Below, in pieces: positions 1 through 64,000 of a stretch of 64,000 nucleotides of DNA. The translations under genes and the position numbers were made by a program. The notes beneath the pieces are model-generated. The model had not been told where the DNA came from and did no database searches. It saw nothing but the letters and a program-made list of their open reading frames with translations. Positions within the stretch are counted from its first letter, which is position 1. Every line of letters begins with the position of its first letter. The stretch is taken from NCBI GenBank assembly GCA_024195265.1, contig JAJLRJ010000004.1, positions 1,373,125-1,437,124 of the forward strand, in the 5' to 3' direction. This stretch comes from Dendrophyllia cribrosa (Eukaryota > Cnidaria > Anthozoa > Scleractinia > Dendrophylliidae).

Positions 1-305
1 TAGAAGTTTCCAGAGATTTCGCAGTGTATAAATAAATGCTCAAAGGATTCGTTTGACTTTCCACAAAAATTGCAGTGCACAGAGGCAAAGGAACTACAGT
101 ATACCTATTTTGAAAAGAGCTTTATTTGTGTACACAATTCGATTTAAAAATTTATACTGGAATTCTCTAGTTATTGAGTGAAGGGTTTCACTTCTGGGGA
201 GACTGAGATAAATTTCCTGGCATGCTAAATCAGTTGTTGAAGCGCGTATCATTTTAAGGGCACGAAATAAAATTAGAAGTACAGGGGACTTTCGCATTCT
301 TCTGT
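1..305 (-). mobile_element. LINE reverse-transcriptase C-terminal fragment (copy A)
   Basis: Translated on the minus strand, this reads like the end of a non-LTR retrotransposon ORF2: a block with EFQYKFLNRIVYTNKALFK followed by a short C-x2-C zinc-knuckle-like tail. The same arrangement is seen at the end of the complete LINE ORF2 at 23,984-27,667. Only the C-terminus remains and it runs off the left edge. The copy B twin is at 32,031-32,442 and differs at two or three positions in 300. It lies downstream of the EGF exon of the secreted gene, in the next intron or flank. Confidence 0.65.
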
Positions 306-674
306 CAAAGTTTCATTGCCGTATTATTTGTTGACATTTGTTTTACGTATACTTCAGGACTTTCTCTTTTGTCCACAATTCTACATATTTGTGCGCTTTT
401 GATTAAACAAGTTTACCATGCTTTCAACACAAACCCACATTTAAAGGCGTCATCAGCGTGGCCGCAGCGTTATGTATAAAAAGAATTTTCCCGATCGCTT
501 CGGTAGCTGCGAAGCATAGCAAGCCGTCCAAACTTGCAAGTATCTTGCGAGTCAATTTGCCCCTCCGTTTGCCTACCCAGCCCAATTCAACGCAAGTTGT
601 CACTTTTACTTTCGAGGGTTTTAACTTGATGGTAGGCATTTTTTTGCCTGACTTTAACCATTGTAGAAATTTAC

Positions 675-2399
675 CTGTTTCACAGTGATCTCCTTGAGAG
701 CCTGGGGAACAAATGCATCGATATCCTTTGGAGGTGAACCCAGCTTGACATGTGGCGTTATTCAAACAGGGGCTGCTTTGACATAAATTCTGTTAATAAA
801 AATAGATCAGCTAAAAATTATTCTCTCCAGTCTGTGTATATATACGACATTACTAAACCAAATATTACTAAGGACTTGTATGGTGTTAGCAAATATAAAA
901 GTCCTGGCCTTGGAAAAAGTAAGACACTAGCTCTCTAGTCTCAGTTTTATTTCATTAAGCAGAAAACAAAAATGTATTTTGTCAAAATGCACTTTATGGT
1001 TATAATAAAATGATGATTTGTTCTGCTCAGTAATCACAGCGGCAGATTCAGGGTAGCTAACTCTCCCCCCCCCCCCCCCCCCCCCCGATCCCCCCTCCCC
1101 ACCCCTCCCCCGACCGATCTCGCCATTTCTTTTTTTTTTTTTCAGTCTCTAACATTTTCACTTGCCTCACCCCACCCGAATCCCCCGTCCCACTATTCAC
1201 CAGGGAGCCCCAGAGTACGTTGTCTCACGGTGCTCCACAGCTACGCTTGTTAAACTTGTAAAACTTGTAACTTATCACGAAAAAAAATATATATTTTTAA
1301 GATATTTGAAGCAAACTTTTTAACTACAAGAGCATATCTCAAAAGGGTCTACGCCATACGCCAACAAATTTGCAATCCCACATTACCCCTCTTCCACTCC
1401 CCACCGTCTTCCTTGCACGTCCAAGGGTTAAAAGATTGACAGAAATATATTGAAAATTTACAGTCGGCTTTTTACTTTAAAGGTCAAGTAACAATCGATT
1501 TAACTTAAAATATAAATGGCAGAAAAATGCGACGCATGAGGATTTAGTATGGAAACAAGAAATTTATGGCGACTTCTCTCGCAACCTAAAATCAGAGATT
1601 GGCAACAAAACAATAAACATTCTAAACTCCTCAAGCGTTTAAAATAATTGAAAGAAAGAAATCACAAATTCATAATCGATTTTTGACTTTGAAGGTCAAA
1701 TAACAAGCAATTCATACTTTCAACATAAATGGCGGGGAAACGCACGCCTGGCTTCTTGCTAAAAAAATTAAAGGCTGCTATGAGCCAACTCGTTAATACG
1801 AAACGCTCTAAATAAAAGATTCTGCACACATTCGGACCCCACCCCCCCATTATCCTTTTGTGATAATTTATCGCACCACTGACCACTGGAGTTTTATTTT
1901 TCGGTTTGTTATCATACATTATAATTAATTGATTTTTAAAATGAAACCAAATCCCCGTAATACTTCCCCTTTAAGTCTTATTAAGATAATTTTACTTTAT
2001 TTTAATTAGCTTTGTTTTAGTGTCCTCAATTTAGTATTGTGATGTACTAGAATTTTATGACACTTAAACACGAAGATGCACTATAAAAGAAGCGTACCTT
2101 AGGCAGTTAGGTACGCTCCTTTTATAGTGCATCGATCAACCGCCGTTACGTACCGACCTCTGTGAAAATTTGTGGAGAATAAAGACATCTATTGAGCAAT
2201 CTGTCTGTGTGGTTTACTTGCCTTTGTTTGTACTAGTCGCTTTTGGCAGACCCCATAATGTTTTCAACACAATAGAAGAATTTGTTGAGGTTTGGAATTC
2301 CTTTGAGAATTTTGAACTTTTATGAAAATCAGTTCACTCGAGCTGAAACAGGGGCGGAGGTATTTCTTTTATAGCGCGTCTTCGTGTTCAAATAAAGGT

Positions 2400-2430
<31 letters not shown>

Positions 2431-5273
2431 ACTGCTACAACTCGTTCAACGCTTTGGATATTCACGAGTTAAAAATGATTACTCTTTTTTTGGCAGTATA
2501 ATTATCTCATTCTAAGTTGTGTTTCTTACCAAAATATGTCGGTAGATATAACCTTGCTTTGACACAAAATCGCCACTTGGGACTTGCAAATGCATGCGAT
2601 CGTTGAGCTCGCATAATGGTGCTTCACTCCCTGTAGGGACCCCTGTAGGGACCCCTGTTGGGACCCCTGTAGGTCCGTAATTGTACGACACACAGTTGGG
2701 TTCTTGATAGCAGCGCAGCTCACATTCGTCTTTGTTTGGAACTTGCATACTTTTGATCACGTGATTTTCGAGAACCTTGTCTTTGGTTGGAGGTGTAAAC
2801 TGTATGGTTCTGCATCCATCTAAAACTGCAATTTGAGATACGAAAAACCTTATTTGAATAGGTTTGTACATTTCTCCGAGTAAGTCAACTGGCAGCCTCC
2901 TACTCAGCCATTATCTGTGTCGTCACGCGCAAAGCTTCTCCCGTTGGAGGAGCGTTGCGTGACGACACAAATGACGGCTGCGTAGGAGGCTACTATCGCT
3001 TTTATGGACATCAAATCCAGTCCCGTAATAACTTGTTGGTGTTTTGATATCGTAAAATAACACTCTCGCGAGTGTTTGATATATAACTTAAAAAAACTAT
3101 TGTGTCCATCAAATGAAAGGTCTTCAATTCTACAGTCCCCACTCCCCATGGCATGGTTTACTGGTTTTGCGGTATCTTGAGGGTGAAAGGTGGACAAACA
3201 AGGGAGTGAATGGGGGGGGGGGGGGGGGGGGGGGACTGGATTCCAACAACACTACCCCCTCCCCCACCTTAAGGTTTTTCTCTTATTTTATCAATACCAA
3301 AACTTACCAACAGTGCCATAGACCTCCACTCTCAGACAGTTCCAACTAATCTGGTTTGTGGGATGGAAGCGGGTGAATCTTGCGGTTACTGGAACTTGTA
3401 AAATGAATTGTTCAGCGGTGTAGCTGTCAACACTTGATCTGTGGAAATTCTTTTTTAGAAAACCAAAACTGATCTCTCACTTTACTGGTTTTTAAAAAAT
3501 GCTATGTAATAGTTCACTGAATCGGTTATTAATTTTCAATTTACTTGCAGTCAAGATTTATTTCCTTTGGAAACTCTCCAGTGGGTAATGCAGGTATGCT
3601 GTGGCATTTCAATGTGGAAAGAATCTGTAAACACTAGTTCAGCAGTCCTGCTTCCCGCTTATCACATAACGGTTTACATTTTATACCCCACAATGATTAA
3701 TCTGTCGAATTATAGCCACATGTTGAACGACCAGCCATTACCAGAAAGATTATAAAAAAATCAGTGATTGAGTCACTCATCTCAGATGTAACAGGTATAG
3801 TGGATGAATGTTAATAATAACCTCGCCCCTTAACTACAAAGAATGCCAAATATTCAAATGCATACAAAATCCCAACAACCAAAAACTGATTAAACGCGTT
3901 AATGATTATGAAGTCATTGAATTGATTAGAATTCTTCAAATAAATTTTGAAAGTAGAATCAAGTCTTACCATTTCTGTTCCATTTGCAAACAAGTAAGTA
4001 ATCCAGTTGCTTCCATCATTTGAATAAGAGAACTTGAAGTCAGTTACCCACCCTCCATTCATTACGTCTCCCTGGGTAGCGATGCCACATATTTGAAATG
4101 TTTTCCCTAGATCAACTTGCAGCCAGTCCTGACTCCCGCAACAGCTTTGTGTGCACCAGCCATCTCCTCTGTTATCGTTTAGTCGACCGTAAGCAGCCTG
4201 CCATCTGCTATCGTACTGCGAAGAAGCCGTCATCTGATCATCTTCTATGACACCAGGGTTAGCAACACCAACAGCATCATTAAAACATGCGACAGTCAAT
4301 GTAGCTGCGAAAAATTAAATCTATAATTTAGAGTTGTAGTTTGAAGCAATTTTATCTCGAGAATCAAAACAAGATGAAATAAATTTAATTAATTGCATGT
4401 TTAGAAAGTAAATGGAAGAATTCATTAATTCTATGATCAATTCAGTTACAGGTAAATGGCTAATATTTGGTATAAAAGTTTGTATTTTATTGTAAAAATT
4501 ATCTCTTATTGTTGCGTATTTTGAACAATAGAAAAGAAAATGGATTTCGTCTTCGATTTCATTTGAACCACAAACTGGGCAAAGCCTTTTGTCTCTTGGA
4601 ATTTTGTTGTATCTGCCCAGTTCGATCATAAGTTTATGATTACTTATACGTAATTTAGTTAATGCCCTCCTATCAGATACGATGCTCGTCTAGTCAGACC
4701 TAGATAATTTGAGGGGGTATATTCGTTCTTGAAAGTCTTATAAAATTCTAGTTTTTGAGAATGCTGAAGTATATGTTGCTAATAAGAAATATATTTCTGT
4801 TTCATTAAATTTGTAGAGTGTTTGACTTAGCGGTGTTTAATAAATTGAGGTTTAAAATTTCTGAAATTAAAATATTCGGATATCTTCATAAGATGAGAGT
4901 GAAAGCTAATTTTACCATTCGAGTGAAGATCTAATGATATTAAGAAAGATTGTTTAACAAAAGAGTCTTGGGGTTTATTTTGAAGGTACAACAAGTAGTT
5001 GAGGATTCTTAGATTAATGGCAATATTTAGAGGAAATCGACCAAGTTCAGCTCACTAAGAAGTACACTGAGAGGAGTTCAGTTGGGAATATTTCGTTGTA
5101 CATGTTAGCTTATTGCATAAATTGTGAGGGCGGCAATTTAAAAGTGGTAAAAATATGACACTTCCCTTGAACAAGAAAAAAAAATTGCTTTTTCTTTAGA
5201 GATGGTTTCACAGAAATATATACGTACCTTCATTTATAGCCAACGATATCCAAATTGTCAAAACGGTTAACAT
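675..5273 (-). CDS. Secreted discoidin-PAN/apple-EGF modular protein, copy A (five exons, 3' end off window)
   Basis: A spliced gene read right to left. Exon 5,228-5,273 encodes a signal peptide starting MLTVLTIWISLAINE. Exons 3,970-4,304 and 3,308-3,449 encode an F5/8 type C (discoidin) domain with the WLQVDLG core and ending NCLRVEVYGTV. Exon 2,530-2,825 encodes a PAN/apple domain (CRTIQF, ECELRCYQ, NCVSYNYGP, PLCEL). Exon 675-789 encodes a six-cysteine EGF domain (NLCQSSPCLNNATCQAGF, then C-x-C and a final C). All introns are GT-AG and exon phases join without a stop. No stop codon is seen, so more exons lie beyond position 1. The domains predict a secreted adhesion or lectin-like protein binding glycans or lipids outside the cell; the exact role is unknown. 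The PAN exon has an extra 36 bp compared with copy B. Confidence 0.85.
1063..1087. repeat. Poly(C) tract
   Basis: An almost pure run of C lies in the intron between the EGF and PAN exons. A longer version sits at the matching place in copy B (about 33,211-33,242). Similar runs occur elsewhere in the window and are listed in the findings. Confidence 0.9.
2075..2432 (+). repeat. Retroelement-like 3' end with hairpin and (TCA)n tail
   Basis: A hairpin with arms GATGCACTATAAAAG and its complement spans about 2,081-2,138. Downstream lie AATAAAG and a (TCA)n run (2,400-2,431), as in many LINE or SINE 3' tails. It lies in an intron of the secreted gene. In copy B (about 34,242-34,580) the second hairpin arm has been replaced by unrelated sequence, so the structure is intact only in copy A. 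The family is not identified. Confidence 0.4.
2631..2666 (-). repeat. 12-bp x 3 in-frame coding repeat in the PAN exon
   Basis: The 12-bp unit CTGTAGGGACCC occurs three times (third copy with one change) and encodes Gly-Val-Pro-Thr on the minus strand. Copy B has none of these units. The length is a multiple of three, so the PAN frame is kept. Confidence 0.95.
2894..2991. mobile_element. 98-bp foldback element
   Basis: Near-perfect inverted arms (GTGTCGTCACGC / GCGTGACGACAC and flanking bases) surround a short loop containing GTTGGAGGAGC. The same foldback occurs in copy B (35,011-35,106) and a divergent copy at 17,131-17,230. No coding capacity. Confidence 0.8.
3208..3235. repeat. Poly(G) tract
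   Basis: A run of about 26 G in the intron upstream of the PAN exon of copy A. Confidence 0.9.
4318..4760 (-). mobile_element. LINE C-terminal fragment with zinc-knuckle motif
   Basis: The minus strand translates to a block with LTKLRISNHKLMIELGRYN and then CPVCGSNEIEDEIHFLFYC, a Cx2C...H...C pattern typical of the C-terminal tail of LINE ORF2 proteins. It lies in the first intron of the secreted gene. Copy B retains only the first bases of this insertion (43,605-43,640) before an unrelated sequence. It is 5'-truncated and non-functional. Confidence 0.65.
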
Positions 5274-5299
5274 CCTTTTTCAATCAGTTTTAAGCAGGA

Positions 5300-6765
5300 C
5301 CAGTTTGATAATTCGTCAACAACATCGCCAAGCTTCCAATATTTCTGCTGTTGCGCAGTTAAAGCCTTAAATAACGTCAATAAGACTGAGACCATCTGGC
5401 ATTTAGAGGAATGCTCCTCTATATAGCTACAGGGGCTAACTTTTGCGTGGGCTAATTGTGCGTCAAAACAAACACAAAAATCAAAACAAAACAAGAAAAT
5501 ACAAATACATCATTAAGAAATGAAAGTAGATGAAAGTAGGTTTTTGTTACGTTAATCAGTCTTTTTTTGTTTTTGTTAAACATTAGGCTCACCAAGCAAA
5601 CATTACTTAATGCTGATATCCATGGTTTTCTCGTTAGGTAGTCAACCTTGTAGACAAAAACATATCATAAAAAACAAAGTCGAGAAACATAAGATTCTGA
5701 GGACAATTTGGAGGAAAATTGTGACAGTTGTACATATAATATTTAGTAAGGTTCAGTAAGATTTTATTAAAAAAAAATCATTATATACGTCATATCTTCT
5801 ATAGTCGATCAGTAGATGGGAAGAAGATGTAAGTGACGGGAGAGGACAACCGTGCTCGGTGAATATCAACAAGATAAAAGAAAAATAAATTTTCAAAAAA
5901 GCTTCCATCTCTGACCTTGAAACACATGCAGAATTTGTTTGGTAGAATTGATGTTTTATTCATAATAAAGCCAAGCTGCCAACATTTCTGCCGTTGCGCA
6001 AAACAAGCCTTAAATAACGTCAATAAAAGACCATCTGGCATATAGAGGAAAGCTCCCATACAAAGGCTAATTTTTGCAAGGATGGAAGTGGATTACAGTT
6101 CATCAAATTTGATTTCTTGACAGGCGGTCAAGAAATCAAACTTGCCATTCTTGTGGAATTTTGACCTTTTCAGCCGTTTTTTGTCTCTTTAGTTCATATT
6201 TCTTTGCGTTCATCACTTTTGGCGATTTTGTTCTTCGTATTTCATGATAATAAGGCAAGTTTAAAGCAAGCTGGCCTTAATCATGAAAACACGATATATC
6301 AGCCGGGACAGTGTTCCTTTAAGAAAGTACCGTTTTTGTTACGTTAATCAGTCTTTTTTGCTAAATGTAAGGCTCACCAGGCAAACATTACTAAATCATG
6401 ATTTCCATGTGTTATCTGCCTTCGAGCACTTTCTGGTGCTTGTAGACAAAATAATAAAAGAGTCCGGAGAAACATCACGGAATTCTGAGGACAATTTACA
6501 GAAAATATGCAATCAATAGTTTTACATATATATAGTAATTTAGTGAGAATTAGTGAAATTGTATTGTAGAGAAATCGTTTTATACCCCATCTTCTATCGT
6601 CGATCAGTAGATGAAAAGAAAATGTAAGTGACAGAAGACGGGACAAACGCTCTCTGCGAACATCAACATGATATAAGAAAAATATATGTTTAAAAAAAGC
6701 TTCAACCTTTGAACCAGTTGAAACACATGCAAAATTTGTTTGGAAGAATAAATGTTTTCATAAAT
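5300..6765. repeat. Tandem duplication of a ~0.7-kb intergenic unit
   Basis: The stretch 5,300-5,960 recurs at about 5,970-6,765 with many substitutions: GTTACGTTAATCAGTC, the GATCAGTAGATG block, and AAACACATGCA-AATTTGTTTGG. One corresponding unit is present in copy B at about 44,890-45,500. It contains no credible ORF and lies upstream of the secreted gene's start codon. Confidence 0.7.
6076..6323. mobile_element. Interspersed MITE fragment
   Basis: Matches the right part of the TIR-bearing element at 56,092-56,655 (GGATTGAAGTGGATT, CAAACTTGCCATTCTTGTG, GGACAGTGTTCCTTTAAG). It interrupts the tandem unit at 5.3-6.8 kb. The left terminus is missing. Confidence 0.65.
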
Positions 6766-7009
6766 GATTAAAAGTATTTATATTCCTTAGAAAGGATTTG
6801 ATTTGTTCTCGAAAAACGTAATTTGCGCTTGTGCTTGCAAAGCCCGGTAACTGAAACGTTCTGGAAAACATTCACGACGTCTTTCCTGACAACAATGTTT
6901 CTTCGGTTGTCTCTAAACGAATTCTCGTTTGCTGCCTTGCTGTTTTTAATACGCAAATACTCTAACTTGAAAACAGACGAAACTATCTTTAACATACAGT
7001 TCATTTAAC

Positions 7010-8300
7010 TGAGAAATTAAAGTCGACATTCCGGACAATTCACTTGACGGCAAAGCAAGAGAATAAATTCATCTTTACTCTACCGCTGCTATAACACGGA
7101 CACTTCTATTAAATGCGGACAGTCGGGTCTGTTGCTTTGGAGTTTTATACAATAATATGAAACCAACGGATCTAAGCACAACCAAAATGGACACACTCAT
7201 ACAGTCAGGTAGATCCTATTCCGCTGGTCAGTATTTCATATCTGAACTTTGGACATGAATTTGCGCGTAGGCTGGCAAAGGGTGTGTTCCTTTGAAGTCC
7301 TCAACCATTATCGGATGTATTCACGACCAAAATAAAAACTTGTAGATCCTATTGGGCTGATCAGCATTAGATATCTGAACCTTCAACACGAGAACTATTT
7401 TAAAAAATTGGCTTTGCTTCGAAACGACCTTACATCTATGATTTCGGTTCATTTCATGTTTGCCCCCAACGTTAACATAATAAATTTCAAACATCCATTG
7501 AAATAATGGGTGAAATTTCTAGAAATAAATTTCTATCGCAAGCTGTACATGAGACCACTGTCAGGTCTGCATGGATGAAAGTTCCCTGCCTGGTGATCTT
7601 TGTGCTTTAACCTTTTGTACTTCACTTCTATTTTCAGCTTTCGTTTCTACACATAATTACCCCAATTAGCCTTTTTAAAGGGGAGTACTCCTTTTTAACA
7701 ATTTACGGTTGGGGTTGCTAACGATAATCTGAAATACGTACCAACCCAACTAGCTCTAACCCCAAGGCCTGGCTCAGCGCCCGGGATGCGACGTTTTTGA
7801 CTTGAATCAATCTCATTCTCTTACATCCGCGAAGCCAGACTGTTTTTTTGTTTTTCAACCGATGCACTGCATCTGCAGTGTATGACACACTTAGACGATT
7901 TGCTGCACGTTTCGTGGAGGAGGCGGGATTAACCGGCACAAGTTAATGATTTCGATTTCGCCGGGTTTTACTTTATTCCGCCCAGCTTATGTAACCCTGG
8001 TTCTCGAGAATGCGAAAGAGAGGTTATTTCTTGGTTTTGCGGAAACTATTGTTGGTTATCTGAAGAGCTTATCCAGTGAAATATAGTGTTTTGTAGTGAA
8101 GAGATTGTGCAGTGCCAAAGACTGCCTGTAGTGTCTTATTTTCCTTTAACTTAGTCGAGCCAGCACGCGATCTAGACGCGGTGAGCGGCAAAGCCGCGAG
8201 TAACGAGGGCGCAAGTGCACAAAAAGTAAACGTAAGCGGCTTCGCCCCTCATGTATTGAGCGCTCCCTCGACTGACTAATAGAAAATAAGAGAATGCTCG
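7010..8300. other. Intergenic, duplicated, no gene seen
   Basis: Matches pieces of copy B (45,840-46,310, 46,740-47,360 and 48,300-48,370). In copy B the part beginning ACAATTTACGGTTGGG is present twice around an insertion of about 430 bp. No exon or RNA gene is recognisable on either strand. Confidence 0.6.
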
Positions 8301-8344
8301 CAGTGTACCTAGGACATGACGATCTTTGAGCCGCTCAAAACTTG

Positions 8345-8397
8345 TTATGCAAATTAGTTGAGGGGTCATTGAATGGTCCCTCAACTAATTTGCATAA
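8345..8397. repeat. Hairpin with 20-bp perfect arms
   Basis: TTATGCAAATTAGTTGAGGG is followed after 13 bp by its exact complement. It sits close to the left edge of the copy A-specific block and could be a MITE end or the remnant of a foldback element. Confidence 0.8.
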
Positions 8398-8399
8398 GT

Positions 8400-11300
8400 A
8401 ACTTAATGCCATGGTTTGACACCTTGTAGCTTCATGAAGGTGGGATGAGGTGTTATTTAATTAGTTGCGTGTCGTAAAAGATGACACTGTTGAGAGATGA
8501 TTACAATTCATTGCGGATAAAAATAATTTGAGCTTCTCGGTCACTTCTAAAAAGTAGCGTGGCGTAGCTGGCGGTATTTTTTTGGCGGTATGTTTCCGCG
8601 CGAAAGCAACTTTTGAGTGGCGGCGCCGCAAAAACCAGGCGAACAATATCCAACCTACGCTTTCTAATTTAACAGGCTAAGCTGGAAATAATAATTACGA
8701 CAATGCCACAATTTCCAAAACATTTATTTGTATCACGATTCTCAGACACTTTTGTCTGCTTTTGAGACGTCAATATAAAGTCGTATTGTCGTCTCAAAAA
8801 CCAGCCTGTGATTGGCTGAAAATTTCCCGCGGCAATTTAATGGCTTCCTTGCGTAGAAAACCAAAATTTAAAATTTTCTTCAAAAGAGGGTCAAAAATGT
8901 TGATTCCTTTGTCAAGTATGGCAGATAAACAACGCTGTATTCAATGCAACGACCCTTTCTATCGAAAATTAACGATAAGATGAGTTTAACACAGTTTGCG
9001 CGCGCTCTTCAATTTCAGCTGCTTACGTGAGTCAGCGCGCGCAGAGTTTTGAGAAAAACAAACGTGGCGCCAGTTCAGCGATCTTTTTATTTTGCTCAGC
9101 GTGGATCGCGAAAGTGTTGTTTTTCGTCTTAAAATCAAACAGTTTGTTGTTCGTAACAATGTTTGTTGAATCAATAGATAATATATAGAACCATTGAAGA
9201 AATACACTGCCTTTTTGGTCGTTTTTGTCTTTGGATCGAGAACCCAGTCAAATGCAACGCATGCGCAGTTGACCAAAAAAATGTGACTGGATGTTGTAGC
9301 GACTTTCCTCGGAAACGTGCTGATTTCTACGGAACCACTCATTAGAATTTCACGAAATTTGGCACAATAATAGTTCCGAATATGCCGAACTCACCTGCCA
9401 TCAAAAATTTGAAATCTAACAGAGGAGATTTGTATAAAACGCAAACATATTAGACCACAAATTACGGAAGATCCCTCTGTCAAAATTACATGAGACCAGT
9501 GTTAACATACGAATATTTTTACGAGTTTACTGGAGACAAATGATGGTCAAAATCTAATGACTAGATTTTCTGCAAATAAACGAAACCAAGTATTGCAGGC
9601 TGATTTACAATCCACCGTGTTGCCATGGCAACACCCTGAAAGCTCAACAAAAATATCAAAATATATAGCTTGTTGCTTAATCGTATGCCTCACCAATTTT
9701 GGGCGCCCAGCCGTTAGTGGTTTTAAAATGACAATGAATGACGCATAGGTACAGTGAAACTGTGTTCAGCCACCTTAACAGCTGCTTTTGTTCGTTTGAA
9801 CGGTTTGTTTACATTGAGCTGTGCTGTGCGCGCGCTATCACGCCATCATATAAAGAGACCATCGATCATCAGTCACGTACATGGCTGATACATACCTACG
9901 CTGCGACCAATGTTCTAAAAATTGTACAAGCACTTTTGAAACACTTTGAGCCACGCCACGTAAACATACAACTCCCAAAGCGGGCAGTGTTTTTGTAGAA
10001 TGATGAAGAGGTACAGTTAACAGTTCCCCAAGCAATAAGATCTCGAGCTGTACAAGCTAAATGTCCGGAATAGAAAGCATGGTTGGTTGGTGTCACCGAA
10101 CGAATAAATGGAGTTCACCACCAAAGGCATAAAAGAAAGTTCACTATAGCAACAGACATTTTAACTACGAGCTATCCTTTCTCAGTCCAAAGAATAGCCA
10201 AGCTGATTAACGTACACGCGTGCAAATGCGAGAAATCGGATAGTGGAGCGGGCGCAACACGTGAGCGCAAGGAGACACAACGCGGGAGACAATTTCCACG
10301 CGCCCTCGAATGAGTTAAAAAAGAGACGATTCGTAATCCACAATTTGGGTCTAGAAATACCATTGCAAGGGTGAATTATTCATCATCCTTTTCTTAGAGT
10401 ACAGCTCCCCATCCGCTCCTGTACTTCTTGCTCTATTACAAGCAAATTATTTTGCTTTCATCGAACAACCCCATAAAAGAACCTGTGATTTTCTGTTTTA
10501 GGCTGATGCGTTTCATATATGATGCATAGTGAGAAATCAGCCTGGAGAGGTTCTTAAAATTGTTTCTGAAAATTTGCTTTAATTAGTGAATGATTTACTC
10601 TGACAGGTCTAATTTTCCTAAAATTGAACCTCAAAATTTAATAGAAAATAAGGCATTAAGCTAATTACAAAGCATCTAAAGGCAAAATCACTTGTAAAAG
10701 CGATTTAGTGGTTGGGTTTGGGGAAGGTAGAGCTACCCGCGAGTTAGATCTGGTTAGGTGACCCAACCTCTACAATACTGTTGTGTTGGGGAAAATGTGC
10801 CGGTTAAATTATACGTTAGCAGAGTGCAACTGGTATAACTTAAAAGGTTAGACTAGAAGGACAAAACAATTACAGACAATATATTTTTATACATTAAATC
10901 AGCGTGCAAGGCAGGGTTTACTCGATATAAATCGATATCGAAACCCAATCAATATTAACAATCATTAAAAACAGATTGCTAGTGATGTGATAACAATGGA
11001 ACTCAGAAAAATATTATTCATTACTATTGTTATTGAAAAACAATTGATAACACTCAATGATTGAATTATGTGCTTTTCTCAACACTGCTTTAGTCTCAAA
11101 TAAACTATTGAAGTGTTGTGATTTCTGTAATAAATTTATTATGCTCACTTTATTTAGTCTCCTAAGTAATGACCTGCATCTTCTAATAATTGTCAGCAGC
11201 TACTGACTGAAAAGTATTATATTTTAGTTTATATTTCATAGGTTTTTGTCAAACTCTAGTACATGTACATGTATATATGTTACGAAGCTTGGCTGTCTTT

Positions 11301-12600
11301 TTTTGCAAATATGCAGACAAATTGGTCAAAGAATGACTGTTATTAGAGTTTAAAGGAATTGGTTATTTTCTGATAAAAATCAATAGCAACTGACCAGCCA
11401 ATCTTATAATATATTAATAATAATTATTATCAGCATTAGAAAACAATGAAACTCACAACTTTTTTCTTTATCGATTCCCATTTGATTGCCAGTAACAATA
11501 AATTATACTCGGTATTCTTTGATTTATATTGATTACCAAGAAACCAACTTATCGAAAATTATTAACATTGATACATGATACAGTACAATAATCGAAACAA
11601 TTTACTGTAATCTTAACAAAATTAAGCTTAAGTTTGAGATACTTTGCCACAAAATCAGGTTTTTTGTTAGAGCAGGGAAACAGGGACCTTCACTCAGCTA
11701 TTTTATAGCTACATGTATTTCATAGCAGTCAAAACAAAGTCCCAAATTGGTCAGAAATGGCCTAAAATGCAAACTTTGGGTCTCAAACATTTTCTGGGGC
11801 ATAAAGCGCCTTCCCCCCCCCCCAGTGGGGGCTTCCACTTCCACACCTACCCTGAATTGGGACTGTGTGCCAATAAATGTTCCCAGTTATTCACAATTAT
11901 TTTGGTCCCTGTTATTACAAACCTTAACAAAAACCCTGACATACAGTATTATTATATTAATTTATATTAATGTTTAACCACTGACATTTGTGGTTGCATA
12001 ATTATTATGCTAAGGGTGACTTTTACTCTGTAAGGCCAAATCAAATTGAAAAAGTGAAACATTTGAAGAAAAAAAGGCCTTGAGAAAGGATAAAAAAACT
12101 GCCTTGTATGTTAACATATGGCAAATGGCTAGAATTGAATCCAGGCCACCAAGTGTTCCAGTGGCTTCAGTGGCAGGCGGTGACAGGTGGTGTACAGTCG
12201 TTTATTTGAACTCGAACCACTGCTTTTATGTGCTTTGTCTTGATTTCCACTTTAAAGCTTATTAGAATTGTTGCAAACCACTGTCCAGTTCGGCCAACTC
12301 TGACACCTTTACTTTTTTAGTTTAAAAGTTACTGAAACCTCTGGTGTTCCCTTACCATACTCACTCAATTAGCTTGCATTATGTTTACCAATAGGCTGCT
12401 TAACTTTACCATCCTCAAATTGCGAAGGCAATACCTCTCCAGTTGCTGCAGACCTTACAATAAAAAACAAAAAGTTCATTATTTTTATAATAATAATAAC
12501 AATAAATTATTATCATAAGACAAATCTCACTGCAACAATGTAATGTAGACTGCTAGCAGTCCTTTTTTGGAAAGTTGCAGAGCCATTAAACTGGTAAAGG
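8400..12600. other. AT-rich non-coding stretch, no gene supported
   Basis: Only short ORFs with no recognisable domains. The stretch contains a short C run (about 11,812-11,822) and scattered ACATGTACATGT palindromes. A possible small minus-strand exon ends near 12,455, but no donor or partner exon could be matched, so it is not annotated. Confidence 0.4.
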
Positions 12601-12609
12601 AGCAATTAA

Positions 12610-13553
12610 AAATTTGGCTACCCATGAGAGTGCAGGCATGGTTTATGTGATGGCAAATTACAGAACTGTAACATCCAGGTAACTGCTACCCATGAGAGTA
12701 CAGGCTTGGTTAATGTGATGACAAATTAACTGTAACAGACCCAATAATAATAACCCAGGTAACTGCTACCCATGAGAGCACAGGCATGAATGATATGATG
12801 ACAAATTAACTGTAACACCCAGGTAACTGCTACCCATGAGAGTACAGGCATGGTTAATACAATGATGGCAAATTAACTGTACAACCAGGTAACTGCTACC
12901 CATGAGAGTACAGGCTTGGTTAATGTGATCACAAATAACTGTTACACCCAATAATAATAATAATAATAATAATAACCCAGGTAATTGCTACCCATGAGAG
13001 CACAGGCATGGTTAATATGATGGCAAATTAACTGTACAACCAGGTAACTGCTACCCATGAGAGCACAGGCATGGTTAATATGATGGCAAATTAACTGTAC
13101 AACCAGGTAACTGCTACCCATGAGAGTACAGGCATGGTTAATGTGATGACAAATTAACTGTAACACCCGGGTAACTGCTACCCATGAGAGCACAGTCTTG
13201 GTTAATGTGATGGCAAATTAACTGTAACACCCGGGTAACTGCTACCCATGAGAGCACAGGCGTGATTGATGTGACGGCAAATTAACTGTAACACCCGGGT
13301 AACTGCTACCCATGAGAGCACAGGCGTGATTGATGTGACGGCATATTAACTGTAAACACCCAGGTAACTGCTACCCACGAGAGCACAGTCTTGGTTAATG
13401 TGATGACAAATTGACTGTAACACCCGGGTAACTGCTACCCATGAGAGTACAGGCTTGGTTAATGTGATGGCAAATTAACTGTAACACCCGGGTAACTGCT
13501 ACCCATGAGAGCACAGCCTTGGTTAATGTGATGGCAAATTAACTGTAACACTC
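12610..13553. repeat. 63-bp minisatellite, 14 copies
   Basis: The unit core CTACCCATGAGAG recurs at about 12,617, 12,687, 12,767, 12,829, 12,893, 12,985, 13,051, 13,115, 13,177, 13,240, 13,302, 13,365, 13,427 and 13,498. Spacing is mostly 62-66 bp. Longer spacings contain (AAT)n expansions. Copies alternate GCACAGGC and GTACAGGC variants. Minus-strand ORFs across it are repeat artefacts with a 21-residue period. It lies immediately downstream of the candidate gene's last exon. Confidence 0.95.
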
Positions 13554-13567
13554 AGTAATCTTGTGCA

Positions 13568-15917
13568 CTAAAGATACTGCTCTTTGTCTGGACTCTCTCC
13601 TTTGACCTTTCTGGTAGAGGTGCTTCTTCTGGCAGATAATCCACTTTCAGCATAGGTCTAAAAGCAGAAGAGCTTTATAATCAAGAGTAACTGCAAAGTA
13701 AAATGTATGAAAACAGAATCACCAAGTGTAAAGCTATGAAAAAGCTAGTATTACACCTAACTGTATTATAAATTAGTCTCAAAACTTCAGGCAATGTTGT
13801 TTGTTGGCTTTGTTACGGCCTAGTTGTAAATTAAAGATCAACTAGAACTTATTTCTTTCATAATTCCTTTGGAATGATGAACATCATCAGCACAAACTAA
13901 CTAACTAACTAACAGCATAAACTAATTTTAGTGTTTTGCATAAGTTTTCTATCTCTCAAAATTAAAAAGCATCCAGCAAAAACACAAATAAAAATAGGAT
14001 GCATGGCAATATTTCTCTATGAAAATGAAGACCACATGCAAAAATTCAGGTATGAGACATTTTTAACACCAGTGAGGTGTCTGCAAGCTATATTTCTCAA
14101 CTAACCTCTTCTCTTTACAGTTGGCAATGGCTACAGGGTATACAGAAATTGTACTTTCTGAACTTTTGTCAAAGTTGATAGGCACATATTTTGACTTTTA
14201 AGGGGTCAGGATATTTACAGTAATTTAGAACTACATATCACAATTTTGAGTTATGTTTTGTAGCAACAAGGGGAAAATAAAACAAAGCACAAGTGATGTG
14301 AGCACAAGACATGTAAATGTGCAACTCAAAACAGCTTTCATGTAGAAACTACAAGCATCCCACACACCGACACTGCACAACATGTCAAAATCAAAATCAA
14401 ATGACTCCATTTAAAGTCAAAGCAAGATTAATTGGCAATAGCTAACAAAGGTAATTTGAAATTGCCTCTTAATTTTCATTTCTATCGCGTGATAATTAAT
14501 GAGGGCGAAGCCCAAATCAACTCATGATAGAAATCAAGAGCAAATAATCTAATTTTTAAGTATAAATGTACATGTACATGTACTAGACATTCAAAACTTA
14601 ACAACAAATACTCTTCACAGAAACTTTGAAAACGCGAAGCGGCCACCATTCACTCTACTCACTTTCTACAACAGAATAGATAGCGAGTTGTGTAGCCAAT
14701 AAGAGAACAGCATTCATGATAGAATGCCAGTAGATTTATACCAAAACGAATTTTTTTTAAAAAACATTTACAGCTAATACTAATATCTTAGTAACCTACA
14801 AGGCAAAAAGGCTAGCCTAGCCAATCGTAAAAAATATAGTATTATTCGGGTAAAACTGGTTGACTATTCGGGCACCACAGACAGTAAAATTACTGAATTA
14901 TTTTGTGAGTCAATGTCTTAATTTATTTGTTTTTAACTCACATTACTCACTTAACTTTCTAACCGAGCTCTATACTACATCGATCATGTCATTCATGTGA
15001 TAGCTTCATTAGATGCTCATCGCGTGAGCAGGCATAGAATGACAAATTTGCATTGTGGTCCACCAAACCGGGTGGGAATGATAATGTAGACTGCGCAGGG
15101 ATTGAAACTAAGGGCGCATTTCTTTTCTACGTATTCTGCCCATTCCAAAAACAGAAAACCCCAAACTATTGCACCCATTCCTCTCGTAAAATATGGAAAG
15201 TTGCTACTTTGACTATGTGTACCTGGAAAAATTTTCATGTGCGAGAATGTAAACAACATAGTTTTGTTAGCGTATTCTGATCTCAGAATGACCAGAATAT
15301 GTCCCAAAAAAGTATAACATTTGGCGACCATCTTGTATGCGTGGTTGGTATCTGGTCGTGGTCGATTAAAAAAGTATGTCTTCGTTGACGTCTCGTAAAA
15401 GATCTTATCAGTACCGTGTGAAGTGCGAAGAATGCGAGATGTAGAAGCTCATTCTCAGATCGTTCACAGTGGTAGAAAAGTAAAATGTCAGCGAGTGCTA
15501 GAATCATCATCATCATGACAAATAAACATGACGTCACGAGTTTCATTCAGGCAAATAAAGTTTAGCACCCCCGACAAAATTTTTCCCGTACGCTGATGGG
15601 CTTAAATATATAAGCTTACAGTCATCATAAATGTAGGCTTATGAGCACGCATTAAAATAGGCTAATATGGTTACTGTTATTTATAACATTAAAATAAATT
15701 AAGCTGTGAAATCAATTTATAAAGTCATTACATTTTTAGGGTACTTACCCCACTTCTTCCAAGCTGAGTAAGATTCAGCAATGTTTGCCAACCAGCGTCA
15801 GGCGAAAAGAATTTAAACACTCGTTTTTCTTTTCAAGTTCCTTAATTCGGCGATTATTGACTGCAGTTTTTGCAATTCGTGGGATTTGACTGGAAGCTTT
15901 TCCCGCCAAAACTGCAT
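13568..15917 (-). CDS. Candidate small two-exon gene with a 1-nt frameshift
   Basis: Exon 1 (15,749-15,917) starts at an ATG in a good context (CCACCATGC) and reads MQFWREKLPVKSHELQKLQS, a helical lead. It then hits a frameshift in an A-rich run (GAAAAGAAAAACG). With one A fewer, the frame stays open to a strong donor (GTAAGT at 15,748). The second exon (13,568-13,657) follows a pyrimidine-rich acceptor (CTTTTAG), is in the matching phase, and ends in TAG after a basic, Ser/Thr-rich tail. The product would be about 85 residues. I do not recognise the family. It could be a real gene with a sequencing error, a pseudogene, or chance. The gene would start in unique sequence of the copy A-specific block. 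Confidence 0.3.
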
Positions 15918-15919
15918 GG

Positions 15920-17100
15920 TGGCTCACAGTCGTCTAGAGCGATTCGATTCACCGCATTCAGAACGGGAATAAATTTAGGCGAACCCAGGAAACCATCTGG
16001 AGGCAGATCTCCCTGTCGAAGTAGTGCAGCGAAAAGACCAAACAAAGAGACAACAAGGAGTTTGGTTGGCTGTATGTTGAACGAGCAACCTCGCTTGGAA
16101 AGGTTCAGATCGATCTGCTGGTGGCACAGAGCGTATTTCATCTGGAAATCGCCAAAAATGACTTTGTTCGGTTTAACTCCACACAGACTCGACGTATGCA
16201 CATACTAGTGCTTTCCAGGGTCAAGATTTTCGCCAGAGATGCTCGAAAGCGACCTAGGATCGGAAGGCGAATGAACGATGTACAACTTACATTGTTTGCG
16301 ACAGGGAAGTCTGGACCCCAGCAGGGTGACGACACAAATGGTTGTTCAGTGTTGTCATGTTACAGGCGCGTTGGACAGACGCGCAAAGCGAGTTCTCTAT
16401 TAAAAGTCTCTTTTGTACTTTTGCTACGTGGTAGCATCAAATATTTTTATATTGTTTGTGAGAACGGCAATGTCGACATTTGGAGTTTAAGCTAGCCGGA
16501 CTCAATTATTTTTTTCAGTACGTGGCCGGAACCGGCCAGGCCAGACCAGTTTTGCGGTTTTATCAAGTTACACCGCATGATTCGCTGTTCAGTTGCGGAT
16601 TGTAAATTTGATACCATTGTTCGCTTTCGGTACGGAGTTTTCAAACAGTTTTAAACAGCCGAAGTAGTGTTCTTAGTATATCAAAATGGGCTAATCCCAG
16701 CCTCTCTTTTTTAGAATATTACAGCCCTAGGTTAATGGAATACAACTTTTTGTTTACGTTTTCTATTATTAAAATCGGCAACAGATTTGTGCTTTGTTGA
16801 CGGTTTGTTTTCGGGGTATTGTACGGTTCAACAACATAGCCACAATACTTAAGACACGGAAAAACACATAACGCCATTTTCTCTTCGCTTTTTCATTTTG
16901 AGTTCTTTCAAAAGCTCGTGGCCGAACTTCCGGAATTTTTCGGCACCCGGTACACGATACAGCTACAATATAATCTGTTTTTCATGTTACAGTAGATGTC
17001 AGTTTGTGAAAACTGCCTCGATGACATACTTGTCAATATAACGAGCTAATCCTAGAAAAGTGATTGACATAATATTACACATTGGATGATCGCATGCTGC
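15920..17100. other. No supported gene
   Basis: Overlapping ORFs of about 65-125 codons occur on both strands at 15,850-16,500, but none shows a domain, splice signals or compositional bias. The region lies upstream of the candidate small gene and could hold its promoter. Confidence 0.4.
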
Positions 17101-17130
17101 GATTTTTTTTTGAGGCCAAAGATCCTCATG

Positions 17131-17230
17131 GTCTCCCACGCAGCCATTATTTGTCTCGTCACGCAACGCTCCTTTAGTGAGGGAGGAGCGTTGCGTGACG
17201 AGACAAATAACGGCTGCGTGGGATCGAGAC
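17131..17230. mobile_element. Foldback element, divergent copy
   Basis: Inverted arms CCACGCAGCCATTATTTGTC / GACAAATAACGGCTGCGTGG resemble the foldbacks at 2,894-2,991 and 35,011-35,106. It forms the right end of the copy A-specific block, next to the Penelope-like element. Confidence 0.75.
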
Positions 17231-17255
17231 TACAGTGTACCGTGCGCAGAGCGAA

Positions 17256-18354
17256 TCAGTACCACGGAACCAAACCCGAACTCTACGGCCGCTACATCGA
17301 TGATTGCATTGGCGCTACCTCTTCCAGTAAAGAGGAACTTAATCAATTCATAACTTCTGTCAATACTTTTCATCCCGCTCTAAAATATACCTGGGAAATT
17401 TCCGAAACCTCAGTCGCTTTTCTTGACATTAATATTTCAATCAACGGTAACAGTTTATCCACAAGTGTGCACTACAAACCTACAGATTCCCACAGTTATC
17501 TGTTACATTCATCCTCACATCCATCGCACGTTAAAAACGCCATTCCGTATTCTCAATTTCTCAGACTTCGACGTCTATGTAGTGATGACTCTGATTTTTC
17601 CAACAAATCAGAAGAAATGTGCCAGTTTTTCAAGAAACGTGGGTACCCTGACTCTGTTGTTAATACGGGCCAACAACGTGCACAACAGATCGACAGACAA
17701 TCAGCACTACAAACACCACAGAAGGAAGAGAACGAGAGAATTCCATTCACCCTCACTTTCCACCCACACAACAACACAGTCAAAAGCATCATTTTAAAAA
17801 ATTTCAAATTACTCCAAAACGACCCCGAAACAGGCAGAATTTTTTCACAACCCCCACTAATTTCATTCAAACGTGACAAAAACATTGGCAACTTTCTAGT
17901 TACGAGCGCACTGAAATCTGACGATGTACCGGGAACTTTCAAATGCACACGCACACGATGTAACACTTGTCCTTTCATTCACAACGCGGACAAAATAACA
18001 GGACCCAAACGATCTATTAAAATCACTGATCGTTTTACATGCACCTCCGTAAATGTTATCTACTGCATAACATGTACTTTTTGCAAAAAGATATACATTG
18101 GCGAAACAGGGAGAAGACTGGGCGACCGTTTTCGTGAACATCTCCGAGACGTTGAAAAAAATGACAAAGACGCATCCAAACCAGTCGCGCGCCATTTTAA
18201 TCTTACTAACCATTCTAAACAACACATGACAATCTGCGGCCTTTCCCTACACCAGGGTAACACAGAAAGCCGTAAAAACCTAGAACAAAAAATCATCTTT
18301 CAAATCGGCACTCTCAAACCCCACGGAATCAACGAACGCTTTTCATTCAACTAA
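17256..18354 (+). pseudogene. Penelope-like RT / GIY-YIG endonuclease fragment
   Basis: Genuine element sequence begins at about 17,256. The ORF's upstream residues come from the adjacent foldback and its ATG is not the element's. The RT palm motif YGRYIDDC is present, followed by FLDINISINGNSLSTSVHYK and the YSQFLRLRRLCSDD block typical of Penelope-like elements. The C-terminal GIY-YIG domain shows VIYCITC, KIYIGETGRRLGDRFREHL and ARHFN. About 360 residues remain; RT motifs before the YxDD are lost, so it cannot be autonomous. The frame is open to the natural stop, indicating a fairly recent insertion. Confidence 0.9.
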
Positions 18355-18448
18355 TCTACATTTGTTTTTCACGTCACCAAATTTCCACCAATAGCGTAGC
18401 TCCACCGCTTACTATATAAAACCACACACTACCCACAATTCCTTGATT

Positions 18449-18484
18449 CGCTCCGACGAAGGGCTAGCGCTCGAAACGTCAGCT
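18449..18484 (+). ncRNA. Hammerhead-like ribozyme motif in Penelope-like 3' UTR
   Basis: About 95 nt after the element's stop codon: GCT, then CCGACGA (one change from CUGANGA), a stem II GGGC-UAGC-GCUC, then GAAACGTC and AGC. GCT/AGC can form stem I and ACGU can form a 2-bp intermolecular stem III. The changed core base makes activity doubtful. Confidence 0.5.
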
Positions 18485-18599
18485 ATTTGAATCTTTTTAC
18501 GGTGGTCAATTTACCTTATCGACTCAGTCGATAAAACTAAATTCTCGTGTTTCATCCCCCCACCGACGCAGCACCACAGTTTCTCTAGAAACTAACCAC

Positions 18600-19775
18600 A
18601 ACATAATACTGTTGACATTGTACAAGCACTTGGCTGATTACACTGTCAAAAATTCTATATTTTTCTTCTTTTTTCTTGTTTCATTGATCATCCATGCACC
18701 TACCACAAACAGCTGTTTTGCTATCTTCAAACTTAAAAATTTCTCTTATTTATAAAAAGCGTGTTGTCGTTCTTGATGTATTCTAACTGACACCATATTT
18801 ACAATATATACATCGACATAGCTACTCTTCGACGTCTGCATGTGACAACAATTTACATCACAGTCTCCTTCGGAATGGTTTTTTATACTACAAAAAGATC
18901 GAAAAGGACACTATTTCTAGAATAAAAAATATAAATAGGGGAAGTTTCAATGGACTGGATATAACAGCTTTTAAATACGTTTAATCGATAAGAAAAAGGC
19001 ATGCCAAAAAGTATGCTAAAAGCTAACCTGGAAGATAGATAATAAAAGACAACGATTGTGAAGCCTGACAAACTTCTTAGCTAAATTTTCCTATTTGTTA
19101 TTGTTTTTGTCGTTGACCCCACAAAAGCCACAATAGATCTTGAACTGTCTTTGTCTCGAGCAATTAACGAATAGAAACAATTCTGTTAAGTTATTCAAGA
19201 AAAATACTTGTGAACGCAAAACAAAAAATAGCCCACGGTTGCTTTGAAGTTTGCATGATTCATAACTCCAATAAACTAAGCCAAGAACTCAAAGAACTGT
19301 ACACTGGTCAAATCTATCTTTATGTATTATATAGTTAAAATAAAGTTTATGTATGTATGTATGTATGTATGTATGTATGTATGTATGTATGTATGTATAT
19401 TAATCTTCATACCCTCCCAGCTGTGTACCGTGTTGCCAGCTGTCATTTAAAGTTAATTCAATTTTCGGAATAAAAAGTCGTGTTACATCAGCAATGTTTA
19501 GCGACACTCGTCTTCATAGTTGCGAACCAAGGTACATGAACAAATTACCCAGTGGTTGTGTAAAAAAAACACCGCGAAGACAGCGGCATGGTAAAACTAC
19601 GGAAAATCAAATTTTTGTTCCCGTGAGAAAAGTTGCCTCTTGCAACAAAAAAATTAGTATTTCCTTTCAAGCATTTTGATATTCCCAATTCTGTATAGTC
19701 ATTTTATTGGCGTGACAAAACATGGCGTGAAGTGATGTACGTCACAGAGATTTTACTCAAGAGTATAGCACCCTG
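18600..19775. other. Duplicated 3' flank of the LEKR1-like gene
   Basis: Matches 48,430-49,964 of copy B, except for three insertions present only in B and a (TATG)n run present only here. It includes a copy of the LEKR1-like poly(A) signal (AATAAA on the minus strand at 19,703-19,708). No ORF of substance. Confidence 0.6.
19349..19397. repeat. (TATG)n microsatellite
   Basis: About twelve uninterrupted TATG/ATGT units, absent from the matching place in copy B (near 49,350). Confidence 0.95.
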
Positions 19776-19879
19776 TCAGCTACTGAAATTTCCACCCAAT
19801 CGACTCTTTGAACCTGATTTCCTCCACGCTCCCTCCACGTGATTCCCTTCCTGTGTCATGTGAACCCGATCCAGGCCTA
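19776..19879 (-). pseudogene. Duplicated fragment of the LEKR1-like last exon
   Basis: Corresponds to 49,965-50,100 of the intact gene: the stop codon and preceding C-terminal codons are recognisable. About 32 bp (the bases coding for RQRIAAAV and neighbours) are deleted, which shifts the frame. Homology ends abruptly after GGCCTA, so this is the right breakpoint of copy A. The duplicated poly(A) signal at 19,703-19,708 is retained. Confidence 0.9.
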
Positions 19880-20640
19880 ACGTGTTAACATTGGGAGGGA
19901 AAGACGCCAACTGTTAGGGTGAATATGCACTTAGCTTGAGGCGTCCCAACTAAATGTAATTCGTAGCTATCTCTACTTGAACTTTATTAATTAGTCAGAC
20001 TGTGCAAGCACTAAGGTTTATGTCGTTTTAGACCTACCAGTTTATCATTATCTACTACACTCTTTTGCTTATATAAGAACGTCTATTGTTTTCCTGAGGC
20101 GGGACTGAACGCTCATAACAATGCTCTTAGGATACATTGTATAACATTATACAGAATTTTAATGGACCAAGTTCTACGAATTTCCTAACGGTGCAAATAT
20201 TCTAGCATTTTGCTCTCAGTTGGATCATAAATTAACTCTGACCAATCATCCACCCCCTCCCCAACCCCCCCCCCCCCCCCCCCCCACCCCACTCCTTGTG
20301 CGTCCGAGGGTTAGTCTCGTTAAATATAAACGATTGATTGCGGCAACTGGGACAGCGATTTCGCACAAAATGAGTAGAACCAAATCATTTTAACCAGCAC
20401 TGCGATCCTCGCCATGATTATTCCGTCAGTAGGAATCATCATCATCATCATCATCTGATCATCATCATCACTTTTATTTATACACGGGTAAACATCAGGC
20501 TAGTACACAGGGGCTACACAAATAAGGCTAAATACATATTCGTATACTTCTAAATCCTAAAATATTACACTCTAATGAAAACTAACATTGTACTTGCAAT
20601 AATGTAAAGTTAAAAAAACAAAATTAAAATTACTTATAAA
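19880..20640. other. Spacer start: poly(C) and (ATC)n, no gene
   Basis: Unique sequence beyond the duplication breakpoint, with a C run (about 20,260-20,285) and ATC repeats (20,430-20,470). The ATC repeats may be the tail of the LINE remnant to the right. Confidence 0.6.
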
Positions 20641-21660
20641 ACAATCAATCAATCAATCAATCATCGGTAAAACGGCTCAGTAAAAACTGTTTTTCAGACA
20701 TGCCGTGCACTTAAATATAATCTAATCTAAATAATAACAAAAATATATAAATATATGTATAGTGGCAAAACCTGTTTTCCATGAATGCGGTGTTTGAATG
20801 AGAAGTAAGCAGTTGCCGCAAGCTAGTCAAGGATTTAGCTTGTCTTACAGTGTATATCAGAGGGCAGATTGTTCCACAGGACAGCCCCGATGTAACAAAA
20901 GCTGTTTTTATATTAATTAGTACGTACGTGGCAAGGGAACAGCCAGCTAATTTTCAGAGTCTCTAAGATTATAGGAATTAAATATATTGCTGCGTGGTAT
21001 AAATTTTGAAGACAGGTAATCAGGCACAAGACAATTCAAAGATTTATACACTATCACAGCCTTATTAATTAGACGCTGGGCTTCAAGATTTTTCCATCCT
21101 AAGTCATTTAATAGTATGCTTGCATCGGCATCAAAATTGGAGTAAATAAGAACGCGCACTGCACGGTTCTGTAGACGTTGCAATTTATCGCGTAACGTTT
21201 TACCACAGCTACCCCATACCACGCTACAATAGTCAAAATGTGATTATCTATTGGACAAGACTATAATAGACATCATTCAAGGCGGTAGGGGAGCAAACAA
21301 TGATTAATACGTTTAATAGCTCCGATACCGGATGCAATTTTCTTTGATATAGCGTCAACATGGTTTTCCCACGTTAGATTTTTGTCAATAAGCACGCTAA
21401 GAGACTTAGCAGAATGAGAATGTTTGCGGATTGAAACGTTATTTATTTTCAAGGAAGGCAAAGATGGTAAATTATTTGAAAGCTTTTACCTTGAGCCAAT
21501 TAACATGAACTCAGTTTTAGTCATATTCAGAACGTTAATTTATTAGCGATAAGCCAGCGATTTATGTTGAGCAAATCTTCGTTCAGGGAAGACTGAATAG
21601 AATGGAAGTTTTTGTCATAATAATATTAGGAACACCACGTTTAGTAAAAAGTTCAGAACT
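20430..21660 (-). mobile_element. CR1/Jockey-like LINE remnant (RT C-terminus)
   Basis: The minus strand shows, in broken frames, a KTEFMLIGS-like segment near 21,500, then LSVLIDKNLTWENHVDAISK and KKIASGIGAIKRINHCLLP (21,273-21,461), then WGSCGKTLRDKLQRLQNRAV, LGWKNLEAQRLINKA and VYKSLNCLVPDYL (20,947-21,222). This is the usual end of cnidarian CR1/L2-like RT proteins. The 3' side ends in (TGAT)n and (GAT)n runs. At least one frameshift separates the two coding pieces. Confidence 0.8.
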
Positions 21661-21988
21661 GAGGAAGTGTTTCAGCAAACAAATGGCACAAAACGCGTAA
21701 TTAACACTATTAGTGAAAGTGTTTATCACGTAGCATTATATTACAGAAAGAAGTTTCTTTTAATTTTCAAATTGTAAGCACGCCAGAGTTTATATTAAAT
21801 ATGCAGATTGAGATAAACAATTTCCTTCTGCAGGAAAACTGTGGCATTTGAATGTTGTTTTGTTAATAAGCGCCTCCTTTCTAGTAAGCACTAAATTCCT
21901 ATTTTATAGAAAACCACAAAGTTAGTTTACGCCAGGTTTACTGTAGTATTTGTAAGAGTTTGTAACAAAACATTGTTGAAATAGTGGA

Positions 21989-22401
21989 TTACTTTTCACA
22001 GATATAACCCTTGGAATTGGAGCAATCTGAATCGTGCCACTGCGCGTCGAAAACATGGTTGCCGCTGTAATATGTCCCATTTTGTATTCCTGCACAGTGC
22101 TGGACACCGGGAGAACTTGGCTGGTTCGATCCCCAGTTTGTGTAATTCCCCAACACATCTCCGTCAGTCCATTTCCAGACACCAGGACTACTAGAATCAG
22201 AAAGTCCAATCCAGTAATCCACTTGGCCAGAGAGAAATTGTGATTTGATGAAGTTGTTTTCGTCAGCAGACTCAATCATTACAAGTTGGGCACCGTGTTG
22301 ATTCGCACAAAACGCTTTCGCGTTATACCAGGTCTGTGGATCCGCTGCGAAAAGTTCATAACAAGATCCTTGAAAACAAGTCTGCCATGATGTTGGAGAA
22401 G
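21989..22401 (-). CDS. C-type lectin domain, terminal exon
   Basis: Acceptor TTATTCCTCTCAG precedes a 413-bp exon ending in TAA. It encodes one C-type lectin-like domain: CFQGSCYEL at the start, WYNAKAFCANQHGAQLV, the hallmark YWIGL, WKWTDG, then NWGSNQPSS and WHDSDCSNSKGYICEK. Six cysteines allow the long-form disulphide pattern. The sugar-binding EPN/QPD tripeptide is QPS and WND is WHD, so calcium-dependent binding is uncertain. The exon starts within a codon, so a signal-peptide exon must lie upstream (to the right). A full-length LINE now sits in that intron, starting 98 bp away. No upstream exon was found in the window, so it may be an exon cut off from its gene. Confidence 0.85.
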
Positions 22402-22487
22402 CTGAGAGGAATAAAAAAAGAAGGAAAAACTCAGTGTAGACCTCAAGTGAGGAAAGAAAAGTAAGGAATTGAACATTATGATTTATC

Positions 22488-22499
22488 ATATTAATAAGA
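22488..22499. repeat. LINE target-site duplication, left
   Basis: ATATTAATAAGA, repeated exactly at 28,004-28,015 after the A-rich tail. Confidence 0.9.
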
Positions 22500-22634
22500 G
22501 CATGCGCGGCCTCGTCGGAAGCGGCCACATGTTTTCTGACTGAGAGGTCTTTGGCCCTCCTTCGCCTCAAAATTGTTTAAAAATTGGTCAAGCTTTGTTC
22601 AAAACAATGGAATAAGATCTCTTTACAGAAACAA

Positions 22635-23519
22635 ATGTCTAAAAAGAACAAACGTGGAGATAGAGGCTCCTTTGAAGAAGAAACCAGTCTAGCCAAAAAA
22701 TCCAATATGGCGGAGTCGGACGAAGGAAACAGCTCGCTGGCTGAAAAAGAACCTTCTCTTCTAGAAATCAAACATATTCTTATCAATATACAAGCTACAA
22801 TAGCGGATATTAAAAAGGAGAACCGAAACCTAAAGAAGGAATTAGACGCTTTGAAGAACTCAATGTCATTTAACGAGAAAGAACTCCAAGGAATTAAAGA
22901 CTCCCTGAAGAATACAGCTAAAGCTAACACATCGTTAACTGAAGAATTAACCAAAACCAGAAATGAGCTCCAGTCTACTAAGCAAGATCTCGAACAGGAA
23001 AAGGAGGAAACTTTTAAAGCTTGGTGTGCATTTGATAACCTCGAGCAGTATACCCGCAAAAACTCTTTAGAAATACACGGAATACCTGAAAACGCTTACT
23101 CTGACACGGAAGCCGCGGTTATTAAAGTTGCGAACGCCCTCCAGGTAAACTTACAGCCTGATGACATCGAAATATCACATAAACTTAAAGGAAAGGAAGG
23201 TAAGAGGCCGATCATGGCTAAATTCTGTAGTCACAAGACGAAGTCAAAGTTATACAAAGAGCGTACCAAACTTCGTAGTGTCAAAATCACAGATATATTC
23301 CCTTCCTATGCACTAGCCATGGAATCTAACCAAGACCGGATTTACATCAATGAAAATCTAACATCTTACAGGAGAGAAGTACTGAAGGAAGCGAATAATC
23401 GAAAGAAAAATAAATCACTAATAAGCGTCTGGACACTAGACGGGAAGATCTACGCCAAAGCTTCGCCAACTGGAGACCGATTTCGTATTTCCTCCATAGA
23501 AGACCTAAATAGCATTTAA
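22635..23519 (+). CDS. LINE ORF1 protein (coiled coil, L1-type RNA-binding)
   Basis: The first ATG gives MSKKNKRGDRGSFEEE and 294 residues. Residues about 40-140 form a long heptad-rich coiled coil. A globular part follows, including NLEQYTRKNSLEIHGIPE, KLKGKEGKRPIMAKF and the L1 ORF1p RRM/C-terminal-like end. This protein coats the element's RNA in L1-type retrotransposition. The reading frame is intact. ORF2 begins 465 bp downstream. Confidence 0.88.
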   Translation: MSKKNKRGDRGSFEEETSLAKKSNMAESDEGNSSLAEKEPSLLEIKHILINIQATIADIKKENRNLKKELDALKNSMSFNEKELQGIKDSLKNTAKANTSLTEELTKTRNELQSTKQDLEQEKEETFKAWCAFDNLEQYTRKNSLEIHGIPENAYSDTEAAVIKVANALQVNLQPDDIEISHKLKGKEGKRPIMAKFCSHKTKSKLYKERTKLRSVKITDIFPSYALAMESNQDRIYINENLTSYRREVLKEANNRKKNKSLISVWTLDGKIYAKASPTGDRFRISSIEDLNSI

Positions 23520-23983
23520 TATTTCCACCTAAAGTTTCTGTCGCTGAAGGAAGACTCGGCCGATTTGAGGTTTAGTTTAGACATTATTTAGATAAGAATG
23601 TTTTCTTGTCTCATGTTTTTCCTTTTTTTCCTCAGCATGCTTTATCCAAATTTTACTTATTATTTAGCTGTTTGTTCTTCACTGTGTGTGTGTGTACGAT
23701 TAATAATACGCAATCGTAACTACGAATACTTTACTTTTATTTGCTACTTTAATTCGAATCTGTTTTATTTACAAAAACGCTTTGCTTTCGTTCTTGCATT
23801 CCATGATATTTACCATAATGCTCAATTTCTTCTAATTTTTCAGAATGATGTTCTGTGTTCTCTCCAAAATATATATTTTAGTGAAAAAAATTCTAATTCA
23901 CAAGAAAATCTTCGAAGTTTACCTAAAAACACTAATCTATATTTACCCTTTGCAAATATGCAAAACGACTCTTCGAATAAGAA

Positions 23984-26900
23984 ATGACGACACCTTTTAA
24001 AGCTTCTTTTTGTTCGTTAAATGTCAGAGGTCTAAACCAAACACGCAAACGAAGACAACTCTTCAGGTGGCTGCATAACAATAAGTTTGATATAATATTC
24101 CTTCAGGAAACCTACTCAACAAAAAATATAGAAAACATATGGAAATCTGAATGGGGCGGCAAAGTCTATTTTAGCCACGGCACAAATCACTCGAGAGGTG
24201 TCATGATACTTTTTAACCCTAAATTGGATACCTTGGCTGACAACATTGAAACGGACAAAAATGGACGTTATTTGCTTCTTCAGGCAACCATTCACGACTT
24301 TTCTTTCCAATTGTGTAACATCTATAGTCCCAACAATAACTGCGATCAAAAAGTGTTTTTTTCAAATATTATTGATGTCATTAAAAAGCGTCCGAACAAC
24401 AACTTTATAATCGGAGGTGACTTTAATTGCGCGCTAACACCTCGCGACAAAATAGGTGGCGCGGCCATAGAAAGGAAAAACAATGTAATTAGCGAAATTA
24501 CTAAATTACGCGACTCGTTTAAACTGCAGGACATTTGGAGGTGTCAGCACTCTGATCAAGTGCAATTCACATGGCGGGACAAAGCGCTAAAAGTACAATG
24601 TAGATTAGACTATTGGTTAATCTCTAAGGAGCTTTCACATATCGTCTTAAACACGGAGATAAAAGCATCAACACTATCAGACCATTCTGCAATAACTTTA
24701 ACACTGCAGTCCGAGGGTTATGCAAAAAGAGGACCCGGTTTTTGGAAATTTAACAAATCACTTCTTGACGATAACACCTTTATAGAACAACTTCAGAGCA
24801 CTATTCCCGTTTTTAAAAAGAAACACAATTATCTCACTGACAAAGGCCTTTACTGGGATATGATCAAAATGGAAGTAAGAGGCTTTTGTGTGCAATACTC
24901 AAAAAGAAAAAATAGAAAGCGTAGAAACAGAGAGAAAGAACTTTCTAATCAAATTGACGCCTTAATGAAAGTACTCGCGACAAACAGGTCAAAAGAGAAT
25001 ATTACTAAACTGTACAGCCTTAGGACAAAACTTAACAAGATCGCTGAGCACAGAACCAATGGCGCCATTATAAGAAGTAGAACAAGGTGGCACGAGCAAG
25101 GCGAAAAGAATACGAAGTATTTCCTAAACTTAGAGAAACGGCAAACCTCTAAAACCTTCATTTCTAAACTCAAGTCACAAGATTGACACGAAATAACAGA
25201 TTCAAACGAAATTTTAAACTGTCAAAAACTGTTTTACAAAAACCTGTATACGGCAGTACCCCGCAACAGCTTAAATGACAAGTTATTTTTTGAAAATCCA
25301 AGCCTCCCTAAACTAAACGATATTGAGCTGGAGGTGCTTGATAGACCACTCACAAACCAAGAATGTTTCGAAACTCTTAAAATATGCGCCAAAGACAAAT
25401 GTCCAGGCAGTGATGGATTCACCGTTGAATTTTATTTACTTTTCTGGCCTATACTAGGAGAAGAAATGGTTCAAAGCTTTAACCACGCTTTAACCCACGG
25501 ACATCTTAACATTACACAACGGCAAGGAATTATCAAAGTTGTGCCAAAAAAACGTAAAAACAAGTTGTATTTAGAAAACTGGAGGCCAATATCCTTATTA
25601 AATATTGACTACAAAATATTATCCAAGACCATTGCAAGTAGAATTAGCAATGTTCTTCCCCAACTTATACACGGAGACCAAACTGGATACGTGAAGGGTA
25701 GATACATTGGACAAAATATCAGATTAATACAAGATATAATGAAAATAACTTCACTGGAAAACCAACCCGGTATGGCAATCTTCGTCGATTTCAAGAAAGC
25801 CTTTGATTCGGTAAATTGGGATTTTTTAGCCAAGGTATTAGAAGCATTTAATTTTGGCCCACAAATTCGAAAATGGATAAACGTACTTTACACGGATATC
25901 ACCAGCTGTGTCATTAACAACGGGTACGCCTCGGAATTTTTTTCACTCCGAAGAGGAGTTAGACAAGGTTGCCCATTATCCGGTATCCTCTTTGTTCTCT
26001 GCGCAGAAATTCTAGCACATGCAATCAGAAATGATAAGAATATTAAAGGGATACAAATCTATAACAAAGAATATAAAGTATCTCAATACGCCGATGATAC
26101 TACAGCTTTCGTTGCCGATGCAGTGTCGGCACGAAATTTGTTTAAAGTGCTACGCGCATTCCAAGAGACGTCGGGCCTGAAAATAAATACGTCAAAAACC
26201 GAAGGGATGTGGCTTGGATCCTGCAGGCATAACACATCAACTCCTTTTGATATAGCTTGGCCTTCAGAGCCGATATACGCCCTGGGAATTTATTTCCCCT
26301 ACGATGAGGTTACCGTCTTTAAAAAGAATTTTGAAGAAAAGCTAAATTCGATGAAGAATATCTTAAATCTTTGGAAAACAAGAAATCTCCACGGCCGTAT
26401 AATCATTCTCAAAAGCCTCGCTCTCTCCAAGCTTGTCTACAACACATCCGTACTCTCCTTCCCACCGGAATTTATATCCACAGTTAAGTCTGCTATATCA
26501 CAATTTGTTTGGAATACCCTTCCTAAAATCAAACACAATACAATGATTGGCCCTAAAATAAAAGGAGGTTTAGACATGCCGGATTTTGAAATAATTAATA
26601 ATGCCTTGAAGGTAACCTGGATAAAAAGGTTGTATGAAAGCAGCAATGATGCGATTTGGAGCCACATTCCCCTTGCTCTTTTAAAGCGGGTAGGTGGGAT
26701 TTTTCTTTTCAAGTGTAATTATGACCTAAAATCCCTTAAATTAGAACTTCCTATACAATTTTATAGAGACGCGTTAAGTATCTGGCAGATGATAAACCAA
26801 CAAACTCCTGAAAATAAAGAACAGGTGTTAAACGAAATCCTGTGGAACAACCGGTTTATTAAAATCAATGGATACTCAGTCTATTACAAAAATTGGTACA

Positions 26901-27667
26901 ATGCAGGAGTGATCAGGATCAAAGATATTTTTTATGATAACGACTTTTTGACTTTCAATGATTTTTGCCGCACATTCCAAGTCAAAACCAATTTCTTGAC
27001 ATATTATGGCCTATGTAACGCTATTCCCAAAAACTGGATCCGCCTTTTGAAGCAACCCAACTTAAATGGTACCCAAGAGCCTGATGTGGAGAAAATTCCG
27101 TTAAACGTGCTTTCATGTAAAGTGGCTGCTAAATTTCTAATTGAACAGAAATTCATACCCCCTACAGCAGAACAAAGAATGATACAAGCAAATTTTAATA
27201 GGCAAACGATACAAACCATTTACAGTATTCCTTTTAGTGTGACAAAGGATATTAGACTCGCTATATTCCAATTCAAAATTATACACCACATCTTGCCAAC
27301 TAATGCAACTCTATTCAGAGATAAGATAATTCAATATGACAATTGTCATCTTTGTGATGAAAAACAGACTTTAAAACATCTTTTTGTTCTATGCCCAGAC
27401 GTTCAAGTCTTTTGGGAAACTTTCTGCAACTGGTGGAACGTAAAGAATGACGATTTTATCGTTTTAAATGAGCATATTATCATTTACGGCTACACAAATA
27501 ACTTCAGAAAATACCTTGGTTTAAACCTCTGCTTAATAATCGCCAAATATTACATTTACTACGCTTCTAAAGAGAAAGATCCCTACTACTTTGAAGCTTT
27601 CCTTGTCTTTCTAAAGAGCAAATTATCCATCGAGAAAAGCAAAGCCAAATCGCAAATTAATTCTTAA
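23984..27667 (+). pseudogene. LINE ORF2: AP endonuclease + reverse transcriptase, one in-frame stop
   Basis: 1,227 codons in one frame, interrupted only by TGA at 25,184-25,186. The endonuclease shows FCSLNVRGLNQ, FLQETY, IGGDFNCAL, LDYWLIS and SDHSAITL. The RT shows VPKKRKNKLYLENWRPISLL, FVDFKKAFDSVNW, RRGVRQGCPLSGILF and the catalytic QYADDTTAF. The C-terminus has a CHLCDE...HLFVLC zinc-knuckle-like motif. The sequence after the TGA (HEITDSNEILNCQ) continues seamlessly, so a single substitution explains the break. No frameshifts were seen. Best fit is an L1-clade/Tx1-like element. Confidence 0.92.
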
Positions 27668-28003
27668 ATAACTATTTCCTTGCTTTCGTTCATGTGAGCA
27701 TTCGAATCTAAAGATCTATTTAGACGGACACTCTAAAAAATAAATGTTATTTAAAATTTTGATCGAAAAGTATTTGTAAAAAAAAAAAGTATTGTAGCTG
27801 TAAGTGTAACTGTGATGTAACTAGTTTATGTAACTTAATTAGGTGTAACTAATTTAGTGTAACTTAATTAGGTGTAACTAATTTAGTGTAACTATGTTGT
27901 AATTATCTTTGTAACCTACTAACAAGGTTATTATACAATATTTCTGTAAGTAACTGTCTTGTAGAAAATAATAAAACTAAAAAAAATAAAAAAAAAATAA
28001 AAA

Positions 28004-28015
28004 ATATTAATAAGA
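28004..28015. repeat. LINE target-site duplication, right
   Basis: ATATTAATAAGA, identical to 22,488-22,499. Confidence 0.9.
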
Positions 28016-28092
28016 ACGTTTTGTTTGCACAGTGTTTTAAAGAACAACAGCACCGCAATTACAAAGGCGAATTGTCACGGGTAGCTTGTCTA

Positions 28093-28712
28093 ACCCTATT
28101 CAGCCTGGGCTTTTTTTGAGTTCCTGAGCCTGGGAGTGGGGGGGGGGGGGGGGGGGGGGCACAATCCCCCTCCCCCCCTCGTAAGTTCGTAACTTCAAGA
28201 ACATTAAGGCTATGACAATGAAACCTAGAGGGTGCACAGTAAGTCCAAAACTGTCTCCTTTGCGGTGCGCACAATGGAACGATGACGTCAGAATGACGTA
28301 GTTGTTAGGTAATTAGTTATACGTCCGCCATCCTGGATCCGCCATCTTGGATTTCTGAAATTTTTTAAAACCTCTTAAAAACCGTCCAAATTGACTCAAA
28401 ATTAATCAAAACAAATAAATAAACGCTAAATGACGTAAAAATATAAAAGTTATGTCAATAAACATTGTTTTTCTTCATACAAAGGAACAAATATGCAAAT
28501 TTCAAAAAACATGGCTGTCAAAATCTTGTTGCCATGGAAACATCAAGTCACGTGATCAATAAATTGTCATATGAAATTGTTGCCAGATAAATGTTAGGAA
28601 AAGTCAGAAAGTTTGATGTCGTTTGAATACACATTAAAGAAGTTATGAATGTTGAAAGTTAGCGCAGAAAGTGCCCCTCCCCCCCCCCCCCCCCCCCCAG
28701 ACTGAATAGGGT
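28093..28712. mobile_element. 620-bp MITE with TA duplication
   Basis: Termini ACCCTATTCAGCCTGGG and its complement (CCCAGACTGAATAGGGT) form about 17-bp TIRs with one mismatch, flanked by TA on each side (28,091-28,092 and 28,713-28,714). Poly(G) and poly(C) runs adjoin the TIRs internally and could pair. No ORF. TA flanks suggest Tc1/mariner-type mobilisation. Confidence 0.8.
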
Positions 28713-28734
28713 TAATGTTTTTAAAAATCTTTGT

Positions 28735-28865
28735 TTAAAACGTGAATAAAATTGTACATAATAAACAAAAAGAATGTAAAAAGTGTCAATGATTTACATC
28801 ACAAGCTTTTCAGACAAAGCCCTTCATCAGTGTGGTGACCTTTATATTTTCACGCGTGATTTTAA
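28735..28865 (-). mobile_element. Penelope/retrozyme-like 3' end remnant with hammerhead-like core
   Basis: The minus strand holds CTGATGA (28,824-28,830), a short stem II region, then GAAAAGCTT (28,803-28,811), the same arrangement as the other hammerhead-like motifs here. AAGCTT is palindromic, but the following base is G, which would not be cleavable. No coding remnant is visible. Confidence 0.4.
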
Positions 28866-29213
28866 TTGCGCACACTAAGTTCACAGGAAATGAAAAGTAT
28901 TGTTTAGGCCCATATGTTGCATGGTGCCGGGTCTAAAATTACTTTTCTTTTCCAGGTGTTTCCTGCGGCGATTTGGGCCCTACAGAGTTGCAAGCCTGTG
29001 CGAAGATTTTTTTAAGAACATTTTTATTCATAAAAAAGTTTTATTTTCTCGATAAAACTCGACCTTGTCGACCCGGCGTTTATTTGAACCCGGCCCAACG
29101 TTTACTCGAGAAAGTACAATATTTACAGCGGTCTTACCCAAAGCGATATAAAAGGAGTCACCTCAAGGAATAAATTATCACTTCGAGAATGAAGTTGTTC
29201 GTTCAACTCGATC

Positions 29214-29420
29214 ATGGCCGAAGCGAACCAAGATTTACAAGCTCCAGAAGCTGAAGTGCCTCAAGTGCCTCAAGTCCAGCAGCCTGCTCAGGATAATGTG
29301 CAACAGCCTGCTCCTCCTGGCGCCGCTCAAGGGGTAGTTTTCTTGCCTTTTTCTTTGTTCCCATTTCCGTGGTTTCTTCCTCCGCCCACGTGTCATTTAT
29401 TTCATAGTGGTCTTCTCTGA
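29214..29420 (+). CDS. Short Pro/Gln/Ala-rich ORF in the DIRS-like element
   Basis: Sixty-eight residues beginning MAEANQDLQAPEAEVPQVPQ, with Pro-Gln-Val repeats, then a Phe/Pro-rich end. It starts 15 bp after repeat A1, the place of the first ORF in related elements. Its composition is not random, but no domain is recognised. It could be a truncated gag-like start, or not expressed. Confidence 0.35.
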   Translation: MAEANQDLQAPEAEVPQVPQVQQPAQDNVQQPAPPGAAQGVVFLPFSLFPFPWFLPPPTCHLFHSGLL

Positions 29421-29489
29421 CTCCGGAGCAGAGGTTGGTTTTTCGTGGCAATTGTTTTTCACGTTTCCTTGCTCTTCCTAGTGTTTTTG

Positions 29490-30165
29490 TTAGTTACAGG
29501 GACGCAAATTGCTAAATTACTCGTTCCCTGGTATTTTATGGTTGTGGCTCCAGAGCAGAAGTTATTTACGGCATTTGGCATTTACCTGACTCTGTCGAGC
29601 GTTTTGTTTGTTACAGGGACGCAAATTGGTAAATTACTCGTTCCCTGGTATTTTATAGTTGTGGCTCCAGAGCAGAAGTTATTTACGGCATTTGGCATTT
29701 ACCTGACTCTGTCGAGCGTTTTGTTAGTTACGGGGACGTAAATTGTTAAATTACTCGTTCCCTGGTATTTTATAGTTGTGGCTCCAGAGCAGGAGTTATT
29801 TACGGCATTTGGTATTTACCTGGCTCTGTCGAGCGTTTTGTTAGTTACAGGGACATAAATTGCTAAATTACTCGTTCCCTGGTATTTTATGGTTGTGGCT
29901 CCAGAGCAGAAGTTATTTACGGCATTTGGTATTTTCCTGACTCTGTGGAGCGTCTTTTTTTGTCAGTTACAGGGACATAAATTGCTAAATTACTCGTTCC
30001 CTGGTATTTTATGGTTGTGGCTCCAGAGCAGAAGTTATTTACGGCATTTGGTATTTACCTGGCTCTGTCGAGCGTTTTCTTAGTTACAGGGACGCAAATT
30101 GCTAAATTACTCGTTCCCTGGTATTGTATTGTTTGTGGCTCCAGAGCAGAAGTGTTTATTACGGT
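29490..30165. repeat. ~119-bp tandem repeat, six copies
   Basis: Unit start TTACAGGGACGCAAATTGCT or variants at about 29,494, 29,613, 29,735, 29,853, 29,972 and 30,088 (spacing 116-122 bp). Each unit includes GTTGTGGCTCCAGAGCAGAA. Long ORFs across this array are by-products of the repeat. It occupies the body of the DIRS-like element. Confidence 0.92.
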
Positions 30166-31254
30166 TTGTTGGTTACATATACTCGTATCTGTTTTATCTT
30201 GCTTACTGGTAAATTATTTATCTGTTTTCCGCTATATTTGTTCGTTTCCTGCTGCCTACTTGTTTTCGGCTATTTATTTAATTGCTTTCTGTTTTGTTCA
30301 ATGTTTGGCGCCTCTAGCCCCATGGCTTAAGTTTGTTTTGCGGGAATTTTCTATCTCAGTCCTATGTCTGGGTGTTATTTCGTTGTCAGGAAGTATCCTG
30401 GTTGTGCAAGTATATTTTGTGTTAATGCAGTTAAAGTTGTTTTTTATTATAGGTTATAATTTTCACTATATTTTTGCCTATGCGTATTTTGTTTTGTCTC
30501 GATTTTATTTCTTCTCCGTTTTGCTTCTCGTTTTGTTTTATTGTGTCATGCTGCGTCTATGGATTTATTTGTTGTTTGGCCGTTTTTGTTCCTGGCCTTG
30601 TTTAAGGTTTTAATTATCACGTTTTGGCTTATTCTATTCAGCCTCTATTGTTCTTTGCCCTTTGTTTTTAGCCCCTTTTTTCACCGCTGCTCGTTAGAAT
30701 TTGTTTTATGCATGCGCACATCCTTTTGCACCTCCTTTATTCTGTATTTGCATATATCCTTGTTCCCTTCGCTTCAAGCCTATTTTCCTTTACGCGTGTT
30801 TATGTTTCGTCTTCCTTTATTCCCTTACTCTTGGAATGACTGTTTGGAACGGGAATCTTATTCCCTCTCGGATTACCGGGGCACCAAGCTGTCATTCCCT
30901 GAGTCCCGTCGCGCTTGCCCCTTTTACCCTCTCACACGCCTTTTCTTTTGTCTTTCCCTTGTAGCCTCCCATTAAGCGCCTTCTAGTCGGTCATTTTTTC
31001 TATTCCATACTGGGAGATGTCGGATGATTTCAACCCTATTAGCCATTCTGCTCCCCACCTGCGTTGGGTTTATTATAGGGGTATGCCTTTAGACGTGACT
31101 CAGGGAATGACAGAGCCCTGCAACAAGCATATTTCTCCAGCTTTCCTTAAAGAAGTCCTTCACGGCTCCTCTAGCGTCCTCTCCCCCAAAACGTCCCCTA
31201 CCCCAGTAATAGGCGTGTTTTAGAATGGGACAGGACTCTGTGTTGGCCCCACTA

Positions 31255-31395
31255 CTGCTTCTTTTAGTCTGGGGTCTCTTATAGTTTAGTATGGGTATTT
31301 TAAATTGGGGTCCTTAGTTTAGTGTGGGTATTTTATGTTGGGGTCCTTAGTTTAGTCTGGGTGTTTAAGATTGCGGTCCTTAGTCAAGTCTCGGT
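31255..31395. repeat. ~44-bp degenerate tandem repeat
   Basis: Units with TAGTTTAGTNTGGGTATTTT and GGGGTCCT recur about three to four times just before repeat B1 of the DIRS-like element. Confidence 0.75.
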
Positions 31396-31829
31396 TGTTT
31401 GTGTTACGGGGAACCCGTTTGCATCTTTTCTGTGGCCGCCATTCTTCCATAACTCAAAGGAGTATGGGTAAGACCGGTGTAAATAGGATACTATTTACAG
31501 CGGTCTTACCCAAAGCGATATAAAAGGAGTCACCTCAAGGAATAAATTATCACTTCGAGAAAGAAGTTGTTTGGTTCGTACTTGCTCATGCGTCGCGTTC
31601 AGCCTTGTGTCATCTTGCCTGTACTCCGCTCCTTTTGGTCACTTTCTATCCCGCCCTTCCCTCCCTTTGTATACTAACTTTTTGCCTCCGTATTCGAAAG
31701 TGGCCGCCATTCTTCCATAACTCAAAGGAGTATGGGTAAGACCGGTGTAAATAGGATACTATTTGCAATACTACCCGACTATAACAACCATAATAACACA
31801 TACAATATCACATGGCAGATTTCACTTTC

Positions 31830-31885
31830 AAAAATAAATAAATAAATAAATAAATACATAAATATAAATAAATAAATAAATAAGA
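31830..31885. repeat. (AAAT)n microsatellite
   Basis: AAATAAATAAAT repeats with interruptions, beside the LINE remnant at the left end of copy B. Confidence 0.9.
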
Positions 31886-32030
31886 TCACGTAGTAATGCA
31901 ATATAAAAAGGGGAAAATAGAGTGACAGGGAGAGCGACTTAAATAATATAAACCTGCGAGTTGTGATTAAAAGGGAGCAATTCTTTCCATTTGTTGTTGT
32001 GTATATCTTACACAGGATTGTAATATGATT

Positions 32031-32442
32031 TTAAAAAATTAGAAGATCCGTCCTGAAAAAAAAAACAAACGTTATAACGGTAGGCCTTAAGGCTTTTCGA
32101 TTTACTAAAGTAACGTTTTCACCATTTTTTTTTTTTATTGCAAGCTGGAAGTTTCCAGAGATTTCGCAGTGTATAAATAAATGCTCAAAGGATTCGTTTG
32201 ACTTTCCACAAAAATTGCAGTGCACAGAGGCAAAGGAACTACAGTATACCTATTTTGAAAAGAGCTTTATTTGTGTACACAATTCGATTTAAAAATTTAT
32301 ACTGGAATTCTCTAGTTATTGAGTGAAGGGTTTCACTTCTGGGGAGACTGAGATAAATTTCCTGGCATGCTAAATCAGTTGTTGAGGCGCGTATCATTTT
32401 AAGGGCACGAAATAAAATTAGAAGTACAGCGGACTTTCGCAT
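32031..32442 (-). mobile_element. LINE RT C-terminal fragment (copy B)
   Basis: Twin of 1-305. Here the zinc-knuckle-like end is also visible (HCNFCGKSNESFEHLFIHC), confirming the LINE identity of both fragments. It lies just left of the EGF exon of copy B. Confidence 0.75.
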
Positions 32443-33209
32443 TCTTCTGTCAAAGTTTCATTGCCGTATTATTTGTTGACATTTGTTTTACGTATACTTC
32501 AGGACTTTCTCTTTTGTCCACAATTCTACATATTTGTGCGCTTTTGAATAAACAAGTTTACCATGCTTTCAACACAAACCCACATTTAAAGGCGTCATCA
32601 GCGTGGCCGCAGCGTTATGTATGAAAAGAATTTTCCCGATCGCTTCGGCAGCTGCGAAGCATAGCAAGCCGTCCAAACTTACAAGTACTTGCGAGTCAAT
32701 TTGCCCCTCCGTTTGCCTACCCAGCCCAATTCAACGCAAGTTGTCACTTTTACTTTCAAGGGCTTTAACTTAATGGTAGGCATTTTTTGCCTGACTTTAA
32801 CCATTGTAGAAATTTACCTGTTTCACAGTGATCCCCTTCAGAGCCTGGGGAACAAATGCATCGATATCCTTTGGAGCTGAACCCAGCTTGACATGTGGCG
32901 TTATTCAAACAGGGGCTGCTTTGACATAAATTCTGTTAATGAAAATAGATCAGCTAAAAATTATTCTCTCCAGTCTGTGTAATATATACGACATTACTAA
33001 ACCAAATATTACTAAGGACTTGTATGGTGTTAGCAAATATAAAAGTCCTGGCCTTGGAAAAAGTAAGACACTAGCTCTCTAGTCTCAGTTTTATTTCATT
33101 AAGCAGAAAACAAATATGTATTTTGTCAAAATGCACTTTATGGTTATATATAATAAAATGATGATTTGTTCTGCTCAGTAATCACAGCGACAGATTCAGG
33201 GTAGCTAAC

Positions 33210-33210
<1 letters not shown>

Positions 33211-33242
<32 letters not shown>
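33211..33242. repeat. Poly(C) tract
   Basis: About 32 C in a row, longer than its copy A counterpart at 1,063-1,087. Further C runs lie at 33,519-33,535 and 33,982-34,009 in the same intron. Confidence 0.9.
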
Positions 33243-33243
<1 letters not shown>

Positions 33244-35010
33244 CCGACCGATCTCACCATTTCTTTTTTTTTTTCAGCCTCTAACATTTTCACTTGCCTC
33301 ACCCCACCCGAATCCCCCGTCCCACTATTCAACAGGGAGCCCCAGAGTACGTTGTCTCACGGTGCTCCACAGCTACGCTTGTTAAACTTGTAAACCTTGT
33401 AACTTATCACGAAAAAAAAAATATTTTTAAGATATTTGAAGCAAACTTTTTAACTACAAGAGCATATCTCAAAAGGGTCTACGCCATACGCCAACAAATT
33501 TGCAATCCGACATAACCCCTCCCCCCCCCCCCCCACCCCTCCCCACCGTCTTCCTTGTACGTCCAAGGGTTAAAAGATTGACAGAAATATATTGAAAATT
33601 TACAGTCGGCTTTTTACTTTAAAGATCAAGTAACAATCGATTTAACTTAAAATATAAATGGCAGAAAAATGCGACGCATGAGGATTTAGTATGTAAATAA
33701 GAAATTTCTGGCGACTTCTCTCGCAACCTAAAATCAGAGATTGGCAACAAAACAATAAACATTCTAAACTCCTCAAGCGTTTAAAATAATTGAAAGAAAG
33801 AAATCACAAATTCATAATCGATTTTTGACTTTGAAGGTCAAATAACAAGCAATTCATACTTTCAACATAAATGGCGGGGAAACGCACGCCTGGCTTCTTG
33901 CTAAAAAAAATTAAAGGCTGCTATGAGCCAACTCGTTAATACGAAACGCTCTAAATAAAAGATTCTGCACACATTCGGACCTCCCCCCCCCCCCCCCCCC
34001 CCCCCCCTTCCATTACCCTTTTGTGATAATTTATCGCACCACTGACCACTGGAGCTTTATTTTTCGGTTTGTTATCATACAATATAATTTTTTGATTTTT
34101 AAAATGAAACCAAATCCCCGTAATACTTCCCCTTTAAGTCTTATTAAAATAATTTTACTTTATTTTAATTAGCTTTGTTTTAGTGTCCTTAATTTAGTAT
34201 TGTGATGTACTAGAATTTTATGACACTTAAACACGAAGATGCACTATAAAAGGAGCGTACCTTAGGCAGTTAGGTACGTCAGAATCAATTGTCAATCAAC
34301 CGCCGTTGCGTACCGACCTCTGTGAAAATTTGTGGAGAATAAAGACATCTATTGAGCAATCTGTCTGTGTGGTTTACTTGCCTTTGTTTGTACTAGTCGC
34401 TTTTGGCAGACCCCATAATGTTTTCAACACAATAGAAGAATTTGTTAAGGTTTGGAATTCCTTTGAGAATTTTGAACTTTTATGAAATTAGTTCACTCGA
34501 GCTGAAACAGGGGCGGAGCTATTCCTTTTATAGCGCGTCTTCGTGTTCAAATAAAGGTTTCATCATCATCATCATCATCATCAACTGCTACAACTTGTTC
34601 AACGCTTTGGATATTCACGAGTTAAAAATGATTACTCTTTTTTTGACAGTATAATTATCTCATTCTAAGTTGTGTTTCTTACCAAAATATGTCGGTAGAT
34701 ATAACCTTGCTTTGATACAAAATCGCCACTTAGGACTTGCAAATGCATGCGATCGTTGAGCTTGCATAATGGTGCTTCACTCCCTGTAGGTCCGTAATTG
34801 TAAGACACACAGTTGGGTTCTTGATAGCAGCGCAGCTCACATTTGTCTTTGTTTGGAACTTGCATACTTTTGATCGCGTGATTTTCGAGAACCTTGTCTT
34901 TGGTTTGAGGTGTGAACTGTATCGTTCTGCATCCATCTAAAGCTGCAATTTGAGCTACGAAAAACATTATTTGAATAGGTTTGTACACTTCTCTGAGTAA
35001 GTCAACTGGC

Positions 35011-35106
35011 AGTCTCCTACGCAGCCGTTTTCTGTGTCGTCACGCAAAGCTTCTCCCGTTGGAGGAGCGTTGCGTGACGACACAAATGACGGCTGCGCAG
35101 GAGGCT
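35011..35106. mobile_element. Foldback element (copy B)
   Basis: Counterpart of 2,894-2,991 with the same arms (CGTCACGCAAAGCTTCTCC loop side, GCGTGACGACACAAATGACG). It was present before the duplication. Confidence 0.8.
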
Positions 35107-35280
35107 ACGATATAACGGACTCTCGCTTTCATGGACACCAAATCCAGTCGCGTAATAACTTGTTGGTGTTTTGATATCCTAAAGGAACACCTTTGCGAGT
35201 GTTTGATATATAACTTAAAAAAAAAAAAAATTGTGCCCATCAAATGAAAGGTCTTCAATAACACAGTCCCCATATATAGG

Positions 35281-36617
35281 ATAATGCCTGAGCTCCGAGG
35301 CCTTCTTAAAAATAATGACCGAGCGCGTAGCGCGAAGTCATTATTTTTAAGAAGGCCGAGGAGCGAGGGCATTATGCGATTTAATGCACCTTTCCATTGT
35401 TTTAGAACAAGGGAAGCCAAGAATAGCTTGAATGGTTTGCTAATTAAAGAGCCGAGAAACACTGTATGAAATCCCGTTAGGATTTGCAGCCCTCGTGTAT
35501 TACAATTTGAATATCTGCCTTTTCTCAAGGGGTTTAGTGTTTGTAGGCTTTTCTTTCAGTTCAGCAGCTGAGTTCCATAACGCTTTAGTCGATATTGCTT
35601 TTACTGCCAATATGCCCAGTTATTTGGAAAAACGTTCATTCGAGATGATGAGCGATGGTTTAGATGATTTGTTGTCGCAGGCGGTGGATGAACACCGCAA
35701 ATTGAGTGCAAATAGGTTTTCGTTTCACACTGATGTGGAGGGCAGGGAATATTTACTTTATTCCGAAGGAGTAAGTAAAACGAACCAGGGTGGGTTAAAA
35801 CATAGAAAATTATGCCCGAGAACTTGTAAAGCGTATGCTAACGTTGAATGTCATGAGAGATGTGTTGTAAGAATTGTCAAGACTTATATTGAGCGATGTC
35901 CTGAAGGATCTCTAGATAAAGCCTTTTACTTGAAGCCATTGCGAAAGTACGAAAGTAACAATGCTTGGTTTTCTATTGTCCCTTTAGGTCATAATAAACT
36001 CAATTCCATGATTAAAATGATGATGGCTGAAGCTGGAATTAAGGGATATTTCACTAATCACTCTTTGCGAGCAACAGCGGTCTCGAGATTGTCTCAAGAA
36101 GGTGTAAACGACAAATTGATTCGGGGTGTTACTGGGCATCGATCGGACGCTCTTCAAAGTTACAGACGGCAAACAAATGAACAACTAGTTAAAGTTTCAA
36201 AAATAGTGCAAGGCCAGTCCAGTGAAACCACAACCAGAGAAAATGTTGCTGCTACGCAGATTCCAAATGCTTTGGGGTCAATTACTTTGAATATTTCAGG
36301 TGGAAATTGTAATATACCATTAACAATAGCTAGAAAAAGTTTGTAATTGCTAAGTTATAATTGACAAATGCAAGAACTTTTGTAAACTAAGTGACAGAAA
36401 TAATGAAGGCTCTTCAATTTTGGTTGTCCTAAAAATTATTGTGGTCAACTAAGTAGAATCGAGCAGGTCATTATTGCGATCAGGTCATTATTTTTAATAA
36501 TGACCTCATGTTCCACATCACTGACCACAATAATGACCTGCTCGGTTCTAAAACAATGAGAAGAATCATGGTTATTAAAAATAAGAACCTATTCAAAACA
36601 ATGAAAAGGTGCATTAA
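35281..36617 (+). mobile_element. Tyrosine-recombinase element with terminal inverted repeats (Crypton-like)
   Basis: Copy A continues across this point (about 3,150), so this is an insertion in B. The ends share an inverted repeat: AATGCACCTTTCCATTG near 35,378 and its counterpart CAATGAAAAGGTGCATT at about 36,600, next to ATTATGC/GCATAAT. The left end also carries a nested hairpin (35,281-35,375: CTTCTTAAAAATAATGACC arms). The right side has a second hairpin built from AGGTCATTATT repeats (36,462-36,545). It encodes one recombinase ORF. Confidence 0.6.
35495..36346 (+). pseudogene. Crypton-type tyrosine recombinase (C-terminal part)
   Basis: An ORF of 283 codons. The body resembles the Crypton-derived DUF3504 family (relatives in ZMYM2/QRICH1/KCTD1-type proteins): LLYSEGVSKTNQGGLKHRK, then YFTNHSLRATAVSRL carrying the catalytic H-x2-R, then GVTGHRSDALQSYRR with the second His/Arg position and the nucleophile Tyr. 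The N-terminal part that should carry the first catalytic Arg is not evident; the first ~25 residues read like non-coding sequence. Likely a truncated or spliced recombinase acting on DNA. The C-terminal ~60 residues are variable and not recognised. Confidence 0.8.
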
Positions 36618-36679
36618 GGCATAATACTATTGGTTTTGCGGTAATTGAGGGTTAAATGCTTAACCCATGGACGTTCAAG

Positions 36680-37165
36680 GCGAGCTCCTTAAACTTGCAA
36701 AAAAAGAAGGAGACCAATATTTCCCAATACGGACCTAACAAGCAAGTTCAATAAAGTTTTTATGATAATGGCGTTTTTAAAAAAATTGCCGATAAATTAA
36801 TGCAAACATTCTCGGCTAACGCGCGCGCGCCAAAGCTAAGCATATTATTGCATTTTTCAAGCCACTTTGCGAAAGTTTAACCAAAATTGTCCGCCAAACA
36901 TGAGGAAAACTGTTTCTACTTATTAGACAAGAACTCTACGAGTATTAAAATCGGGCTTTAAGGGTTTAAATTGTTATTAGGTTCGTCTTATTAGTTGTTT
37001 CAATACGAGTTAGCGCGCCACAAGTTCTATGACTTGTTGAGGTCGAAATTTTGTCACGCTACAATCGTAGTGCTGCGAGAATGTGTTTGAACACTTTGGA
37101 ATTATCTGCAAGGGCCAACGGAAAATGCAAAAGCGTCGGATCTAGTCAGCATATTTGATATAAAT
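36680..37165. other. Copy B-specific intronic sequence, no gene
   Basis: AT-rich sequence between the recombinase element and a Penelope remnant; no ORF, RNA gene or repeat was recognised. Confidence 0.4.
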
Positions 37166-37169
37166 ACGA

Positions 37170-37760
37170 AAGAACTAATAAAGCAAGGCTGACTGTACAA
37201 CTGGGATTATAATATTCTTTCCAATATTTCGTCAGGCACAGCCTGACTTCTTCAGGGAATAAAATGACTACAAGAAAAACGTTACAATATAAATCGCCAA
37301 GAAACAAAAGGATATAAGATTACAATGGAGAGACGTTAGATTTCAAAAATATAAGATGAAACATTACAATTAAAATTGAAGAGAAACAATAGAATATAAG
37401 ATAACAAGATAAAAATAATGAAAGACGATGTGTAAAATATATAAATGCGAAGTTTACACTTATTCACGCTTGTTGGGAATGTGTTTGCCATTTTCTACTA
37501 TTTTCTTCGATTCTTTCTCGACTTCTAGTTCTGTATCTCGATCAATAATTGTTGTTTGTTATTTCGTATTTTTGAGTGTTCGATACGAGGGTTTTAAAGA
37601 TCCGGTGTTCGACTAATGATAGCTCATATGATGGCGCTTGTAATTTGGTCCGTCAAATATGCGGGGACATGTCCGACATTTATTTTAAGTTTGAAACTGT
37701 CACGCAAATGTTCCCTAAGACACACAAACATAGTTTTCATAACATATAAGACTTAAGCTT
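37170..37760 (-). mobile_element. Degenerate Penelope-like 3' end with hammerhead motif
   Basis: The minus strand has REHLRDSFKLKINVGHVP, the end of a GIY-YIG domain, and, after frameshifts and stops, IDRDTELEVEKESKKIVENG (37,430-37,760). These are C-terminal features of Penelope-like proteins. The hammerhead motif at 37,219-37,259 lies downstream, as in the other two Penelope-like copies here. Confidence 0.55.
37219..37259 (-). ncRNA. Hammerhead ribozyme motif, all stems formed
   Basis: Minus strand: TTCC (stem I), CTGAAGA, stem II GTCAGGC-TGT-GCCTGAC with seven perfect pairs, GAA, palindrome ATAT (stem III by dimerisation), cleavage base T, then GGAA closing stem I. The core matches the CUGANGA...GAAA consensus exactly. 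This is the best-folded example in the window. Confidence 0.7.
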
Positions 37761-39100
37761 ATATTATTAACCCGATCGCGCTATTAAGTCTTATTTTTTA
37801 CAAGGGTATTTATAGTGCCCAAGAAATTGAGTTATAAATTATGCGATAAATTAGGTTGTAAATTAAGTTTCAATTTGGGAACACTGTGGCCGCGCGCGCC
37901 ATGCAATCTATCTCTCCTTGCGGTACATCTTGTCCTAATCCTTTACGAGGTTTTGTGATACATGTATTTTTAATATATTTTATTATAAATTAAAAGCTAT
38001 GACCTGTTGTTACGTCAAGTCATCATTTAGTTTACTCGTCACTTTGATCACTCTTAGAAATGAAAACGTGCTCTTTTTACAATTCCTCATTAAATCGATT
38101 TCATGGGATCACTGTGGTAAAGAACTATTTTAGAATGATCAGGAAATGATCCTACTATTTTGTTACCTAACCGGTTTTAGGGTAGCAGTAATATATACAG
38201 ATAGGCTGAGCCTAACAGCGTCGCTCACTTAACAAGCTTAACTAAGGTGAAACTTAACTAAGGTGAAAGGTCGGAAGCACAAGAATTAGGATTGACGACC
38301 GGGCTATTTTTCAGTTTAGCAATTCTTAAAAAAAATATTACGCGACCGTCTGCACAGTACATTAAGACCGTACAAAAGTTCACAAAAACAATTTTTTCTC
38401 CGTCTACAATAACTAGTACGACTACTTTCCGAATAAAATACAGTTCTTGCTTGTCAAAAATTGTCCGAGAAACTAATTTGGAAATCGAAATTGCAAAAAT
38501 ACACAAACATATTTGCATAAGGCGGCGCGAGTGAAGATAGAACTATAAAATCGCTTTTCAATCTATGTAATGAATGAACAAACACATAAAAATGGACAAC
38601 ACAATCTTCTTTCGAAAAATTTTATTCAAATCTTCATTAGTTTATGTTTAAAAGCAAAACGCGTACCATTTATAGCGCATCGGTCGAGTTCGAGCTGCCT
38701 TGGATGAAATTCAACAAATCGATACAACTGAATTTAAGCACGTTTTAAAAAAAAGTCAATCACAGATTGATATCAACATTAATTCCCATCGAAAAATGTA
38801 ATCTGTTTTATCTTTAAGTCCCTCGCTTGCTTGGAAATTATTTAAATCTCCGCTTCTTTGGTTGTGGAATCCGTATTGAAAACAAACATCTCGGATGTTG
38901 TGTGGCGTCATACGCGCATGTTTTGCGACGACATGCGCGCCCGCGAACTACCCCTGTCCAACACGGGCGCGCGGCGGGGTCAAGCCCAAATCATACCGTC
39001 CAGAAGGACGTCGGACACCTTATTGAGACTTATATAAAGGAGTAACTGGTTAGCTTTCAGTTAAAGTTAGGGTCAGCATTTTATATAGTTAAATTTAGGA
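37760..39100. other. Non-coding, copy B-specific
   Basis: No convincing ORF. An inverted pair (TTGAGACTTATATAA at 39,022 and TTATATAAGTCTCAA at 39,258) brackets the tRNA-like repeat to the right. Confidence 0.4.
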
Positions 39101-39111
39101 CTAAGCAACCC

Positions 39112-39193
39112 GAGCAGCTAGGTGGTACAGTGGTACGGTAGGCTATGTAATCCTAATCCTAGCTGAGATCACAGGTTCAATCCTGAGTGAGGA
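39112..39193 (+). repeat. tRNA-derived SINE-like sequence
   Basis: An A-box-like part (CTAGGTGGTACAGTGGTA) and a perfect B box (GGTTCAATCC at 39,174-39,183) at tRNA-like spacing. Cloverleaf stems are poor, so a SINE head or tRNA pseudogene is likelier than a working tRNA. Confidence 0.5.
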
Positions 39194-39194
39194 T

Positions 39195-39980
39195 TTTAGA
39201 TTTTCTTTTTTACACTTAAAAATTTATTGAAAATAAAATTCTAAGTGTCGACATTACGTTATATAAGTCTCAATGGGCCTTTATCACGCGGCGGCCATGT
39301 TGATTCCCAGGAGAACAACATGCTTTGTTTTCCCCTGCTTAACCTCGTTCTCAACTTTTTCACTGCGAGGCTTGGGGGGTAAATCTTTTGTTTTTATACA
39401 AAATGGCGGGGTGTGATAAAAGCCCATGAGGTCTCCGAAGTCCTTTAGGCACAACCGCGCGGCGGGCGGTACACGCGCCCGCGAAACATTCCGCTAACCA
39501 TGACCATGAAAAATGACGAGCATAGGTTTAGTTCTATGAGTATGGGGCTCCGCGCGGGCCTTCGGCCCACAGAGCTCCGCTAAAAACAGACTAGATATAG
39601 TAATTATCACGTAGCTTTTTAATAAACCGACTCAAGGTCAAACCTATCTAAGTTCAAACACTTGAAAGCAGTTTCCTCTCTATCTTTTAGGTTCCTGTGG
39701 GGCCTTGAAGGATTTTTGTTAATTGAGCGTTTGAAATCTTGGATTTTATATTCATAAATTGAAGTTTTTCAGCTTGTGTCGCTAAAAACCGATTATGGTT
39801 GAATTTCCCTTCGAAACGTCACTTCATAATCTTCCGCTTGGTGCTCTATAGTCATTTCAAATTTGACATCACATACAAAGTTTGGTAAACTCTTAATCTT
39901 TGAAACTTTTATTTCAAAAACACTTAAAAACAGAATTTTCTAGAACTTTCTAGAACAGGCGTAAAAAATTGACGGAGAAT
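39195..39980. other. Non-coding, no gene seen
   Basis: Lies between the tRNA-like repeat and the first Harbinger derivative. A palindromic GC-rich patch (GCGGGCCTTCGGCCCAC near 39,554) is the only structure noticed. Confidence 0.4.
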
Positions 39981-39982
39981 AA

Positions 39983-40923
39983 AGGTGGATTTCCACTGTC
40001 GCGTAAAAATTTACGTACGTAAAACGTGCGTTAAAAAAACTTACGTTACCAATTTCCACTGTTGCGTAAAAAATAATAAAAAACGTTTCCGTTTTACGTA
40101 CGTTAAACGTACGTAAATACCTGCCATCCTGAAATTTTGGCGCGAAAAGGTTATTTGCCGCTAAAGTAATGGCCGCCGTTATAAACAAGCGGTTCTTTCT
40201 CCTGTTGTACCTTAGACAGAGACGAAAAAGACGACAAAAATATCGGAAAAGATTTCGGATCAGAGAGCTATTTCAAAATCGGTTTCAAGTGGGGGAATAC
40301 CACACTCTAGTGCAAGAAATGCGCGAAAATGACCACGAGTCATTTTATAAATACTTCCGGATGACACCTGAAAGATTTGACCACCTTCTTTCTCTTGTGG
40401 GACCGATGCTGTCTAAGAAATCCTTGTATCGTGAGCCAATCAGTCCCGGTGAACGTCTCGCTGTTACTCTTCGATTTCTAGCTACTGGTGATTCCTTACA
40501 GACGATATCATTTAGCTACCGCCTTGGCCATACAACCGTGAGTAGAATAATTCCTGAGGTGTGCGATGCATTGTGGATTGCACTACAGGAATATGTAAAG
40601 CAGATAAAACAAAATGGCGTCTACATGGAGTTGGTGTCATGTGACAAAATCCGAAATTGCCATTGGTTAAATCGCCGCGTAAACGCAGACATCCGCGAAA
40701 AAGTTGAACCCAGTTCAACTTTTCCGAAAACGCTCGCGAGGGCTACGTGCCTTTACGTGCGTATAACGTACGTAAAAACCTAGAAAAAAACGCGGAACTG
40801 GAAATTGGACAACGTAAAGTCAACGCACGTAGTTACGCGCGTAAAATTTCATTTTTACGTACGTTAAAAATTTTTACGTACGTTAACGTGCGTAGGCAAA
40901 AACGCGACAGTGGAAATCCACCT
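39983..40923 (+). mobile_element. 941-bp PIF/Harbinger derivative, copy 1
   Basis: Perfect terminal inverted repeats of 22 bp (AGGTGGATTTCCACTGTCGC then GT) and a TAA target-site duplication on both sides (39,980-39,982; 40,924-40,926). TAA fits the TWA preference of Harbinger elements. Both ends carry many subterminal ACGTACGT/ACGTGCG motifs, likely transposase-binding sites. Its twin at 47,360-48,300 has the same length and differs at only three bases by my comparison. Confidence 0.93.
40169..40783 (+). CDS. Truncated Harbinger transposase, copy 1
   Basis: An ORF of 204 codons from MAAVINKRFFLLLYLRQRRK. Residues 1-145 match the N-terminal part of PIF/Harbinger (DDE_Tnp_4) transposases: FRMTPERFDHLLSLVGPML, GERLAVTLRFLATGDSLQTI, SYRLGHTTVSRIIPEVCDAL (helix-turn-helix-like). 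The sequence then switches to element 3' end sequence, so the DDE catalytic core is missing. The protein might bind DNA but could not cut it. The frame is intact in both copies. Confidence 0.85.
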   Translation: MAAVINKRFFLLLYLRQRRKRRQKYRKRFRIRELFQNRFQVGEYHTLVQEMRENDHESFYKYFRMTPERFDHLLSLVGPMLSKKSLYREPISPGERLAVTLRFLATGDSLQTISFSYRLGHTTVSRIIPEVCDALWIALQEYVKQIKQNGVYMELVSCDKIRNCHWLNRRVNADIREKVEPSSTFPKTLARATCLYVRITYVKT

Positions 40924-41099
40924 TAAAAGTGAATTGCAAAGTAGCCCGATTTAAAACAGTTTTCATTTGTTCATCGTTTCATTAAAGGAATTCGGCGAAA
41001 TGAGTTCGTGAGCGGTCCATCTTAAGCGGTCCGTATTGTAAAATTCAGACCTCTCAGGGAACCAATCAGAAGAATGCTCCTTTCCATCTTGGACCTAAT

Positions 41100-41470
41100 T
41101 AGGGAGCTTGTTATGCTTTTACAATTGCACAACACCATTACATTGTCATGTTTTTTTTACTTTTAAGCTTTATTTTTAGTTTATTATGTAACTTGTCAGC
41201 TTTACTCTATTACGTAACTTTTCTATACTTTTGTTATGTTAGAAGAAGAATTATTATATATTAAGGAACTTATTTCTGTAAGAATTTTTATTCCAAGTAT
41301 TTTTGATCCTGGAAATAAGCACTGAAGAAGCCCGATGGGCGAAACGTCTGCCATTAAACTTCAGAACCTGTGAAGAGTTCGCTCTCGCTTTTGTTCACAC
41401 AATTTATATATATATATTTTTTGTAACTTGGTTCTTTTGTTTAATAAAATGTACAAATTACAAAAAAAAA
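41100..41470 (+). mobile_element. Retroelement 3' end with hammerhead motif and poly(A)
   Basis: Ends in TTTAATAAAATG, about 20 bases and an A-rich tail (41,460-41,470). The hammerhead-like motif is at 41,319-41,351. No protein-coding remnant was found within it, so it could be a Penelope-like 3' end or a non-autonomous retrozyme-like element. Confidence 0.5.
41319..41351 (+). ncRNA. Hammerhead-like ribozyme motif
   Basis: GCA, CTGAAGA, stem II GCCC-GAT-GGGC (perfect), GAAACGTC, TGC. GCA/TGC close stem I. ACGU is the minimal palindromic stem III and C is a valid cleavage base. Confidence 0.6.
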
Positions 41471-41502
41471 ATCTTGGACCAGTTTGCCATATAATAAATA
41501 AT

Positions 41503-41662
41503 ATACAGCTATTTCAATTAACGTTGTCGGATGAAAAAGCGAAAAGCCAAGACCGCAATGTAGTATGGGACTTTTATGCAATGGCTATTAACAACTACCC
41601 ATACCAACTTGCGGTCTTGGCCTTCAGCTTTCATCCGACAACGTTAAATGAAATAGCTGTAT
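41503..41662. mobile_element. 160-bp foldback MITE
   Basis: Arms of about 54 bp (ATACAGCTATTTCAATTAAC... and its complement ...GAAATAGCTGTAT) with a central loop of about 50 bp. It lies next to the copy B discoidin exon. Confidence 0.85.
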
Positions 41663-42327
41663 ATTACAAGCATATGATTGAATGACAGTTGCGGTATAAG
41701 TTTGCGTGTAAGTCTATAGGCGTGAAAGTCCGAAAGACGATTAAAACTCACCAACGGTGCCATAGGCCTCCACTCTGAGACAGTTCCAGGTGAACTGTTT
41801 TGTTGGATGGAAGCGGATGTATCTTGCAGTTACTGGAACTGGTAAAATGAATTGTTCAGCGGTGTTGCTGTCAACACTTGTTCTGTGGAAATTCTTTTTT
41901 GGAAAACCAAAATCTCTGTCACTTTAACTGGTTTTAAAATGCTATGTAACAGTTACAGTCAGTTTCAGAAAAACGTAGGAAAGTCTCCAGTGGATAATAC
42001 AGGTATGCTGTGGCATTTAAATGTGTAAGAAATCTATAAACACTAGTTCAGTCCCGCTTCCCGCTTATCAGAAAATGGTTTTAACCATTTTCTGATAAAA
42101 CATTTCATACCCCACAATGAATTCTGTCAAATTATAGCCACGATGTTGAACAACCAGCCATTCCCAGACAGATTATAAAAAAAAAACGTATCTGTCAGTC
42201 ACTCATCCCAGATGCAACAGATACGGTGGATGAATGTTAACCCTAACCTCGCCCTTTAACTCCAAAGAATGCCAAACGACATCATGAAAAATCTCAAATA
42301 TAATTTTTTAAAATACTGAAATACAAA

Positions 42328-42497
42328 TGATATCATGCAAAAGTTCTGGCTAAGAGGTTTCGTTTAAATGGTCACACCATAGTAATTCATCCACAGACTC
42401 AAAAGTTAGAACAAATGGTACCATACAAAAGTACTGTAGAAGAGGTTTCATTTGAATGGTCACACTATAGGAATTCATCCACAGACTCAAAAGTATA
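42328..42497. repeat. ~85-bp tandem duplication
   Basis: Two diverged units sharing ATGGTCACAC and AATTCATCCACAGACTCAAA, in the discoidin intron of copy B and absent from copy A. Confidence 0.75.
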
Positions 42498-42499
42498 AT

Positions 42500-43255
42500 T
42501 TCTGGAGTCTCTCTTTTTCCGTCATCTTCCTGGTTCTCTCGCGCCCGCGGGCAACCTGGAAGGGACAGGAAGAAGAGAGACCCAAGGGACGAGGCTGTGT
42601 GTAACTCAAACGGATTCTTTTGTAGTCACGGTCGGCTTGGTGGTTTACCAGTTGAACTTTGATGTCTGATATTAACTGTTAGGCAACTGTTAGGCAAGTG
42701 AATGTATCGTTTATAAATTTGTCGCGCGGATTCGCGAGGGAATCGCGCGTGGATCGCTTTAGGGCTAAGAAATTCGTGTTGGTTTCTCTGTGCCTTGCAT
42801 GCAGAAAAAATTGAGATTTTTGGGTGCCCGGTCTTCCAAATGGCCGCCCCTATTGCTTTTTCCAGGGACTTATTTCCGCCGGAAACCTTCGAACGCGTCT
42901 CCATAATCTCCTATTACTGCTAGCATATATCACGTTGGTGTCCTGCAGTTGCGTAGCAACAAAGGAATCCCGGCCGCTGACGATGGCGCACTCTCATGGT
43001 AAACAAAGATGGCGGACGGTAAACGGTACGCGAACCATCGAAAGGACTTCAACCGAAAGGACCTTCTTTCAAAGAAGACAAAGTGGAACGACGAAAAGCC
43101 TTATACGCAAATCGAGACGCTATCAAAGTTTCGACCGGCGGTACACCCTCCCCTGAGCTTCGCGAGGTTCTGCAAGACACGTATTTCTTATTTCTTGTCA
43201 TTAAATTGAATTCTTTAAATTCATTTTACAGGAATTTTAAAAGTAGAATGAAGTC
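42500..43255. other. Copy B intron with unassigned ORF fragments
   Basis: On the plus strand an ATG (43,009) opens MADGKRYANHRKDFNRKDLL and a neighbouring frame continues with ANRDAIKVSTGGTPSPELRE. These two look like one ancestral coding sequence broken by a frameshift, perhaps a transposon ORF. No family was recognised. A small imperfect hairpin (GTCTCTCTT...AAGAGAGAC) lies at 42,508-42,580. Confidence 0.3.
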
Positions 43256-43844
43256 TTACCATTTCTGTGCCATTTGCGTACAAGTACGTTATCCAGTTGC
43301 TTTCATCATTTGAATAAGAGAACTTGAAGTCAATTATCCATGCACTAATTATTACGTGTCCCTGGGTAGCGATGCCACATAATTGAAATATTTTCCCTAG
43401 ATCAACTTGCAGCCAGTCCTGACTCCCGCAACAGCTTTGTGCGCACCAACCATATCCTCTGTTATCGTTTAGTCGACCGTAAGCAGCCTGCCGCATGCTA
43501 GTGTACTGCGAAGAAGCCGTCATCTTATCATCTGATATGACACCAGGGTTAGCAACACCAGCGGCATCATTAAAACATGCGACGGTCAATGTGGATGCGA
43601 AAAATTAAATCTATAATTTAGAGTTGTAGACTGAAGTGTGAGCCGTGTTTTCCGCCCTACCCCCTGTGGAGCCGGCGAGAGGCGCCGGTTTATTAATAGC
43701 GCGTAATTTTCAGGACGCGGGCGAGATCGGATCGAAACTACAAGCCAATGAGAAAACGGAACATTCGATCCTCCCCAAGAGTAGAAAAGTGGCAAACATT
43801 TCATGTACAACGGAATAATTTCATATTATTCCTCGAGGCTATGG

Positions 43845-43891
43845 GAACAGCTGATGAGGTTCACCTTAGAACCGAAACTCGAGTCTTGCTT
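43845..43891 (+). ncRNA. Hammerhead ribozyme motif with 8-nt palindromic stem III
   Basis: CTGATGA (43,851-43,857), stem II GGTTC-ACCTTA-GAACC (five perfect pairs), GAA, then the palindrome ACTCGAGT (43,877-43,884) and C, a legal cleavage position. Stem I (GAACAG / TTGCTT) is weak, with one mismatch. The core is a perfect match to consensus. Confidence 0.65.
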
Positions 43892-43899
43892 AAGAATGA

Positions 43900-44800
43900 A
43901 TGTAAGTAATCACTAGCATCCGTGAGATTTTCAAAACAGATCACCACCATATATATCTGTACATTAGGCATGTTGGATGCAATAACGGTCATGGTGAAAC
44001 AACGCTCAAAAACAGAACAAAACAAGGAGCTAAAACATATAAACTACAAGAGTCTTGATACCAAAAGAGACACGGCAGCTTCAGACATGGATCTTAGACG
44101 CTTACATCCGTAATATAGATCCACTTTCTCACAAGCCCAGCACACCGCAAACTTAGACACTAAATCACGGGCGGGGAGATTGATTCTAGCATAAAAAAAA
44201 ACTGCAGCCGATCACTATTTATCTTGCGACAAAAGTTAATCAAAGAAGCCCTAACAGATGCCAAGAGAGCTAGCATAACAAAGGCGTAGAGAAATAATTC
44301 TACATGTATTTTACGCCGGTTTTAGGCACACATACTGTATTTGCAATTTTGAAAAAGAGAAATGATGGGGGGTACTGGCTGGCTACCCGACATAATCTTA
44401 AATTTAACAAATTAACAATACTAATATCCCCCCCTCCCTCCACTTTTGGAAGAGATTCATAAATGTGAGTTAGCTTAGCCTAACAAGCTCATATCTTTCA
44501 TTCCCGGGTATTGTGATTATTCTTAAGCAATGCCAACTTCTTTCCAGTTACTGTAGTTGAAAAGGAATCTAGTTTTGTCCTTCTAAAGAATCACTTGGTT
44601 ATTAGATAAAAAGGCAAACTTATAGTCAATAAGAAGTACAGTTTGGAAACATTTCCGTCGTTGTACGTGTTAGCTTTTTGCATTAATTGCGAGCGGCGGC
44701 AATTTGCAAGTAGTAAAAAAACCCTACCCTTCCCTTGAACAAAAAATTATATATTTATCACGATCTTTTCTTAAGAGATGGTTTTATAGAAATATATTTA
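43900..44800. other. Copy B first intron, no gene
   Basis: Matches copy A only from about 44,640 onward. No ORF with domain signal. Confidence 0.45.
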
Positions 44801-44889
44801 TACGTACCTTGATTAATAGCCAACGATATCGAAATCGTCAAAATGGTTAACATCCTTTTTCAATCCGTTTTAAGCAGGACCAGTTTCGT

Positions 44890-45500
44890 CAAGCATATAG
44901 CCAAGCTTCCAATTTTTATGCCGTTGCGCAGACCAAGCCTTAAATAACTTGAATAAGAGACCATCTGGCCGGAATACTCCCCTACAGAGGCTAACTTTTG
45001 TGTTAATCGCATGTGCGTCGAAACAAATACAAAATCAAAACAAGACAATACAAATACATCATTAAGAAATGAAAGTACCGTTTTTGTTACGTTAATCACT
45101 TTTTTTATTTGGCTAGTAAATGTTAGGCTCACCAGGCAAACATTACTTAATCATGATGTCCACGGGTTTTTCGTTGAGTTATCTGTCTTCGAGCAGTTTC
45201 TGGTGCTTGTATAGAAAATAATAAAAAAAGTCGAGAAACATAACAGAATTCTGAGGACAATTTACAGAAAATATCCGATCGATAGTTTTACTCAGAGTAT
45301 TTTAGTGAGGTTTAGTAAAATTCTATTTTAGAGAGTTTTATACGCCATCTTCTTTGGTCGATCAGAAGAAAATGTGAATGACAGGAGAGGAGAAGCGCGC
45401 TCGGCGAATATCAACAAGATATGAGAAAAATCCCTTTGAACTTGAAGCGCATGCAAAATTTGTTTGGGAGAATAAATGTTTTCATAAATGATTAAAAGTA
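44890..45500. repeat. Copy B counterpart of the 0.7-kb unit
   Basis: Corresponds to the tandem units at 5,300-6,765 of copy A, but only one unit is present here. Confidence 0.7.
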
Positions 45501-46619
45501 TTTATATTCCTTAGAAAAGGTTTGCTTTGTTCTTGAAAAACGTAATTTGCACTTGTGCGTGCAAAGTCAAGTAACTGAAACGTTCTAGAAAACATTCATA
45601 ACGTCTTTCCGGACAACAATGTTTCTTCGGACGTTGTCTATAAACAAATTCTCGTTTGTTTTCTTGCTGTTTTTAATACGCAGATACTCTAACTTGTACA
45701 AAACAGAAGAAACTATCTTTAATATTAAGTATTACAGAGAAATTACAGTCGAGCTTCCCCTTACGGAAACCTATACATAACGGACAATTCACTTGAAACC
45801 AAAGCAAGAGAATAAATTCATCTTTACTGACTACCTCTGCTATTCGGCTGATCATTCAACATCAGATATCTGAACCTTCAACACGAGAACCATTAAAAAA
45901 AAATGGTTTTGCTTCGTAACGATTTTACATCATTCTATGATTTCGGTTCATTTCATGTTTACCCTTAACGTTAACATAATAAATTTCAAACATCCATTGG
46001 AATAATGGGTGAAATTTCTAGAAATAAATTTATATCGCAAACTGTACATAAGGCTACTGTCAGGACTGCATGGATGAAAGTTCTTTGTGCTTTAACCTTT
46101 TGTACTTCGATTCTATTGTTTAGTTTTCGTTTTTACACATAATTACCCAAATTAGCCTTTTTAAAGGGGAGTACTCGTTTTCAACAATTTACGGTTGGGG
46201 TTGCTGACCCGATAATCTGAAATACATACCAACCCATCTAGCTCTAACCCCAAGGCCTGGCTCAGCGTCCGGGATGCGATGATGTTTGACTTAAATCAAT
46301 TATAAAGGCTGATATAAACGGCACAACTTCCAGATGGTTGGCGCTATGTAGATAGATTAATGTGCCTTCATTTAAAAGCATGGCCAGTGGCAAATTAATA
46401 AAAAACTGATATAAGGGAAAACCCGGTTGGTTTATTTTTCAGTCGGCACATTGAATAAAATTAAGTACCCGTCGTACATTTGGTGTATCAAGAAAGTGAA
46501 GAAGACAGATTGAAAAGCTAACAATTTTGACGGAGCGCTACAAGCAATTGCAAAAAAAGTTGAGACATTGTGTACTGTAGTGCATATTTCGAGGCTAACA
46601 TGGTTTTCAAGAAGTCCCC

Positions 46620-46625
46620 ACCCCC

Positions 46626-46656
<31 letters not shown>
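46620..46656. repeat. Poly(C) tract
   Basis: About 30 or more C with one or two interruptions, inside a copy B-specific insertion (46,310-46,740). Confidence 0.9.
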
Positions 46657-46658
<2 letters not shown>

Positions 46659-47359
46659 ATGTAAACGCGGAACAAAGTGATCGCTGCTTAGTAATACACT
46701 GAACGGTGCAAAACTAACCGACAAAAGACAAAAGATCATGACAACAATTTACAGTTGGGAGAAACCGAAACACGTACCAACCCAACTCTAATTCCAAGGC
46801 CTGGCTCAGCGCCCGGGATGCGAAGATGTTTTTGACTTGAATCAATAACATTTCCCTACATCCGCGAGGCCAGACTAATGTTTTTTTCAACCGATGCATA
46901 CTCTTAGACGAGTTGCTGCATGTTTCGTGGAGGAGGCGGGAAACACAAGTTAATGATTTCGTTTTCGCCGGGTTTTACTTAATTCAGCCCAGCTTATGTA
47001 ACCCTGGTTCTCGAGAATGCGGAAGAGAGGTTATTTCTTGGTTTCGCTGAAACTGATTGTTGGTTACTGTAGAGCTTATCCAGCGGAATATAGTGTTTTG
47101 TGTCGAAATTGTACTGTGCGCATAGACTGTCTGTAGCGTCTTATTTTTCTTTAAAGGCCCTGCAGTATTTTTCATTATACTTCACGCGCCTGTGTTATTT
47201 TGGTTTGCACAGGAGCGAGGCTTCTATTGTTTGGAGGCACGTGAAGCATAATGGACAATACTGGGTCTTCGACTTAGACGAGCCAGCACGCGATCTACGC
47301 GCGGTGAGCGGCGAAGCCGCGAGGAACGAGGGCGCAAGCGCACGAAAAAGTAAACGTAA

Positions 47360-48300
47360 AGGTGGATTTCCACTGTCGCGTAAAAATTTACGTACGTAAA
47401 ACGTGCGTTAAAAAAACTTACGTTACCAATTTCCACTGTTGCGTAAAAAATAATAAAAAACGTTTCCGTTTTACGTACGTTAAACGTTCGTAAATACCTG
47501 CCATCCTGAAATTTTGGCGCGAAAAGGTTATTTGCCGCTAAAGTAATGGCCGCCGTTATAAACAAGCGGTTCTTTCTCCTGTTGTACCTTAGACAGAGAC
47601 GAAAAAGACGACAAAAATATCGGAAAAGATTTCGGATCAGAGAGCTATTTCAAAATCGGTTTCAAGTGGGGGAATACCACACTCTAGTGCAAGAAATGCG
47701 CGAAAATGACCACGAGTCATTTTATAAATACTTCCGGATGACACCTGAAAGATTTGACCACCTTCTTTCTCTTGTGGGACCGATGCTGTCTAAGAAATCC
47801 TTGTATCGTGAGCCAATCAGTCCCGGTGAACGTCTCGCTGTTACTCTTCGATTTCTAGCTACTGGTGATTCCTTACAGACGATATCATTTAGCTACCGCC
47901 TTGGCCATACAACCGTGAGTAGAATAATTCCTGAGGTGTGCGATGCATTGTGGATTGCATTACAGGAATATGTAAAGCAGATAAAACAAAATGGCGTCTA
48001 CATGGAGTTGGTGTCATGTGACAAAATCCGAAATTGCCATTGGTTAAATCGCCGCGTAAACGCAGACATCCGCGAAAAAGTTGAACCCAGTTCAACTTTT
48101 CCGAAAACGCTCGCGAGGGCTACGTGCCTTTACGTGCGTATAACGTACGTAAAAACCTAGAAAAAAACGCGGCACTGGAAATTGGACAACGTAAAGTCAA
48201 CGCACGTAGTTACGCGCGTAAAATTTCATTTTTACGTACGTTAAAAATTTTTACGTACGTTAACGTGCGTAGGCAAAAACGCGACAGTGGAAATCCACCT
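47360..48300 (+). mobile_element. 941-bp PIF/Harbinger derivative, copy 2
   Basis: The same 22-bp TIRs and length as 39,983-40,923. The left flank is TAA and the right flank TTA, so the target duplication is imperfect here. Copy A carries a related empty site (GTAAACGTAAGC at 8,227-8,238). Confidence 0.93.
47546..48160 (+). CDS. Truncated Harbinger transposase, copy 2
   Basis: The protein is identical in sequence and length (204 codons) to the ORF at 40,169-40,783; the one base difference within it is silent. It has the same N-terminal DNA-binding region and the same loss of the DDE core. Confidence 0.85.
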   Translation: MAAVINKRFFLLLYLRQRRKRRQKYRKRFRIRELFQNRFQVGEYHTLVQEMRENDHESFYKYFRMTPERFDHLLSLVGPMLSKKSLYREPISPGERLAVTLRFLATGDSLQTISFSYRLGHTTVSRIIPEVCDALWIALQEYVKQIKQNGVYMELVSCDKIRNCHWLNRRVNADIREKVEPSSTFPKTLARATCLYVRITYVKT

Positions 48301-48677
48301 TTAGCCTGTTCCGCGCGGCTTCGCCGCTCATAGATCGAGCGCTCCCTCGAATGACTTATAGAAAAGAAGAGAATGCTCGCAGTGTACCGTGCGCAGAGTG
48401 AATCGCAATCACGATTGAAGTCAAGTAGAAATCACAACATAATACTGGTACATAAGCACTTGGCTGATTTTTCTTTCAAAGTACAAATTCTTTATTTTTT
48501 CTTGTTTTATTGATCATCCATGCACCTACCACAAACAGCTGTTTTGCTATCTTCAAACTTAAAAATATGTACACTGTAATTTCTCTTATTTATAAAAAGC
48601 TTGTTGTCGTTCTCGATGTATTCTAACACCATATTTACAATATATACATCGACATAGCTACTCTTCGACGTCTGCAT

Positions 48678-48858
48678 AGACCACTTTCATAATGGCGGCC
48701 GATTTATTTATTCTTTTATATGTATGTTAATTAGCCTCACTGGCCTCGGTAACATGTGCAAAATTCAAAAGAATTTTTACTCTAAAATGAGGCCAGTGAG
48801 GCTAATTAACATACATATAAAAGAATAAATAAATCGGCCGCCATTATGAAAGTGGTCT
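48678..48858. mobile_element. 181-bp foldback MITE with AT duplication
   Basis: Arms AGACCACTTTCATAATGGCG... and its complement, about 70 bp each. AT is duplicated at 48,676-48,677 and 48,859-48,860. The empty site TCTGCATGTGAC is present in copy A at about 18,834-18,845. Confidence 0.9.
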
Positions 48859-49706
48859 ATGTGACAACAATTTTCATCACAATCACCTTCGGAACGGCTT
48901 TTTATACTACAAAATGATCGATGAGGACACTATTTCTAGAATGAAAAAATAAATAGAGGAAGTTTCAATAGACTGGATTTAACAGCCTATAAATACGATT
49001 TAATCGATAAGAAAAAGGCATGCCAAAAAATATGCTAAAAGCTAACCTGGAAGATAGATAATAAAAGACAACGATTGTGAAGCCTGACAAACTTCTTAGC
49101 TACATTTTTGTATTTGTTATTGTTTTTGCCGTTGACCCCACAAAAGCTACAATGGATCTTGAACTGTCTTTGTCTCGAGCAATTAACGAATAGAAATACA
49201 ATTCTCTTAAGTTATTCAACCAAAATACTTGTGAACGCAAAACAAAAAATAGCCCACGGTTGCTTTGAAGTTTGCATGATTCATAACTCCAATAAACTAA
49301 GCCAAGAACTCAAAGAACTGTACACTGGTCAAATCTATCTTTATGTATTATATATTAATCTTCATACCCTCCCAGCTGTACCGTGTTGCCAGCTGTCATT
49401 TAAAGTGAATTCAATTTTCGGAATTGAACTTCACTAGCTTGCTACTTAAAGTCGCGTTACATCAGCAATGTTTAGCGACACTCGTCTTCATAATTGCGAC
49501 CCAAGGTACATGAACAAATTACCCAGTGTTTACAACACACCCTGCAACAGGCAAGAAGTCTCACTTTTTTCATTGCCGCAGTCGTTGTGTAAAAAAAAAA
49601 AACACCGCGAAGACAGCGGGAAATCAAAGTTTTGTTCCCGTGAGAAAAGTTGCCTCTTGCAACAAAACATTTAGTATTTCCTTTCAAGCATTTTGATATT
49701 CCCAAT

Positions 49707-49876
49707 AAGCTAATTCGGAGTTCTAAAAAACATGTGCGCGCGTCGGGATAAAAACAAGCATTAATAAAAAAAAAATAGAATTCAAATTCAACTATTTTAA
49801 ATAACAAAAGAAGAGAATAATCTCGGAATAAAAACACATGCCCACTGAACCTATTCTTCAAACTCCGAACTCGCTT
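49707..49876. mobile_element. 170-bp MITE with AT duplication
   Basis: TIRs AAGCTAATTCGGAGTT / AACTCCGAACTCGCTT with two mismatches; AT duplicated on each side. The empty site CCCAATTCTG is in copy A (about 19,684-19,693). It lies just past the LEKR1-like poly(A) signal. Confidence 0.85.
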
Positions 49877-49891
49877 ATTCTGTATAGTCAT

Positions 49892-49897
49892 TTTATT
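49892..49897 (-). terminator. Poly(A) signal of the LEKR1-like gene
   Basis: AATAAA on the minus strand, 67 nt after the stop codon. The same hexamer is kept in copy A (19,703-19,708). Confidence 0.7.
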
Positions 49898-49964
49898 GGC
49901 GTGACAAAACATGGCGTGAAGTGATGTACGTCACAGAGATTTTACTCAGGAGTATAGCACTCTG

Positions 49965-52900
49965 TCAGCTACTGAAATTTCCACCCAATCGACTCTTAGA
50001 GCCTGATTTCCGAACAGCTGCTGCTATTCGCTGCCGGCTGTCGTCTACGCTCCCTCCACGTGATTTCCTCTCTGTGTCATGTGAACCCGATCCAGGCCTA
50101 TAACCCACGCCGCCATCAAAGCCAACGGGGCAGGAAGTGGCCTGGGAGCCTGAAGTGTCGCTAAGTCCATTTGAGGCCAGTCCCTTAGTACTCCCTCTGC
50201 TAAGGCTGCCAGAGGAAGTAGAACTTGATGAGTTGAGAACGTTGCTTCTTGAAAACGAGGCACCGGAAGTACGTTGAAGAGCTAAAAGTTGAGCCCGCGC
50301 TTCACCCAGTGCATCGGTCAGCTCCAGCCGCTCCTCACACTCGCGTCGAACTGTTTCTTGTAAAAACGCGACCTGCAAAAGACACGCGTGTTGGTGTCAG
50401 CTACCCATGCTCCAGTACATGCTGATTTACACAAATAGCGGTATCGCTGTTAGGGACTTTCAGATTGTATTACGACAAAGACTTTATCAAATTGACCAGG
50501 CACACTAGTTTGGTGGTTGAAATTCAAACATATGCACCTGCTCAATACTCAGTCTTAAGCATCCGTATTTTTGGTACACAAAAGGTGTATAACAGTGGTA
50601 GAAATCAAATCATGCGCAACTCTAGACTACGAGCAGTCTCTTTTTCCCAGCTTAGTCCGTCGAGCGAGAGACGAAAAAACATTAGCGAGCGGATATTGCC
50701 CGCGTGAAACTGGGGGCGAGGCAGGCGCACATTATCCACTCGCTAATGTTTTTTCGTTTCTCGCTCGACGGACTAAGCTGGGAAAGAGAGACTGCTCGTA
50801 GTCTAGTGCAACTCACGCTCCAAATACAGTAACAACAATGCTAATCATACCCTGGGTAGCTGAGATGTTTCTCAACTTTTTTCTGACAGTGAAACACTTT
50901 GTAATGGAATACAAGTCGCATCTTACCTCTTGCCTCCACGATTCCTTTTTAGTTTCCAGTTCTCCAATTTGCTTTTCGGCTTCCTCCAGCATTTTATCCG
51001 ACTCCTGAAGCTTGTGCCTTAATTTGGCAACTTCTTCCGCTGATTCTAATGAGGGCTGGCGCATGCGGTTTTCCATGTCCGCGATTTTTGCCTCCAGATT
51101 TTGTATGATTGAATTACTAGGGTATCTTGACTGTTCGCTTTTGCCCTAAAAAAATCCTCCTATTAGTTATCATGCAAACTAAGCTTTGGAATGATGTTAA
51201 GTTTATTGACTGTGACCCTCACTGGTACACATGTAGAGTTAAAGAGACCCTTCACATCAGACTTGACCCCAACAACATCAATAGGGATAACGGAAGTGTG
51301 GATGCAAACGATCAAGAAACACTACAGCCAATCGGTACCATCATGGACCTACGAGGGAACAGATTCTAATCGGAATAACGAGGATCCCAATCCACCAATC
51401 ATAAACAACCACTGTGATTTATAGTGTTAAACATCCAGTCGACTCCATCACCTGATGAGGATCAGCTTTAAGCAGTAGAAACGTCGCGATTCACATCTAA
51501 AGTGACCACATTGTGAGACAAACGATAAAGAAAGCTATCATTTAACAAATCGAGCGCATTTTTTCATGGTCTGTACTCTTATTGACCATAGAAATGACGT
51601 CATAAAATGTTCAAAACACTCAAGTGGAACCACGAGCCGTTAGGCGAGTGGTTTCACTGCCAAGTTTTGAACATTTTGCATTTTGAGTTTGCGGGAATCA
51701 TTTGAGAAAATGAAGATAAACAACTTCACTGACAAACTGCTGCAAAAATTAAAGCCTTAACTTTTTATGTGAATATATTATGTAACGGAAAAGGCTCACA
51801 CAAAAATTCTCTTCAGCTTAAATCATCGCTACAATCTTTTAATATTAACACAACACAACAAATAGCCGTTATCCAGCAAATTTTAGAGAATCGCTCGCGG
51901 CGATAATCGCAAAATAGAGCACAAAGTCAAACATAAAATTACTAGGCACAGTTTACAAAGCTAACGTTTTTCAAATTTGAAATGTCTTCGAATAATCTGA
52001 CGAATCTTTGCTCCAAGTTGTTTTCAAATTAGTTTTAGTTCTTTTGGACGCCGGCGACGCGCATTTCCCTTTCGTAAACGGTCGTTGCCATTTTAGCGAC
52101 ACTTAGAAAAATTTTCACCAATTTTAGAATTATTTTTTCTATCAGAAAAAGAAAAATGGAATATAATTACCTGGAATCGAACCCGGAACCTCTGCATGCT
52201 AACATCTCTCTCTTACCACTAGACCACTGGGTTGTTCCGGCAAACGCAAGAAAAATTTAATTATAAAAGGTGCTTTTCTTAATATATATCAATAACGGGT
52301 CACCCTAACCCTAAATCTTACCTAACCGTGAATCTAGCTTAGATCTAATAATCGCTTTACCTAGGCCCAATTTGATCTAATAATGATAGCCTATTTTCGT
52401 CCCAATCCAGGCATAAACTAGAGAGAAATAGCATCGACCATTACAAAAAGGCTTGGTTACTAATGAATGCTAATGATGGCATCGACCGTTAAAAATGGCA
52501 TCGACCGTTTGCTAATAATGGCATCGACCGTTAAAAATGGCATCGACCGTTTACGAAAGGGAAATCAGCGCCGGCGACTGATTCCATGGATTTTTCCGTG
52601 AAACTACGACAAATTCTTTGTCCTGTTTGCTTCGCACTAATTAATTCCAGGCAAGTTTAGCTGATTGTAACTAAATTAAACTGACGAGAAAGCATTCTTC
52701 TCATTGAAGCTTAGAATTCCAGTTTTAAGTGCACTTTTCACTGTTTGAAGAACCCGCAGCGCCAAAAGTTTGTCAAAACTCACCGCGTTGCGTTACCTGT
52801 TACGTCATTTTCATGGTCTATACTCTTATCGACCACAGAAATGAGCCAATCAGCGCGCGTGAATTCACACAATTATTGTAAAAAATGTAATGTACTTTTA

Positions 52901-55900
52901 AATATATTGTACACAGAACAGCATGCATATAGCACCACTTACTTTAGCTTCATTTGCAGCTTGCTCCAGGCGCTTGACTTCTTCACGGTGTTTGCGGTTC
53001 AGTGCAGTGATATCCTCTCTAAACTAAAAGTTGGGAAAAGAAGAAGAAAAAGAAAGAAAAACAAGCTATTGGTGGATTGCACGGCGGCCATTTTGGATGA
53101 CAGAAAAATGAAATTTCCATCCTTTGGGAATAAAACCATGATTTATATTGTTTCTGTGATCTAATGTGGCCGCCGTTCAAACCACCAATAATGGAAACTG
53201 CAGGCCGGGGAAGTCTCTGTGAGCCGCAGAAATAAATCTCACAGTTGTTTGTATTTCTGTATCATTTAGTCACAAAGGATAGAGCTACTGTGTACAGCGT
53301 GCATTGGATTGGTGGCGCTTAATCTCCTCACTTCAGATTCTCGTGGTTACGTAGCCTGCGAAGCAGGCATCGGGGAGAGGGAAACTGGGAAGAGAGGAAA
53401 AGGACGCCTGCAGTTAAGACCCCTTTTGTTCATTTCTGAGGACGCTGGTAAATTCGCCAGTTTATGATTGATGAACGTATTGACAGTTGACGTAATTCGA
53501 TTACAAGGAAATCGGTGGGCGTAATACGAATAGCCCGGTTCTTATAGCAGGCGTTCTTTCCCTTCTCCCTATCTCCTTTTTTGCGCCCCATCCCCCCTCC
53601 CCGTTTACGCCTGCCACGCAGGCTTGCGATTACATAAAAAGAGACTGCAAAACACTTTGTACTTTTGCGCATTTCCACCAAAAAGCGGTGAATGCTAAGG
53701 CGGCCGAGGTGTGCATTTTGAACAGTTGGACTGGCGAGAGACGCTAGTGACTAGAATCGGTACTTGGATGGATGGATGGCCTTTATTTCAAAACGATAAG
53801 TATTAAAGCTGTATGAGCTTGTGGGGTCGTTTACAATTAACTAAAAACTTAAAAACTAGGTATATACAAAAATAACGTTTGGACTAAAAAATAAGCGATG
53901 CTTACAAATATTTAGTGTCAACAGCCCTTCCTCGTGCGTTTTAAGGGGTAATTCAATGCCCACCGTTTTGCAATCTAAAGAAACGAGGGACAGGGATCAA
54001 AATTCCTAACCAGCAAAACACGTGGAGAAAACTAGTTGAGACCGAAAAACAACGCGTTGAAAGAATAACGCGCGCATATTGAAAGTTTTACGGGACTCGT
54101 GTTTTCCTTTGCAAGATATTCTTTTGTATTTTATTTAGATTTTGGTATCTTGAATAAATAACTTGCACGTACTTTGTCCTGGGCAGCCTTGGCTTCCTTC
54201 TTCCATAAAGCGAGTTCTGCGATATGTTTCTGCTGTTCCTCGTCCATCTCCTTTGAATTTGACAAGGAAAGGTGAAATAACTAGAGGGTATAAATTACAG
54301 CAACCTTGTGGCCTAATACACAGTAATTACAATAAAACATCGTGACAATCCACAATTGACGAACGGGCGGTGGGGGGAGGGGTGAGAGGGATACCTTTTG
54401 AAATGCATGAGTTAGCTCCTTCCACATGTTGTTTTTCTCGTCATTAAACTGTGCTTCTTTTTCCTTCACGATCTGATCAAGCTACAACAAAGAATAAAAC
54501 AAACAAAAACAAAAAAACAAATGATTCAACGTCTGTTTGCGCGAAAAAACAATCTCACTCACACTGACACAAGGCTACACACAGCCCTATTTCAATTTAC
54601 GTTGCACTGTACATTGTTGTTCGGCCAGACTTACCTTCCCAGGCCATGCATCTGCTTCTTCCATCTTCTTTTTGAAGCTCTCTCTCAGCTGCTCGATGCG
54701 ATTATGGTGCGCAGAAATGATCATCTCTCTGAAAAAATAAACAAAGTTCATTAAGGATTTCTCAGGACAAACTCAGTGCCAACAAATAAATCGAGTTGTG
54801 AAGCGATAAGCGTGGGAATGTAAAGTCAGCTTGTGAGCTCTTGGATCTGAGGGAAAAAAAGGGTAACTTCTTGCAGTCTATGACAGTCACTGCATCGTTT
54901 TTTGTCAAACGTGATTGTGGCCCTCCCTTTCCATTCTAGTTAAAGGACGACATACAAATCCAACCCTTACCCCTCCCCCTCTCTCCCCTGCAGTTCCCGC
55001 GGGTACATGAAGTAGGCCTTTCTTTGCATTGGCATAGTAAAAAAGTTGAACGGTATGAGTGAGTGAAATTTGTGATCCTCAATATACAAGTCAATGGAAA
55101 GTGTTTCTTCTGGCATCCAGCAATCTACACCGATCTTTAGCAATCTCTCAATCCAACCACATCAAAATAAAAGCATTACGATTAGAAAATGCATATTTAA
55201 CCTGTAGTAAACACGAACATGTAAATATAAACTACAGTACCTTTCCTCTTTTAGACCTGTCACTTCACTTTTTGCTTTCATTAAAGATTCCTTTAAAGCC
55301 TACGTGTCGATAAAAAAATAGAAAAGGAAAACTCTTCAAGCAAAAGCTTTCAATATTTCAGTGAAGCAACACTGATTTTAAAAGCCAACAAGTCATTGTT
55401 AGTTTTATGCTCTCTGAGGCAGGCAAACAAAAATATGGACACCTTAAGTTCGTCACTAATGCACTAATCAGTCACTCATATTTGATATTGTAACTACACG
55501 CAAGTCTCTCTCTTAAGGTGAACAACTAAATTGGTCTTTATCACATTCTTCAGTCACTCATTTTACTGTAACAGTTATTGCATTCACTCTCTATAAGATG
55601 GGCACCTAAATTGGTCTTATTACACTTATCACTCATTTTACTTTACTGTACACTGTAAACTCTCTATAAGATGGGCACCTAATTTGGTCTTATTACACTT
55701 ATCACTCATTTTACTTTACTGTACACTGTAAACTCTCTATAAGATGGGCACCTAATTTGGTCTTATTACACTTATCACTCATTTTACTTTACTGTACACT
55801 GTAAACTCTCTATAAGATGGACACCTAAATTGGTCTTATTACACTTATCACTCATTTTACTTTACTGTACACTGTAAACTCTCTATAAGATGGACACCTC

Positions 55901-58900
55901 TCTAAGTGGTGAATAAAGTGTATTATAACATGACCTACATGTATGAAAAACCCCACAGTCGGTCGGTCCCGTAAGCGAACACCCTCGGGTCCAAGGGTAA
56001 GTGTCTGCTTACGGGAGGTGTCCGCTTACGGGAGGTTTAAAAAAAAAATGCACTAGAGGGCGTATAATGCACCAGTACATGTCTTTGAAAGCTTTTAAAG
56101 GGGAACTGTCCCGCCTAAACAGAAAAATTTCACTTAGCTTATTTCCACATTATGTCGCCAAATAACAACAAATGACACCAAATATAAAGTTGGATAAAAC
56201 GATTATACAGAGCAAAACAAAAGTAGTAATTTGGAGATAATTAAAAAAAAAGAGTGCAGGATTGCAAGGATTGAAGTGGATTTCAGTTCATGCACACAAA
56301 CCACACACTACCCACAATTCCTTGATTCGCTCCGACGAAGGGCTAGCGCTCGAAATGTCAGCTATTTGAATCTTTTTACGGTGGTCAATTTACCTTATCG
56401 ACTCAGTCGATAAAACTAAATTCTCGTGGTTCAGTTCATGCAGTTTGGTTTATTGACTTCAATAAATCAAACTTGCCATTCTTGTGAAATTTTCACTTTT
56501 CTAGCCCTTATTTTGTTTGTTTAGTTCATATTTCTTTGCCTCTATCGCTTTTACCAATGGTTTCTTCCTATTTCAAGATAATAAAGTAAGCTTAAACCAA
56601 GCTCCTGGCCATAGACATAAACATGATATTTCAGCCAGGACAGTGTTCCTTTAAGATCACTTGCAATTCTATTATCTATCATAGGGTTGTTGGATGTTGC
56701 TTTTATTTATATTACACATACATGTAAATTTAACACTAATTTAAAAACTACAATTCAATATTGAAAGACTTGCCGCTAAACATATGTACATAATTTTATC
56801 TATGAAGCTCTCGTCTTGCCATCACATGAACTCATTTAAAAACAGTGACATACTCAATCCCCAAGGGGGGTACTCCCATATACAGGGATTCTGACAGGGT
56901 GCGCGGGTGCGGGACCGCACAATTCGGTCAAACCCGCACAATCCCGCACAATACTGAAATATTTGCTAAAAATTTTAATTAAATTAGGTATTTCTATTGA
57001 TTACCAAGATTTCGAGAAACGTTTTAGGCTATTTTCAGTCCATTTTCCTTCCAAACAATCGAGAAATCCCTCGCTTTCCTCGAACAGCTCGAGCGATCAA
57101 TATAAAAACAACAAGGCGTTCTCTTCGCCGTCCTGGGAACTAGTCTCAGTTTTACTTCTATCCGACTTCCTACCGAATTTTTCGCGTAGCTTTTTAGTTG
57201 TCGTTTTCCAGACATTATGTCGTTTTTCTTAGCAGCCTGTCGATATTTTATCGAGCGCTTTCGCTTCCTCTTTCAGTTTAATATGTTGGGGACCGAAGAA
57301 GAAACACCGAAGAAATGTACCGTCGCGCCGAAATGAAATGTCACTCTGTCTAAATTAATTTCGCAAAGAACTGATCAAGTTTGCGAATCGACAAACAAAC
57401 TATTAAAGCGCTGGAACTTCGGATTAATAGGAGAAAATTATTAAGTTCTGAATGATCAGAATACTGGATTTGATTTTTTCAATCAAGTGAAAGACGTTTT
57501 CATTCAGGAAAATGCAAAAAAACATGCTATCAAATTACATTTAGCACGCGATTTGCATACATCTCAAGGTTCTGTTTTTGCGGCAAACTTTCGAAGAAAT
57601 TGTGTGAACCTTTAATGGAAATTATTCACACTTCATAAAATGTACGGAATTTTTAATAAAGGAACTCGCTCAGATCGGAAACATTTTATTTTGAGTGGTA
57701 TTTCGGTTTTACCCGATCGAGTTCATCGTGTCACGCAATGTGGTTTTGTTGAGACAAATAAACTTTGGTGAAGAAAAACAGCCGCAAATTGGCGATTGCT
57801 GGTACATTTTGATCCCCAAAGTAAAACATCTATTTGTATTTTTCATTTATGCAGAATTTCCTCCCTGTCATATTTTTCTGGCCTGGCTAGAACACTGGTG
57901 ATTGAATATTTGGTTGGTCACAGGATTGCGCAATCCCGCACAATTTCCCGCACAATCGAAGAAATTTACCGCACAATTTGCCCCAAAACTCCCGCACAAT
58001 TTTAGTTTTTTTCCCGCACCCTGTCAGAATCCCTGCATATAAAAATGATGGGGATTCTCGTCGTACCTTTTAGGGGTCAAAGTTTGCAGATTGGTACCGC
58101 TTAGGGTACTTAAATCTAAAGCGACCACAGTTAGAATTATCGCGGTACCTTTTAGGGTATAAAGCCAAAAACATATGACAGAATGTGACATGTGTTGTTT
58201 TGAATTGGTACCTCTTAGGGGTAAAAAAATCATTTGAGTCACACCCATCAAACAAGATTCTGGTACCTTTTAGGGTGTTTTTCAAAAATTTCCGATGAGC
58301 ACCCCCAACATTTTCATATACGTAGGAATCCCCCCTCCCCCCCGGGGACTCAATCCCCCATGTTTCAAAGGTGAATAGAACAGAAGACGTACATGTTTTG
58401 TGCCATTGCATGTTGTCATTTTCTAAAACTCAAAGTGCCCTAAAGTAGGTAAAAAGAAACTATCGATGCGTGTTTGCTTTCATGGTTCCCTGATCTTAAG
58501 GTTTTTCTTAAGATATAAAACACCTTGAGTAGTGTATTTGACTGGCTCAAGGAAAAGTTAAGAAAGGAAAACTTTGATGTACTGTGATGAAAAAAAAAGT
58601 TTATTGGAATCGAAATGACTACTTACCAACACATAACTGTACTGTTCAGACAGAAAACATTGCTTTTGTTTAGGTCATTTGCGATTAAACCATTAAAACC
58701 AAACCTATTTTGTTAGAAATGTTATCGATATAGTTTACTGTCTGCTTACGGGAGGTTATTATAGACCCTGTGGACCCTGAATAGGTGTCTGTGTCCACTT
58801 ACGGGAGGTTAAAAATGTAGTGTTGGGGAGGATAAATCGCCGGGACCACGGTTTGGTGTCTGCATATGGGAGGTGTCCACTTACGGGAGGTGTCCTTTAG

Positions 58901-61643
58901 TGGAGGTTTGACAGTACCTTTATTTCCTCCAGTGAATTAGCACTTTTCTCTTCCTCAGCATTCCTGGTGTTTGTAAATTCAGCAACACACTTCTCAAGGT
59001 CCTTACAGTTTTCCAACAGCTCCTGGATCTGTTTTTCTTTGGAGAGTAAATCATCCTGTTTCTTTTTGGTTTCTTGTTTAAAAGTCTCTGCTTGATTTTG
59101 CAATTTTTCTTTATAGTCATTTAAATCATTTGTTTTTGACCTAAATAAGAAGAAAAAAAGGATGTTATTAATAAAAACATGTACATGTCATGTAAAATAC
59201 ATTAAAGGTTATAAGTTGTAGGGAGAGTTCCACTTGATTTCAATGATAGCTTGCATGTACAGTGTACATGTATGCTCATTTTGGAGAAAGGTCCATGCCC
59301 CAAAGTCATGTAAAACAGAACTCACTTGATCAACTCTTTGTAGCACATTATTTCAATGATGACTTGCATGTACAGTGTACATGTATGCTCATTTTGGAGA
59401 AAGGTCCATGCCCCAAAGTCATGTAAAACAGGACTCACTTGATCAACTCTTTGTAGCACATTATTTCAATGATGACTTGCATGTACAGTGTACATGTATG
59501 CTCATTTTGGAAAAAGGTCCACGCCCCAAAGTCATGTAATACAGGACTCACTTGATCAACTCTTTGTAGCACATTATTTCAATGATGACTTGCATGTACA
59601 GTGTACATGTATGCTCATTTTGGAAAAAGGTCCATGCCCCAAAGTCATGTAAAACAGGACTCACTTGATCAACTCTTTGTAGCACATTATTTCATTATTG
59701 CATGAATTATTCTGTTCCTTTGCTTTCGCCAGTTCTTTTTCTTGCTCACTAACTTTGCCTTCCAACTGTAAACATTTCTCTTTTAGCACCTGAGTCAAAG
59801 CATCAGATTTTGCACTAGCCTCCTGCTGCATTTTCCTATCATTCTCAAACTAGAAAAACAAAATATATTAAATTAAAGTTATTTTGTGGATGGCACTAGA
59901 TATACATGTACTGTAATGTACAGTATATGCTGTCACTGTGGTTTAAATTTTTGTTTTGGTTTGAAATTTTTCAAACCAGTTTAGTTTTTATTTTCCTTTG
60001 TCTCAGATTCATTATGAATCATATTCTTAGACAAGGGAAGATAAAAATCAAATTGGTTTGAACATTTTTAAACCAAAGAAAAATTTGAAACATAATTATA
60101 AAATGCACCTGTTAAGTGTAGTGGCTGCTGGACTTTAATCTGCCATTACAGCCACCTATAATTGTTTGTGGATGCTAAGGGCCCTAGCGGCCGGGAGAGA
60201 CCACAGGTGGCTGTATTCGCAGGATAGCCTTGGGAGCATCAATGAGCCCCTTTACATGTGGTGAAAATATTTAGTGGGAGTGGGAGTCACAGAGTTAGAG
60301 ATCCTGCAAATAACTGAAGGATAAATTATCGTAGAATCAAATGAATTATTTGGAAACAGAAAATAGTTACATAATTTATTCAACAGAACACATCCATCAT
60401 CAAAACATTTACAATGTTATGATGGAAAATCAAGAATAAAAGTATATGACCAAAAGAAAAATACCAAACCAGGAGAAAAAAATGAAAGGAGAAATAATGA
60501 TCCAAGATGTCTTTAATTTTATTTTGTGCTAACCTTCCTTAAGCTATCCTCCAATCCATGTTTTTCTTCTGCAAACTTCTTGCATAAAAGAGCCACATGA
60601 GTTGTGAGGTTCTTATGATGTTCTAAAGCATTACAGTGTTTTTCCTGCACAGTAACCTTAATGTCACTGAGGTTTGTTCTCTGTGTCTTCAGGTCTTGTT
60701 GAAGAACTGAAAATAACTTAACAAGGTCACTAAATTTCAGCTGTGCTCTTGTTACTGTTTCTTGCTTTCTTTGTATTTCATTTTCTACGTCTTTTGTCCG
60801 CTGTTTAAGGTTTTCAATCTGTTCTTGCTTTGAGGTTAAATCTACTGCCAGTATCTTTGTTCTGCAAATTAACAGAAAAAACATAAACATGCATGGAAGG
60901 AAATGCACATGTTATATACCTTGCACTTTAGTAGAGCATGGATGATTTGGGGTCTGGAAAGTACATGACTGTACATGAATTGAGGTCATCTGTAATCTTG
61001 TGGGGTAATCTTGTAATAACCTGACATACATGTACCTTCAGCAGCCTTGCAGCTCTGATGGATCTTTGACTTTCTTCACACCAAAGCCCAATAAAACAAG
61101 AATGGACCAGACACCACAGGTGTCAGTTGCCTTCCTGACTCTTCCCAGTAAAGTATGACACCCACAGATTTTATGGCTGCCATCAGAGTAAACAATATTG
61201 ATGCAGTGATTCTTTTTTAAATGCCTGAGATTTTTATATGTAGATTTTGACTTTATTTCAACCCGGGTACACATGTACATGTTACAGTGCTGTAGAAAGC
61301 TTCTGTGTTCCGCTTTACATGTAGCTGTGACTAAACCCCCTTCAGACATTATTACAGTATTGTACCTTTCCTCGCTAGCTTGTAGTGCCCTTGACAACTT
61401 GTCACTTTCCTCCTCCATGCTAGCCACTTTAATTTTGAGTTTTTCCTCTCGCTCTACACTCCCTTTGTAATATTCCATTTGTCTCTCAGCTTCTTTAACC
61501 CGCTCCTCCAATGCCTTCATTTCATTGTGAATAAGATAGCTTACACCACAAAACTGACACACAGTATCATCTTTCTTCATTTCCTGAATTTCCTGGGGGA
61601 GAGGATGTTCAGGAATGAATCGTTCCAATTTCTGGTCTTCCAT
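49965..61643 (-). CDS. LEKR1: LEKR1-like leucine/glutamate/lysine-rich coiled-coil protein (11 coding exons)
   Basis: Coding exons, 5' to 3' on the minus strand: 61,366-61,643; 60,534-60,861; 59,665-59,849; 58,918-59,140; 55,241-55,299; 54,635-54,728; 54,395-54,481; 54,173-54,250; 52,943-53,023; 50,927-51,145; 49,965-50,372. Every boundary is GT-AG and all phases join, giving 679 codons. The N-terminus has EHPLPQEIQEMKKDDTVCQF and CGVSYLIHNEM, the conserved Cys-containing start I recall for LEKR1. The middle is almost continuous coiled coil (e.g. TSKQEQIENLKQRTKDVENE, LEKCVAEFTN, AAQDK). The tail is Ser/Gly/Arg-rich (SNVLNSSSSTSSGSLS) and likely disordered. The start is the first ATG after an in-frame GTG; the gene is head-to-head with TMEM222. 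Function is poorly known; the structure suggests a scaffold or cytoskeletal protein. Introns carry many transposons. The structure is firm; the name rests on recall of the family. Confidence 0.85.
50622..50806. mobile_element. 185-bp foldback MITE in LEKR1 intron 10
   Basis: Arms begin CTAGACTACGAGCAGTCTC and are complementary over about 70 bp, including TTAGTCCGTCGAGCGAGAGA. GCAACT occurs on both flanks, suggesting a short target duplication. Confidence 0.88.
51180..51500 (+). mobile_element. Penelope-like 3' end in LEKR1 intron 9
   Basis: The plus strand reads KETLHIRLDPNNINRDNG, then continues in another frame with EVWMQTIKKHYSQSVPSW, so one frameshift disrupts it. This is the typical C-terminus of a class of Penelope-like proteins. 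The hammerhead-like motif follows at 51,447-51,490. It is antisense to LEKR1. Confidence 0.6.
51447..51490 (+). ncRNA. Hammerhead-like ribozyme motif
   Basis: CTGATGA (51,452-51,458), a longer irregular stem II region with GCT-TTA-AGC, then GAAACGTC. ATCAC / GCGAT can form stem I with one mismatch. The core is canonical; stem II is imperfect. Confidence 0.5.
51561..52845. repeat. Intronic region bracketed by 38-bp direct repeats
   Basis: TTTTCATGGTCTGTACTCTT... (51,561) and TTTTCATGGTCTATACTCTT... (52,807) differ at a few bases; each contains GGTC...GACCA complementarity. The stretch between holds a tRNA-like sequence and four GGCATCGACCGTT repeats (52,480-52,550). It may be a composite insertion between LEKR1 exons 10 and 9. 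A related CTGCACTCTCAT motif lies at 63,148. Confidence 0.5.
52171..52236 (-). repeat. tRNA-derived sequence (SINE head or tRNA pseudogene)
   Basis: The minus strand has A-box-like GTGGTCTAGTGGTAAGAG and B-box GGTTCGATTCC at normal spacing. The acceptor stem does not pair, so a functional tRNA is unlikely. Confidence 0.55.
53024..54172. other. LEKR1 intron 8, no gene
   Basis: A pyrimidine-rich stretch precedes exon 9. Plus- and minus-strand ORFs here are short and without domains. A GGATGGATGG patch at 53,767 and ACGCCTGC/GCAGGCGT pieces suggest old repeat debris. Confidence 0.5.
55586..55905. repeat. 73-bp tandem repeat, about five copies
   Basis: ACTCTCTATAAG recurs at 55,586, 55,659, 55,732, 55,805 and 55,878: exactly 73 bp apart. 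Units carry GATGGGCACCTAATTTGG and TTTACTGTACACTGTA. Confidence 0.95.
55945..56050. repeat. CTTACGGGAGG-motif repeat, left piece
   Basis: GTGTCCGCTTACGGGAGGT motifs here recur at 58,740-58,915 directly before LEKR1 exon 4. They look like halves of one element family split or duplicated in this intron. Confidence 0.5.
56092..56655. mobile_element. TIR element, interrupted by a Penelope-like 3' end
   Basis: Termini CTTTTAAAGGGGAACTGTCC and GGACAGTGTTCCTTTAAG are inverted repeats. A partial copy lies at 6,076-6,323. The interior is non-coding and AT-rich and includes CAAACTTGCCATTCTTGTG. The insertion at 56,295-56,429 accounts for the break in the match to the other copy. Confidence 0.75.
56295..56429 (+). 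mobile_element. 135-bp Penelope-like 3'-end insertion
   Basis: Bases match the last part of the element at 17.24-18.6 kb (about 18,416-18,551), including its hammerhead-like motif (56,328-56,364). It is flanked by a perfect 13-bp target duplication TTCAGTTCATGCA (56,282-56,294; 56,430-56,442). The motif has GAAATGTC instead of GAAACGTC. Confidence 0.88.
56860..58347. mobile_element. Outer MITE with 8-bp duplication, hAT-like
   Basis: Ends CCCAAGGGGGGTACTCC and GGAATCCCCCC...CCCGGGG are roughly inverted. ACTCAATC is duplicated at 56,852-56,859 and 58,348-58,355; 8 bp suits hAT-type mobilisation. About 330 bp of its own sequence remain after removing the nested element. Five copies of a GGTACCTTTTAGGGT-like motif recur in its right part (58,067-58,277). 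Confidence 0.75.
56883..58035. mobile_element. Nested 1,153-bp TIR element
   Basis: A perfect 21-bp TIR begins CAGGGATTCTGACAGGGTGC. A CATATA target duplication lies on both sides (56,877-56,882; 58,036-58,041). Subterminal CCGCACAAT repeats (at least four on the right, three on the left). No transposase ORF. A 6-bp duplication suits families such as IS3EU or Dada, but identity is open. Confidence 0.88.
58740..58915. repeat. CTTACGGGAGG-motif repeat, right piece
   Basis: Repeated GTCCACTTACGGGAGGT, ending GGAGGTTTGACAGTACC. The last bases are the splice donor of LEKR1 exon 4, so the repeat abuts the exon directly. Confidence 0.6.
59228..59690. repeat. 113-bp tandem array copying the end of LEKR1 exon 3
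   Basis: TTGCATGTAC starts at 59,251, 59,364, 59,477 and 59,590: exactly 113 bp apart. Units contain, on the minus strand, ATAATGTGCTACAAAGAG followed by TTGATCAA and GTGAGT, which is the true 3' end and donor of exon 3. Three extra donor copies therefore lie in the intron downstream of the real one. Confidence 0.93.
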
Positions 61644-62200
61644 CACTGGGATGCAGTCAAGTTAGATACATGTATCTAGCAACAAAAAAATGTCCAGGGG
61701 AAATTTTAGTCACCAAAATAGATCTTGGTGATACATGTACATGTATGCTCTGATATGATTCATTCTTCAATGATGACGTTTTCAATAAGTTCAAGCTTGT
61801 AGATGGAAATAATTTTATATACAATTAAGCTTATTAACGAACATTGATAAACCAAAAACAAAACACCACTGTCAGCTAGCTACATGTACAGTTGGTAACT
61901 CCGGGTTTAGCGAAGGATTACCTGAAATTGATAAGCATTTTGCTCACTTTCATAAATGATCCCCTATGGACTTGGGATACAGTCATAATCCGCGACAAAA
62001 TTGTAAATATCCATTGGATTCGTTCTAAGCAAACATTCAAAACATGGCGGTGGTTTCTAAGGAGCCAGGAGTGTTCTTCCAGCGGTTACACCAGATAGAA
62101 CTTACTACGTCATGATTGTAGGCAAGTATCCCAATGAAGACCAATATGGCGCGGGCGAAGTAGTTGTATACAAAAACTATCCTCGTTATGTCTTCTTACA
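61644..62200. promoter_or_regulatory. Shared head-to-head promoter region of LEKR1-like and TMEM222-like genes
   Basis: 557 bp separate the two divergent start codons. No clear TATA box at a fixed distance on either side. A short upstream ORF (62,044-62,115, MAVVSKEPGVFFQ start) precedes the TMEM222 start and could damp its translation. Confidence 0.6.
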
Positions 62201-63490
62201 ATGGACGATAAACTTCAAGAAAATAGTATGGATCCTGAGGATAACTTCCCAAAAATTGATACGAAAAGAAGCCGGTATCCCTACTGCATTGTATGGACAC
62301 CAATTCCTGTATTAACGTGAGTACAAAATCATGCCTGCAGCTAAAAAAATATGACACTTCCGTCGACGAATAAAACATAGTGAGGATTAATGCCCAGCTT
62401 TAATTATGTGCACAGACAACTTTTGAAGACACGTTATTAAAATGCCCCACTGCAATTTCGACTTCAGGCCCCACAAAACATCATCTGCGTGGGCGTCTTT
62501 TAACTATTTGAATTTGTTAAAATTTAAGCTTACATTGTAACTTGATCGATGGTGCAGTGAGAATACAAACAGAGAAAATACATGTAAATGTTTATTCCTT
62601 TCTTTTCTTGTGTCCTCTAGGCTCCGATACCAAGTTAAATATACATAAAGTAATGAACTTTTTCATTTGAATAACACTTGTTTATGATCAGTGAACAACC
62701 GCCAAAAAGTTGTTTTGTTGCAAGATGGGCGGATTTAATATTTACTACAAATATCTAACAAAGCAATTTGGCTGGTACCAAACAAAATTTATTTTTACAA
62801 ATGAAAATTCCAAATAAACATAACATTGTATTTGCATCTACAATCTACAAGGACTGATCTCTTTCTTTGCATGTGACTGCACCAGCTTGAGCTCCTGAGC
62901 TGTTTCTCTTTTTTGTCAACTTTATATTTCGCAAATTTCCACCGGTTTTCCGTGGTGTGAACTCTTAGTCATCACAATTTATGTCATCACATGGTCAAAA
63001 TGTTGTGGACTCACGAGGCGCAGCTGAGTGAGTCAGCAACAAATTTTGACCATGTGATGATGTAAATCGCAGTAAATAAGAGTCCACACAACGGAAAACC
63101 GCCACAATATTTAGAAATTGCGTGATGTTAGTGTCAGCACCGTTGTCTGCACTCTCATTTACCACCCACATTGACCAATCAGATTGCGAGATAATTACCG
63201 GCATTTGTGGTAAAAAAGGTGTTTCACTGTGACATTGTTCGGCTACCATGTTTATTAAGAATAATACCAATTTTCCATAGCTAGTAATGTCGTTCTGTAA
63301 ATAATGATTGCTTTTTGCTCAAGTTATTTTAGTATTTACAATAATGCCATCACAAGCTAGCAAAGTAGTTGGTTTAAACAAATAATTTTTTTTTCTACAA
63401 TGTAGATGGCTTTTTCCTTTCATTGGCCACATGGGAATTGCCATGTCCTCAGGAGTCATCAGAGACTTTGCTGGACCTTTCTTTGTTTCG
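62201..63490 (+). CDS. TMEM222: TMEM222 orthologue, first two coding exons (partial)
   Basis: Exon 1 (62,201-62,316) reads [16 protein letters not shown], then [17 protein letters not shown], ending at donor AAC/GTGAGT. Exon 2 (63,406-63,490) follows acceptor ACAATGTAG in matching phase and reads [16 protein letters not shown], then [12 protein letters not shown], ending at GTAAGG. The motifs WTPxPxxxWLxPxIGHMGI and [13 protein letters not shown] are diagnostic for the TMEM222/DUF778 family of small multi-pass membrane proteins. The remaining exons (expected to continue with the EDNMAFG-like segment) lie beyond the window. The N-terminus is species-variable, so the start is tentative; it is the first in-frame ATG close to the conserved part. 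Confidence 0.93.
62944..63100. mobile_element. Foldback MITE in TMEM222 intron 1
   Basis: Inverted arms GGTTTTCCGT...CATCACATGGTCAAAAT and ATTTTGACCATGTGATG...ACGGAAAACC, about 70 bp each with some mismatches, around a loop with GGCGCAGCTGAG. Confidence 0.85.
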
Positions 63491-64000
63491 GTAAGGTCGC
63501 TGCACAACTGCTGTACATGTACATGTAGTTTAAGTAATGATCCGCATAAGAAGGGAAGCGCCAACGGCCGTGCATGATGGAGTGTCAACGTTTTTTTATT
63601 GTTACAACTAGTGATCTCATTGGCCTAGACTCAAACACCGCTAAAAGGTTAGGGTTCAAGGTGCATTTTGTCTAATATTTTTAAGGTTTCAAGCAATCTA
63701 AGACCCAATCGCACAACATGCAAGTTTTAAAAGATATTGTATTTGGAGAACTTCATCAAAGAAGCAAAATTATTATCCATTGTCTTCTACTATTCTGATT
63801 AGTTAAGCACGAACATTTCCTGAAATTTATTTGACGCAAGTGTATTTTCTTTATTTTTATAATAAATATTAATAATAATTATGAACCATCAGCTCTTCCT
63901 CTATTCTTGAAACCAAAGATATTCTATGTAGGGAAGAGCCAATGCTGCAGAACAATGAAGTTTGCAGTAGTTCTTATGTGGAGCATTACTTAAAGCATTT
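63491..64000. other. TMEM222 intron 2 (start), no exon seen
   Basis: Sequence after the exon 2 donor to the window end has no match to the next TMEM222 segment. It includes an ACATGTACATGTA palindrome and AT-rich runs. Confidence 0.6.

Follow-up and report, generated by a model that had tools for sequence, protein, structure and literature searches.

Seven hammerhead-like ribozyme motifs lie within the window, the whole stretch of 64,000 nucleotides that was analysed, together with three pieces of Penelope-like element (PLE) open reading frame (ORF), each truncated or frameshifted. Every motif carries two labels, its start in the preliminary description and the position used in the present analysis (18,449/18,453, 28,803/28,830, 37,219/37,255, 41,319/41,322, 43,845/43,851, 51,447/51,452, and 56,328/56,332). 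The features are as follows, with ranks taken from the graded motif score and the strict descriptor defined below:

17254..18354 (+): 5'-truncated PLE ORF that retains a C-terminal portion of the reverse transcriptase region and the GIY-YIG endonuclease, stop codon at 18352-18354
18450..18483 (+): hammerhead-like motif, CCGACGA (U4 to C), 4-bp stem II, stem III ACGU, C at position 17, stem I GCU/AGC
28803..28833 (-): degenerate hammerhead-like motif CUGAUGA..GAAAAGCUU, G at position 17, fails the strict descriptor, rank 9
28881..28979 (-): PLE C-terminal remnant, weak match (45% over 31 residues, E=0.004-0.005), stop codon at 28883-28881
37219..37259 (-): best hammerhead, stem I UUCC/GGAA, CUGAAGA + A, 7-bp stem II, GAA, stem III AUAU, U at position 17, rank 1
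41086..41480 (+): ~375-bp insertion carrying AATAAA and an A10 tail (41462-41471), flanked by a 9-10-bp repeat ATCTTGGACC (41086-41095 and 41471-41480)
41319..41351 (+): hammerhead, stem I GCA/UGC, CUGAAGA + A, stem II GCCC/GGGC, GAA, stem III ACGU, C at position 17, rank 3
43848..43888 (+): hammerhead, CUGAUGA, stem II GGUUC/GAACC, GAA, 8-nt palindrome ACUCGAGU, C at position 17, weak stem I, rank 2
51121..51424 (+): C-terminal remnant with a frameshift, from a second PLE lineage (GIY-YIG type), stop codon at 51422-51424
51447..51490 (+): degenerate hammerhead CUGAUGA ... GAAACGUC, base of stem II unpaired, fails the strict descriptor, rank 15
56282..56294 (+): left 13-bp flanking repeat TTCAGTTCATGCA (target-site duplication)
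56295..56429 (+): 135-bp insertion, the hammerhead-bearing tail of the element at 18419-18554 (98.5% identity)
56329..56362 (+): hammerhead-like motif, CCGACGA, with the broken palindrome AUGU as stem III
56430..56442 (+): right 13-bp flanking repeat TTCAGTTCATGCA (target-site duplication)

Core bases, stems and chance expectation

All seven sequences of the preliminary description were found at their coordinates and on their strands, and the exact CUGANGA core that it gave for five of them was confirmed, with CCGACGA in 18,453 and 56,332. Position 17 is a base other than G in six of the seven sites, and four sites (37,255, 41,322, 43,851, and 51,452) combine such a base with an exact CUGANGA core; 18,453 and 56,332 fall outside this group by the change of U4 to C, and 28,830 by its G17. 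Five of the seven sites combine a stem II of 4 bp or more with a stem I of 3 bp or more; site 28,830 has a stem II of 4 bp but fails at position 17, and the base of stem II is absent in 51,452. Stem III is a perfect palindrome in six sites (ACGU in three, and AUAU, ACUCGAGU, and AAGCUU in one each) and an imperfect AUGU in 56,332. U4 is an invariant base of the hammerhead core, and since it is replaced by C in 18,453 and 56,332, cleavage has probably been lost at both. Defects are thus carried by four of the seven sites (U4 to C in two, one of which also has the broken palindrome, G17 in one, and no stem II base in one), and by hammerhead rules they should weaken or abolish cleavage. All core bases and both stems are kept in 37,255, 41,322, and 43,851. 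Judged by sequence, three sites (37,219, 41,319, and 43,845) look competent and four look damaged.

All descriptors used for counting were drawn up with the sites already known. The strict descriptor (exact CTGANGA with or without an extra A, a stem II no shorter than 4 bp, GAA, a perfect A...U palindrome of 4-8 nt, and a position 17 that is not G) recovers three sites in the window (41,322 and 43,851 on the forward strand and 37,255 on the reverse strand) versus none in 200 dinucleotide shuffles. A relaxed descriptor (C[CT]GANGA, one palindrome mismatch allowed, and a stem I of 2 bp or more) adds 18,453 and 56,332, giving five window sites versus a shuffle mean of 0.015. The loosest descriptor is at background, with nine sites in the window versus a mean of 6.6 and 52 of 200 shuffles reaching nine; site 8,060 (+) meets this descriptor only and was set aside. 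By the graded score, the seven sites rank 1, 2, 3, 4, 6, 9, and 15 among window positions; the best score of every one of 30 shuffles is beaten by the top three sites only, eight of the 30 shuffles reach the value of 18,453, and four of the seven sites lie inside the shuffle range, with 28,830 and 51,452 being background-like. Three of the motifs can therefore stand by motif alone, and the earlier figure of seven is too generous on that basis. Sites 18,453 and 56,332 stand by the relaxed motif, the repeat copy and the PLE context, and 28,830 and 51,452, which are read as decayed ribozymes, by the PLE context.

A search of Rfam returned no hammerhead match at the gathering score nor at E<=10, which says little without a positive control of known minimal PLE hammerheads, and a four-sequence alignment of the motifs places stem II out of register. 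As a monomer, 37,219 folds with pair probabilities of 0.86-1.0; stems I and II are seldom formed in the monomer folds of 41,322 and 43,851 (0.00-0.25), and the stem III self-duplex of 43,848..43,888 has a value of -10.7 kcal/mol. If the genome of Acropora millepora is ∼475 Mb, its motif count corresponds to fewer than one per 64 kb; the motif density of the window is above this average, but the window was picked for the motif.

Association with Penelope-like elements and traces of insertion

Three sites lie just downstream of PLE C-terminal remnants, as first described, namely 18,449, 28,803 (where the remnant is weak), and 51,447, their cores being 98, 50, and 27 nt past the respective stop codons. 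The ORF at 17254..18354 has 84% identity over 17254-18351 to the PLE protein P0003 (PF00078 precomputed) and 75% to a Pocillopora meandrina protein; its GIY-YIG match (E=0.00019, 22.1 bits) is slightly below the 22.6 cut-off, and RVT_1 has no match in this piece. A relative, P0041, reads in frame through the hammerhead motif (PQFLYSLWRRANARNVSFLNL, 81% over 21 residues), and the motif therefore follows the PLE ORF elsewhere as well. All three PLE remnants with E<=0.01 have a same-strand C[CT]GANGA..GAAA within the next 110 nt downstream, a pattern found in 390 of 20,000 random 110-nt stretches (2%). A fourth, weaker PLE-like match at 35,458-35,535 (-), near the P0055 C-terminus (E=0.029, with a stop among its 26 aligned positions), is followed by no such motif, making the proportion three of four if it is counted. 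Another match, at 52,519-52,575 (tblastn, E=4e-5, residues 84-102 of P0015), lies within a tandem array and is not C-terminal, and was not counted as a remnant. The PLE location is direct for three of the seven sites, and 56,332 is placed by its identity with 18,453. Queries with 139 proteins from two lineages detected no remnant of PLE coding sequence near 37,219, 41,319, or 43,845, and the PLE origin of these sites therefore rests on the motif; no relative of the 58-residue ORF preceding 43,845 reaches E<=1.

One repeat underlies both 18,453 and 56,332; its two copies are 98.5% alike over 136 bp, which shows fairly recent movement of one family. Direct repeats of 13 bp flank 292 of 4,000 random sites, and the repeat at 56,328 is retained since it sits directly against both ends of the homologous stretch. 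Similarly, the flanking repeat at 41,319 is retained because it abuts the poly(A) run; a repeat so placed occurs at one of 29 A-runs of at least 8 and at 588 of 20,000 random positions, which is moderate evidence for a target-site duplication. Judged by its A10 tail and flanking repeat, the 41,319 copy is probably the product of LINE-type machinery that used a polyadenylated transcript. Direct repeats at 37,219 (11 bp) and 43,845 (10 bp) were rejected as target-site duplications, being matched at 749 and 1,363 of 4,000 random sites, respectively.

Flanking DNA (700 bp before and 400 bp after each site) divides the seven sites into six sequence families, the sole long match being 18,449/56,328; a 20-bp match between 18,449 and 41,319 (E=0.002) was taken as chance. 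The initial reading of minimal PLE hammerheads with a palindromic stem III from several lineages is supported. The variety of palindromes that it stressed is less remarkable than it held, given that one coral genome is reported to contain 16 hammerhead families (PMC7229834).

Origin and activity of the motifs

The seven sites very probably represent minimal hammerhead ribozymes of type I, which several lineages of Penelope-like retroelements left behind in a coral-like genome. This identity rests on the motif, on the excess over chance at three sites, on the location of three motifs 27-98 nt past a PLE stop codon, and on one tail insertion between 13-bp repeats. Within an intact element, the pseudo-LTR directly past the ORF holds the motif. 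We infer that such motifs cleave, act as dimers and process the transcript: a single copy would be unable to close stem III, and two copies, in a tandem transcript or on two RNAs, would pair through their palindromic stem III. The paired hammerheads would then cut after position 17, and cutting would trim a multimeric transcript to unit length.

It is unlikely, although deserving of real weight, that all seven motifs are fossils that no longer cleave, kept only for as long as the DNA takes to decay; the core or stem defects in four of seven sites and the truncated or frameshifted state of the three PLE ORF pieces agree with such decay, whereas the three sites with every core base and both stems kept, and the fairly recent movement shown by the 98.5%-alike pair, speak against it. 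The preliminary description also proposed that some motifs are possibly non-autonomous retrozymes, and for 37,219, 41,319, and 43,845 a spread via circular RNAs could be supposed, given that these sites carry the motif with no PLE coding sequence found nearby and that corals are reported to hold retrozymes (PMC7229834). This proposal is unsupported and very improbable: no tandem array (period up to 500) was found over any site, none of the sites has another motif less than 2 kb away that satisfies the strict or relaxed descriptor, the three motifs have no stem III loops, and the poly(A)-tailed insertion at 41,319 fits a linear polyadenylated RNA and not a circle. That a short degenerate motif was picked by eye from 64 kb of AT-rich repeats by chance only is scarcely credible: the loose count (9 versus 6.6), the ranks of 28,830 and 51,452 and the descriptors made after the fact would allow it, but the strict count of three versus none in 200 shuffles speaks against it for three sites, and the motif after the stop codons of all three remnants at E<=0.01 (three of four with the weak one) speaks against it as well.

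Comparison with known hammerheads

Outside the window, pattern scans of viral contigs gave 0, 6, 0, and 0 loci, and a PLE protein search confirmed none of 15 stretches; the scan of prokaryote contigs gave 35 loci versus ∼19 by chance (arithmetic with equal base frequencies). The strict descriptor without the stem I demand finds 12 sites in the 41 viral and prokaryote loci, which were picked for the core pattern, and one of these has a stem I of 3 bp; all 12 are treated as probable chance occurrences.

Terminon hammerheads (PMC6431247) share the PLE-type hammerhead at the 3' end of the element with the present motifs, but no two-unit TTAGGG/CCCTAA repeat adjoins a window motif, and the only such repeat in the window is at 52,303, ∼0.8 kb from 51,452. 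Metazoan non-LTR retrozymes likewise have a type I hammerhead in coral DNA, and the three sites where no coding sequence was found resemble them in this respect; however, they are described as tandem repeats with canonical loop-loop hammerheads, and the window motifs are single and minimal, lacking the tandem 150-450 bp units, each with a hammerhead, by which metazoan retrozymes are recognized (PMC7229834).

In the Anolis PLE PAc, as described, the motif overlaps the start of the ORF, whereas the window motifs are found only after ORF ends, on truncated copies; cleavage of the PAc hammerhead required its protein, and catalytic mutants are still inserted in vitro, so the processing role is not settled (PMC11167929). 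It is possible, though doubtful, that the U4-to-C PLE family (18,453 and 56,332) was copied anyway as a 135-bp tail insertion, a separate hammerhead RNA being inserted uncut and polyadenylated. If so, hammerhead cleavage would be dispensable for mobilisation in vivo, in agreement with the PAc result in vitro. The window copies, whose core was presumably dead when they moved, also suggest a natural test: U4 to C shared by many young copies in this genome would mean that cleavage is unneeded for insertion.

PLEs are reported to bear minimal hammerheads without helix III (PMC6155905), which occur in tandem, possibly cleave as dimers, and have a role termed unknown (PMC7761336), and the hammerhead motifs of Acropora millepora number more than 6,000 and fall into 16 families (PMC7229834). 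Minimal PLE hammerheads (the subject of Cervera and de la Pena 2014 and of Lunse, Weinberg and Breaker 2017, as cited by other papers) share with the window motifs the CUGANGA/GAA core, stem II, a very short or absent stem III, an adjoining GIY-YIG PLE ORF and a proposed dimer action. The window differs from them in that four of seven copies are damaged and one stem III is an 8-nt palindrome. Minimal dimer-forming PLE hammerheads are a published kind, of which the window sites are new examples, and apart from the U4-to-C question the locus makes ordinary additions to a group known in thousands.

Hammerhead-like motifs against chance expectation

By descriptors of falling stringency that were devised with the seven sites already in view, and are thus partly fitted (shuffling corrects for composition but leaves such fitting in place), the strict form (exact CTGANGA, stem II of at least 4 bp, perfect palindrome) matches three window sites and none in 200 dinucleotide shuffles, the relaxed form five against a shuffle mean of 0.015, and the loose form nine against 6.6 (200 shuffles each). 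On a graded score fitted in the same way, the motifs with cores at 37,255 (-; 42.2), 43,851 (+; 38.0), and 41,322 (+; 35.2) exceed the top value across 30 shuffles (34.2), and the remaining four, 18,453 (+), 28,830 (-), 51,452 (+), and 56,332 (+), lie inside the shuffle range (29.9, 28.4, 27.7, and 25.2, in falling order), interleaved with other positions of the window. A further hammerhead-like sequence at 8060 (+), CTGAAGA..GAAATATA with a 3-bp stem II, scores at background.

The three high-scoring motifs have complete core bases, a preserved stem II, and a permitted base at position 17, the cleavage base, and on sequence they are good candidates. C at U4 is common to 18,453 and 56,332, and the latter has also lost one palindrome pair. 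In the PLE-related protein P0041 the reading frame continues through this motif, and tryptophan (TGG) stands where these two encode arginine (CGA). The U4 base of P0041 is accordingly T and its A6 base G, so that the C is likely derived. Position 17 of 28,830 is the unfavourable G when stem III is taken as AAGCUU, and if an extra A is allowed and AGCU taken as stem III, stem I acquires a bulge. In 51,452, stem II does not pair at its base, and both this motif and 28,830 appear to be decayed copies. An extra A separates CUGANGA from stem II in five of the seven sites (18,453, 56,332, 28,830, 37,255, and 41,322) and is missing at 43,851 and 51,452.

Penelope-like remnants upstream of three motifs

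A tblastn search with 139 Penelope-like element (PLE) proteins from two lineages (E<=0.01) found three C-terminal remnants in the window:

17,254-18,351 (+), PLE ORF piece, 84% identity to the PLE-related protein P0003 and 75% to a Pocillopora meandrina protein
28,887-28,979 (-), weak PLE C-terminal remnant, E=0.004
51,121-51,424 (+; bounds as read), frameshifted PLE C-terminal remnant

The matches of the 17,254-18,351 piece, with Pocillopora meandrina as the one organism named among its listed relatives, mark the window as animal DNA and probably coral. The preliminary description placed three motifs just downstream of such remnants, and this is borne out: a hammerhead-like motif follows all three on the same strand, with 98, 50, and 27 nt from stop codon to core. 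Of 20,000 random 110-nt stretches, 390 contain a motif of this form. One further match, at 35,458-35,535 (-), is weaker (E=0.029) and lacks a downstream motif, so the count becomes three of four should it be a true remnant. The 51,121-51,424 remnant belongs to the other PLE lineage, whose relatives P0121-P0139 bear ends like NNINRDSGIEIPEAW and include P0128, whose GIY-YIG domain scores over the cut-off of Pfam. With the same 139 proteins, no PLE coding sequence was found near 37,255, 41,322, or 43,851. Of the seven hammerheads originally proposed, these three hold by motif; 28,830 and 51,452 fail on motif alone and are supported because of their PLE context. Part of a tandem array at 52519-52575 (+) matches residues 84-102 of the PLE-containing protein P0015 (E=4e-5), perhaps because that gene model has incorporated a repeat.

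Insertions, folding, and neighboring repeats

A 135-bp insertion (56,295-56,429) is flanked by 13-bp repeats, and its ends lie no more than a few bases from those of its homology to 18,419-18,554. Among 20,000 random positions, 274 show 13-bp repeats spaced 100-200 bp apart, a frequency probably due to tandem arrays. Motifs 18,453 and 56,332 make up a mobile two-copy family whose core is probably dead. A second insertion (41,096-41,470), with AATAAA and a poly(A) tail (A10), is flanked by a repeat of 9-10 bp. Both insertions span the cleavage position with sequence present on either side, so their templates were uncut there, or rejoined. The proposal that some motifs belong to retrozymes is not supported.

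Monomer folds and palindrome energies were computed for five motifs. Stems I and II form well in 37,255 (0.86-1.0), 18,453 (0.75-0.98), and 56,332 (0.68-0.88) and poorly in 41,322 (0.12-0.15) and 43,851 (0.00-0.25). In the 18,453 fold, core GACG pairs with CGUC, so the monomer would be blocked. Self-duplex energies are -10.7 kcal/mol for the 8-nt palindrome of 43,851 and -1.7 kcal/mol for ACGU; AUAU and AUGU are by themselves unfavourable (1.6 and 2.6 kcal/mol).

The window is repeat-rich, with an L1-like element, a near-identical pair, and several tandem arrays:

22,581-27,664, L1-like element with Exo_endo_phos and RVT_1
39,980-40,924 and 47,357-48,301, 945-bp pair, 99.7% identity
12755-13555, tandem array, period ~64 bp
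29485-30153, tandem array, period ~117 bp
55508-55899, tandem array, period ~73 bp
59237-59694, tandem array, period ~113 bp

The L1-like element, whose kind is a candidate source of the machinery that inserted the poly(A)-tailed 41,096-41,470 sequence, has an ORF with a Baculo_FP-like match under the cut-off, and an in-frame stop (25184-25186) divides its endonuclease and RT parts. Each 945-bp copy holds a 216-residue ORF, without a Pfam match in the 39980-40924 copy; the pair is possibly a recently moved, Harbinger-like DNA transposon. A ~3.1-kb duplication (3-3141 and 32148-35272) has 93% identity, and an ORF at 35444-36343 bears DUF3504 and Phage_integrase domains (tyrosine recombinase), perhaps Crypton-like.

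Relation to published hammerheads

The feature is real and its kind already known. The literature describes minimal PLE hammerheads that lack helix III, are found in tandem as well as in pseudo-LTRs, and possibly cleave as dimers (PMC6155905; PMC7761336); dimer models and palindromic stem III are older ideas (PMC3088659). In Acropora millepora, >6,000 type I motifs are reported, which fall into 16 families; except for 1,508, these motifs belong to the minimal PLE/Terminon sort (PMC7229834). The PAc hammerhead reportedly requires protein for cleavage, and its catalytic mutants retain insertion in vitro (PMC11167929).
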